Source: Blastomyces gilchristii SLH14081
Lineage: Eukaryota > Ascomycota > Eurotiomycetes > Onygenales > Ajellomycetaceae
Assembly: GCF_000003855.2 (NCBI RefSeq)
Contig: NW_003101679.1
Span: 3,794,889 to 3,858,888 of the forward strand
DNA length: 64,000 nucleotides
Reading direction: 5' to 3'
The notes beneath the pieces are model-generated. The model was given only the letters and a program-made list of their open reading frames with translations, was not told the origin of the DNA and made no database searches. Every line of letters begins with the position of its first letter. The stretch's first letter is position 1. Positions 1 to 64,000 of the stretch are shown here, piece after piece. Made by a program: the position numbers and the translations under genes.

Positions 1-240
1 GTAGCTGATATAATAATATCTTCAGCAACTGACTTATCAGACTTCTCTTGATTATTTTCTGAGATATTCTCAGAGATATTCTCCTCAGCAGTGACTTTTA
101 AAAGTCACTTAATATACTCAATATTATCAGCAGTATTCTTGTTATATGACTCTGTCTTTTGAGAATGTTAGTTTTAATAATAATAGAGATATTAAAAGTG
201 ATAAACTTACTGACAATAGTAATGCTTCTTCATCAGAAGT
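1..240. other. AT-rich DNA without a recognisable gene
   Basis: Decayed AT-rich sequence left of the hAT target site. No long reading frame and no motif I recognise. The last bases before the hAT element (241-248, atcattat) are its left target-site copy. Confidence 0.6.
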
Positions 241-603
241 ATCATTATTAGACTGACTGTGTGACTGTGTCTGGGACCAGAATCAAACTTTACAGTTGTC
301 ACATTGCCTAAAAACATTACTTCTAATCATGGTTTGTGTTCATTACATTGATTTCAAATCACATTATTTCAAATATTAAAGATCTCAGATTCACTTTTCA
401 AATAAAAATCTAGTCTCAGATAAAGAATATATTTGAATTCTTAGTTACATTTTCATTCTGATCTCATTATTGAAAATGATATTAAATGAGATTATGAAAT
501 CATTTCTCACTTACATAATATCATAACATAGTGCTCATTTGTTGAAAATTCAAGAGAGAGTATTATTAAATATCATTACTTTTCTGATCACAGATCATAA
601 TTA

Positions 604-800
604 ATATCATTTTAATTAAAAAAAATATAAAATATAAAAAAAAAATATAAAAACAAAAAATAAAACAACAACAAGAAAAAATCATAATAAAAAAAAAGAG
701 AAAGAAAAAAAAAAGAGAAAGAAAAAAAGAGAAAGAAAAAGAAAGAAAAAAAAAAAAAGAAAAAGAAAAAGAAAAAAATAAAAATAAAAAATAAAAAAAA
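604..800. repeat. Purine-only low-complexity tract
   Basis: Nearly 200 bases made almost entirely of A and G on the plus strand (aaaaag and gaaagaaaa units), inside the left half of the hAT element. Frames across it are low-complexity artefacts. Confidence 0.85.
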
Positions 801-1900
801 ATCAAGATTGCAGAGCTGCAGTACTCTTAAAATACTTACTTTTCAGAGTCTTTATAATGTTCATCATCAACTGTGTATCTCTCACAGTGAGAATAACACA
901 GCTGTAATAAGTCATTGTCTTAATATTATCTAACAAATAATCAGTATATATCTATATAAATGTGAATAATTAGAAAATATACACTTAAAAAGTGTGATCA
1001 GAGTGAACTCTGCTATCACTTGAATAATATTAAGAACAGAATACTGAAATTAATGATTCTTCTCATTGATTTCACAGACAAGGCATGCAAAGATAATCTT
1101 GAGAAATATAAAATTCTCTGACTTCTGATAAAAATGAATCTCACAGAGAGACTCTATTTTCATCATATCAGAGACTGAGTATTATTAAAAAGTATTACTT
1201 CAATGCATATGCACTTACTGCAGTGATTTATTCTCTGCACATATAACTGAGAATTACAGCTTTCTCATGCTGCACAGCTCTCTCTGAGATGCTGTTATCA
1301 GTTTACAATTCACACAGACTTTCAGTTCAGTACATACTGTGCATATACAGCTCTGCATGCTGAGACTGTGTTGATCATTATGACCTGGCGTGATACTTGC
1401 TTTTCATGAGCCATGTTTTGTTTGATTGAGAGAAGGAAGGAACATGACTGCTGTTTTATTTAAGAGAGAATGAGTAATTGAATCTGTAGAAGATAATTTG
1501 ATTTCTTCTGTATTTGAAATTTGATTAGTCTATACTCTTCAATTTGAGAGTTTCTGAGAGTGTTTTAATAGTTTTCATACCAGCTTGAAATTAGTGATTG
1601 ATTGAAGAAGAGAAAAGAGAGAAGAAAGAAATGAGAATAACTTATCTTTATAATATGAAAACAGAGAATTACTGTAATCATTTATTCTAGTAATAAAGAT
1701 CTGTTTTCTGCATGTATCTCTGATACAGATTATATGATAACTGTATACAAAGAATATCAACAGTATATGTATTGAATGAAGATGATGTTACTATACAACA
1801 CTGTAGCTGTTTCTGTACATTGCTGAAAGCTGTTAATATTTTCTTTAAGTCTCTTTATATTTGATAAGTCAGTAATATATTTCAATGCACTCTCTCTTTT

Positions 1901-1996
1901 ATCATCATCATTATCATGATCATCATTATTATTATCATTACTATCATTATCATTATTATCATTATCATCATCATTATTATTACTATTATTATATTA
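1901..1996. repeat. ATC/ATT trinucleotide microsatellite
   Basis: Run of atc and att triplets with few interruptions. The His/Tyr-rich frame through it is a by-product of the repeat, not a gene. Confidence 0.85.
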
Positions 1997-2579
1997 TTTC
2001 TAGCTGTCTCTTCTGTCTTTATCTCTCTTCAACACTCACTGAAATCAATCATGTCATTTCTCTTCAAATATTCTGCAGTCCTGTGAATCATCAAGATGTG
2101 TGAGCACTATTACCAATTGAAGAAAGAGAAGAAGAAAGTGTTTAAGTAAGAGAAGACAGATTGTAAGACATGTTATAATGTCTTGAAGAGTCTCTGTAAG
2201 AAAGTAGAATAATAACAATTTTAAGTAATGCTTCTAATAGATTTAGACTGAACTAAGTATAGAAATAATGCAGATGATACTACCTGTGAGAGATTGAAGA
2301 AGAAGATAGTGAAGAGTCTTATACAGTAGTGATGAAATCAGAAGAAGTTCTGAGAATGATTTGAGACTAAGATGAAGAGAGAGACAGAGAAGAAGAGTAT
2401 TACTATAAATAGACAGTGATAGAAGAAGATTAAGAGAGTGTTAAAGTAGAAGATAAAGAAGTCAAAACTGATAAGTTTTTTATTTATTGAGAGATAACAA
2501 TTTTTGATAATACTCTTATTCTCTAATTGATTAGCAGAAGCTGACAGAGAAGAAGAGAATTGAGACCTTGTTCAGGTCT

Positions 2580-2880
2580 TAAATGTGCTTTATAATTCAG
2601 AACATTGAGAAGACAGCTCTGCTCTCTGAGCATGTCAATCTGCTTACTACTGAGATGAAATCTGAGACAGCAGATCAGAAAATGTGAGATTTTGAGATAC
2701 AGATTGATCTAGCTGAGAGAAAGCAGTGAAAACTCTTCTCTGAGAAGACAGTGAAGAGAGATTTTCAGATGATTATTATTTCAGATGAGAAGAAGAAGAA
2801 GAAGAAGAAGAATAAAAAGTGAATTATAGAGAATCATAAGAAGAATGAGAAAGAGCAGAAAGATGATGAGTAGAAAAAGT
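2580..2880 (+). pseudogene. Decayed coding-like segment, charged helix-rich, unidentified
   Basis: A plus-strand frame reads with few interruptions, mostly TGA or TAG, through a charged, coiled-coil-like stretch (for example IEKTALLSEHVNLLTTEMKS) and then a Lys-rich run encoded by an AAG repeat near 2787-2812. This composition resembles the C-terminal tails of some fungal DDE transposases (pogo/Fot1 type), but I see no catalytic motif, so the family is unproven. It lies within the hAT boundaries and could be part of its gene or an older insertion. Confidence 0.25.
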
Positions 2881-4370
2881 TTTTTTCTTTTTATATTAGT
2901 TAGTTATAAGTTCATAATTATTAATAATTGAAATTAATTTTGAGTTTTTAAAAATTATTGTACAAGTTGTAATCAAGTCAGGAATAATATATATATAGAT
3001 ATATATTTAACTATCATGATTCACAAATCACTATAATATATAAGTATTAACATTTTTTCAACATTGATATTTATAATATTAATATATTTTTAATGATATT
3101 ATCTGATAATGCAATTTAATAATACTCTCTTTCACAATATTAATATGTTTCAAGAAATATAACAGAGATTAATCAAGATTATTTATTTACTTTTATACAT
3201 TGATAATATTCAATCTGAGTTAGTACTAAAATTATAACTAAGCTAAGAAACAAGATTATTTTCTCTTATATTAATTCTTCTTCCACACATCAGTGATCAG
3301 TTATTAAAAATAAATTATTATCTTCCTTAAATTATTATTATATCTTCTGAATTCACTTCTTTCACTTCTTTTACTTTTATTAAAGATTTACAAACTCTTC
3401 AAGAAATCACTATGAATTACAAAGTCTATGTTATTTATAATTCAATATAGAATACTCTCTTTCAATTATAATAAATAATCACTTCATTCTTTACATCTGA
3501 TTTCAGGTCATGAAATTTATAAAAAACTCAACACAAATATCAAGATGAACTATGAAATAATTATTAATAGATTGTATTATAGATTACTGAAAAGTTATCT
3601 CTCTACTACAATCACTACAACTTCATTCAGAAATATTTATTATAAACTGATCATGACTCTGAAGAAATTTTCTGACATCTGAAGTCATCAGAATGCAGAT
3701 AATAAAAGAAAAATAATCAGAAAATTACTACTGAGCTGATAAGTTACTCTATCAGATAATAATTTTTGATAATACTAACTTTTTAATTTGAAGAAAATCA
3801 TGTGAAAATGATTATATATCAGTACTCTGATTTTATAACTCTCATCTGATAACTTCTATGAACAATTACTTTGTATATGTATATCTCTGAATCTTTCTCT
3901 TCAATCAATTGAAAACTCTGAATTCTGAACACTTCTTCAAATACTTAATTCAAATCTTCATATTTCACATCAATTCTGTCTTCAGTTCAATCTTGAGACA
4001 CACTACAAAGTCAATATATAATATCTAGAATCAGAGTTGAAGAATCATCAAAGAGTGTCTCTCACAGTGAATGTATAAACTAGTACAAATAATCTTGTAT
4101 TTATGAAAGTTATATGTTATTACATTGATGAGAACTGAACTTATCAAGAGATATTAATTGAATTTGAATCATTGATCAGTAGTCATACTGAGAATTATAT
4201 AATAGAGATATTAATGACTGTGATTAAAAATGACTATTGAGATATTAGTCTCAGTCTTCTTACAATTACAACTGATAATGCTGTGAATAACTACACTATG
4301 ATGAAGAGTTTGAAGTAAAAATTGACTTTGCATTTCTGAAATAATAAATAAGGTCATATTCTCTACATTA

Positions 4371-5710
4371 TTATTATTATTATTATTATTCTTCAATTAT
4401 AGATGTATGCAGTCAGAGACTATGACATCTACCTGAGAACTTTTAGTTCTCAGGGTTTTTCCTATGTCTGTAAAGTTAACTATTATACATTCATCAATTT
4501 CAGATATACAAAATCAAAAAATTCCAGCTCAGAATACAAAAACTGTTTACAAATTGCAGTGTTTTAACATCTTTTAATACTTTGAAATCATTTGACAATA
4601 TCATGACAAAAGAAAAGAGAAAAAGAACACACTCTCAAAGATAGACACATTAAATAGATAGATAGAAAGAAATTGAAAGAAAAAGATAAAGAAAAAGATA
4701 AAGTAAAGAGAGACTATAATAAAACAAATTATTAAAAGAGAGTGTATAGCTGTTTTAACAGACTATATCTGATTGATTTTCTTCTCTTCATATTCAGATA
4801 ATTCTGAATTTAATCATTTTCTTATAGCTGCTTGAGTTTCTGATAGAAAGTCTATTAAGTATTTAATTCCTGTCTCAGTTGAGAATAAGAATCTTATATT
4901 TAATTAATTTAGATTATACTTCTCTTTCAATCTGGCTCTGAGACTATTGTATAATGCACAGTGTATTACAATATACTCAGAATTCTCATTTATATTATAG
5001 AATGAGCATTCTATTGAGTCAAATCTATCATCAAATCTTTGTATATAAGATTTAAAATAGTCATATTCTAGTTTCAGCTGTATTATAGATGAGAATATTT
5101 TCTTTTTATATTTAATTGAATAAGATTTTCACTTGGATTTTATTTCAAATTTTGAATAATGTATACTCTTCTTTTATTTCTGTCAGCTTTTATTTCACTT
5201 GTCTAAATAAGATTCTTTTATTTTTCTCTTCATAAAAGACTAGAATATAATTTTTTGAATAGATCTGCTTAATTCTGTATTCTTTTTTACAGCTGAATCA
5301 GTCAATTCATTATCATGAATATTCATATGAGTAGAAACTCAGTGTAGATGAATTATCAGCTTTGATATTCTTCTCTTTTGAATTTTTAAAACAGAGTTTA
5401 AGATCAGTTTAAGATTCATTTAATTATTATAAATCTGACTATTTCTAAGTCTTTTTAAAGCAGCTTGACTATCAGAGAATATTCATATCTCTTTCAAATA
5501 ATTTCCTCTTTTATGAGATTTTATTTCAATGAGTTTGAAAGCTTTCACTATTATAAAATAGTTCAGTATCAAAGACTTCATATTCAGAGTCTAGATTTCA
5601 GAAATCTGAGATAAAATTAATATTATCTTCAGTATAAGCAATGTCTGCATCTAATCTATTCAAGTTCTCATTTTTTGAGCTATCTGAATAAATCAGAATG
5701 AAGTCTTTTA
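4371..5710 (-). pseudogene. LINE ORF2 3' part (RNase H to C-terminus) and 3' UTR in chimera A
   Basis: Homologous to 39469-40805 of the full-length LINE but on the minus strand. It covers the RNase H region, the C-terminal Cys/His segment and the 3' UTR. A perfect 10-bp stem (CCTGAGAACT with AGTTCTCAGG) lies at 4432-4454, near the TAA-repeat tail. Trp codons are replaced by TGA and no frame is open. Confidence 0.85.
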
Positions 5711-6380
5711 CTACAGGTACTAGTCACCTGCAGAATGCATCTTAAGCTAATTATATTTAACTCTCTATAATTAACTGATCACTGCATTCATTCTCTTGAG
5801 TCAGCTACTAATTTCCAGAGATGTTAGTTAGTGACTGTCACTGCTCACTTGATGATATACACATCAAGCTTTCAGTTGCTGATCTCAGTCTCATTAGATG
5901 CTCATAGGCCTATCAATCAGCTGTTGTGACCTCATCTCATGTTAGAAACTAATTATAGACTTGATGACTTCAGTTCTCTCTGTCAGTATTAGAGATTAAC
6001 AGTGAGCTTGCAGACTCTAGTCTATCAGAGTGCTCTGTCTAGAGCCTAGATATGTATCTAGACCTGCTAGTCAGATGATTTTCAAAATCATTTCCTGTAT
6101 TTAAGAGAAAGCTAGGCTTCAATGACAGTTCTAGTTTTAGAGACTTACTTAAGTAGTGTATAATCACTACATTAGGCTTGACTCTATATTATTAGAACCT
6201 TGACAGGTGCACAGTAGAATAGTGAGACATTGACATTTTATATCAGCTCTGATAAGTGTTTACAGAATCTCACTTAACTAGTGACTTGACTTACAGTAGA
6301 GAGTTCTACCCTGCACTAAGTCTTACTAATTAGACTCAGCCTCTATTACATGGGGGCTTTCATGGGTAAGAAGTGACAGA
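5711..6380 (-). repeat. Non-coding body of chimera A
   Basis: About 670 bp shared with chimeras B (9611-10280) and C (to 50656). No reading frame is conserved between copies. The 3' boundary is always ctgtag, after which LINE sequence starts at different points. It is contiguous with the tRNA-like head, so it looks like the body of a Pol III-type retrotranscript. Function unknown. Confidence 0.8.
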
Positions 6381-6461
6381 TGCCAGTGATGGGATTCGAA
6401 CTCACACATCTCTAATGTGTGTGGCCTTGATTACCAGTCTTATCAACTGGGCCACGCTGGC
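6381..6461 (-). pseudogene. tRNA-derived head of chimera A
   Basis: Minus strand: 5' GCCAGCG can pair with 3' CGYTGGC followed by A, as in an acceptor stem with discriminator. A box (GTGGCCCAGTTGG) and B box (GTTCGAATCCC) are both present. Between them lie a fragment like a Thr anticodon region (CTGGTAATCAAG) and a 7-bp hairpin (CACACAT/ATGTGTG) directly before the T arm. The D and anticodon arms do not fold normally, so I call it a tRNA-derived Pol III promoter and not a working tRNA. Confidence 0.75.
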
Positions 6462-6978
6462 ATATTCTCTACATTACTTATGTGATTTAATCTGTGATGT
6501 AAACACTGATAAAGAATCTTAACATCAAGATGAAGAATAATGAGATAACTGATTCTTAAGATGAGAATGAGATGAAAGTGATTACTTAAGTAACTTTTAT
6601 ATTCACTTTGTAAAAGATAATGTTTTCTGATAATACTTTTTAATATTGCTTTTTAATAACACTTTTTGATAATACTACTGTTAATTTTGAATAGATTGAC
6701 TAATAATTTAAATATCACAGATTTAAAACATTGCTAATATGATTTGTATCTTCTCTAAATAATAATAATAATTTCATGACATTTAATAAACAAACAAATC
6801 AGTCATATCACTGAATATAATACAGAATATTAGAACACAGTGAAGTTCAATATATAAGATTACTATTCAGACTCTTCAATTGTATCAGATAATTGATCAT
6901 TGAGTGTAACACTCTGATTGAGAAAAGATTCAGATATTGAAACTTTCTGATATAAAGTAAACTCAGTTGAAATATATA

Positions 6979-7392
6979 ATTGATTTACTGTTTCAGTTTT
7001 ATAAGACAACAAAGACAGTCTTAATCACTTATACATCAATACTGCAGTCAGTCTGATAAGTGTATAACAGTTTATTTACTTATCTTAAGAAGCAGTTGAA
7101 TCACTTAAAAAGAAATTCAGTCTGAGATAATACTATAGCACAGACTATTATTACTGTAAGAAATAAACTGGCATATTATCACAGCAAAACTGAACAATCT
7201 TTTACAGAGTACTATACTATAGCAGCTCTACTAGATTTCTTCTGTTGAGTTAATATCTACACTTCTCAAGATTGAACAGAGAAGAAATAAGACTTATATG
7301 TTAAATTAGCTCAAGACTACTATAATACTAACTATCAGAGATTTAAATAAGCAGATGTTCAAGATATGAAGACAGTGAAATACAATTCTCTA
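6979..7392 (+). pseudogene. hAT transposase remnant (C-terminal catalytic region)
   Basis: The frame starting at 6979 reads IDLLFQFYKTTKTV, then YNSLFTYLKKQLNHLKRNS, KLAYYHSKTEQ and YYTIAALLD, followed by KLAQDYYNTNYQRF. This order (FY-x-x-T, then a YNSLF-type helix, then K-L-x-x-YY-x-K-T-E, then YAAALLDP-like) matches the second half of fungal hAT transposases. Stops inside are mainly TGA or TAA at expected Trp/Gln positions. The DD-E residues and the dimerisation domain are not confidently placed, and the N-terminal half was not recovered. It explains the 8-bp TSD of the surrounding element. Confidence 0.72.
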
Positions 7393-8285
7393 GTAAGTAA
7401 TAATCTTTGATAATACTTTATATCACATAGAACTATAATACTAACTTTGAAACAGAACTTATATACATTGATTACAACTGAAAATCAGGTAAAACTATAT
7501 GCTTATAAAACTGAATTTGACTGCTATCTTCAAGATAATCTGATGAATTTACACATTAAATCAATTCTAGAGTTATGAAAAATTGTTAAGAGTACATATT
7601 TAACTGTTATACTGATAATATATGATATTCTGATAATTTCATTGACAGAGATGAGAATAGAGTGAAAGTTCAACTCAAGTCAAGATATTTATCACTATCA
7701 CTGAGAACAATTATAAGAAGAAATAATCAAGAAACTCATGATTGTAAAATATGAAATCATTAGACAGTTTAATACCTCTGATCACAGTATATTAGAGAAG
7801 TTTAGTTTTCATAAGAAAGTGAAGAATAAACTTATATAAGAATGTATTTAGTTGTTTCATAAGTATTATCAATAATCATTATCAAATTCTGATTATATAA
7901 GCAAACACTGAATAAACTGAATGAGACTGATTTTAATCTTCAGTCTCAGTCTCATTATGATTTTGAAAGAATGATTATCTTTCACAGTTTATTCTGAGAA
8001 ATTACTCTCATTTCACTGTTCTTGAATTAAATCTGATCATTTTTCATATCATTTCTCTCAGAAATGATTCATTTTCAGATTTTTTTAAGACTTGGTTCTG
8101 ATGGGACTCACACTAAGAAATGTATGAGACTAGACTAAATGAGATCAAATGTGAAATTCATGATCCCGCCGGCCAGTCTAATCATTATCAGAATCACTTT
8201 CAGTGAAATCTTTATTTGCAGTTTCTGAGAAAAGAGAGCTCTGAGATTGAAATTCTGATTGATCATTTCTGAATTCATGTCTAGA

Positions 8286-9610
8286 TTATTATTATTATTC
8301 TTCAATTATAGATGTATGCAGTCAGAGACTATGACATCTACCTGAGAACTTTTAGTTCTCAGGGTTTTTCCTATGTCTGTAAAGTTAACTATTATACATT
8401 CATCAATTTCAGATATGCAAAATCAGAAAATTCCAGCTCAGAATATAAAAACTGTTTACAAATTGCAGTGTTTTAACATCTTTTGATACTTTGAAATCAT
8501 TTGATAATATCATGACAAAGGAAAAGAGAAAAAGAACACAGTCTCAAAGATAGACACATTAAATAGATAGATAGAAAGAAATTGAAAGAAAAAGATAAAG
8601 AAAAAGATAAAGTAAAGAGAGATTATAACAAAATAAATTATTAAAAGAAAGTGTATAGCTGTTTTAACAGACTATATCTGATTAATTTCCTTCTCTTCAT
8701 ATTCAGATAATTCTGAATTTAGTCATTTTCTTATAGCTGCTTGAGTTTCTGATAGAAAGTCTATTAAGTATTTAATTTCTGTCTCAGTTGAGAATAAGAA
8801 TCTTATATTTAATTAATTTAGATTATACTTCTCTTTCAATCTGACTCTGAGACTATTGTATAATGCATAGTGTATTACAATATACTCAGAATTCTCATTT
8901 AAATTGCAGAATAAGCATTCTATTAAGTCAAATCTATTATCAAATCTTTGTATATAAGATTTGAAATAGTTATATTCTAGTTTCAGCTGTATTATAGATA
9001 AGAATATTTTCTTTTTATATTTAATTAAACAAGATTTTCACTTGAGTTTTATTTCAAATCTTGAATAATATATACTCTTCTTTTATTTCTATCAGCTTTT
9101 ATTTCACTTATCTAAATAAGATTCTTTTATTTTTCTCTTTATAAAAGATCAGAATATAATTTTTTAAATAGATCTGCTTAATTCTGCACTCTTTTTTACA
9201 GCTGAATCAGCTAATTCATTATCATGAATATTTATATAAGCAGAAACTTAGTATAGATAAATTATCAGCTTTAATATTCTTCTCTTTTGAATTTTTAAAA
9301 TAGAGTTTAAGATCAGTTCAAGATTTATTTAATTATTATAAATCTGACTATTTCTAAGTCTTTTTAAAGTAGCTTAATTATCAGAGAATATTCATATCTC
9401 TTTCAAATAATTTTCTCTTTTATAAGATTTTATTTCAATGAGTTTGAAAGCTTTCACTATTATAAATAGTTCAGTATCAAAGACTTCATATTCAGAGTCT
9501 AGATTTCAGAAATCTGAGATAAAATTGATATTATCTTCAGTATAAGCAATTTCTGTATCTAATCTATTCAAGTTCTCATTTTTTAAGCCATCTGAATAAA
9601 TCAGAATAGA
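8286..9610 (-). pseudogene. LINE 3' part in chimera B
   Basis: Minus-strand counterpart of about 39477-40805 of the full-length LINE: decayed RNase H region, C-terminal Cys/His segment and 3' UTR. The conserved stem-loop is at 8341-8363 and the TAA tail begins at 8286. No open frame. Confidence 0.85.
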
Positions 9611-10280
9611 CTACAGACACTAGTCACTCACAGAATGCATTTTAAGCTAATTATATTTAATTCTCTATAATTAACTGATCACTGTGTTCATTCTCTCAGA
9701 TCAGTCACTAATTTTCAGAGATATTAATTAGTGACTGTCACTGCTCACTTGATGATATACACACCAAGCTTTCAGTTGCTAATCTCAGTCTCATTAGATG
9801 CTCATAGACCTATCAATCAGCTGTTATAACCTTGCTCTGTGTTAGAGACTAATTATAGACTTGATGACTGCAGTTCTCTCTATCAGTATTAGAAATTAGT
9901 AGTAAGCTTGCAGGCTCTAGTCTATCAGAGTGCTCTGTCTAGAGCCTAGATACATGTCTAGACCTGCTAGTTAAGTGGTTTTCAAAATCATTTCCTGTAT
10001 TTGAGGGAGAGCTAGGCTCTGATGACAGCCCTAGTTTTAGAGACTTACTTAAGTAGTGTATAATCACTACATTAGGCTTGGCTCTATATCATTAGAACCT
10101 TGACAGGTGCACAGTAGAATAGTGAGATATTGACATCTCATGCCAGCTCTGATAAGTGTTCACAGAATCTTGCTTAACTAGTGACTTGACTTACAGTAGA
10201 GAGTTCTACCCTGCACCAAGTCTTACTAATTAGACTCAGTCTCTATTACATGAAGGCTTTCATGAGTAAGAAGTGGCAGG
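9611..10280 (-). repeat. Non-coding body of chimera B
   Basis: About 670 bp, clearly homologous to 5711-6380 and to 49958-50656, ending in ctgtag at 9611-9616. It contains several short palindromes around TCTAGACATG. No protein-coding frame is shared with the other copies. Confidence 0.8.
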
Positions 10281-10361
10281 TGCCAGCGGTGGGATTTGAA
10301 CCCACACATCTCTAATGTGTGCGGCCTTGATTACCAGTCTTACCAACTGGGCCACGCTGGC
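10281..10361 (-). pseudogene. tRNA-derived head of chimera B
   Basis: Minus strand GCCAGCG ... CGCTGGCA gives a perfect 7-bp acceptor-like stem plus discriminator A. A box GTGGCCCAGTTGG and B box GGTTCAAATCC are intact, and the T arm (GTGGG/CCCAC) is perfect. As in copy A, the middle of the molecule is rearranged with an extra 7-bp hairpin, so no anticodon can be assigned safely. The DNA continues into the body without a T-run terminator. Confidence 0.78.
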
Positions 10362-10375
10362 AATTCATGTCTAGA

Positions 10376-11094
10376 GATAGATAGTAGATAACATTTTGAA
10401 TTTTAATTAAACAGATGCAATATTTTACTTTCTGATATAATTTATAGAAAAAAGTTACATAGTTGAAAAGATATAAATGAAGTGAATAAGCAGTCTTGAT
10501 AAAATAAAGAGATGAGATTGAATTATTAAAAAAAGATATATTAATAAGAGTTATAATTAATAACAATCTACATTAATTTAATATTAATAATCAAACTACT
10601 TTCTTTGTTTCAAAATTATATTTCTGCAATTTGTTGAAATTCATCTCACAAATTTATCAGAGTTTTATCAAGATTTTAAAAATGAATATTATGATGAATT
10701 CTTCTCTATTAGATCTCTCTGAACTCTCTCATCTGATAGATTTAATGAGATAAATTACTGATTTCAAAAGAAATCTGATGTTAATATATCTGAATATAGA
10801 ACAAATATAATAATAGTAATAAAAAATATTAGTTAGATAAGAGAAAGTCAAACTCATCACTGATATCAAGCAGTCTGTTAAAAAGATGTCACTGAACCTG
10901 GCATCTAAATACAGAAATGTATAAGAAGGAAATTTGACTGACAGAGCAGTGTCTGTATCTGAAGACAAAGTGAATGTATTTTCTTTCTTTTAATAAAGAT
11001 AATCTGAATTGAATGATTGTAAGTATGATAAAAACAAAGAATAAAACTTTATATATATTTTCATTCACCAGGACCATGATGCTGAATGCAATTA
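10376..11094. other. AT-rich decayed DNA, possible coding remnant
   Basis: A plus-strand frame from about 10690 to 11080 is interrupted mainly by TGA/TAA/TAG and might be a decayed transposon gene, but I recognise no motif. Small minus-strand frames here look like by-products of base composition. Confidence 0.35.
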
Positions 11095-11470
11095 AAATAT
11101 GAAAGTTTCAAACTTTAAAAGAAATAAAGATAAGTAGTATTCTCACTCAGTATTTAGCTTTTAGCAAAAATAGCAGCTTTTCAGCAGAATATCTTAAATC
11201 TCTAATAAGAATTCTCAACTTTTCAGTGAGATATATCAAGTCTCTGATGAGAAATCTTGAGCTGTCAGTGAAAATCTTGAGCTGTTAATAAAGTATCTTA
11301 AATCTCTGATAAGTTATAACAAATCACTGATGAGANNNNNNNNNNNNNNNNNNNNNNNNNNNNNNNNNNNNNNNNNNNNNNNNNNNNNNNNNNNNNNNNN
11401 NNNNNNNNNNNNNNNNNNNNNNNNNNNNNNNNNNNTTCCTACTCTTTCAGCAGAATATCTCAGAGAAATT
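11095..11470. repeat. Degenerate tandem repeat around an assembly gap
   Basis: Units of about 40 bp recur in diverged form: 'cttttcagcagaatatctta' followed by 'aatctctgataag', repeated with changes before the gap and once after it. The gap is most likely a collapsed extension of this array. Confidence 0.6.
11336..11435. other. Assembly gap (100 N)
   Basis: Exactly 100 N, a common placeholder for unknown size, inside the degenerate tandem repeat. Confidence 0.99.
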
Positions 11471-12548
11471 TAAACTTTTCTGATCAACTTAACTAATCAT
11501 ATATTAATATAGAATCATATTTAATGAGAAAAGATAAAGAGTAGAGAAAGTTCAGTAGTAATTGAATTATATAACTGTTATAAAGAATCAATCATCTTTA
11601 AATACTTCTATAATTTATTTACTGCTGAAAAGTTCTTTCTGATTTTTTACTAAGTGTAGAGAGTTATCAACTTTGATCAATTCTCTGAGTAAGAATAATA
11701 ACATATGAAACATAAGTTGAATATTCATTAGTTAAAGACATTGAATTAAAAACTTTGAATTGAAAAACTAGAAACTGATTCTGAAAAATAGAGATATATA
11801 TAAATCTTATAATTCAGATTAAAATATTTGATGATACTGATATAAATGAAAATTCTATCACAGCTATATTATAATGATAAAATATTCTAATATTCTGAGA
11901 TCTCATGAGTAATATTTCTGAATATCAGTAAATTGTCAGAGATAACTTTGCTCAGATAATTCAGAATACTTTAACAGTAAAAAAGAGATATCTGATGAAA
12001 GATATGTAGAAGAAGATATGAAAAAAGATTAAATTTTCAAAGATATTTTCAATGAAAGATAGATTAATATAGAGATTTTTAATATAATCTATTTCTATTC
12101 AATATATTTAATTTTTCATGAGTTTTATATATAAATTAATTAATATATACTTTAATATATATAATTAGAATATACTTGTCTTTATATTCACTGAAGAAAG
12201 TTGCTATATTCTCTATCTTTCAATTTATATAGTCATAACTGCAGAGAATTCATTGATTTCACTGTACTGAGAAATCTTTTCATAAATCTTGAATTCTGTA
12301 GATATATTTCTGACAGCATATTAAATACATGTTTCTAGTTAATAGAAATAATTTTATATTTAAAATAGCTGTAATTCATTCAGTAATAGTCTGCATAGAG
12401 AGTATTTATTCTGAAAATAAAATATAGATGAAATCTGTCAGATGTACTGATTATATAAAAATGAAATATAAAAGTATTCATATTCATTACATAATAATTT
12501 ACAAAGATGAATTAATAATATATATAGAGAGAATAACTTATTATCTTC

Positions 12549-12573
12549 TATTTCTTTCTTTCTTTCTTTCTTC
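12549..12573. repeat. CTTT microsatellite
   Basis: About six tttc units in a row followed by ttcttc. Confidence 0.85.
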
Positions 12574-12959
12574 TTCTCACAATTATATTATACTATGAAG
12601 ATTATTCTTAGTTTATCTTACTCTCTCTTATCTTCAGTAAGATTAGTATTCTATCAGTTATAATAGAAAGCTTTTAATAAGAAAAGTTCTAATTTCAAAG
12701 ATATCTTATTCACAGTATATCAAGAATATCAGTGATTTATTTATTATATTAATATCAGTAATATCAGTAATAACAGCAGCAGTAACAGTAAAAATAACTA
12801 ATAACATCTCTAAGTGTACTCATATTATCACTGTAAAAGCTCAGAAGAAAGAGATAAATAGCTGTCTGAATATTCTGATAAAGCAGTTCAGTAAATAAAT
12901 AATATATAAGTACTGTTATAAGTATATTTTTTCTCATCATTTGAATGTTACTTACAATA

Positions 12960-13771
12960 AGATGAAGAGAAGCTTAAAGTCTTATATAAATTATAATTAT
13001 AAGAAAAAGAGATGCATAATTATCTCTGAAGAATTAAAAGAATAAGTTAATAATCTAATCTGATTTTATAACTTTTATCTTTCTATATTAGATGATTTTA
13101 AGAAAATAATAAAAAGAGCTATATTGAAATTAATGAAGAATCTTTTAAAATAGATTAAGAAAGTTAAAACTTATTAACAGAAAGTGAAAGCTTAATATAT
13201 AAAGAGTATTACTATTGTTTTAAAAGTTCTAAATATTATTATCAGTACTACTAAAAAAGCTAAAATTAAGATTAAGAAAATTAAGTTGAATATTAAAATA
13301 ATAAAATTAGAAATTAAAAAGAAAAAAGTTACTGCAGAAAAGAAGAAAATCACAATTAAAAAGATAAAACTTGATATTAAAACTATCAAGCTTGAAGTGT
13401 ATTATAAGCTTTTGAGAATAATAGTAAGTTATATTAAAGAATAAAAATCAGTAATAAAGAATTTTATAAATTTGATAAATAATATCAATATCAAAACTAA
13501 CTGTATTATTATTAAGATGTATAAAATAATGAAATATATTCAGAGATTTGTAAATTATCTTAATAAGAATTTAGTTATAGTTAGTGATAGTAGTAGCAGT
13601 AATAAGAAATTTAATATTAATAATAATTCTCTTTCTACTTTTCTTACTAATATCTCTACTACTGTTATTAATTCTCTCTTCTCTTTCTTCTCTAATCTTC
13701 TAACTTCAGTTAATTCTTTGATTATAAGCAGTATCAGAACTCTTAATATTCTCAGTGAAAAAATAAGTTAG
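12960..13771 (+). pseudogene. Unidentified Lys/Ile-rich coding remnant
   Basis: A long plus-strand stretch reads with few stops: a basic segment, then a Lys/Ile-rich region in which KKIKLNIKIIKLE and KKIKLDIKTIKLE repeat about 27 residues apart, then a Ser/Asn-rich part (the uninterrupted frame 13472-13771 ends ILSEKIS). The internal repeat suggests a coiled coil. I see no zinc finger, DDE or RT motif. It could be an old transposon gene or chance in AT-rich DNA. Confidence 0.25.
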
Positions 13772-14189
13772 AATTAGTGAAATAATTCTCAGATTTATAC
13801 AGAAGTTAATAATAATATAGATGAATAAATATATAGTTTTTAATTCTCTTAAAATTTTTTCTCTTAAACAATGAATAGTTATTAATACTAATTCTTTATA
13901 AACTTTAATATCAATTCACAAGTTCTCTGAAATAAATATTAATATAAATATGACAGAAAATAATAATAATAATATAGAGATAATTTAAAGAATCTGAGAG
14001 AAATTATAGAGAGATATGACAGATTTTCAATAGAGAATGATTTCAGTAAATAAGATGTTTTTTAGAATTAGTAATTATATAGATAGAAATCAGTGATATT
14101 ATTAATATAATAATGATTTTATTCTGTTCATAACTCATTTACAGTGATTTCATGACTAATTCACTCTTATATTAAGTTTTACAGTTCAG

Positions 14190-14570
14190 TGACAGTGTCG
14201 CTGACTGGCACAGTGGAACAACCATAACCCAGTCGTATAATAAGCCTACGTTTTTCCGGTATGGATACCGCTGTAAATCACGTGAGTACCGCTAAGGTTG
14301 CCTGTCTTGGCGCTCAGCAGCCTTCCCAATCGGGCAAAGGAGACTTCTCCCTCTCCGCAGCCAAACCTCCGACTACCTATCCCTAGTCACTCTCCCTCCG
14401 GCCACAGCTCGGAATACCTCTCCTGCTATTATTCCTTTTTCTCTCTGTCGAATTGCATTGTATTTTGTATTCTTTGAAGCCTCCTCTCCGTTCATCCGGT
14501 TTTGTCAGAATATGTTTTTATAGATTGCATTTCGCGGGATTCGTCATCGGCTTAATACCGTGAATTCACC
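14190..14570 (+). promoter_or_regulatory. syp1 upstream region
   Basis: The start of the GC-balanced island. It contains a CACGTG E-box at 14279-14284 (possible bHLH site), pyrimidine-rich stretches typical of fungal core promoters, and a good start context (tcaccATGG) at 14571. No clear TATA box. The promoter must lie within about 380 bp because decayed repeat DNA begins just upstream. Confidence 0.55.
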
Positions 14571-17500
14571 ATGGAATTGTCGCGACAGGACTATCCGGCC
14601 ATTGTGGTGAGTTAAAACGGCTCGGGAAAATGGAATTATGTCTCTTTCCCCCCCCCCCCCCTCTTTGTTTGTTGCCCTTGTCTGTTGGGCGTTGTTGCTA
14701 ATGAACAATGGTTCCTTTGTTTAACAGGCCTCGTTAACCCCTACCCAAGCTTCAGCCGTCCTTACCGAACGCATACGATTAATTAGCAAGATAAACTCAG
14801 ATATCGCGGACTGGCTTTCGGTACTTCTTTTTCCATTTTCTTTTCGCCTCTCAATCGGGGGTTTCCTGAGCGGAATTTCCACCGAGCGCAAACTTACAAT
14901 CCAAACCTAGGAACGACGACGGGTGGAAGACGCATATGTTTTGGGCCTTCGTAGGCTCGCACGACGGCAATCGCAGGATGCATCCGCAGCATTGGGGTAA
15001 GCAATTGGTGCGATGCGAAATCGATGTTGAATTGGTTATTGACAAATTATTTTTATATCTATCTATTAGGGTCTTTCAAACACCATGGCAACGCATCCTC
15101 ACTGCCACGGAATCATTAGCGGAATCCCATGAAACCCTTTCGCACGGGATCGAGGCGGACGTTGAACGGCCTTTAAAGGAATATGCTACTAGGAATAACG
15201 ATATGCAATCCATCTCAACGATGCAACAGGATTTGGCGAATCTGGCAAAGGAGCTTGAGTCTGCGAAGAAGAAGGCCGACAAATTAAAAGATAAAGGCCC
15301 AAAGGCTGCGGCGAAAACATCCAGTGCCGTTTTAGCTGCGCAGGAGGTGGCGCAACAATGGGAATCGAGGGCACCTTTCGTTTTTGAACAGCTTCAGGCT
15401 GTCGATGAGCACCGCCTGAACCACCTCAGAGATGTTCTCACCCAGTTCCAGACTCACGAGGCAGATCACATCGAAAGAACTAGACGATATACTGAAAGTT
15501 GCCTTAATGCGCTATTAAGCGTTCAGACCGACGAAGAGATTACAGCGTTTACTACGAAGGTAACAGGCGGCAGGGCTCCTGTCTCGAGAACAACAACGAC
15601 GGATGCTGCAGCGACAACCTTACCCCCTTCGTCAGGCCAAATTCCAGCTGCCACTGGAGAACCTTTACGTCCCCCACCTAGAATCCATGACGATGCGGCT
15701 AGCCAGCGTTCCGGTCGATCGAACAAGGGCAGACTTGGTGCTGGTGAGTCATCGCTACTGAAAACTGACATAATTGGAAAAGGACTAACAAAATAATAGC
15801 ACCCGAGCCCGTCGGGCACATGAGGCTTGGTGGCCTGAAACGGTTGGGTACTGTCATGGGCCGAAGAAAGAGTATTGTACATCATTCAACTGGGAACTCA
15901 GGTTCTCCGGAGAGGAAATTCCGGTCCCCATTCACCGCGTTCCGAAAGTCGGAGTCAACTCGAAAACTTCCAGCAAGTTGAAATGCAACATAACCCCAGC
16001 GATTATCTGGCGCCAATTACCTCCAGGGATGATCTGTCGCTTCGCCGCCCTGCTTCCTCGCCTAGAGAGACAGCCCGCAGCGACTCGATTTCAGCATCGC
16101 ATCAACGACCAACGACTCCCAACGGTGCTGGTGTTCCTGAAGAGAGTTCTATCCCAGAGAGTACTGGGAAACATGGCAACTCCATGGAGCAAGCTCCGGC
16201 TACAGCCCAAGTATGATTACCAGCTCCGCAAATTTTCACGCACTGTTTTGCTGACTTTCCACTTTTCCACAGTCACCTAGAATAGATGCTGAGGGATATT
16301 CCGAGCGGCCGGCTAATCTTGACGAAATAACGCGACTTCAAAAAGAAGCTGCTGCTGCGTACGTTTTCTCTCTTCTTTGCTAGGAAATTAAGTGACTTAC
16401 AGATGATTAGTGCCGAAGAGCCCGGTCTAAACCTCACTATTCGTGACCAACCTATCGAGGAGGACGAGGGTGAAGCGAAAATGGCTTTGAACGAGGTGGC
16501 GAACACCTTGCGATTGGTGAGCCGTGCCAGTTCTCCCTGTTTAGGTACTATGAAGCTAACCCCATTATTATAGAAAGCACAACAATCCGGCCTATCTCGT
16601 GGGGTTGGAACGTTGCGTGGACGCCGAGAGGTTAGGAACACCATTTTCGTCCCGAATCCACCCAGCGAAGATTCAAGCTTGAGCCCACTTCCCGGTCTAG
16701 TTGCGGGACCACCACCCGTTTCCCCATCGCACGTTCCCAAGATGGTCGCATCTCCTCCTAGTAGTCACGATGACCACGCTTTGTCGGATACAACGTCCAT
16801 CCATTCGTCACAAACCCTTCATAGTCTGTCAGGACCTGTTTCACACCCTGATATGCCCGAGCCTGGCCTTAATGCATCCATTGTGGAAACGGTCAATGCC
16901 TGGTTCTCTGATGGCGCTGTTACCCGCTCCTTCGTTGTTGGAGAACTGGCTCTGGCGTATAACTCGACCACGAGCCCCCCTTCGGATCCTGAGCTTGTCC
17001 GCCTAAATAATTTCGACTTATTAGAAAAAGTCGCGGCAAATCCTATCCTCGCCACAGAAGCCGGACACTCCTTGAAAGGCAAGGAGAAGGAAAATGGCTC
17101 CGGTAACGAGGAAAGGAAGGGGGAATATCTAATCTCGCTTCCCAGTATCGCACGATCGACTCCCACGGTTGCTTTCAAATATCAAATACATCTCAATCCT
17201 TCTAACTTCTCGGCCTATTGCCCTATTATATTTAACCCTGTTTGGAATTTGGAAGAATTCCAAGCCAGCGTTATCATTACTTATTCAATAAACCCCAACT
17301 TCATTTCTGCAGAGTCATCCACACCTATCACACTTAAGAATCTCGTGCTCACCGTCAACCTGGACCTATCCCCACAAGAAGACGAAACCACCAAGCAGCC
17401 TCGCGAAGTTGCTCGCGCCACGGGAGCAGTCATGTATCCCAACACTGGCGCTACGTTCCGCCGCAAAACATCAGCCGTCACATGGAGAATGTCAGAGTTG

Positions 17501-17809
17501 GAAGTAACCACGGCAGGCGACCAACGGTTCCTCGCTCGATTTTCAACAACGGTGAGCGGACCCCGCAAGGGGAGAGTCGATGCCAAGTTCGACGTCCTGA
17601 ATGCCAACAGCGGAGACAGGCTGGGTATCAGCGTTCAGACTTCTGGCCATAAGCAGGACAAGAAGGCCGATGACCCGTTTGCTGATGAGTCTCTGGCGAC
17701 GGGTAATGGGACGACGGAATCACCAGAACCCAGCCCCGCATCGAAGACATGGGAAGAAGTCTCTACACGACGAATACTAACGGTGGGGCGATATATCTCT
17801 TTCGGATGA
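14571..17809 (+). CDS. syp1: Syp1-type F-BAR/mu-homology endocytic adaptor (muniscin)
   Basis: Eight exons: 14571-14606, 14728-14820, 14911-14996, 15070-15743, 15800-16210, 16273-16358, 16411-16516, 16574-17809; all introns are GT-AG and short (52-121 bp). The protein is about 908 residues if one frameshift is ignored. Residues 1 to about 260 form the F-BAR/EFC domain (MELSRQDYPAIV start, VFQTPWQRILTATESLAESH, Lys/Glu-rich coiled coil). The middle is Ser/Pro-rich. From about residue 597 to the end is a mu-homology domain (SIVETVNAWFSDGAVTRSF). In yeast, Syp1 marks early clathrin endocytic sites, bends membrane, binds cargo and affects septins. Odd: exon 5 changes frame near 15963-15966 (CGAAAACTT); one A fewer would keep the frame, and reading on as given hits a TGA within a few codons. 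This may be an assembly error, a real mutation or an unrecognised splice. Confidence 0.93.
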
Positions 17810-18369
17810 ATTTCCTTATTTCTCCCTTCCTTTCTCTATTTTCCCCTTCTTCAAGTATGATATGTTCCTTTACCACCGAATAATGTGGAAATTTTTGTAT
17901 TCTTATTCTGGCAGGCGGGGAGAAGATTGCGGTAACGGATGGATATATTGAGGCGGAAACAAAATGAATATTTCCCCTCATAGCCTCTTCTTTTGTTTGC
18001 TATTAACACTGCTCTTTCTTTTTCTTTTCCTTCCTTGCTTCTACTTTCCAGCTTAGAACAAGACACCACTTTCACTTTTCTGGGTTTTCTTTTTGTTTTC
18101 TTTTCTTTTTTTTGTCTCTGCTTTTCACTCTCTTACTTCTTGAACAATAAAGATTCCCCACTCATAACTAAATTTGGGTAACTTAATTCAATTGCGAAGA
18201 CTGCCCTGCTTCTCCCTGAATACCTTCTCCTTTTTCAGTGCTGTCCCTAACACCTTTTTTTAATAATGCAGTTCCTGTGGTTTTCCCTCATCCATTTTAT
18301 CATTCTCGTCGACATTCGTTAAACTCATTATCATTCTTATTCATCTAAGCACCCTTTATTTTCTTTATT
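17810..18369 (+). terminator. syp1 3' flank with AATAAA
   Basis: T/C-rich non-coding DNA downstream of the stop. An AATAAA hexamer at 18146-18151 is a plausible polyadenylation signal, about 340 bp after the stop. Small frames here are low-complexity. Decayed LINE sequence begins at about 18370, the right edge of the island. Confidence 0.5.
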
Positions 18370-20289
18370 ATTCTGCACTGATTTCAGGTATTGTAGTTAG
18401 AATAATGAAATTTTCAAAGAAAGAAGACTCAATTGAAGCTATAACTGATTTTTAAACTTCAATCTCACTCATTAACTGAGTGAAGAACTGCTGATTAATT
18501 TCATTTCTGATGTTGAAAATGAGATTTGAGTACAGCTTGTTTTTCTGAAAAATCTCTCTGTTTAAGACTTTGAGAATGAGTTTTCTATTTCTTGAGATTT
18601 GAAAGTTTTTCTTTTTTGCATTTTTTTCACTTCTTTTTTATGAAGAGATATATAAGAATTATTCTTCTGAGTTTTTTCAGAATTTCAAGAGGATTTTGAG
18701 ATAACAGGTTTTGAAACAGTAGATTCTACTGCTTATGCATATATTTTCTTCTGATTTGAAGAAGAAGAAGAGTCAGTGATTATACTAGAAATTTTCAAAA
18801 ATTTCTGAACTGCATTTAAAATTTAAAATTTAAACTGAATCATCTTCTGTAGTTGTCTAGTCTAAGTATGAAGAATTAATAGAACTTCTTCATTCATCTC
18901 AATCAAACACTGTTTTTCAAGATTTTTATCAGCTTTTTCAAGTTCTTGTATTTTAAGAACTTACTATTTCTCTATTTCTTCTTTCTTTCTTCTCTTCAGA
19001 ATTTCAATCTCAGAAATAGTAACTGAGAAAACATCTTTTTTCACATTAACTGAGGGTATTTTTGAACTCATTTTACTTTCTCAATGAAAAGTTAGTCAGA
19101 CTGTTTCAATGAAAAGATTTATCAGTCTATTTTAAATTGAACAGTTAATCAGACTGTTTTTTAGTTAAAAGATTTATCTGTTTATTTTCAATTGAAAAGT
19201 TTATCAGACTATTTCAAAAGAATAAAAGACTTTTATATACAGAATATCTGATTTTTCTTTACACTAGTTCAGTAACTAGATTAGATTTTTAAAGAGAATC
19301 TAATAAATTAAAATTGATTTTTTAAGTAAATTAATGAAATCTTTACAATCTCTTTCTTGAGATATAGTAAGGAAAAGTATAATATCAACTGATAATCAGA
19401 TAATATAACAGTTTTTAAGAGAAAAACTGATAAGAAATAAGTTAATTTTTTGCAGAGAAATTAATTAAAACTATTTAATTTTATTTGAAATTATTCAATT
19501 CTTCTCACACAACAAGTATGCAACTCAAATCAGTTAATAAAAAGTATAAAAAAGAATTAAGTATTAATAAAAGCTCTTCAGTCACTGAATAAGTAAATCT
19601 TACTTAAAAGAATGTGAAATTATAATAGAAAACAACTCTGTTTTTAATTCTTTATAAGAATATTATATAAAACTCAGAGAAAAACACTATATTTTTTCAA
19701 GAGAAGTAAAAAATCAATTCTAAGATCTTTTTTTACATTAACTACTGCAGAAGAATAAGATAAAAACTTCTAAGATATACACTACTGTATACTCTCTATT
19801 AAGACTTTTACTCTTCACAGTCTTAATATTATAAAGAATATAAGTCTGTTTCCATATAATAATATAAATATAATTAACAGAATGTAGAGGAACTGGTTAT
19901 TCATATCTCAAAATAGAAGACTTTGTAAATAATTACATTAATATAGACTTAATTCTTAAATTCAATAGAAATCTAGCATTACTGTTCTCAATTCCTTGCA
20001 GAATCTATTGAATATTGAGATATTAAAACTAGATTTAATATATCTCACTATTTAGAGATCAAAGACTCAGTCAGATCTTAAGTTAAACTAATTTTATAAG
20101 TGTCTGCTGATTATGTGCTTAATACTGTCACTGAGGCATCTTTTTGTATTTTTCTGTCAGAGATGAGTCAGATTGAGAAGAGTAATACGTGAATAAGACT
20201 TAACATTGATATTTTAAACTATTAAAAACAGACAGAGTTTTCGCGGAGATTGCTCTTCAGATATCTCTACAATTACAGATTGAGAATCT
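18370..20289 (-). mobile_element. LINE fragment, minus strand (5' UTR and first half of ORF1)
   Basis: Reverse-complement homologue of about 33552-35560 of the full-length LINE: 5' UTR pieces (near 20030-20289), the ORF1 start (ATG on the minus strand near 19071) and ORF1 to the segment just before the zinc knuckles. Both ends are broken: the 3' half is missing at the syp1 boundary and the first 5' UTR bases are replaced by gypsy-2 sequence at 20290. LINE insertions normally lose their 5' end, so loss of the 3' half implies a later deletion. Confidence 0.75.
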
Positions 20290-20356
20290 TTTAAACTTAT
20301 AATATATAATGTAATATCACTCATTTATTTATACTCTGTAAAGTATTTATAACACT
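20290..20356 (-). mobile_element. Gypsy-2 gag fragment
   Basis: Matches 33085-33135 inside gypsy-2 (common words ctcatttatctacactc and gtttataacactta). It is cut by the hAT end at 20357. A scrap of a second gypsy-2 copy. Confidence 0.55.
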
Positions 20357-20712
20357 TAAACTGACTGTGTAACTGTGTCTGAGATCAGAATCAAACTTTA
20401 CAGTTATTATATTATCTAAAAGCATTACTTCTAAATTCTAATCATAATTTGTATTCATTATATTAATCTCAAATTACTTTATTTTAAATATTAAAGATCT
20501 CAGATTCATTTTTCAAATAAAAATTTAGTTTAAGATAAAGAATAAGTTTAAATTCTTAGTTACATTTTCATTCTGATTTCATTATTGAAAATAATATTAA
20601 ATGAGATTATGAAATCATTTCTTACTGAGATAATATTATAATATAGTGCTTATTTGTTGAAAATTCAACAGAGAATGTTATCAAATATCATTACTTTTCT
20701 CAAAAATCACAT
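20357..20712 (+). mobile_element. hAT left-end fragment
   Basis: Same order as 249-583 with scattered C/T changes: a taaactgactgtgtaactgtg terminus, then matching sequence up to tatcattacttttct. It is interrupted by LINE copy 2; I could not find the rest of this hAT copy in the window. Confidence 0.75.
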
Positions 20713-21197
20713 CAATTCATACAACTGCTCCACCACGAACTCGCTCGATTTTTCGAATAAGAACCCGCCAATAGATCTATCGAAAAGCCCTCGATCATAC
20801 AAGCATTTTGACCCCATCGCCGACCGCATACCCCGTGTGGTGATGGAGCTATCCAGCCAAATGTGAACCAGATGTTGTTTGAAACTCCTGTGTGAGATTA
20901 TCCTCTGTTCACCCCTACCACACCACAACCCCGGGGCAAAGTGTCATACAACTTGTAAGGTGAAGAGACCTAGCCATATACACCAATCTTCTTGATTTTG
21001 GAAGATCCCGACCTAAAACCCTGTCTATCATTGATGTTCCAAAACATCAACGCCAAGTCCCACCCACGTACCGCCCTTCCCAATCTGGCCCACCTCCGGC
21101 AGAAAGATACAAAAAGATACCTTGGCAATACTATCAAGCACATCACCAATGGACACATCTAAAGTGCAACCTTCACGTCTGTTGTTGGTGTATCAAG

Positions 21198-21707
21198 TAG
21201 ACTAACCACCGGGACCATGAATTTCACATTTGATCCCATTTGATCTGGTCTCATACATTTCTTAATGTGAATCCCACTGAGACAAGTCATTAAAAAAACA
21301 TGCAAAGTGACTATATATCAGATGTTAAAATGAAATCATGACTTGAAAAAAATAAGAAAGTGATCTTATTTGATTTCATTTAATTTCATTCTTAGTATAA
21401 AATTACTATTTTTAGACATTTTAAGGTTTTTTTTAGACTATTTTTAATTTTTTAAAAAGTAACACTTTTTAATAACACTTAAATAAGATTTAAAGTTATT
21501 TAAAGTAATAAAAATAATTTAAATTGAAAAGTAAAAATCATGATTCTATTTGAAAAATGTGATAAGAGTAGATAGTAAGTCTCACTGAGACAGTATAAGA
21601 CTACTATCTAATGTTAAAACTGTGTAATGAGATCAGTTGAATTGATAATAAGACTATCAAAAAATCTGGTCCTGATCAGTCTCAGACACGGTCACATGAT
21701 CAGTCTA
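21198..21707 (+). mobile_element. Non-autonomous hAT element, copy 1
   Basis: A 510-bp element with the same termini as the large hAT (left TAGACTAACCACCGGGACC, right ...CACATGATCAGTCTA) and an exact 8-bp duplication gtatcaag at 21190-21197 and 21708-21715. About 110 bp next to the left end match the right end of the large element. No coding capacity; presumably moved in trans by an hAT transposase. Confidence 0.88.
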
Positions 21708-21814
21708 GTATCAAGACATCAACGCCAAGTCTCACTTGTGTATTATCTCATTCAACCTAGTCTATCTCCGGCAGAAAGACACAAAAAGATACCTTGTTAA
21801 CAGTATTCAATATA

Positions 21815-22085
21815 CTCAAGCACCTCAGGTTTCTAATAAATACAGAGGTGTACAAATCACTTCAATGAATCACTCTATGTTCCTGAGCTGAGAAGTTATT
21901 ATCACATGTATTTAATTGTCACTTCTTTGTATTGTTCTATGTTCTTGTTATCTTGACACGGTCTTAACACCTGTATTTTCTCCTGTATAACCAACACTTG
22001 ATCTGTATTTAACATCACGCAAGGACTCATTATCAGCTCCGCTTGTATATGAGTATAATGAAAGAATAATAATAATAATAATAAT
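21815..22085 (+). mobile_element. tRNA-derived SINE, 5'-truncated copy
   Basis: Homologous to the 3' two-thirds of the full SINE at 60397-60767, starting ctcaagcacctcagg and ending in a TAA-repeat tail. Flanked by a 16-bp duplication, aacagtattcaatata, at 21799-21814 and 22086-22101. The 5' truncation and long TSD fit target-primed reverse transcription by a LINE enzyme. Confidence 0.88.
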
Positions 22086-22168
22086 AACAGTATTCAATAT
22101 ATAATCAGCAGATATGATAACTATAAAATCAGTATACTTTAAGATCTGACTAAGTCTTTAATCTCTGT

Positions 22169-22673
22169 TAGACTGACTGCGGAGACTATGAATTTCATGT
22201 TTAATCTCATTTAATCTGATCTTATACATTTCTTAGTGTGAATTTCACTGAGACTAATTATTAAAAAAATATGCAAAGTGACTATATATTAGATCTCAAA
22301 ATGAGATCATGACTTAGAAAAAATAAGAAAGTAATCTTATTTAATCTCATTTAGTCTCATTCTTGATATAAAGTTACTATTTTTAGACATTTTAAGGTTT
22401 TTTTAGACTATTTTTAATTTTTTAAAAAGTAACACTTTTTGATAACACTTAAATGAGATTTAAAGTTATTTAAAGCAATAAAAATAATTTAAATTGAGAA
22501 GTGAAAATTATAATCTCATTTGAAAAATGTGATAAGAGTAGATAGTAAGTCTCACTGAAACAGTGCAAGACTACTATCTAATATTAAAACTATGTAATGA
22601 GATCAGTTGAATTGATAATAAGATCATTAAATATTCTGATTCTGATCTCAGACACGGTCACATGATCAGTCTA
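22169..22673 (+). mobile_element. Non-autonomous hAT element, copy 2
   Basis: A 505-bp sibling of copy 1, under 500 bp downstream. The flanking octamers are atctctgt (22161-22168) and atttctac (22674-22681). The intact LINE has atccctgc here, so both octamers are C-to-T/G-to-A derivatives of one original TSD. The insertion therefore predates at least some of the mutational decay. Confidence 0.85.
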
Positions 22674-23722
22674 ATTTCTACATAGTGAGATATATTAAAT
22701 CTAGTTTTATTATCTCAATATTTAATATATTCTGTAAGAGATTGAAAACAGCAACACTAGGTTTCTATTAAATTAAAGAATTAACTCTATATTGATATAA
22801 TCATTAATAAAGTCTTCTATTTTAAGATATAAATAATCACTTCCTCTACATTCTGCTGATAATATTTATATTATTATATAGAAACAGACTTATATTCTCT
22901 ATAATATCAAGACTCTGAAGAGAGAAAGTCTTGATAGAGAGTATACAGTAGTATATATCTTAACAGTTTCTATCTTATTCTTCTGTAGCAGTTAATACAA
23001 AAAAAAAAAGATCTTAGAATTAGTTTTTTACTTCTATTGAAAAAGTAAGGTGTTTTTCTCTGAGTTTTATATAATATTCTTACAAAGAATTAAAAACAGA
23101 GCTGTTTTCTATCATAATTTCACATTCTTTTAAGTAAGAATTACTTTTTCAGTGACTGAAGAGCTTTGATTAATACTTAATTCTTTTTTATACTCTTTAT
23201 TAACTGCTTTGAGTAGCACACTTATTATGTGAGAAGAATTGAATAATTTAGAATAAAATTGAATAGTTTTAATTAATTTCTCTACAAAAAATTGACTTAT
23301 TTTTTGTCAGTTTTTCTCTCAAAAACTGTCATAGTATCTGATTTATTATTAATTGATATTATACTTTTTCTCACTGTATTTCAAGAAAGAGTTTATAAAG
23401 ATTTTATTAATTTATTTTAAAAATCAATTTTAGTTTATTAGATTCTCTTCAAAAATCTAACCTAGTTACTGAACTAGTGTGAAAAAAATCAGGTGTTTTA
23501 TACACAAAAGTCTTTCATTCTTCTTTTGAAGCAGTCTGACTAACTTTTCAATTCAAAATAGATTAATAAACCTCTCAATTGAAACAGTCTGACTAACTTT
23601 TCATTTAAAAATACACTGATAAACCTCTCTATTGAAACAGTCTGATCAACTTGTCATTTGAAAATAGACTGATAGATCTCTTAATTAAAACAGTCTGATC
23701 AACTTTTCATTCAGTGAGTAAA

Positions 23723-24388
23723 ATGAGTTCAAAATTTCACTTAGTTAATGTGAAAAAAGATGTTTTCCCAGATACTATTTCTGAGATTGAAATTCTAAAG
23801 AGAAGAAAGAAGAAAGAAATATTGAAATAACAAGTTCTTGAAATACAGAAACTTCAAAAAGCAAGTAAAATTCTTGAAAAACAGTGTCTGAGTGAGAAGA
23901 ATGAAGAAGTTCTGTTAATTCTTCATACTGAGACTAGACAACTGCAAGAGATAATCAAGTTCAAACTTGGAATTTCAAACACAGTTCAAAAAACATTGAA
24001 AACTTCTAGTATAATTACTGACTCTTCTTTATCTTCTACTTCTTCTTTCTCTTCTTTAAATCAGAAGAAAATATACACTCAAGTAGCAGAATCTGCTGTC
24101 TCTAAATCTACTATCTCAAAATCTGCTCAAAACTCTGAGAAAACTGAGAAGAATATTACTCAGATCTCTGTTCATAGAAAAGAAGAGAAAAAAATGTAAA
24201 AAGAGAAAAACTTTTAAATCTCTAGAAATAGAAGACTTATTCTCAAAGTCTCAAATCAGAAGATCTTGCAAAGAAATAAGCTAAACTCAAATCTTATTTT
24301 CAAAGTTAGAAATGAAATTAATCAGCAGTTCTTTTCTCAGTTAATAACTGATATTAAAGTCTAAAAATCAGTTATAGCTTTAATTAAG
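23723..24388 (+). pseudogene. LINE ORF1 N-terminal half, copy 2
   Basis: ATG at 23723 (MSSKFHLVNVKKD) is equivalent to the ORF1 start at 34806. It is a Lys/Glu-rich probable coiled coil followed by a Ser/Thr-rich segment; stops include TAA at a Gln codon. The frame is cut at 24388-24393 by gypsy-1A and the rest lies from 46811. Confidence 0.75.
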
Positions 24389-24393
24389 CTATC

Positions 24394-24663
24394 TGTGATG
24401 AGCTGCGCCCGATCAATTATATAGACTATTTCATTACACTTCACAGATTCCGCCGAAAACTCCGATTCTCAGTCACTGATTCTTAGCTGAAAAACTTATA
24501 AAATTCCTATTCTTCCGCTCTGAAGCTTCATTACATACATATATAAATATTCACTCTGATCACTGATTCTCACACTTTCTCTTTCTTTCCTTCTCTGATG
24601 TTTTTCACTTTGTATTATAAGACCTATATATGATACTAATGTATTCAGTGTAGATCTCTTACA
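24394..24663 (+). repeat. Gypsy-1A 5' LTR
   Basis: 270 bp, TG...CA ends, paired with 46536-46805. It keeps a few CpG sites (gctgcgcccgatc, ccgccg) that mark the family. The PBS after it (cttgaaaaac) is too decayed to name the priming tRNA. Confidence 0.9.
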
Positions 24664-26249
24664 CTTGAAAAACATTTATTATCTTCTTATTAGAAATGAT
24701 TATTCATTGAAAAGATATTTAAACACATAACAATGCATAAGAAATAGAAAAATGATGAAACAGTTAAGTGAACACTGAGTTCTCAGATAGAAGCTTGCTC
24801 ATCAGTCACTCTGACCCTGTAATAAGATCTTACAAAGAGAATGTCAGTGAAAGACCTAAGAGTTCTGACATCTTAGATGTATGAGATATTCATACAATTA
24901 CAATTCTTCTGATTCCGCAGATAACACACATTCAATAAACTATACAGCTATGTCTACTAATAATATGAGAGCACTCTTGAATGTGAGCATAAATGCAGTG
25001 TCACAGTGACTTCAAGTAATGTTGAAATTACAACAGTAACAGATAGTTAATATGCATGCAACTCAACAATGTCAATATAAGAAAATTTAATAATTATCTC
25101 AACTAGAAATCCCTGTACAAGCAACTTCAATACTGATAGAATTGAATATGAACACAATGCAAGTGCTGAAGAAATGCTTAAATACTTCTGTATATTTCAA
25201 TGCTTCTGATCTCACTCTCTACTCATCATGAAGGCTGGAAATACTTGCAAAACTAAGTATAGATGAAGATGTCATCAGTTCACTAATTAATCAAGATTAA
25301 TATATCAATGAATAATTGAAGAATTGTGTAAAACAGAAGTTTTATTCATGAATGAAAGTATATAAATTAGCATTGCAAACACCTGATAATATTATTAAAT
25401 ATCTTGATGTTCTGTTCTGAGACACTGTTATACAACAGAAAGTATTGAATTAATTACAGAGTATCTGACAGAGAATCACTTCTCTTATAATATTTTTTCC
25501 TGACTTTGACATCAAGATTCTAGAAGCAGGTGATCAATCTTGAGAGAATTGAATGAAGATTAGTATGCTTAAGAAGACATTAACTTTTAAACTCTTACAG
25601 ACTCTTGTAAGTGTAGATAAAGATCAGACTTATGAAGATTTCTGCATATAACTTCAGACATTGAATAATCATCTTATAAAGCTTAAGAGTATACAGAACA
25701 GCAGTAGAAAATGTTACATCTCAGTCACTTATACATCTGTACTGAGAAATAACAACAATGATACAGATGCTATGAACTGAGTAGACTTAAATGTCTATAT
25801 ATAAGCAAGAGTCTTTGCTGTCTGAACACACTTCTGAGTTTCTGAGATCACTTCTGAAGAAGTTGCTGACTAATATCAATGAGAAGTGTACATTAATTGT
25901 AACTGATCAGAACATATTACTTTTAACTGCTGATTAGCCTATATATCTTCTCACTCAAGAGAAAGATTAGTATCTTCTCACTCAAAGAATGAATCAGCAT
26001 CTGTTCACATCAATCACATTATATTAAAGAAAGATTCAGAAGATAACTATGAGAATATCTTAATAAAACAGAGAAAGAATTAACTTCTATTCAAATTTAC
26101 AAGCAGAAGCTTGAAAAGGTCAGATAATAATGATTTAAAGAGAAAATGACAATGAATGCAATTCTTATATCTACTGTGATAGATAATATATATAATATGA
26201 AAGTTATAATAGACAGTGATCTGTTTTATTATACAATGATTAAATCTTC
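24664..26249 (+). pseudogene. Gypsy-1A gag and start of protease
   Basis: Decayed gag. Near 25885-25930 a zinc knuckle reads [C>Y]-I-N-C-N-*-S-E-H-I-T-F-N-C, i.e. CX2CX4HX4C with one Cys lost. The retropepsin region follows (VIDNIYNMKVIIDSDLFYYT, with IDSD where an active enzyme has D-S/T-G). Gypsy-2 inserted at 26250, a few residues after this motif; protease resumes at 42985. Confidence 0.78.
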
Positions 26250-26416
26250 TGTGATTCAAAGGTTGCTTGAGCCAGCGTACGATTACAGATGTATGCCGGC
26301 TTCTTATATATTATATGCTAACTTAATTAGCGGCCGCTATGGCCTCTTTACACTTATAAGCAAGTTCAGAAGCGGCCGCGTTATTATCTGACAGTCATAT
26401 GTTCTTTCAAACCACA
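26250..26416 (-). repeat. Gypsy-2 3' LTR
   Basis: 167 bp, uninterrupted. It contains two GCGGCCGC octamers (near 26330 and 26373) that kept all their CpGs although the surroundings are CpG-free. It also shows the empty target site for the LINE fragment found in the other LTR (acagatgta near 26285). Confidence 0.88.
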
Positions 26417-29400
26417 TTCTCTCTCACCAGATTTGGTCACGCCCATGTGATTATGTCATATGCCCTAGCTTCATGCAGATTAGCTTGCTACTAGTGTTTC
26501 ACAATTGTGTAATCTATCTCTGATTCAGCTAGCATTCTGCATACACTCTCACAAAGAAACTTTCACTATATTACATTACTCATTCACTAACTTTTCTCAT
26601 TCTTCAATCATCTTCTTCATCATCATTGAATGTCATCATTATTCAAGATTTCTATCTCTTCTCCTGTGTAACTCTTTCTATCTGTTCATCTATTATATTA
26701 TACATGTTTCTGGCAATAGCTCTCTGTTCTCATAACAAGTATTATTATAGTGCTCATATCAGGCAGTTCATTAGCAGTAAGTGTAACATGTTGTGAAATG
26801 TGATCAGAACTTGTTTATCTTCTAATAATTATCAGAACATACTACTATGAATGATATATCTTCTTCATCTTCTTGTACATTCTTAACTGTTTCCTTCTCA
26901 GTGAGTTTCTGATTGTGTTTTCTGGCATGATTTTGTATAAACACAGATGCTGATATGTTGTTTTTATTTGTGTAGAATCTTCATACATTGACAGATCTGC
27001 ATTCACTGATAATAGTGAACTCAATGTTAAATCATTGATCAAGAACTTGGAGAATGTGATAATGAAGGAATTGTCTGTGTCATGTGTGACTGAGTCTTCT
27101 GTGTCTCTTCCTGCCTCTTCTGCCACTTCTTTTCCTGCTGCTCTTTCTCAATCTTCTACACTTGCCTCTGTGTCTGGTTCTCCTGCTCCCGCTATCCCTG
27201 TTCCCGCGACTCTCACTTCTGCTACTCCTGCTCCTGCTGCTGCCTTCATTACTAGCTCTTCTCATTTCAAGAAGATATTGTGTAGACTCAGTGAATCACA
27301 TTTCTCAGCATGTACACTCTCACTCTTCTTACTGATCTCTAGAATGATTTATTATATGATGATGATGTATGATATGACTATCTGAAGCTCAGTTATAAAT
27401 GCTGATTATTACATTTGTTTTAAATATTCATGATGAAGTAATTATTCATTTATTTCAGAGAATCACTTTCTCTCTCAACAGTGTTAAGATTGTAAGTCTT
27501 TTTCTTTTTATCTTTTCTTTCTAACACTGATTTTTCTATTCTTAGAGAAAATTGTTATGAATTTTATTATATATGAAATCATAATATTCACAGATATTAA
27601 GAAACTTTTCATAATTATTAAATTCAATATTATAAGTATATCTGCTCTAATGAATATCTTCAGCATGATTGATCTGTATTAGTCTATTCTCTGATATTTA
27701 TTATCTGACTTTGTGATGTAGATGAAGAATATCTGTGTTTTCAGAAACAGAAATATGAATATTATGCTCTTTTACACTTATAGATATGAGACTTGTATAT
27801 CTTATCTGAGATGTTATTATAAGAATGAGCTGTTCATATACTGCATTCTGCTTTCTGCATTTCTCTGTATTCTTCTCTCTCTTTCTGAAAAGCCTCATGT
27901 GTGTTGTAATTATGTGTATAATTCTAAGATCAGCAGATGTTTGTTCAGTAATTATTATCTCTGCTTTTGTGATTTTATATACTAATAATAGTTCTTAGTT
28001 GCTTCAGTGTCAGAGATCATTTTAATTGAAGATGATAATACTGCTGAGACTACTCTCTTCTGCTCTTAAGCTTCTTCTGTCACTTTCTCTTCCTCTTCTA
28101 TGAGAAAGATTGTGTATATACTGAGTTATAAGCATTCAGCTCTGAGTGACTTCTACTGTTATTCATCTGATTCTGTGTCTTCTCTCTCTTCTGTTTCTTC
28201 TGTCTTCATTCTTCCTGCTCTGACTTCTGATCCTGTGAGTCTTATGCTCTTCTTCAATTTTTCTATGTATATATGTACACATTTCTATATTAGCATTTCA
28301 GTCAATCTTGTAATAAATGACATTAATGTTGTACACAGAGTGATAGAGGAATCAGAGATGTACACAGTGTTGTTATAAGAGCAGCTTGCAGTTCTCAAAT
28401 CTCTTGTAAATCTCAAGTTTTGAGATTTCTTTTGTTTTTAATGTTTTTCAGGTGATATGATGTTGAAAATAGATTAAATATGTGATGTATGAAAATGAAT
28501 GAGATGTGTATGATAATATTTGTCTTTTACAGCTGACTCTTACAGTTGATAATTAATTCATTATTTCTTTTCTTTTCTTACACTTTTTCTTTATCTGCTA
28601 GTTACTACTCTTACACAATCTCTATATAATACAGTGTTCAGTGACTAGGTTCAGCAGCTTTCATCTTTTATGATTCTGTCTTATATATTATACTGTCTCT
28701 CTTCATCTGCTCAGATCACTACAGTGAATAGCTTATTAAAACTAATCTCACTCAATCTCTGAGCATCTTCAGAGATTGAGATGACTTAGTCTCATGTGTC
28801 TGTGAATGTTTCAGATAGTTTATTCTCTGTGATCTTCACAATTGAACTGATATAAACAGTTGAATTCAACTCTGAATTTCTTTTTCTTCTGTGATCTGAC
28901 TTATGTACAAGTCTGCTGCTTTGAGATCACTCTTTACTGTGTTACACTCACTGTCTGCAGTGCATTATTATATGATCAGCTACAGTCTCATTACTTATTA
29001 AAGTGTAATATTTATCTGATTTCTTCATTTCTTCTCATTCTTTTCTTATAATTGTGAAAAGATTGAAATAAGTGAGATTATCTGATTTGTAAGTATCTAT
29101 GATTTCTCTTACTTTATAAGGCTTTTCAATTATAAGTCTCTTCTTTTTCAATACTGATAATAGTGCTGTGAATAATTATAATCTGCTCAGATCTTGTATC
29201 TTTACTTTTATAAGTTATGAATCATTGATTAAGTTGTGTAAAATCTGTCTCTCTGATTTCTTCAATGTGTAAGTTCTCAGAGAATGTGATTTGAGTATTT
29301 TATAGAGTTCAAATCACCTAGATTGAAACTTCTCAGAACTCTCATTGTGTATGAGAACTTATATTCTTATCTTGAGACTTGATTTCTTAACTAGTGAGTC

Positions 29401-29420
29401 TTATATTCTTTTCAATTGAA
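26417..29420 (-). pseudogene. Gypsy-2 region downstream of integrase, Ala/Gly-rich
   Basis: About 3 kb lies between the integrase core and the 3' LTR, much more than a normal integrase C-terminus needs. On the minus strand near 27260-27050 a frame rich in Ala, Gly, Glu and Arg reads AAAGAGVAEVRVAG and later EEAGRDTEDSVTHDTDNS. The Ser/Pro/Ala frame on the other strand at 27035-27385 is its shadow. No chromodomain or envelope-like motif recognised. It may be a third ORF, an extended pol tail or a later insertion. Confidence 0.45.
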
Positions 29421-29424
29421 TTGC

Positions 29425-32400
29425 TCAGTTCAGAAGTAACTTGTTAGCTTTTGCACATGTGTGACTGATCTCTTTCAATCTTGATTCTGTGTTCACAACT
29501 GCTGTGTCTGCAACTGCTACTGCTGCATCTGTAACTGCTGTTTTCTTTCTCATCTTTTTCAAAGCATTCTTCAGAATGCACGGATGCAATTCATATAACA
29601 GGTAGAATGATAAACACTTGAAGACTGCATGCTGCTGAATTCGCATAACTAATAGTGTCTGACTAAGATATTCATCTCATAATCTTATAGACTTGCTCAC
29701 TAGATATTTCATCAGCATGTTACTCAAGATTTCATTTAAGTGTTTCATCTTCTTGTTTATCTGTGAATAATATAGTGTTGTTCTATGATATCTTGTCTGT
29801 AACTAGCTCATGAAATGTCTCATCACTTCTTCTATGAGATTCACACTATTATCAGTTAGAATCTCACACAGCATTTCATAGTTGATATAGATCTTATTAT
29901 ATAGAAACTTTGTCATCATCTTCTCTGTTATCTCTGAAACTGCTTTCACAACTGATCAGTCAGTAGTGTAATCAATAGCAGTGATTATTCATTGATTTCT
30001 ATTTAGTGTTCACAGTAATATGTCTATGAGGTTCACTTCTCATCATTTAAACAGTTGTATTATACACTTTATCTAATATTGTACTTTCTTATATTCTAAT
30101 CCTTTCTTAGATTCTTTCACAACCTGGTAATTCAGGCACTTGTGAGTATATGTCTGAATGTTCTTGATCATGTTTGATCAGTATGCTCTTGATTTGAGTA
30201 CACTTATAAGTTCAGCACTTTCTAAGTGACTGAATTTCTTATGTATGTAAGTTATCAAGTTGCATCTAAATAAGAATTCTAGATAAAGAGCTTTCATATA
30301 TTCTAGATTGTAATAAAGCACAATATTGTTTTTCAATTTTCTCAGCTTAAAGTTTGAAAGTATCTCTTCTACTACTCTCACAAGATGCTTATTATCTGAC
30401 ATCTTGTCATTCTCTAAGTGAGAGATCATAGTGTTCACTTATTCTGATTTCTTGCATTCTCTCAGCACATTTAACATGAACATTTCTTATACCTGGTTTG
30501 CAGAACTCTCACTCATGAAATCAGGTCTGTAACTAATTGTATCAGGTATCACAGTGTCTGATTTCTTTCAGTATTTGATATGAAGATTGTACACTTGAAA
30601 CTCTGAGATTCAATGTGCTAAGTGTTTAAAAGATTTTATTATCAATTATAGATAGATGAGACTTTCATAATCTGTGATCACTGTTGTTGTATGCCTGTTA
30701 TTGATATATCTATCTCACAACATCAGTGCATGCTTAATCACTAGTAATTTCTTTTCATACACTGAGTAATTGAGCTCAGTGCCTGATAGTTTCCTATTAT
30801 TATACATCACTGAATACAGCTTGTCATTCTTGCTTATCTGTAGAAGAGTGTCTTTGATAGCTCATTCAGATGCATCTGTCTTGATATAGAAAGGTTTATT
30901 ATAATCTGATTGAATAAGCACTGAGAATGTTATTATATGTTCTCTCAGTATGAGAAAAGCCTCTTCACACACAGTATTTCAGATGATTGAATGAAACTTC
31001 TTCTTTTACAGATTTGCATCTGTTTCTCTTAAGAGATCTGAGAGTGATGTAGATATTCATGTGAAATTCTTGATGAATCTGCAGTAATATGAGATTAACT
31101 TAAGAAACTGTTGTATATAGTGTATATTTCTCAGCTATAGTTCAATTCACTATGACATTCAATTTCTCTGAGATAGAGTGTATACAGTCATTACTCACTA
31201 CATGTTCTATGAACTTCAACTCTTTCATTTCAAACACATACTTTGTTAATTTAATATAGAGCATATACTCTGTCAGAGTTGTAAGCACTTCATTGAAATA
31301 CTTCAGATATTCATCATATAAGTTTGAAAAGACTAAAATGTCATTGAGATATATGAGATATGAGGTTTTATTCTGTTTATAAAGAATCATATTTATCATC
31401 ATTTGAAAGATGACAGGCACATTTGTCAGACTGAATGACATTATCAGGAATTTGAACTTCTCTTATTGTGTATTAAATATGATTCATGAGACTGACAGTT
31501 CATCTACATGAATCTGCCAGTATTCTGAGAGAAGATCAATCTTTGATAGATATCAGGTGTTTTCAATCATATTCAACTGTTATTGAATCTATAGCAGTGA
31601 ATATTCATTCTTGATCATAAGCTTATTGAGTGCTTGATAATCAATATACATTCATCACTTCTCATCTGCCTTTTTCACAAATAGAACTGGAAAGCCTCAT
31701 GTGCTTGATGAGAATTATATGAGATCATGTTCTAGAAGGTCTGTGATCTGATACTTCTGTTCTTCAAGATGTATTTGTGACAGAGAGTACACATTCTGAT
31801 TGACTGGTTTTGCATCCCTCATGTCAATCTCATGTATGAATCCTTGTTCTGGTGACAATTCTGATGAAAGATCTGTTTGAAAAACCTTTTCATACTTCTT
31901 CAGAAGCTTCTTCATATGCTTGTTCTTCTGCATATCTTTTATCTTGATTTCCTCCACTTCCAGGTCTTATATGATATACAGAATGCTTTCAGATGCAGTC
32001 TTGTGAATCATTCTCTTTACTTATTAGTGTATAAGCAGATTTAACCCTTCTATATCAGAGGTGTGAAATGTCCTTCTCATATCAGTTGATAGAATTGTAT
32101 GAACTGTTTTCTTTCTATCAGTCAACTGCATATGACATGTACATCATTGAATCTGCAGATTGAACTTTTGAAATCAATCAAGTTCAAGAATAAGATTGTA
32201 TTTCATGTTCTGCAGCTCTCATGCTCAAATATAGTAAGATCATTCTCTGAAGTGCAAGAGAACTCTTACTCTTGCAGATAATATCAAATATCAGTTATCA
32301 GATAATCTTATGCATTGAGAATTCTTCACTCAGCAGACTTCTTTCAGTCTTTAAATTATATTATTATCAATATATTGTATAGAAGCTTCTGTGTCTGCTA

Positions 32401-32600
32401 ACACTTTTAAAGCCATCTCTCAATTCTTACTCAAGTGTCTCTTATATATTAACATTTCAGGTCTCAAGGCATTGAGATGAGCATCTGCTTTATCATTCTC
32501 ATTCACACCTCATTCTGAAGCCTGCTTCTTCTTTATATTTGCAGAATTCAGAGAATCATCTAACACAGGCATCTCTTTCACTTTGAAGACTTTTTATAGA
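29425..32600 (-). pseudogene. Gypsy-2 pol (protease region, RT, RNase H, integrase)
   Basis: Minus strand. Pre-RT (31957-31715: QTDLSSELSPEQGFIHEIDM). RT (31441-31142: MSFSLTNVPVIFQMM, then YLNDILVFS at about 31351, where YLDD is expected, a G-to-A change). RNase H follows. Integrase has the H2C2 finger (HKKFSHLES ... CLNYQ, one Cys changed to Tyr) at about 30300-30100, core Asp (ITAIDYTTD) near 29965, second Asp (ILTDNSVNL) near 29860, and a C-terminal part (FYLLYELHPCIL) near 29600. Typical Ty3/gypsy order, many TGA stops, inactive. Confidence 0.85.
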
Positions 32601-33266
32601 ATATCAGTGAGTGTCTTCAAGCTCACTGATTCTGCTAGTTTTTTGACTCTCTTGCTTCTCTTGACTATACACACTGAGTGTAATCTTTTGTATCATGATT
32701 TTGATGTCTACAGTTGAAGCAAGCTCAATACTCACAATATCAAGATTTTCACTCAGAGAATCTCTTTTTCAGAGAATTCAGTGCTTTAGTGATAGTATTC
32801 AGATCTAGATTCATCATGTTCAGATGTATGACTTGTATCACAGAAGTCTGATTACTCATTCTCTGCTGAGATATACTCAATTGCAGTATTTTCTGTTACA
32901 ATTGACTCACTTGTTTCTGTATAATGAGAATATTGTATGCTTTCTTCACTGTACCTGACTGTGAGATTAAGCATTTTCATTCTGCTCTCAACTTGAGTGT
33001 AAGATTATGAATAAAGATCTGTAAACAGAAAGATGTTAAAAGCTCTTCATTTAATATGAGATAGTATAAGCTGAAGTGTGTGAAGTATGATGTAAGATTA
33101 CTCATTTATCTACACTCAGTGAAGTGTTTATAACACTTATCTCACATATTCACTTTCTCAAAGTTGTGCAAGATTCATTTGGAAAACTTATTCTATGTTC
33201 ATGAAAATGAATATTGCTTCAGATCTGTAAGATTTATCTTTTTATTAGCTATTTATAATAACTTTG
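32600..33266 (-). pseudogene. Gypsy-2 gag, 3' part with zinc knuckle
   Basis: On the minus strand at about 32730-32680 the frame reads ACFNCRHQNHDTKDY: a CX2CX4HX4C knuckle whose last Cys became Tyr. Upstream gag runs to 33266, where the full-length LINE inserted; the rest is at 40818-41844. Confidence 0.72.
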
Positions 33267-33274
33267 TGATATGC

Positions 33275-34805
33275 AACAACCGCTCCACCACGAACTCGCT
33301 CGATTTTTCGAATAAGAACCCGCCGATAGATCCATCGAAAAGCCCTCGATCATACGAGCATTTTGACCCCATCGCCGACCGCATACCCCGTGTGGTGGTG
33401 GAGTTATCCAGCCAAACGTGAACCAGACGTCGTTCGGAACTCCTGCGTGGGATTATCCCCCATTCTCCCCTACCACACCACAACCCCGGGCCAAATTGCC
33501 ATACAAATTATAAGGTGAAGAGACCTAGCTGTATGCACCAATCTTCTCGATTTTGGAAGATCCCCGATCTGTAGTTGTGGAGATATCTGAGGTGCGACCT
33601 CCGCGAAAACCCTGTCCATCTTTGATGTTCCAAAACACCAACGCCAAGTCCCACCCTCGTACCGCCCTTCCCAATCTGGCCCATCCCCGGCAGAAAAATA
33701 CAAAAAGATATCTTGGTGATAATATCAAGCACATAATCAACAGACAATGAGTCAACAGCACATCAACAACTATAAAATCAGTATATCTCAAGGTCTGACT
33801 GAGCCTTTGATCCCTGCACAGTGAGATATATTAAATCTAGTTTTAATATCTCAATATTCAATAGATTCTGCAAGAGATTGAGAACAGCAACACTAGGTTT
33901 CTATTGAATTTGAGAATTAACTCTATATTGATATAATCATTGACAAAGTCTTCTATTTTGAGATATAAATAACCAGTTTCTCTACATCCTGCTGGCAATA
34001 TTTACATTATTATATAGAAACAGACTTATATTCTCTATAATATCAAGACTCTGAAGAGGGAAAGTCTTGATAGAGAATATATAGTAGTGTATATCTTAGC
34101 AGTTTCTATCTCATTCTTCTGCAGTAGTTAATGCAAAAAAAAAAAGATCTTAGAAATAGTTTTTTACTTCTCTTGAAAAAGTAAGGTGTTTTTCTCTGAG
34201 TTTTACATAATATTCTTACAAAGAATTAAAAACAGAGTTATTTTCTATCATAATTTCATATTCTTTTAAGTAAGAATTACTTTTTCAGTGACTGAAGAGC
34301 TTTCATTAATACTTAATTCTTTTTTACACTCTTTATTAACTGATTTGAGTTGTACACTTATTGTGTGAGGAGAATTGAATGATTTAGAATAAAATTAAAT
34401 AGTTTTAATCAATTTCTCTGTAAAAAATTGATTTATTTTTTGTCAGTTTTTCTCTCAAAAACTGTCATATTATCTGATTTACTATCAATTGATATCATAC
34501 TTTTCCTCACTGTATCCCAAGAAAGAGATTGTAAAGATTTTATTAATTTATCTTAAAAATCAATTTTAGTTTATTAGATTCTCTTCAAAAATCTAACCTA
34601 GTTACTGAACTAGAGTGAAAAAAATCAGGTGTTTTATACACAAAAGTCTGCTATTCTTCTTTTGAAATAGTCTGACCAACTTTTCAATTGAAAACAGACT
34701 TAGAAATCTCTTAATTGAAACAGTCTGATCAACTTTTCAATTCAAAAGAGTTTAATAAATATCTCAATTGAATTAGTCTGATCAACTTTTCATTGAGTAA
34801 GAACA
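33275..34805 (+). promoter_or_regulatory. LINE 5' UTR with a CpG-rich, undecayed first 440 bp
   Basis: Bases 33277-33700 keep normal GC and CpG (e.g. cgctcgatttttcg, ccaacgccaagtcccac), then the sequence turns AT-rich. The same module starts LINE copy 2 at 20713. LINE transcription normally starts at the first base from an internal promoter, so this module is the candidate promoter. The short frames in it (NSLDFSNKNPPID and minus-strand frames) match nothing I know. Confidence 0.6.
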
Positions 34806-36425
34806 ATGAGTTCAAAAGTACACTTAGTTGATGTGAAAAAAGATGCTTTCTCAAATGCTATTTCTGAGATTGAAATTCTGAAGAGAAGAAAGAAAGAAGA
34901 AATAGAGAAATAACAAGTTCTTGAAATACAGAAACTTGAAAAAGCAAGTAAAATTCTTGAAAAGCAGTGTCTGAGTGAGATGAATGAAGAAGTTCAGTTA
35001 ATTCTTCATGCTCAGGCTAGACAACTACAGGAAGTGATCAAGTTCAAACTTGGAATTTCAAACACAGTTCAAAAAACTTTGAAAATTTCTAATATAATCA
35101 CTGACTCTTCAGTTTGCTCTTCTTTCTTTTCTACTTCTTCTTCTTCTTCTTCTTTAAATCAGAAGAAAACATATGCTTAAGCAGCTGAATCTGCTGTCTC
35201 TAAACCTGCTATCTCTAAATCTGCTATCTCAAAACCTGCTCAAAATTCTGAGAAAACTGAGAAGAATACTGCTCATACTTCTAGTGATAGAAGAGTGGAG
35301 AAAAAAATGCAAAAAGAGAAAAATCTTCAAATCTTCAGAAATAGAAGACTTATTCTCAAAGTCTCAAATCAGGACATATTGCAGAGAAATAAGCTAAACT
35401 CAAACCTCATTTTCAGAATTAGAAATGAAATCAATCAGCAGTTCTTTTCTCAGTTAATGACTGATATTGAAGTTCAAAAATCAGTTATAGCTTCAATTGA
35501 GCCATTCTTCTTTGAAAACTTCATTATTCTGACTACAATGTCTGAATTCAGTGCTGAATTTCTTATTCAGAATGAGAATCTCTGAAAATCAGCAGTAGAA
35601 TCTTTGTTAAACACAATAATTCTATCTGAGAGAGATGAAAAGTGAGATAAATTCATTCTTCATAATATTTCAGTTGAAATTTTTGACTGTGAAGAAGGAA
35701 TACTACTTCTTAAAAATGAATTAGAAGAATACAACTCTATTCAACTGAGAAAGAAGCCTGTATGACTAAATTCAATTGAGTTCAGACAAAGCAGAAGAAA
35801 TGCCTCTGTTCTAGTATATACAAAGACAATAGAACAGTCAAAGATCTCTGAAGTAAGAGTAGCAGATTTGAAAATGAGAGTTCATGAATACAAAGACTCA
35901 AGAATGAATCTCAAAGCTTAAACACAGTGTTCAAACTGTCAAAGATATAGACACTTTGCAATCTTCTATTTCAGAGACTCAAAATGTGCATTCTGTGTCA
36001 GAGATTATAAAACTAGTGAGTATAAATATGAAACATGCTCAAAAAGAGGTGAAATATGTCAACACACTCTGCTTAAATGCTCTAATTGCAAAGAAAAACA
36101 TGCATCTAGCTCAAAAGAATGTATATTTGCTTCAAGAACTCAAAAGAACTGAAGAAAAGACAAAGCTCAGAGTAAACCTAGAACTGAAGAGAATAGTCAA
36201 GTCAGTAAACTCACAACTGTAAGCTTAAAAAGAAGAAACTCTCAACTGTCTAAGTCTTCAAACTCCAATTCTTCAGCTAAATATAAACAGAATTTGAATC
36301 CTCAAACTTCTGTTAAGATTAGAGAATTGAGAAATGACTCTGATGATAAACTAGATATAATGCAAGCAGTTGAGATTTCTACTTTTCAGAACAGTTATAA
36401 TCTACTATCTAATGATAGTGATTAG
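34806..36425 (+). pseudogene. LINE ORF1 (gag-like, three zinc knuckles)
   Basis: ATG 34806 to TAG 36423-36425, a multiple of three (539 codons) with only point stops inside, so the length is intact. N-terminal Lys/Glu-rich coiled coil, then a Ser-rich linker. Near 35928-36110 come three Cys/His clusters (QCSNCQRYRHF, KCAFCVRDY, LLKCSNCKEKH), as in Tad1-clade ORF1 proteins that coat LINE RNA. Stops are TAA at Gln (e.g. 34909) and TGA at Trp. ORF2 starts 23 bp downstream. Confidence 0.85.
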
Positions 36426-36448
36426 ATTCTACTCTACTCTCTTTTAGT

Positions 36449-39400
36449 ATGAATATACAACAAAAACAATAAAAAAAGTTTAAAAACTCTTCAAAAATCA
36501 CATTTATTCAAAATAATGTGAATAGAAACTCAAATTGCATTTATTCTTGTCTTCAAATTGCATTTGAATAAAAAGTTGATTTTATACTGCTTCAGAAGCC
36601 TAATTTTAATGCTGAGCAAAAAGATGTCATTTCTCATTCAAGCTACTACTGCTTTTTACCTCAAAAGTCTGAGATAAAGTCAAGAGTAGTGATCTATGAA
36701 AGAAAGAGATCAAGATATTAATTTAATCTAAGATTTGATATCATGTCTGACCCTGATATTCTGGTGAGTGACATTATAGATAAAGAAAATGAGTTTGATA
36801 CTATACAGCTTATAAATATCTATAATGAAAAGTCATTGAAGGAATATAATAATATTTGAACAATTGATAGAGGATTTCTGAACATAACTTCATCAAGAAA
36901 CTCTATAATTGTAGGAGACTTCAATACACATCATTTCTGATGAAATTCAGAATGCAAGAGAGCAGTGAGAGCTGATAATCTGATTGAATGAATCTTTGAG
37001 CATTCAATAGATTTAGTTAATAAGTCTGATCAATAAACATTCTTTAGAAAAGACATGAAACAGAAGTCTATTATAGATCTAATCTTCATATCACAAAATC
37101 TAATGAAAAGAAGACTTGTAAACTGGTTTATTGATTCAAATGAGATATCAGAATCAGGTTATGAGATTATTCAATTTGATATTGAACTGAGTGAAAAACA
37201 AATGAGTGAAAATCCTCTTCTCTCTAATCAGTATAACTTTGAAAAAGCTGATTGAAAAGCAGTTGAAGAAAGCATAAAACTGTTAAAATCTGAAAGACAG
37301 AATGAGCTATATTGGAATTCTGGTCAAGATATCTCAAATGAAATGCTTGAGAATAGAGTGAAGCTTATTACATCTATTATTCTAACAAGTGTTAGAGATA
37401 ATATTTCAAAGAGAAAATCTTCTGAGTATTCAAAACCTTGATGAAATGAGAATATCTCATCTAAAAGGAAAGAATTAGCTACTGCTAGAAGAGATTGAAA
37501 GAATGATGTAATATCTGATAAAGAGTTCAAAGCTGTCAGAAATGAATATTTTTCAGATATTAAAAGAGTTAAAACAGACTGCTGGAATAAATTTCTTGAA
37601 GAAGCACAAGAAAAGAAAGTTTTTAAAGCTTTTAACTATACTAAAACAAGAAGTGTAGCAAAACTTCCAGCTCTAGAATATGAGTTTCAGAATGAATCAT
37701 ATACAGTAAACTCTTTTGAGGAAAAATGTCAAGCTTTCATGAGAATTCTCTTTCAGAACTCACCAGATTCAGATTCAGATTCAGAGGAAGAGAATATATC
37801 ACTTCTCAACTACATTGATGAAAATGACTGGGAATGGTCTGATCTTACATAAGATGAATTAGAGTCAGCTATCTTCTCAAGTTCTGTTAAAACTGCTGCA
37901 GGTCCTGATTCAATTAATCACTTGATTATTCAGAATACATATTTCTACTTAAAGAATGAATATTTTGAGCTCTTTTTCAATCTCTTGAAAAATGAATATC
38001 ATTCTGAATGCTGAAGAGAAGCCACTGAAGTGATTCTTACAAAATCTAATAGAAAAACTTCAATTCCTAAGTCATATAGAGTAATATCTCTATTGAACTG
38101 CCTAGAAAAGGTTTTAGAAAAGATAATAGCTACTTAACTATCTTTTATAAGCTCTATAGATGATTCTCTTTTATTCAGAGAATAAATGAGAGATAGAAAA
38201 CATTGTTCTGTAATTGACACTATTCTCTCAGTTATTCATGATATTCAAATAGCAAAGCATGAGAGTCTGGTCTCAACTGCAGTTTTTATTGATATNNNNN
38301 NNNNNNNNNNNNNNNNNNNNNNNNNNNNNNNNNNNNNNNNNNNNNNNNNNNNNNNNNNNNNNNNNNNNNNNNNNNNNNNNNNNNNNNNNNNNNNNNNNNN
38401 NNNNNNNNNNNNNNNNNNNNNNNNNNNNNNNNNNNNNNNNNNNNNNNNNNNNNNNNNNNNNNNNNNNNNNNNNNNNNNNNNNNNNNNNNNNNNNNNNNNN
38501 NNNNNNNNNNNNNNNNNNNNNNNNNNNNNNNNNNNNNNNNNNNNNNNNNNNNNNNNNNNNNNNNNNNNNNNNNNNNNNNNNNNNNNNNNNNNNNNNNNNN
38601 NNNNNNNNNNNNNNNNNNNNNNNNNNNNNNNNNNNNNNNNNNNNNNNNNNNNNNNNNNNNNNNNNNNNNNNNNNNNNNNNNNNNNNNNNNNNNNNNNNNN
38701 NNNNNNNNNNNNNNNNNNNNNNNNNNNNNNNNNNNNNNNNNNNNNNNNNNNNNNNNNNNNNNNNNNNNNNNNNNNNTGTCAAATGATTAGGAGTATGATT
38801 AAACTTCAAGTTGAATTTTAAATATCACATTCAACAAAGAACTGTCAAGGCAGAAAGACTATTGAACAACATAATCAGACTATTAAATACAGAGAGAGGT
38901 CTATCCTTCCAGGCTATGAGACAGTTATATATAGCCTGTATTACATCAGTAGCTGATTATGAAGTTCAAGTTTGATGAAATAATCAAGAGAATTTCACTG
39001 AACTCTTTCAAAGTCTGTAAAACAGAGCCTTGAGAAGAATTCTGAGAGTATTCAAATCATCTCCTATTAAAGCAATGGAAATTGAAGCTTCAATTCCTTC
39101 TTCTGCTATTAGATTTGAAAAGGCCTGTATGAACTATGCTCTGAGAGTTGTAAAGATGAGCTCAAATCATATAATCAGAGAAAGAGTCTCTTCTTCATTT
39201 TCATCAATTAACTCTGATAATGAACTGGATTGAAATAGATTTCTTGATTGAAATGAAAATAACTCTTCAAAGAAAATGCCTTCTCAACTGTACAGACTAT
39301 GCTCTCTGATTAAAAATCAATTTTCTTCTTTAAATGTTGAAAAAGTTGATCATGAGAAGTTATCTCTCTGAAGAGAAAAGCTTGAATCTCTTATAGACTT

Positions 39401-40415
39401 ACAAATAAGTGAACTATTAAAAGAGAAAGAATATGAACAGCATTCAAAGAGAATTTCTATAATTAATATAAAAGACTCTATTCTGATTTATTCAGATGAC
39501 TCAAAAAATGAGAACTTGAATAGATTAGATACAGGAATTGCTTATACTGAAGATAATATCAATTTTATCTCAGATTTCTGAAATCTAGACTCTGAATGTG
39601 AAGTCTTTGATGCTGAACTATTTGTAATAGTGAAAGCTTTCAAACTCATTGAAATAAAATCTTATAAATAAGAAAATTGTTTGAAAGAGGCATGGATATT
39701 CTCTGATCATTAAGCTGCTTTAAAAAGACTTAGAAATAGTCAGATTCATAATGATTAAATAAATCTTGAACTGGTCTTAAACTCTATTTTGAAAATTCAA
39801 AAGAGAAGAATATCAAAGCTGATAATTCATCTGCACTGGGTTCCTGCTCATATGAATATTCATGACAATGAATTGGCTGATTCAGCTGCAAAAAAGGGTG
39901 CAGAATTAAGCAGATCTATTCAAAAAATTGTGTCCTGGTCTTTTATAAAGAGAAAAATAAAAGAATCTTGTTTAAACAAGTGAAATGAAAGCTGGCAGAA
40001 ACAAAAGAAGAGTATACATTATTCAAGATTTGAAACAAAACCCAAGTGGAAATCTTGTTCAATTAAATGTAAAAAGAAAATATTCTCATCTATAATACAG
40101 CTGAAACTAGGACATGGCTATTTCAAATCTTATATACAAAGATTTGATGATAGATTTGACTCAATAGAATGCTTATTCTGCAATACAAATGAGAATTCTG
40201 AGCATATTGTAATGCACTGTGCATTATACAATAGTCTCAGAGCCAGATTGAAAGAGAAGTATGATCTAAATTAATTAAATATGAGATTCTTATTCTCAAC
40301 TGAGACAGGAATTAAATACTTAATAGACTTTCTATCAGAAACTCAAGCAGCTATAAGAAAATGGCTAAATTCAGAATTATCTGAATATGAAGAGGAGGAA
40401 ATCAATCAGATATAG
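36449..40415 (+). pseudogene. LINE ORF2 (endonuclease, reverse transcriptase, RNase H)
   Basis: ATG 36449; stop TAG 40413-40415. The AP-endonuclease part includes IIVGDFNTHHF (about 36905-36937) and IIDLIFISQNL. RT starts near 37850 (AAGPDSINH, then TAVFIDI at the gap edge). After the gap comes the RT thumb region. RNase H reads HLHWVPAHMNIHDNELADSAAKKGA (39829-39903), and a C-terminal CX2C...HX4C segment (CLFCNTNENSEHIVMHC) lies near 40180. At least 15 Trp codons are TGA. The gap size is not a multiple of three relative to the flanking frames, so its stated length is approximate. Confidence 0.85.
38296..38776. other. Assembly gap (481 N)
   Basis: Hides the core of the LINE RT. The paralogue at 49590-49810 shows what follows the left edge (IKDAFNHVSKSK ... 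SSISSVLFAIYT). Confidence 0.99.
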
Positions 40416-40805
40416 TCTGTTAAAACAGCTATACACTCTCTTTTAATAATTTGTTTTGTTATAGTCTCTCTTTACTTTATCTTTTTCTTTATCTTTTTCT
40501 TTCAATTTCTTTCTATCTATCTATTTAATGTGTCTATCTTTGAGACTGTGTTCTTTTTCTCTTTTCCTTTGTCATGATATTATCAAATGGTTTCAAAGTA
40601 TCAAAAGATGTTAAAACACTGTAATTTGTAAACAGTTTTTGTATTCTGAGCTGGAATTTTCTGATTTTGCATATCTGAAATTGATGAATGTATAATAGTT
40701 AACTTTACAGACATAGGAAAAACCCTGAGAACTAAAGTTCTCAGGTAGATGTCATAGTCTCTGACTGCATACATCTATAATTGAAGAATAATAATAATAA
40801 TAATA
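40416..40805 (+). other. LINE 3' UTR with conserved stem-loop and TAA tail
   Basis: Contains pyrimidine-rich CTTT/CTAT repeats, then a 10-bp perfect stem (CCTGAGAACT/AGTTCTCAGG, 40724-40745), then TATAATTGAAGAATAATAA leading into the tail. The same elements occur at the end of all six LINE 3' ends in the window. Such 3' hairpins are recognised by some LINE reverse transcriptases; here that role is inferred. Confidence 0.7.
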
Positions 40806-40817
40806 ATAATAACTTTG

Positions 40818-41844
40818 CTTTTCTGTGTAGAAATGTGACAGATCTTAAGACTTGTTAAAATTTCATTGACTGTCTGTCTGTGAGTTCATATTCAATCTGA
40901 TAATATGATTACATCTGACTTACTCAGCTAATTACAGTATCATTTTTTCAGTCATCATTGAAGCTTAATAACTATGACAGATCTTCTGACTTGATATATT
41001 TCATGCTCAAATTCTCATTCTGCACAGTGATCTTCAATGATATGTATACTTCTGAAGAGATTATGAACAATTGTGATGAGATCTTCAGATTCAGTGTAGT
41101 TATTTATCTGTGTAAATGTTTAATCTTCTACTGCAGACCTAAGATCTGGTTTTCTCTATTCTTATTAATGATGATGATTGTGTCAGTGAAGCTCTTCATA
41201 GTGAATGCTTAATCTGCAGTGAATGTCAATTATTGTTTGACTTCTGTCTCAGCCTGTCACTGCATATGCAAGGTCTCAATCTTGTTTAGAATTCTTGTAT
41301 GTGTACAGAGCTTCAATTTCACTTCAGTGATTTCATCTGCTTTTCTTACTGCTTCAAGTAAACCCTCTGAGAGATTCTATATATCTTTCAGTTCAGATAG
41401 CAGAGAAGGATGTTATTTGTATTAACTAGAAAAGATATTCATTTTAATAATTTCTCATTGATCATACAATGTCTATTGTTATATCACTATATTGTTATAT
41501 GATTTCTGTTGTCATTGTATGACTCTGATGATGATCATTCTTCCCTTTTATTCTTCTTTTGAGTAGAGAGCAGACTTCTTTGAATCTTGTTCACTGCTCT
41601 CATTTCCTTTCTCACATCTTATCTGTTCGCATATCATACATAGCATTCACCTGAGTGTGGAGTTTTCCCCCTACAAGTGAAGCAGCATTAATTGAATGCT
41701 CTTTCACTCACTGCTCTTCGTATGCTATCTTTTGAGGTGTTCTAGGATCACACTGACATGATAACTATAAATTGCTTCATAGGCAGAATTATCATGCTCT
41801 GAAGAAGTCTGCACTTCTCACTGATTTTTAGACATGCTATCAGA
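40818..41844 (-). pseudogene. Gypsy-2 5' internal region (PBS to gag)
   Basis: Between the LINE and the 5' LTR of gypsy-2 on the minus strand. Decayed gag N-terminal region; no domain recognised. The bases next to the LTR (minus strand tctgatagcatg) would contain the PBS but I cannot match a tRNA. Confidence 0.5.
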
Positions 41845-42984
41845 TGTGATTCAAAGATTGCTTGAGTCAGCATACGATTACAGATGTACACTTCCTGCTC
41901 ATATGAATATTCATGGCAATGAATTGGCTGATTCAGCTGCAAAAAAGGGTGCAGAATTAAGCAGATCTATTCAAAAAATTGTGTCCTGATCTTTTATAAA
42001 GAGAAAAATAAAAGAATCTTGTTTAGACAAGTGGAATGAAAGCTGGCAGAAACAAAAGAAGAGTATACATTATTCAAGATTTGAAACAAAACCCAAGTGG
42101 AAATCTTGTTCAATTAAATGTAAAAAGAAAATATTCTCATCTATAATACAGCTGAAACTAGGACATGGCTATTTCAAATCTTATATACAAAGATTTGATG
42201 ATAGATTTGACTCAATAGAATGCTTATTCTGCAATACAAATGAGAATCCTGAGCATATTGTAATGCACTGTGCATTATACAATAGTCTCAGAGCCAGATT
42301 GAAAGAGAAGTATGATCTAAATCAATTAAATATGAGATTCTTATTCTCAACTGAGACAGGAATTAAATACTTAATAGACTTTCTATCAGAAACTCAAGCA
42401 GCTACAAGAAAATGGCTAAATTCAGAATTATCTGAATATGAAGAGGAGGAAATCAATCAGATATAGTCTGTTAAAACAGCTATACACTCTCTTTTAATAA
42501 TTTGTTTTGTTATAGTCTCTCTTTACTTTATCTTTTTCTTTATCTTTTTCTTTCAATTTCTTTCTATCTATCTATTTAATGTGTCTATCTTTGAGACTGT
42601 GTTCTTTTTCTCTTTTCCTTTGTCATGATATTATCAAATGGTTTCAAAGTATCAAAAGATGTTAAAACACTGCAATTTGTAAACAGTTTTTGTATTCTGG
42701 GCTGGAATTTTCTGATTTTGCATATCTGAAATTGATGAATGTATAATAGTTAACTTTACAGACATAGGAAAAACCCTGAGAACTAAAAGTTCTCAGGTAG
42801 ATGTCATAGTCTCTGACTGCATACATCTATAATTGAAGAATAATAATAATAAACAGATGTACACTGACTTCTTATATATTGTACACTAACTTAATTAGCG
42901 GCTGCTATGGCCTCTTTACACTCGTAAGCAAGTTCGGAAGCGGCCGCGTTATTATCCGACGGTCGTATGTTCTTCCGAACCACA
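41845..42984 (-). repeat. Gypsy-2 5' LTR, split by a LINE fragment
   Basis: 41845-41891 plus 42865-42984 give the same 167 bp as 26250-26416. The outer 120 bp keep CpG sites (cgtaagcaagttcggaag, ccgacggtcg), more than the other LTR. Confidence 0.87.
41892..42852 (+). mobile_element. 5'-truncated LINE copy in the gypsy-2 LTR
   Basis: Starts at the base matching about 39842 of the full-length LINE (inside RNase H) and ends in the TAA tail. Flanked by a 12-bp duplication, acagatgtacac, at 41880-41891 and 42853-42864. Very close to the full-length LINE with few changes (its 42263-42466 frame MHCALYNSLRARLKEKYDLN is open to the ORF2 stop), so it is among the youngest insertions. Stem-loop at 42775-42797. 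Confidence 0.93.
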
Positions 42985-42988
42985 CTTC

Positions 42989-45900
42989 AGTTGTAAAATA
43001 TTATAATCTTCAGTGTATTCTCTTATTAAAACTCTGACTTCTCACAGAATTTAATGATTTAAAAGACATTCACACCTGTTATATGATGAAACTAAACATA
43101 CATATTAGAGAATATTAATGTGAAGATGTCTATACATATGAAGTTGATAATCTTGACTATAATCTTGTACTAGAACTTGTCTGACTATCTGAATAAGATA
43201 TCTTCTTAAATACTTAAAACAGGAGTTTAATATTCTCTAACAATGATAGAATTCATGAAGATAATATTCATAAGACTATAAATCTTACACAGATCTCTGT
43301 CAACACTTATGAAATACTCTGAAAAAGAAGTCATTAGTGAGATTACTGACAAAGTCACTGATAGAAGAATTATATATCAATCTATTTCACTAGTCTGATC
43401 AATATCAAGAAAGCTCTAGAGAAGTTATCTCATACTATAATAACAGATTCTCATATAAAACTTTCTTAATAATATCATGAATATCTAGATATCTTTTGAT
43501 AAGATAATATTATAAATATACTCTCTTTACAAGACTCAGAAGTGAATCACAGTATTAAGTTAGAAAAAAAGAATGATAAGAACTCTGAGTTATTATAAGA
43601 TCTTCTTTATAATATGTCTTGAGATGAACTTCTTCTTCTTTGAAAGACACTCAATGATCTGTTGAATAAGAAATTCATATATATTAGTAACTCTTCTGCT
43701 GCAGCTTCTATTCTCTTTGCAAAGAAATCAGATAAAGAACTCTGATTCTGTGTGAACTATTGAGATCTGAACAGATTGACAAAGAAAGATTGTTATTTCT
43801 TATCTCTTATCAATGAAACTCTAGCATGTATTAAGTGAGCTCAATGATTTATAAAGTTAGATGTCATCACTGTGTTTCATAAGATTTGTATTACTGAAGA
43901 AGATGAATAACTTACAGTATTTCAAACATGTTATAATCTCTTTGAATGAGTAGTCACACTCTTTGAACTGGCTAATACTCTCAGTATATTTCAGAAGTAT
44001 ATCAACTGAGCACTCTGAGATTTTCTTAATAAGTTTGCATTTGCATATCTAGATGACATTCTCATCTTCACTGATGAATTCAGAAAGAAATATCAAGAAT
44101 ATATATGAAGAGTATTATAATAATTACATGAGATAAAACTATTAATAGATATTGACAAATGTGATTTTGAAGTCAAGAGTACAAAATACCTAGATTTTAT
44201 CATAGAAGCTGATAAGAGAATTTAAATGAATTCTGAGAAGATCTCTACTATTCTCAAGTGAGAAGATTTATATACTGTGAAAGATATACAAAGCTTCATC
44301 AGATTTACTAACTTCTATCAGTAATTTATACAAAACTTCTCAGATATTATGAGATCACTTACAGAACTTATTAAGAAGAATTTAGTATTTCAGTGATCAG
44401 TGAACACTGAAGCTGCATTTATATGAATAAAGAAGATATTCATTAATATCTCTCTGCTAATAATATTTGATTCTGATTGTAAGACTGTTATTAAAGCTGA
44501 TTTCTCTGACTATGTTATAGAAAAAACTATATTATATTATGATAATGAAAATGTCTTATAATTATATGTCTTTACATCTAAGAAACTCAGTTCTGTTGAA
44601 TGCAATTACAAGATCTATAATAAGAAACTTCTCACAATTATACACTGTCTAGAAGAATGAGACTCTGAACTCTGAAGTATCTTCAAATTTAAGATAATCA
44701 CAGATTATAAGAATCTCAAGTATTTCACAATTATCTATAAGCTTACTGAATATCAGATGTAATAATCTGAGCTATTAAGCTGTTTTCATTTCACTATACA
44801 CTATCACCTCAGCAGTCAGAACTCAATAACAGATGCTCTTTTATAATAAGAGTAAGATATGCCTTCTGATATAACAGACACCTGTTAAATGAACTGAGAA
44901 CACTGACTCTTAGATCTGAAGATATTAGTTAATCAAGATGAAATAACTCATGACACTATATATACTTCTCTGATTAGAACACTCTCTCTCTGAACTGTCA
45001 CTGACACTGATATTAATATCTCAACTTCTCTCACACTGAATGAACTATGATATATAACAGTCTGAGCTGATAAACTTCTTCAGACTCTCACTGAAGCAGT
45101 ATAATAAGAAGTGTCTTAATTTTCTTCAGAACTATATATAAAGACTGACATCTCAAAATATTCAATCAATAACAATAATACTCTGTAATTTTATAAATAA
45201 TGTTGAGTCTCTCAGTCTGAACCTCTACACACTCAGATAATACAAGAGATGCATAATTAATATATAACTGATTATCTGAGTCATAAACAACTGTATTAAA
45301 TAATCTCTTAAGAATTCTACTGATCTGAGATATTAAACAGTATCAGATGCTTTATCTGAAACTGTAATTATTATATCTCTATCACTTTATGAAAGAATTA
45401 TAGAAAAGATCTGCTGAAATCACTTGATATCTCTGATAGAATTTGATAAGATATGATAATTAACTTTACTATTGATCTCTCTGAGAGTAAGAATTGTAGA
45501 AATGTCCTGATCATTGTGAATTAATTGAGTAAAGATGTAATATTAGAATCTTGTGATAAGATCAATACTGAATAAGTTACTGAAGTCTTTCTACAGAGCT
45601 CATTGTATTGAATGCATGAATTGCTGATATCTATAGTATCAGATTAAGACTGTTAATTCATAAGCACTCTCTGAACAAGAATCTGTCAAGTTCTTAAGAT
45701 TATACATCATTTATTAACTGTCTATCATTCTGAGATCAATGATGCATCAGAACAGATAATTCAAACTGTAAAGAATTATCTTTATAAGTTCTGTAATCAC
45801 TTATAAAATGATTGATATGATCTTCTTCTACATACAGAGGTTGCTATCAATAATTGTGATACTATCTGAACAAATGTAAGTCTGTTCTTTCTTACACACA

Positions 45901-46535
45901 GTTATTATATGAAAGTGTTGAATCTTCTAGAGACTATATAGTTTATATCAAACTTCTGTAGTCTGATTCAGATCACTGATAACATAGTAATGAAGCTCTG
46001 AGATGTCTGCAACTAAGCAGAAGCCTTTATGACAAGTACTAAACAAGATTAAGAGAACTGAAATAATATTCATCAAGACCTCACTGAGTAATATAAGATA
46101 GAAGATCTGATATGATTGAATCTTAAGAATATACAGATCACATACTCATCTTACACACTGAATTACTATTATACAAAGTATAAAGTGATAGAAGTTCTAG
46201 ACAGTCACAACTATTATCTTAACACATCATTAGAAATTCATGATGTCTTTTATACAAGCTTACTCTGCTGTGCTGTCACTGATCTGTTCTCTTCTCAGCT
46301 GACTTTTAACTGACAGCCGCCAGAGATCATAGAAGAAGATAATGAACTTGAATGAGAGATTGAAGATATTCTTGATAAGAGATCTCACAGCTGCAGCTGA
46401 CAATATTTTATAAAATGAGTCAGCTATGATCACTTAATCTGAACTCTGAGCTCTGAGTTATCTGAGACAGCAGCTCTTGACTGATGAGAACTACATATTG
46501 ACAACTCTATATCACTTCTGAAAAGAAGGGGCTAA
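42989..46535 (+). pseudogene. Gypsy-1A pol (protease, RT, RNase H, integrase, chromodomain)
   Basis: RT active site AYLDDILIFTDEF at about 44043-44081 (YLDD intact, 44046-44057). RNase H KADFSDYVIEKTILYY near 44490. Integrase core: VLIIVN*LSKDVI near 45510 (Asp changed to Asn), IVSD*DC near 45640, HSEINDASEQ near 45735. The C-terminal frame 46116-46313 (KYKVIEVLDSHNYYLNT) continues into a chromodomain at about 46350-46480 (EIEDILDKRSHS, QYFIK*VSYDHLI*, Trp lost to TGA). The stop TAA is next to the polypurine tract. Chromodomains in this position direct integration to heterochromatin in characterised chromoviruses. Confidence 0.85.
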
Positions 46536-46805
46536 TGTGATGAGCTGCGCCTGATCAATCATATAGACTATTTCATTACACTTCATAGATTTCACTGAAA
46601 GCTTCAATTCTCAGTCACTGATTCTCAGCTGAAAAACTTATGAAATTTCTATTCTTCTACTCTGAAGCTTTATTATGTACATATATAAATATTCACTCTG
46701 ATTACTGATTCCTGCACTTTCTCTTTCTTTTCTTCTCTAACATTTTTCACTTTGTATTATAAGATCTATATATGGTACTGATCTATTCAGCGTAGGCTTC
46801 TTACA
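46536..46805 (+). repeat. Gypsy-1A 3' LTR
   Basis: 270 bp, TGTGATGAGC...TTACA, same length as the 5' LTR and followed by the TSD ctatc. The two LTRs differ by scattered C/T and G/A changes. Confidence 0.9.
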
Positions 46806-46810
46806 CTATC

Positions 46811-49800
46811 TTTCTTTAGAAATTCCATCATTTTAACTACAATGTCTGAATTCAGTGCAGAATTCCTCATTCAGAATGAGAATCTCTGAAAATGAGTAAT
46901 AAAATGTTTGTTAAATACAATAATTCTATCTGAGAGAGATGAAAAGTGAGACAAATTCATTCTTTATAATATTTCAGTTGAAATTTTTGACTGTGAGAAA
47001 GAAATGCTGCTTCTCAAGAATGAATTAGAAGAATACAATTCTATTTAACTGAGAAAAGAGTCTGTATGACTAAATTCAATTAAGTTCAGACAAAGTAGAA
47101 GAAATGTCTCTGTTCTAGTGTATACAAAGATACTTAAACAATCAAGAATCTCTGAAGTAAGAGTAGCAGATTTGAAAATGAGAGTTCATGAATAAAAAGA
47201 CTCAAGAATGAATCTCAAAGCTTAAACACAGTGTTCAAACTGTCAAAGATATGAATACTTTGCAATCTCTTATTTCAGAGACTTAAAATACACATTCTGT
47301 GCTAGAGATTATAAAACTAGTGAGTATAAATATGAAACATGCTTAAAAAGAGATGAAATATGTTAATATACTCTGCTTAAATGCTTCAATTGCAAAGAAA
47401 AACATATATCTAGCTCAAAAGAATGTATATTTGCTTTAAGAACTTAGAAGAACTGAAGAATAGATAAAGCTCAAAGTAAATCTCAAACTGAAGAGAAAAG
47501 TCAAGCCAGTAAATCTACAACTATAAGCTTAAAAAGAAGAAACTCTCAACTATTTAAATCTTTAAACTTCAACTCTTCAGCTAAATGTAAATAGAATTTG
47601 AATTCTCAAACATCTATTAAGATTAGAGAATTGAGAAATGACTCTAATAATAAACTAGATAGAATATAAGCAGTTGAGATTCCTACTTTTTAAAATAGTT
47701 ATAATCTACTATCTGATGATAGTGATTAGATTCTACTCTATCTTCACTCTCTTTTAGTATGAATATACAACAAAAACAATAAAGAAAGTGTAAAAACTCT
47801 TCAAAAATCATATTTATTCAAAACAATATGAATAGAAACTCAAATTGTATTTATTCTTATGTTCAGATTGTATTTGAATAAAAAGTTAACTTTGTACTTC
47901 TTCAAGAATCAAACTTTGATGCTGAGTAAAAGTATATCATTTCTCATTCAAGCTATTACTGCTTTCTACCTGAAAAATCTAAGATAAAATCAAGAGTAGT
48001 GATTCATAAGAGAAAAAGAGTAAGATATCAATTTAATCTGAGATTTAATATCATATCTGACTCTAATATTCTAGGGAGTGATATTATAGATAAAGAGAAT
48101 GAGTTTGATACTATTCAACTCATAAATATCTATAATGAAAAGTCATTGAAAGAAAATATCAATATCTGAATAATTAACAGAGAATTTTTGAATATCACTC
48201 TCTTAAAAAACTCTATAATTGCAGAAGACTTCAATGCACATCATCTCTAATAAAACTCAGAATGAAGAAGAGCAGTAAGTGTAGATAAACTAATTAAATG
48301 AACTTTTAAACATTTAATAGATTTAGTTAACAAGTCTGATCAACAAACATTCTTTAGAAAAGACATGAAACAGAAATCTATTATAGATCTAACTTTCATA
48401 TCACAAAATCTAATTGAAAAAAGACTTATAAACTGATTTATTAACTAAAATGAAACCTCAGAATCAGATCATGAGATCATTCAATTTGATATTGAACTGA
48501 GTGAAAAATAAAGAAGTGAAAATCCTCTTCTCTCTAATCAGTATAACTTTGAAAAAGCTGATTGAAAAGCAGTTGAAGAAAGTGTAAAGCAGCTGAAATC
48601 TGAAAAGCAGAGTGAGCTCTATTGAAATCAAAATCAAGATATCTCAAATTAAATACTTAAGAATAGAGTAAAGCTAATTACATCTATTCTTCTAACAAGT
48701 ATTAGAGAGAATATTTCAAAGAAAAAGTCTTCTGAGTATTTCAAATCTTGATGAAATGAGAATATTACTTCTAAAAGAAAATAATTAGTCACTGCTAAGA
48801 GAGATTGAAAGAATAACTTAATATCTGATAAAGAGTTCAAAGCTATTTAAAATGAATATTTTTCAGATATTAAAAGAGTCAAAACAGACTGCTGGAACAA
48901 ATTTCTTGAAGAAGTATAAGAAAAAGAAGTTTTTAAAGCCTTTAACTATACTAAAACTAGAAGTGTAGCAAAGCTTTCAACCTTAGAATATGAATTTCAG
49001 AATGAATTATATACAGTAAACTATTTTAAGAAAAAGTATCAAGCTTTTATAAGAATTCTCTTTCAAAACTCATCATATTTAAAAGAGAAGAATATGTCAT
49101 TTCATGAATATATTGATGAAAATAACTGAGAATGATCTGAGCTTACATATAATGAAATAGAGTCAGCTATATTCTTAAGTACAATTAAAACTACTGCAGA
49201 ACCTGATTCAATCAATCACTTGATTATTTAAAACATATATTTCTACTTGAAGAATGAATATTTTGAGCTCTTTTTCAATCTCTTAAAAAATGATTATCAT
49301 TCTGAATGCTGAAGAGAAGCTACTGAAGTAATTCTTATAAAATTTAATAGAAAAGCTTTAATTTCTAAGTTATATAGAGTAATATCTCTGTTGAACTGTT
49401 TGAAAAGAATTCTAGAAAAGATAATAGCTACTAGATTATCTTTTATTAGCTCTATTAGTAATTCTCTTCAATTTAATGAACAAATGAGAGATAGAATCAA
49501 TGTTCTGCAATTGACACTGTTTTTTCAGTTATTCATAATATTCAAGTAGCAAAGTATGAAGATCTGGTCTCAACTGCAGTTTTTATTAATATAAAAGATG
49601 CATTTAATCATGTTTCAAAGTCTAAGATAATTCAAACTTTGAAGATGTTAAAACTGTCACTTTCTCTAATAAAATAAGTTAACTATTTTATGTCTAAAAG
49701 AATTATATAACTATTCTTTGATGAAATGAAATAAGATAAGACGGAGATAAAAATAGAAGTATTGTAAGAATCTTCAATCTCATCTGTTTTATTTGCAATA

Positions 49801-49812
49801 TACACTGTAATA
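46811..49812 (+). mobile_element. LINE copy 2, continuation (ORF1 3' half to mid-RT)
   Basis: Resumes the LINE broken at 24393: ORF1 second half with zinc knuckles (about 47230-47420), then ORF2 endonuclease and the first part of RT (INIKDAFNHVSKSK near 49590, SSISSVLFAIYT near 49800). It ends inside RT, where gypsy-1B sequence starts at about 49813. More decayed than the full-length LINE. It bridges the RT segment hidden by the 481-base gap in the other copy. Confidence 0.83.
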
Positions 49813-49957
49813 GATATATTAATGAACAATTGAAGAATCACGCGAAACAGAAGTTTCATTCATGAATAAAAGCATGTGAATCAGTATGGTAAACATCTGA
49901 TAACATTATCAAACATCTTGACATCCTGTTTCAAGACACTGTCATACAACAGAAAGT

Positions 49958-51763
49958 AGGTGCGTGGGTTCGAATCTCACCGCTGACACCTGCCACTTCT
50001 TACCCATGAAAGCCCTCATGTAATAGAGGCTGAGTCTAACTAGTAAGGCTTGGTACACAGTAGAACTCTCTACCGCAAGTCAAGTCACTAGTTAAGTGAG
50101 ATTCTGTGAACACTCATCAGAGCTGATATAAGATGTCAATGTCTCACTATTCTACTGTACACTCATCAAGGTTCCAACAATATAGAGTCAAGCCTAATAT
50201 AGTGATTATATACTACTTAAACAAGTCTCTAACTAGAGCTGTCATCAGAGCCTAGCTTTCTCTTAAATATAGAGAATGATTTTAAAAATCATCTGACTAG
50301 CAGATTTAGACATGTATCTAGATTCTAGACAGAGTACTCTGATAGACTAGAGTCTGTAAGCTCACTGCTAAGCTCTAATACTGATAGAGAGAACTGCAGT
50401 CATCAAGTCTATGATTAGTCTCTAACACAGAGTGAGATTATGACAGCTGATTAATAGATCTATGAGCATTTAATGAGACTGAGATCAGCAATCAGAAGCT
50501 TGATATATATGTCATCAAGTGAGCAGTGACAGTCACTAACTAACACCTCTGGAAATTAGTGGCTGGCCTGAGAGAACAGACGCGGTGATCAGTTAATTAT
50601 AGAGGGTTAAATGTAATTAGCTTAAGATGCATTCTGCAGGTGACTAGCGCCTGTAGAAGGCATGAATATTCTCTGATAGTCAAGCTGCTTTAAAAAGACT
50701 TAGAAATAGTCAGATTTATAATAATTAAATGACTCTTGAACTGATCTTAAACTCTGTTTTGAAAATTCAAAAGAGAGAAATACTGAAGCTGATAATTCAT
50801 CTACACTGAGTTTCTGCTTATATAAATATTCATAGTAATGAATTAGCTAATTCAGCTGTAAAAAAGAGTTTAGAATTAAATAGATCTATTCAAAAAATTA
50901 TGTCCTGATCTTTTATAAAGAGAAAAATAAAAAAATCTTGTTTAGATAAGTGAAATAAAAGTGAATAGAAATAAAAGAAGAGTATACATTATTCAAGATT
51001 TGAAATAAAACTCAAGTGAAAATCTTGTTTAATTAAATGTAAAAAGAAAATATTTTCATCTATACTACAGCTGAAACTAGAATATGACTATTTCAAATCT
51101 TATATACAAAGATTTGATGATAGATTTAATTCAATAGAATACTCATTCTGCAATGTAAATGAGAATTCTGAGTATATTATAATACACTGTGCATTATATA
51201 ATAGTATCAGAGTCAGATTGAAAGAGAAGTATAATCTAAATTAATTAAATATGAGATTCTTATTCTCAACTAAGACAGGAATTAAATACTTAATAGACTT
51301 TCTATCACAAACTCAAGCAGCTATAAGAAAATAGCTGAATTCAGAAATATCTGAATATGAAGAGGAGAAAATTGATCAGATATAGTCTGTTAAAACAGCT
51401 ATATACTATCTTTTAATAATTTGTTTTGTTATAGTCTCTCTTTACTTTATCTTTTTCTTTCTATTCTTTTCTATCTATCTATTTAATGTGTCTATCTTTA
51501 AGACTGTGTTCTCTTTTCTTTTATCATAATATTGTCAAATGATTTCAAAGTATCAGAAGATGTTAAAATACTGTATTTTATAAACAGTTTTTGTATTCTG
51601 AGCTGGAATTTTCTGATTTTACATATCTGAAATTGATGAATGTATAATAGTTAACTTTATAGATATAGGAAAAACTCTGAGAACTAAAAGTTCTCAGGTA
51701 GATATCATAGTCTCTGACTGCATACATCTATAATTGAAGAATAATAATAATAATAATAATAAT
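49958..51763 (+). mobile_element. Chimeric retroelement C (body fused to LINE 3' end)
   Basis: Flanked by a 10-bp duplication, aacagaaagt, at 49948-49957 and 51764-51773; gypsy-1A has the uninterrupted site (acaacagaaagtattg near 25433). It starts inside the tRNA-like head (gtgcgtgggttcgaatc, the B box), continues through the body to ctgtag (50651-50656), then LINE from the base matching about 39688, over 200 bases further than in A and B. Ends with stem-loop (51675-51698) and TAA tail. Decisive evidence that the fused structure moves as one unit. Confidence 0.92.
50657..51763 (+). pseudogene. LINE ORF2 C-terminal part in chimera C
   Basis: Decayed RNase H (the His-Trp-Val-Pro motif is altered), C-terminal Cys/His region and 3' UTR of the LINE. 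Many stops. It lacks the RT and endonuclease, so it cannot support its own movement. Confidence 0.82.
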
Positions 51764-51773
51764 AACAGAAAGT

Positions 51774-52540
51774 GTTAGATTGATTACAGAGTGCTTAACA
51801 GAGAAACACTTCTCTCAGAACATTCATTCCTGACTTTGACACTAAGATTTTAGAAGCAGATGATCAATCTTGAGAGAATTGAATAAAGATTAGTATGCTC
51901 AAGAAGGCATTAACTTTCGAACTCTTACAGACTCTTATAAGTGTAGACAAAGACCAGACTTATGAAGGTTTCTGTGCACAACTTCAGACATTGAATGACT
52001 GTCTTACCAAGCTCAAGAGTATACAGAACAGTGGCAGAAGATGTTACATTTCAATCACTCATACATCTACACCTGCGCTGATGAATAATAACAATGATGC
52101 AGATGCCATGAACTGAGTAGACTCAAATGTCTATGCACAAGCAAGGGTCTCTGCTGTTTGAACAGGCTTCTGAGTTCCTGGGATCACTTCTGAAGAAGTC
52201 ACTGATCAATGTCAATGAGAGATGTGCATCAATTGTAACTGATCAGAACATATCACTTTCAACTGCTAATCAGCCTATACACCTCCTCATTCAAAAGAAA
52301 GATCAATGCTGGCAGTCTGTGTCAATCACATTGTATTAGAGAAAGATTCAGAAGATAACTATGAGAATGCTCTGATAAAACAGAGAAAAGATTAGCTTCT
52401 GTTCAAATTCACAAGCAGGAGCTTGAAGAGATCAGACAACAACAATTTGAAGAGAAAATGATAATGAATGTGATTCTTGTATCTACTGTGATTGATACCA
52501 TGTATAATATGAGAGTCATGATAGACAGTGATCTATGCTA
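51774..52540 (+). pseudogene. Gypsy-1B gag (zinc knuckle) and protease start
   Basis: Better preserved than in gypsy-1A: frame 51895-52116 (MLKKALTFELLQTLISVDKD) is open. An intact-spacing knuckle C-I-N-C-N-*-S-E-H-I-T-F-N-C lies at 52225-52266. The retropepsin region (MIDSDLCYYAM) follows near 52520. The reading frame changes between these parts, consistent with a frameshift or decay. Confidence 0.75.
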
Positions 52541-55500
52541 TTATGCAATGATTAAATCTTCAGTCATAAGATATTACAACCTTCAGTGTATTCTCTTATT
52601 AAAACTCTGACTTCTCACAGAATTTGATAGATCAAAAGACTTTTGCACTCATTACATGATAAAACTAAACATAGATGTCAGAGAACATCAATGCAAAGAT
52701 GTCTATGCATATAAAGTTAATAATCTCAATTATAATCTTATATTAGAACTTGTCTGACTATCTGAATAAGACATCTTATTGAACACTTGAAACAGGAGTT
52801 TAATATTTCATAACAATGATAGAATTCATGAAGATGATATTCACAAGACTATGAATCTTACACAGATCTCTGTCAACACTTATAAAATGCTCTGAAAAAG
52901 AAGTCATTGTTAAAACTGCTGACAGAGTCACTGACAAAGTCACTGGCAGCAGAATCATGTATCAATCTATTTCACCAGTCTGGTCAATATCAAGAAAGCT
53001 CTAGAGAAGTTATCTCATGTTACAATGACAGATTCTCATACAAATCTCTCTCAACAATATCATGAATATCTAGATGTCTTTTAATAAGATAATAATGTTA
53101 CAAAACTACTCCTCTTATAAGGCCCAGGAGTGAATCACAGTATTTAGTTGAAAAAGAAGAATGATAAGAACTCTGAATCACTGTGAGACTCTCTTTATAA
53201 CATGTTCTGAGATAAACTTCTTCTTCTTTGAAAGACACTTAATAATCTATTAAATAAAGAATTCATATATATTAGCAATTTCTCTGCTGCAGCTTCTATT
53301 CTTTTTGCAAAGACATCAGATGAAGAACTCTGATTCTGTGTGAACTATTAAGAATTGAATAGATTAATCAAGAAGAACTGCTATTCTTTATCTCTGATCA
53401 ATGAAACTCTAGCTTGCATTGAACAGGCTCAATGATTTATAAAACTAGATATTATTACTGTGTTTCATAAGATCTGTATTACTGAAGAAGATGAGTGACT
53501 TACATCATTCTGAACATGATATAATCTCTTTGAATAAGTAGTCACACTCTTCACACTGGCTAACACTCTCAGTATATTTCAGAAGTATATCAACTGAGCA
53601 CTCTGAGATTTCCTTGATGAATTTATATCTGTATATCTCAATGACATTCTCATCTTCACTGATAAGTTCAGGAAAGAATATTAAGAATATATACAAAAGA
53701 TATTACAATAACTACAGGAAGCAGAACTACTGATAGACATAGAGAAGTATGATTTTAAAGTCAAGAGTATTAAATATCTGAGTTTTATCATAGAAGCTGG
53801 CAAGAGAATTTGAATAAATTCTGAGAAAGTCTTCATTATTCTTGAATGAAAAGCTTCATGTACTATGAAAGATGTACAAATTGTTATCAGATTTGCTAAC
53901 TTCTATTGATGATTTATACAAAACTTCTCAGATATCATGAGATCACTTACAGAACTTATCAAGAAGAACTCAGTATTTCAATGATCAGTGAATACTGATA
54001 CTGCATTTACACAGATAAAGAAGATATTCATTAATATATCTCTGCTAATAATATTTAACTCTGACTGTGAAACAGTTATTGAAGCTAACTTCTTTAACTA
54101 TGTTACAGAGAAAGCTATATTATAATATAATAATAAATATATCTGATAATTATACACCTTCATGTCTAAGAAGTTGAGTCTCACTGAATGCAACTATGAG
54201 ATCTATGATAAGAAACTTCTTGTAATTGTATTCTATCTAGAAGAATGAAACTCTGAACTCTGAAGTATCTCTGAATTTAAGATAATCACAGATCATAAGA
54301 ATCTCAAGCACTTCATAACTATCTGTAAACTTATCAAATGACAGATATGATAATCTGAGTTCTTAAGCTGCTTTCATTTTACAATACACTATTATTCTAG
54401 CAGTCAGAATTCAATGACAGATGCTCTCTTACAATGAGAGCAAGATATATCATTCAATGTAACAGATACTCACTAAATGAACTGAGAGCATCAGCTCTTG
54501 AATCTGAAGATACTAGTTGATCAAGATGAAACAGCTTATGATACTATATAAGCTTCTCTGATTAGAACTGTTACTGATATCTTAACTTCTCTTAAATATA
54601 TATTAGATTAACTATGACATACAGCAGCTTAAACTGATGAACCTCTTCAAGTACTTATTAAAACAGTATGATAAAAAGCATTCTAATTTCTCTCAGAAAT
54701 ATGTATAAGAACTAGTATCTCAGAATGTTCAATTGATGATAATAACACTCTATGATTTCATGAACAATACTGAGTTTCTCACTCTGAATTTTTATACATC
54801 TGAATAATGCAAGAGATGTATAATTTATATATAACTGATTATTCAGACTGTGAATAACTGTATTAAATGATCTCTCAAGAATTCTACTGATCTGAGATAT
54901 TAAACAGTATTAGATGCTTTATCTGAAACTGCAACTATTATTCTTTCATCATCTTATAAAAGAATTATAGAAAAGATCTGCTGAAATCACTTAATATCTC
55001 TGATAGAATCTGATAAGATGTGATAATTAACTTCACTATTACTCTCTCTGAGAGTAAGAATTGTAGAAATATTCTCATTATTATAAATTAATTGAGTAAG
55101 AATATAATATTAAAATCTTATAATAAGATAAATACTGAACAAGTTACTGAAGCTTTTCTACAGAGCTCATTCTATTAAATGTATGAATTACTGAGATCTA
55201 TAGTATTAGATTAGAGTTATTAATTTATAAGCACTTTCTAAACAAGAATCTGTCAAGTTCTCAAGATTATATACTGTTTATTAACTGTCTATCACTTTAA
55301 GACTGATAATACATCAGAATGAATAATTCAGACTGTAAAGAATTATCTTTATAAGTTCTATAATCACTTATAAGATGATTGATATAATCTTCTTCTATAT
55401 ACTGAAGTTACTATTAATAACTGAGATGCTGTTTCAACAGATATAAGCTTATTCTTTCTCATACACAGATATTATATCAAGATATTGAATCTTCTAGAGA

Positions 55501-56081
55501 TTATACATTTCATATTAAATCTTCACAGTTCAATTCAAATCACTGATAATATAGTGACAAAGCTCTGAGATACTCATAACTGACCAGAAGCCTTTATAAT
55601 GAGTACTAAACAGAATTAAGAAGATTTAACTAATGTTTATCAAGATCTCACTGAGTAATATCAGATAGAAGATCTGATATGATTGAATCTTAAGAATATA
55701 CAAATCACACACTTATCTTATACACTGAATTACTGTCATATTAAATATAAAGTAATAAAAGTTCTAGACAGTCATAATTACTATCTTAACACATTATCAG
55801 AGATTTACAATGTCTTTCATATAAGCTTGCTTTATCATACTGTCACTGACTCATTCTCTTCTCAACTGACTTCTCATTGACAGTTATCAGAGATTGTAGA
55901 AGAAGACAATGAACTTGAGTAAGAAATTGAAGATATTCTCAATGAGAGATCCTGTGACTGCAGATGATAATATCTTGTGAAATGCATCAGTTATAATTAC
56001 CTGATCTGAACCCTGAGCTCCGCATTATTTGAAACAGCAGCTCTTGACTGATGAGAACTGCTTCTGAAAAGAAGAGACTAA
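52541..56081 (+). pseudogene. Gypsy-1B pol
   Basis: Collinear with gypsy-1A pol. RT site reads VYLNDILIFTD (about 53633-53665, Asp to Asn). RNase H near 54080, H2C2 and integrase core 54830-55500, C-terminal frame 55683-55880 (KVLDSHNYYLNT) and the chromodomain region near 55920-56050. Inactive. Confidence 0.8.
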
Positions 56082-56359
56082 TGTGACGGGCTGCACCTGA
56101 TCAATCATATAGACTATTCTGTTACACTTCACAGATTCCTATCACTCCGATTCTCGGTCGCTGATCCTCAGCCAAAAACCTATAAAATTTCTATTCTTCC
56201 GCCCCGAAGCTCCACCACATACACCACCATGTACGCGTATAAATATCCACTCTGATTGTCAATTCCCACACTTTCTCTTTCTTTCCTTCTCTAACGTTTT
56301 TCACTTTGTTATATAAGACCTATATATTATACCAATCTATTCGGCGTAAACCTCTTACA
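56082..56359 (+). repeat. Gypsy-1B 3' LTR, little decayed
   Basis: 278 bp, TGTGACGGGC...TTACA. It keeps many CpG and CC/GG steps (ccgattctcggtcgctg, ttccgccccgaagc, tattcggcg) while the gypsy-1B interior next to it is heavily decayed. Confidence 0.88.
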
Positions 56360-56687
56360 TAGTCTCTCTTTACTGTACTTGTTCTTTTCTGTTCTTTTCT
56401 ATCTATTTAATATATCTATCTTTAAGACTATGTTCTCTTTTCCTTTATCATGATATTTTCAAATGATTTCAAAGTATCAGAAGGTGTTGAAATACTGCAA
56501 TTTATAAACAGTTTTTGTATTCTGAGCTGAAATTTTCTGATTTTGCATATCTGAAATTGGTAAATGTATAATAGTTAACTTTATAGATATAGGAAAAACT
56601 CTGAGAACTAAAAGTTCTCAGGTAGATGTCATAGTGTCTGACTGCATACATGTATAATTGAAGAATAATAATAATAATAATAATAAC
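56360..56687 (+). mobile_element. LINE 3' UTR remnant
   Basis: Starts at agtctctctttact (about 40454 in the full-length LINE) directly after the gypsy-1B LTR and ends in the TAA tail; stem-loop at 56599-56622. Probably the 3' flank of the LINE into which gypsy-1B inserted. Confidence 0.8.
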
Positions 56688-56689
56688 TA

Positions 56690-57268
56690 ACATACTTTGA
56701 GTTATTATGTATAAATTTCATAAGTAAAACTTAATACACTCAGTCATTCTGATTGTAATTAACAAAGTACTGTAGATACTGTTTTAATATACTTATTAAA
56801 TATTCAATCTAATTATCTGTGTGTTAATGAAAAGCTGTACTTAGGTCTAATAAGATCTTCAGTATAGTTATCAGATTAGATCAGAACTTCTCTATAAAGA
56901 TTAATTCTCTATCTGAGATAATATTCATAGATAACTCATACAACTGAATTATATTATAGATAAAGATATAAGTTAAATTCTTTAACTTTAAGTTTTTATA
57001 AGTGAGTATAAAGTGTATTATCTTGATGAAGTGATCTACTATCATTATCACACTGTTAAAACAGATATTATATATGTTCTTACTTTTAAAGAGACTTACA
57101 AGAGTGTTCATTTCTAGCTATTCTCAAGATTTCTACAGAATAAGTAGAGTAGTAAGTTCTTTATATAATCTGAATCACACTATTCATGAATTCTGATAAA
57201 TAGTATAAGAATTTACTATTTTCTTTATAAGTTCTCATATCTTTAGTCAGAAGTGTTTTCTTATAAGC
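56690..57268 (-). mobile_element. Gypsy-3, integrase part (split by gypsy-1C)
   Basis: A third Ty3/gypsy family. On the minus strand from 57268 it reads IRKHFWLK, then ELIKKIVNSYTIYQNS (second half of the H2C2 finger, Cys to Tyr), and the open frame 57111-56881 has IVDHFIKIIHFILTYKNL (core Asp) and NIISDRELIF (second Asp). The first half of the finger lies beyond the gypsy-1C insertion at 63302. Continues to the LINE tail at 56687. Confidence 0.82.
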
Positions 57269-57571
57269 TGTAAGAGATCTACGCTGAATAGATTGATATA
57301 ATATATAGATCTTATATAACAAAGTGAACAATGTTAGAAAAGGAAAAGAAAGAGAAAGTGCAGAAATCAGTGATTGAAGTGAATATTTATACACATACAC
57401 AGTGAAGCTTCAGGGTGAAAGAATAGAAATTTCATCCGTTTTCAGCTGAGAATCAGTGACTGAGAATCAGAGCTTTGACAGAGAATCAGTGACTGAGAAT
57501 TAGAGTCTCAGTAGAAATCTGTGAAGTGTAATGAAATAGTCTATATAATTGATTGAGTGCAGCTTGTCATA
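57269..57571 (-). repeat. Gypsy-1C 3' LTR with internal duplication
   Basis: 303 bp, longer than its partner because gagaatcagtgactgagaat occurs twice (about 57460-57510). Same family as the LTRs at 24394, 46536 and 56082. Confidence 0.87.
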
Positions 57572-60396
57572 TTAGCCTCTCTCTTCTCTGATCATGCATA
57601 GTTCTCATTGATCAAGAGCTGCAGTCTCAGATAATACAGAACTCAGAGTTCAGATCAGATGATTATAGCTGACTTATTTTATAAAGTATTATCAGTCATG
57701 ACTGTGAGATCTCTTATTAAGAATATTCTCAATCTCTCACTTAAGTTTATTATCTTCTTCTATAATCTCTGACAGCTGTCAGTTGAAAGTCAGTTAAGAA
57801 GAGAATGAGTCAGTAACAGCATAGCAAAGCAAGCTCATATGAAACATATTATAAATCTCTGACACAGTATCAAGATAGTAGTTATGACTGTCTAGAACTT
57901 CTATCACTGTGTATTTCACATAGTGATAATTCAATATATGAGATGAGTGTGTGATCTGTATATTTCTAAGATTCAATTATATAAGATCTTCTATCTTATA
58001 CTGCTCTATGAGATCTTATCAGATATTGACTTAATCTTCTTGATCTTGTTTAGTGCTTATCATGAAGGCTTCTGCTCAGTTGTGAGTGTCTCAGAGCTTT
58101 ATCACTATATTATCAGTGATCTGAATTGAACTGCAGAGGTTCAGTGTGAACTGTATAATCTCTAGAAGATTCAACACTTTCATGTAATAACTGTATATAA
58201 GAAAGAATGAGCTTACATCTATTGAAACAGCATCTCAGTCATTGATAGTAATCTTTATGTGTAGAAGAAGGTCATATCAATTATCTTATAAGTGATTACA
58301 GAACTTATAAAGATAATTCTTTATAGTCTGAATTGTCTGTTCTGATACATTATTGATCTCAAGGTAATAGACAGTTAACAAACAGCATGTAATCTTAAGA
58401 ACTTGATAGATTCTTATTCAGAGAGTGCTTATGAATTGACAGTCTCAATCTGATACTATAGATCTTGATAATTCATGTATCTAATAGAATGAGCTCTGTA
58501 GAAAAGCTTTGATAACTTATTTAGTATTTATTTTATCACAAGATTTTAATATTATATCTTTGCTCAATTGATTTATAATAATCAGAATATTTCTACAATC
58601 TTTGCTCTCAGAGAGATCAATAGTGAAGTTAATTATCATATCTTATCAGATTCTATCAGAGATATTAAGTGATTTCAGTAGATCTTTTCTACAGTTCTTT
58701 TATAAGATGATGAAAGAATAATGATTGTAGTTTTAGATAAAATGTCTGATACTATTTAATATCTCAGATCAGTAGAACTCTTGAGAGATTATTTAATACA
58801 GTTATTCACAATCTGAATAATCAGTTATATGAGAATCATGCATCTCTTGTATTATTCAGATGTATAAGAATTCAGAGTGAGAGACTCAGTGTTATTCATG
58901 AAATTGCAGAGTATTATTGTCATTGATTGAGTATTTTAAGATGTCAGTTCTTGTATATAGTTCTGAGAGAAATCAGAATGCTTCTTAACATACTGCATCA
59001 GTGAGTACTTAAAGAAGTTCATCAGTTTGAGCTGTTATATATCACAATTCATTCAGTGTAGGTTTGAAAGATATTCTGATCAGTGAAGTATGTATAGTGT
59101 CATAAGTGATCTCATCATAGTCAACTAATATCTTTGAATTCAAGAGTCAGTGTTCTCAGTTCACTTTATGTGTGTCTATTACATCAGATAATATATCTTA
59201 CTCTTGTTATAAGAGAGTATCTGTCATCAAGTTCTGACTGCTGAGGCAGTAGTGTATTATGAAATGAAAACAGCTTAATAGCTCAGATGATCACATCTGT
59301 CATTCAGTAAGCTTATAAGTGATAGTGAAGTGTTTAAGATTCTTATAATCTGTGATTATCTCAAACTTGAAGACACTTTGAAGCTCAGAGTCTCATTCTT
59401 CTAGACAGTGTACTATTATGAGAAGTTTCTTATCATAGATCTCATAGTTGTATTCAGTGACACTCAACTTCTTAGACATGAAAGTGTATAATTATAAGAC
59501 ATGTTTATTGTTATATTATAATATAGCTTTCTCTGTAACATAGTTAAAGAAGTTAGCTTCAATAACTGTTTCACAGTCAGGGTTAAATATTATTAACAGA
59601 GATGTATTAATGAATATCTTCTTTATCTGTGTAAATGCAGTATCAGTGTTCACTGATCATTGAAATACTGAGTTCTTCTTAGTAAGTTCTGTAAGTAGTC
59701 TTACAATATCTGAGAAGTTTTGTATAAGTTATTAATAGAAGTTAGTAAATCTGATAAAGCTTTATACATCTTTCACAGTATATGAAGCTTCTCATTCAAG
59801 AATGACAGAGACTTTCTCAGAATTTATTCAAATCTTCTTATCAGCTTCTATTATAAAACCTAGATATTTTATACTCTTATCTTCAAAATCACACTTATTA
59901 ATATCTATTGATAGTTCTGCTTCTTATAATTGTTGTAATACTCTTCACATATATTCTTGATATTCTTTTCTGAACTCATCAGTGAAGATGAAAATATCAT
60001 TGAGATATACAGATACAAATTCATCAAGAAAATCTCAGAGTACTTAGTTAATATACTTCTGAAATGTACTGAGAACATTAGTCAGTTCAAAGAGTGTGAC
60101 TACTCATTTACAAAGATTATAATATGTTTGAAATACTGTAAGTCATTTATCTTCTTCAGTGATACAGATCTTATGAAACACAGTAATAATATCTAGTTTT
60201 ATAAATTATTAAGCTTATCTGATACAAGCTAGAGTTTCATTAATAAGAGATAAAGAATAGCAGTTCTTCTTAATTAATCTGTTCAATTCTTGATAGTTTA
60301 CACAGAATTAAAGTTCTTCATCTGATTTCTTTATAAAGAGAATAGAAGCTGTAGTGAAAAAGTTACTAATATGTATGAATTTCGTATTTAACAGAT

Positions 60397-60767
60397 TATT
60401 ATTATTATTATTATTCTTTCATTATACTCATATACAAGCAGAGCTTATGATGAGTCCTTGCGTGATGTTAAATACAGGTCAAGTGTTGGTTATACAGGAG
60501 GAAATACAGGTGTTGAGACCACGCCAAGATAACAAGAACATAGAAAAATACAAAGGAGTGACAATTAGATACATGCGATAATAACTTCCCAGCCCAGGAA
60601 CATAGAGCAATTCATTGAAGCGATTTGTACACCTCTGTATTTATTAGGAACCTGAGGTGCTTGAGTTCTAGATTTAATGTATCCCCTGCGGGTTTCGAAC
60701 CCACGCGCCTTGGTTTCCCACGCCAAGGCGCTACCAGGTGGCCGCATTAACCATTCGGCCACCGGGG
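60397..60767 (-). mobile_element. Full-length tRNA-derived SINE
   Basis: Minus strand: tRNA-like head (60767-60684), an approx. 260-bp unrelated body, and a 3' end TATAATGAAAGAATAATAA into a TAA tail. Flanked by a 14-bp duplication, cgtatttaacagat, at 60383-60396 and 60768-60781. Almost undecayed (many CpG and GG). The 3' end resembles that of the LINE (TATAATTGAAGAATAATAA), suggesting the LINE reverse transcriptase mobilised it. The truncated relative is at 21815-22085. Confidence 0.92.
60684..60767 (-). pseudogene. tRNA-derived head of the SINE
   Basis: Minus strand GCCCCGGTGGCCGAATGG gives an A box (TGGCCGAATGG); GTGGGTTCGAAACCCGC is a perfect T arm with B box. A 9-bp hairpin (GCGCCTTGG/CCAAGGCGC, loop CGTGGGAAA) lies just before the T arm. 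Acceptor pairing is weak, so it is not a working tRNA. The hairpin-before-T-arm layout resembles the head of the chimeras although the sequence differs. Confidence 0.78.
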
Positions 60768-61307
60768 CGTATTTAACAGATCATTGAGTGTCTTTTAAAG
60801 AAGAAGAAGTTCATCTTAAGATATATTATAAAGAGAGTCTTATGATGACTCAGAATTCTTATTATTCTTCTTTTCTAACTTAATACTGTGATTCACTTCT
60901 GAGTCTTATAAGAGAGGTATATTTGTAATATTATCTTGTGAAAAGATATCTAGATATTCATGATATTATTAAGAGAGGTTTATATGAGAATCTGTTATTA
61001 TAGTATGAGATAACTTCTCTAGAGCTTTCTTGATATTGATTAGACTGATGAAACAGATTGTTACATAGTTCTGCTGTTAATAATTCTTTCAGTGACTTCT
61101 TTTTCAGAGTATTTTATAAGTATTGATAGAGATCTGTGTCAGATTCATAGTCTTGTGAATATCATCTTCATGAACTCTATTATTGTTAGGGAATATTAAG
61201 CTTCTGTTTCAAGTATTTAATAAGATGTCTTATTCAGATAGCCAGATAAGTTCTAATATAAGATTATAATTAAGATTATTAACTTTATATACATAGATAT
61301 CTTCATA

Positions 61308-61535
61308 TTAATATTCTCTGACATCTATGTTTAGCTTTATCATGTAATAAATATAAGCATTCTTTAAGTCATCAAATTCTGTGAGACGTTGAGGTTTTAA
61401 TAAGAGAATATGCTGAAGCTTATAATATCTTACAACTGAAAATTTAATCATTGTATAATAATATAGATCACTGTCTATCATGACTTTCATATTATATATG
61501 TTATCAATCACAGTAGATATAGGAATTGCATTCAT
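61308..61535 (-). pseudogene. Gypsy-1C aspartic protease region
   Basis: Open minus-strand frame AIPISTVIDNIYNMKVMIDSDLYYYTM then LLKPQRLTEFDDLKNAYI. This is the retropepsin-like segment of Ty3/gypsy polyproteins; the active Asp-Ser-Gly reads IDSD here. It is the longest uninterrupted version of the domain in the window. Confidence 0.78.
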
Positions 61536-63017
61536 TATTATTTTCTCTTTAAATTATTATTATCTGACCTCTTCAAGCTTCTGTTTATAAATTTGAATAG
61601 AAGCTAATCTTTTTCCTGTTTCATTGAGATATCTTCATAGTTATCTTCTGAATCTTTCTTCAATGTGATGTGATTGATATGTACTATCAGTGTTGATCTT
61701 TCTTTTAAATGAGACGACACATAGACTGATCAGCAGTTGAAAGTGATATATTCTAGTCAGTTATAATTAATATATATTTCTTGTTGATATTGATCAGTGA
61801 CTTCTTCAGAAGTAATTTCAGAGACTCAGAAGCCTGTTCAGATAGCAGAAATCCTTGTTTATGTATAGATATTTAAGTTCACTCAATTCATAATATGTGC
61901 ATTATTATTCTTTAATACAGGTGTATGAGTGACTGAGATATAGTGTCTTCTACTGCTGTTCTGTATACTCTTAAGCTTGATTAGATGATCATTCAATATT
62001 CAGAGTTGTATGCAGAAATCTTCATAAGTCTGATCTTTATCTGTGCTTATAAAAGTCTGTAGAAGTTTGAAAGTTAGTGTCTTCTTAAGCATGTTAATCT
62101 TCATTCTATTCTTTCAAGATTAATCATCTACTTCTAGAATCTTGGTGTCAAAATCAGAAATAAAAGTTGTGAGAGAAGTATTTCTCTGTTAGATACTCTG
62201 TAATTAATCTAATATCTTCTGTTATATAGTAGTGTCTTGAAACAGAACATTGAGATATTTGATGATATTGTCAGATATATATAACACTGATTCACATGTC
62301 TTTATTTATGAATGAAACTTCTGTCTCACATAATTGTTTAATCAATCATTGATATATCAATCTTGATTAGTTAATGAACTGATGGCATCTTCATCTATAC
62401 TTAGTTTTGCAAGGATTTTCAATCTTTATGATGAGTAGAGAGTGAGATCAGAAGTATTAAAATATGCAGAAGTATCTAGATATTTCTTCAGCACTCACAT
62501 GTTTATATCTGATTCAGTCAGTGTTGAAATTACTTATACAGAAATTCCTAGTTAAGATAATTATTGAATTTCCTTGTATTAGTGTTGTTGAGTTACATGC
62601 ATATCAGCTATCTATTACTGTTGTAATTTCAACATTACTCAGAGTCACTGTGATACTGTATCTATGCTCGCCTTCGAGAGATCTCTCATATTATCAGTAG
62701 ACATAGCTGTATTGTTTATCAAATGTGTGATATCTGTGAAATTGAAAGAAGTGTAATCATATGACTATCTCATATATCTGTGTCAGAACTCTCAGATCTT
62801 TCACTGTCATTCTCTTATGAGATCTTGTTACAGGGTCAGAGTGACTGATGAGTAAGCTTCTATCTAGAAACTTGATATCTGCTTAACTATTTAATTATTT
62901 CTCTATTTCTTATATCTTATTACATGTTTGAATATCTTAGTGAGTAATGATTTCTAAAAAGAAGACAATGAATGTCAATAATTGTTTCTAATAAGAAGAT
63001 GATGAATGTTTTTCAAG
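61536..63017 (-). pseudogene. Gypsy-1C gag
   Basis: Reverse-complement match to 24664-26140. Decayed capsid and nucleocapsid regions with no open frame longer than a few dozen codons. Plus-strand frames here (e.g. 62464-62700) are shadows. Confidence 0.72.
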
Positions 63018-63301
63018 TATAAGAGGCCTATACTAAATAGATTGATATAATATATAGATCTTATATAACAAAGTGAAAAATGTTAGAAAAGAAAAAGAAA
63101 GAGAAAGTGCAGAAATCAGTGATTAAAGTGAATATTTATATGTGTACACAGTGAAGCTTCAGGGCAGAAGAATAGAAATTTCATGAGTTTTCAGCTAAGA
63201 ATTGATGACTGAGAATTGATGACCGAGAATTGAGGCCTTAGTAGAAATCTGTGCAGTGTAATGAAATAGTCTATATAATTGATCAGGCGCAGCCCGTCAC
63301 A
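63018..63301 (-). repeat. Gypsy-1C 5' LTR
   Basis: 284 bp; minus strand begins TGTGACGGGCTGCGCC. Pair of 57269-57571, from which it differs by point changes and the missing internal duplication. Confidence 0.88.
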
Positions 63302-64000
63302 TAAGCAACTCATGAGTTTTAGTATCTATAAAATAACCTGCTAGAGAAGAGTTATAATACCTTTTAATAAGTTCTATATATAGAAACTTATTCATAAGTA
63401 TATAAATTCAGTTCTCTCTTTATAAGAGATTATTTAAGTTTCTTTAATTCTTTATTTCTGTAGAATTAATTTCTGCTATAAGCAGTTTCTGAATATACTG
63501 AGTATATTCATTCTTCAGTTGCAGTTCAGATAATCTGAACAGAAGATCTTATAAAGACTTATACTCTGTTTTCTCTTATATCAGATCTTCTATAATACTT
63601 CTCAAAGTCTGCAAACTCTTCAGATTATAGATATTCTCTTCAAGAATTCTCACAGAGATTCTCAGAGTGTTGACTTTGAGTATTATAGAGAGTAGTTATA
63701 CAGACTTCTTTTCTTTCTTTCTTCTCTTCTCTTATAGAGAATTAAAAGACTCTTCAGTTAATCTCTTTATTATACTCAGTCTGAGTATTCTGTGAAGCTT
63801 TTCTAGCTTCTCTAGTCTCTCTGTGTCTGTTATTCTGATCTTCTTGACATAGTCAGATTTATAAGAGAGTTTATTTACTGAGTTCTTAGTTCTCTTGATA
63901 TACTCTATTTTAAATCAAAACTTACTCAGTCTCTGAGCTCAGTGAATCTATCACTGTGAGAGTTTCTTAGTTAAAGTAAACTGTTATAAACTATTATAAT
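63302..64000 (-). mobile_element. Gypsy-3, RNase H end and integrase zinc domain
   Basis: Minus strand from the window edge: RNase H C-terminal segment (QRLSKF*FKIEYIKRTKNSVNKLS, compare the usual ...F-x-I-x-Y-x-x-G-x-x-N-x-x-A-D-x-L-S), then near 63380-63302 the first half of the H2C2 finger (LIKRYYNSSLAGYF, IDTKTHELL), where gypsy-1C interrupts it. Continues beyond the window to the right. Confidence 0.78.

What the first reader, a model, noticed from the sequence alone, without database searches (positions are those of the whole stretch)
4371..51763. A family of chimeric retroelements: one tRNA-headed body fused to a LINE at variable points
Three elements (4371-6461, 8286-10361, 49958-51763) share a tRNA-derived head and a 670-bp body that always ends in ctgtag, followed by the 3' part of the Tad1-like LINE. 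The LINE junction differs: about 39469, 39477 and 39688 in full-length LINE coordinates. A fixed 3' boundary on one partner with a variable 5' entry point on the other is what repeated template switching by the LINE reverse transcriptase would give. Known parallel: MINE (WEIRD-MGL) elements in Magnaporthe. In this genome the body begins with a Pol III promoter, a distinguishing feature.
Basis: partly seen in the sequence, partly recalled or inferred. Interest (0 to 1): 0.88.

Follow-up and report, generated by a model that had tools for sequence, protein, structure and literature searches.

The report
RNA repeatedly fused to a LINE
In this fungal genome one tRNA-headed RNA-like unit has been joined again and again, at many different but sequence-marked points, to the tail part of a jumping element, which shows that such hybrid elements are made afresh rather than copied from one ancestor.

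Summary
I read 127 of 147 listed genomic copies of the body (a lower bound). In 122 the body runs into the same LINE at an exact point, 70 distinct points in all; L144 does so with 4 unassigned bases, L140 is doubtful, and 3 have no LINE at the body's end. The body stops at one base (...CCGTAG, the foot of a predicted 9-bp hairpin). 22 of 24 testable chimeras are single insertions with 10-16 bp target duplications.

Decisive: four bodies that differ at only 4-8 of about 750 positions have four different LINE entry points (0.3-4.6 kb of LINE) and four different target duplications. A single ancient fusion is excluded.

No founder (body inside a LINE at its own junction) was seen among 89, though for 40 only 40 nt upstream were held.

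This is the Magnaporthe MINE (WEIRD-MGL) kind of element, with a tRNA-like head and another motif. RT template jumping leads; RNA cleavage plus ligation is the main rival.

The parts
5711..6462 (-). E1 body: tRNA-derived head at the right end, fixed 3' end ...CTGTAG at 5711
   Evidence: L012
4371..5710 (-). E1 LINE 3' part with (AAT)n tail; entry at LINE position 39469
4357..4370 (.). E1 target duplication, 3' copy
6463..6476 (.). E1 target duplication, 5' copy
9611..10362 (-). E2 body (752 nt), fixed 3' end CTGTAG at 9611
   Evidence: L009
10281..10361 (-). E2 tRNA-like head
   Evidence: Rfam RF00005 35.5 bits
8286..9610 (-). E2 LINE 3' part with (AAT)n tail; entry at LINE position 39477
8273..8285 (.). 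E2 target duplication, 3' copy
10363..10375 (.). E2 target duplication, 5' copy
49958..50656 (+). E3 body, 5'-truncated: body positions 52-752 only, A-box part of the head missing
   Evidence: L039
50657..51763 (+). E3 LINE 3' part with tail; entry at LINE position 39687/39688
49948..49957 (.). E3 target duplication, 5' copy (AACAGAAAGT)
51764..51773 (.). E3 target duplication, 3' copy
33276..40813 (+). long LINE copy used as coordinate reference (5' end inferred from pieces that start at 33275/33276; ends in (AAT)n); no body at its 5' side
41892..42852 (+). ordinary 5'-truncated LINE copy without body (starts at LINE position 39841)

Best explanation
The body is a discrete, structured non-coding RNA of about 750 nt, with a tRNA-like head at the 5' end and a terminal hairpin at the 3' end. 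It is repeatedly joined to LINE sequence during LINE retrotransposition. Reading proposed: the LINE enzyme nicks the target, starts copying LINE RNA from its (AAU)n tail, stops at a site that leans to A-W-A|U-Y, jumps to the 3' end of the body RNA, copies it to the tRNA 5' end, and the hybrid is inserted as one unit. SHOWN: fixed body end, 70 LINE entry points, junction motif, insertion as one unit with target duplications, repeated independent fusion. INFERRED: that the body exists as a free RNA, that Pol III makes it, and that the joining step is an RT template jump and not RNA ligation.
For: 122 of 127 copies read have the body joined to LINE at an exact point, 70 points. Bodies L074, L080, L081 and L086 differ at 4-8 positions, gaps included, but enter the LINE at 36195, 40480, 39387 and 36255, each with its own 12-14 bp target duplication. 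Target duplications of at least 9 nt bracket head to tail in 18 of 20 (control 5 of 960) plus 4 of 4. Same-junction copies are not closer in body than others (mean transversions 2.36 against 2.29; 1245 of 2000 label permutations at or below). Junction motif on 64 sites: A at -3 in 56 (p=2.7e-16), T at +1 in 51 (p=7e-15), TC at +1+2 in 29 against 7.5% (p=2.7e-16), AWA|TY entire in 21 against 1.5% (p=9.5e-23); 11 of 29 AAA|TC sites in the LINE take 46 of 114 mapped copies. A Magnaporthe precedent, WEIRD-MGL, is read by its authors as template switching at motif-marked sites (PMC2104539).
Against: No solo source gene for the body was found (20 of 147 listed places unread; lists capped). Most joins carry no unassigned bases, whereas some non-LTR reverse transcriptases add bases when jumping (recalled); the exceptions are L103 (1 base), L104 (3), L144 (4) and L140 (24). 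A short motif on the donor fits an RNA cleavage site at least as well as an RT pause. The sample of ordinary 5'-truncated LINE copies is too small (5 sites; 1 of 5 reads A|TC) to say whether the motif marks RT stops in general. 43 of 64 sites do not fit the whole motif. 2 of 5 young copies with a same-junction partner have it as nearest body, so some copying of chimeras is not excluded.
Confidence: 0.62

Rival explanations
1. RNA-level joining. LINE RNA is cut at A-W-A|U-Y, the new 5' end is ligated to the 3' end of the body RNA (for instance by a tRNA-type ligase), and the hybrid RNA is then retrotransposed as one template.
For: Short motif with information at -3 to +2 only (positions -10 to +9 looked at); body end fixed to the base; unassigned bases in only 4 joins and no microhomology excess (LINE base -1 = G in 4 of 64 against 15%). 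For human U6/LINE-1 both ligation and template switching are named in PMC13174262 (passages seen).
Against: No RNA data here; no enzyme with this specificity is known to me; the fungal precedent was interpreted as template switching.
Confidence: 0.28
2. Single ancient fusion, later internal deletions in the LINE part.
For: Some junctions recur (39660 in 10 copies).
Against: Bodies 4-8 differences apart carry LINE parts from 0.3 to 4.6 kb with separate target duplications. Deletions would have to end at the same body base each time. Same-junction copies are no closer in body.
Confidence: 0.02
3. The body is an independent SINE that inserted into LINE copies at a preferred target; read-through transcripts from its internal promoter then spread as chimeras.
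For: The LINE junctions have a sequence preference, as an endonuclease target would, and the head carries A and B boxes.
Against: 0 of 89 bodies have upstream LINE leading to their own junction (for 40 of the 89 only 40 nt upstream were held). 2 of 18 chimera target duplications start with TC and one more with ATC, against 33 of 64 LINE junctions, though the AAT tail blurs where duplications start. Each junction would need its own founder and same-junction copies should cluster, which was not seen.
Confidence: 0.05
4. Mixed: some chimeras formed de novo, others copied from a chimeric master transcribed from the head.
For: Hot spots hold 2-10 copies (114 mapped copies at 64 positions; about 113 positions expected if uniform, 105 if spread over all A|T sites); 2 of 5 young copies have their same-junction partner as nearest body.
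Against: Transversion distances show no clustering by junction, although power is low (about 2 transversions per pair).
Confidence: 0.3

Closest known systems
MINE (WEIRD-MGL) chimeric retroelements of Magnaporthe grisea (PMC2104539, text parts 1-3 of 5 read)
   Same: Full-length non-coding RNA copy at the 5' side, 5'-truncated LINE at the 3' side, same strand, target duplications, many junctions with recurrent ones, a short motif at the junction, no solo copy of the RNA found.
   Different: Here a tRNA-like head with A and B boxes; 122 exact fusions at 70 entry points (there 31 MINEs among 33 chimeras, 28 sites); motif AWA|TY instead of GCC|A/U. Whether body and WEIRD are related could not be tested.
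U6/LINE-1 and tRNA/LINE-1 chimeras of mammals (PMC13174262, passages only)
   Same: Small structured RNA at the 5' side of a 5'-truncated LINE, mostly sense orientation, target duplications.
   Different: The 21 tRNA/LINE-1 chimeras reported there are typically tRNA halves; here the tRNA is the head of a 750-nt unit and one unit dominates.
tRNA-derived SINEs with a LINE-like 3' tail
   Same: tRNA head, internal promoter boxes, mobilised by a LINE.
   Different: The body has no LINE-like tail of its own; the tail is a LINE piece whose length varies from copy to copy. An ordinary SINE with a LINE-like end does exist in this genome (L099).

Membership tests
MINE-type chimeric retroelement | 5' part is a full-length copy of one non-coding RNA with constant 3' end | tested here: met
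   body end at the same base in 104 of 107 copies; head begins within the first 4 body positions in 87 of 89; longest stop-to-stop frame 54 codons in body L080. That the RNA exists was not tested.
MINE-type chimeric retroelement | 3' part is a 5'-truncated LINE, variable entry point | tested here: met
   70 exact entry points; LINE part 251 nt to 6.2 kb by position
MINE-type chimeric retroelement | flanked as one unit by 10-20 bp direct repeats | tested here: met
   22 of 24 with at least 9 nt, range 10-16; none found for L031 and L040
MINE-type chimeric retroelement | junction consensus GCC|A/U | tested here: not met
   AWA|TY instead; the LINE is a different one
MINE (WEIRD-MGL family proper) | sequence homology to WEIRD and MGL | not testable with these tools
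   no Magnaporthe sequence held
tRNA-derived SINE | tRNA-like head with A and B boxes | tested here: met
   Rfam tRNA 34.3-35.5 bits in five copies; A box in 67, B box in 35, both in 32 of 87 heads, 0 of 17800 shuffles with both
tRNA-derived SINE | own 3' tail, occurs without LINE body sequence | tested here: not met
   no solo copy with target duplication among 127 read; L108 has no LINE but no duplication was found
Tad-clade LINE (partner) | RT phylogeny in the Tad clade | not tested
   only an RNase H domain was seen

The most novel reading that the evidence does not exclude
The body is a tail-capturing SINE. It carries its own promoter (tRNA head) and an RNA 3' end fixed by a terminal hairpin, but no tail that the LINE enzyme recognises; at every round it takes a fresh LINE 3' end, by joining at AWA|UY in LINE RNA. 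Each chimera could serve as a source again, because its transcript is trimmed back to the hairpin; that would explain why no solo gene is found here or, for WEIRD, in Magnaporthe.
Probability: 0.25. Interest if true: 0.85.

Novelty: new variant of a known kind. Interest (0 to 1): 0.62.

Why it matters
It is a second large natural record of LINE-RNA fusion in a fungus, with enough little-altered copies to show outright that fusions recur and to read a short rule at the donor side. That makes an open question testable: whether such chimeras arise by reverse-transcriptase jumping or by RNA ligation. The motif differs from the Magnaporthe one, so it may belong to the LINE enzyme or to a host RNase rather than to the captured RNA.

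Tried and rejected
Single ancient fusion: rejected. Body as 5' end of the LINE: not seen at five LINE 5' starts. Body inserted into LINE, then read-through: no founder in 89, with the limit told above. Microhomology between body end and LINE: no excess, G at -1 in 4 of 64. Guide pairing of the body RNA to the LINE sites: 152 of 1000 shuffles score as well, dropped. Chimeric-master amplification as the general rule: not supported, not fully excluded. Motif as endonuclease target: A content just upstream differs only weakly (25 of 54 against 109 of 174, p=0.04) and duplication starts are blurred by the AAT tail, so this rests mostly on the missing founders. Organism: one protein search, best named relatives Talaromyces and Penicillium at 51-52% identity, better hits unnamed; not identified. 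Rows corrected by hand: L025 and L038 (body ends altered), and L017, L027, L078, L087, L097, L098, L122, L147 (junction in a part of the LINE withheld in the window, labelled by their first 12 letters; L097 checked by BLAST). On checking, L140 and L144 were taken out of the entry-point and motif counts (the earlier counts were 124 fused, 72 points, 66 mapped). In one search five rows that only stop at the withheld part and one duplicate were left out of the five plain truncations.
Full report
WHAT IS THERE. The window holds three elements made of the same body and the 3' part of one LINE. E1 (4371-6462) and E2 (8286-10362) are on the minus strand, E3 (49958-51763) on the plus strand. The body is 752 nt in E2 and starts with an 81-nt tRNA-like head (Rfam tRNA 35.5 bits; ARAGORN finds no tRNA gene). 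E3 lacks the first 51 nt. All three have target duplications (14, 13, 10 bp).

GENOME-WIDE. Six searches with body or head sequences and one with a little-altered body list 147 distinct places after merging (49, 80, 18). Each search scores only 40 of 213-331 first-look candidates, so this is a lower bound. In 122 the body joins the LINE at an exact point, 70 distinct points; 6 of these points lie in a part of the LINE withheld in the window. L144 joins the LINE after 4 unassigned bases; L140 has 24 unmatched bases and then a partial match to the LINE 5' region, and is left open. Three have no LINE at the body's end: L099 (an ordinary SINE sits in the body at position 501 with its own duplication; its real body end was not read), L066 (body cut at 740 by another repeat) and L108 (body followed by TTTTATAAGC, no LINE, no duplication found).

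FIXED END, MOVING ENTRY. Of 104 fused copies tabulated, 55 end CTGTAG and 38 CCGTAG; the other 11 end in close variants. Copies differ almost only by transitions (mean 93.6 transitions against 2.3 transversions per pair of 86 bodies), as repeat-induced point mutation would give (inference), and body G+C runs from 0.34 to 0.565. In one little-altered body, L080, the last base closes a predicted 9-bp hairpin (pair probabilities 0.87-0.94) and the whole folds at z = -3.2 against only 20 shuffles; its longest stop-to-stop frame is 54 codons. Four joins have bases not clearly from either partner: L103 (1), L104 (3), L144 (4), L140 (24).

FUSION RECURS. Among 26 bodies with G+C above 0.5, L074, L080, L081 and L086 differ pairwise at 4-8 positions, gaps included, yet enter the LINE at 36195, 40480, 39387 and 36255. 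Each has its own 12-14 bp duplication. No two of 89 copies share an upstream flank (26 or more of 36 bases). So these are separate insertions made from almost the same body and different LINE portions. Across 86 bodies, pairs with the same junction are no closer than others (2.36 against 2.29 transversions; 1245 of 2000 permutations at or below). Against this, 2 of 5 young copies with a same-junction partner have it as nearest body, so occasional copying of a chimera remains possible.

THE JUNCTION RULE. 64 entry points could be placed on the window's LINE without doubt. Information is confined to five positions (made with two further sites that were later dropped): A at -3 (56 of 64), A or T at -2 (54), A at -1 (44), T at +1 (51), C or T at +2 (51). 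The whole motif AWA|TY stands in 21 of 64 sites against 1.5% of LINE positions (p=9.5e-23); 43 sites depart from it somewhere. TC at +1+2 stands in 29 of 64 against 7.5% (p=2.7e-16). Eleven of the 29 AAA|TC sites receive 46 of 114 mapped copies. 114 copies at 64 positions compare with about 113 positions if uniform and 105 if spread over all A|T sites, so there are hot spots. There is no excess of matching bases at the join. The LINE copy used as reference is itself altered by transitions, which probably hides some TC as TT (inference).

MECHANISM. Shown: a constant unit with two fixed ends, joined to LINE sequence at many marked points, inserted as one unit with LINE-type target duplications and tail, many times independently. 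Inferred: a free body RNA, probably from the Pol III-type head (A box in 67, B box in 35, both in 32 of 87 heads; 0 of 17800 shuffles with both). A single TTTT lies inside the L080 body, which would be a weak terminator for fungal Pol III (recalled), so Pol III origin is not proven. The join is either an RT template jump (my first choice, with the Magnaporthe precedent) or RNA cleavage and ligation before reverse transcription (strong second, because the motif looks like a cleavage site and most joins are clean). For human LINE-1 hybrids the same two mechanisms are named side by side (PMC13174262, passages).

COMPARISON. Closest are the MINE elements of Magnaporthe (PMC2104539, parts 1-3 of 5 read): WEIRD RNA plus truncated MGL, 31 MINEs among 33 chimeras, 28 junction sites, six sites shared by pairs, consensus GCC|A/U, no solo WEIRD found. 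The present family shares the structural features tested and differs in head, motif and scale. Searches of the paper library for further fungal cases returned only PMC2104539 and PMC3978060 (the latter seen in the listing only); that library lacks most subscription journals.

Noticed in passing
L099 (C8:1007677-1008717): An ordinary tRNA-headed SINE with an end resembling the LINE's (TATAATGGAAG then (AAT)n) is inserted in a body copy with the duplication CTGCAGTCATCA: a conventional SINE/LINE pair beside the chimeras.
   Followed up: partly
L108 (C2:3347006-3348046): A body copy intact to ...CCCGTAG but followed by TTTTATAAGC and no LINE; no target duplication found. A solo gene, a different partner or a rearrangement.
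   Followed up: partly
L140 (C18:341259-341409): Body followed by 24 bases that match neither partner, then a partial match to the LINE 5' region: possibly a three-part chimera or a diverged LINE 5' end.
   Followed up: partly
body 3' end, L080: The last base of the body closes a predicted 9-bp hairpin, which could set the RNA's 3' end.
   Followed up: partly
window 41892-42852: Plain 5'-truncated LINE copy 99% identical to 39841-40800 of the long LINE: probably recent ordinary LINE activity.
   Followed up: no
window 14936-17809: Two long open frames; the second (16613-17809) has relatives with Pfam PF10291 (best hits 82-86% identity, unnamed; named fungal ones 51-52%).
   Followed up: partly
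window 33276-33746 and 20721-21155, L050, L008: LINE 5' pieces begin at the same base, and a 471-bp piece of this region recurs as a unit.
   Followed up: no
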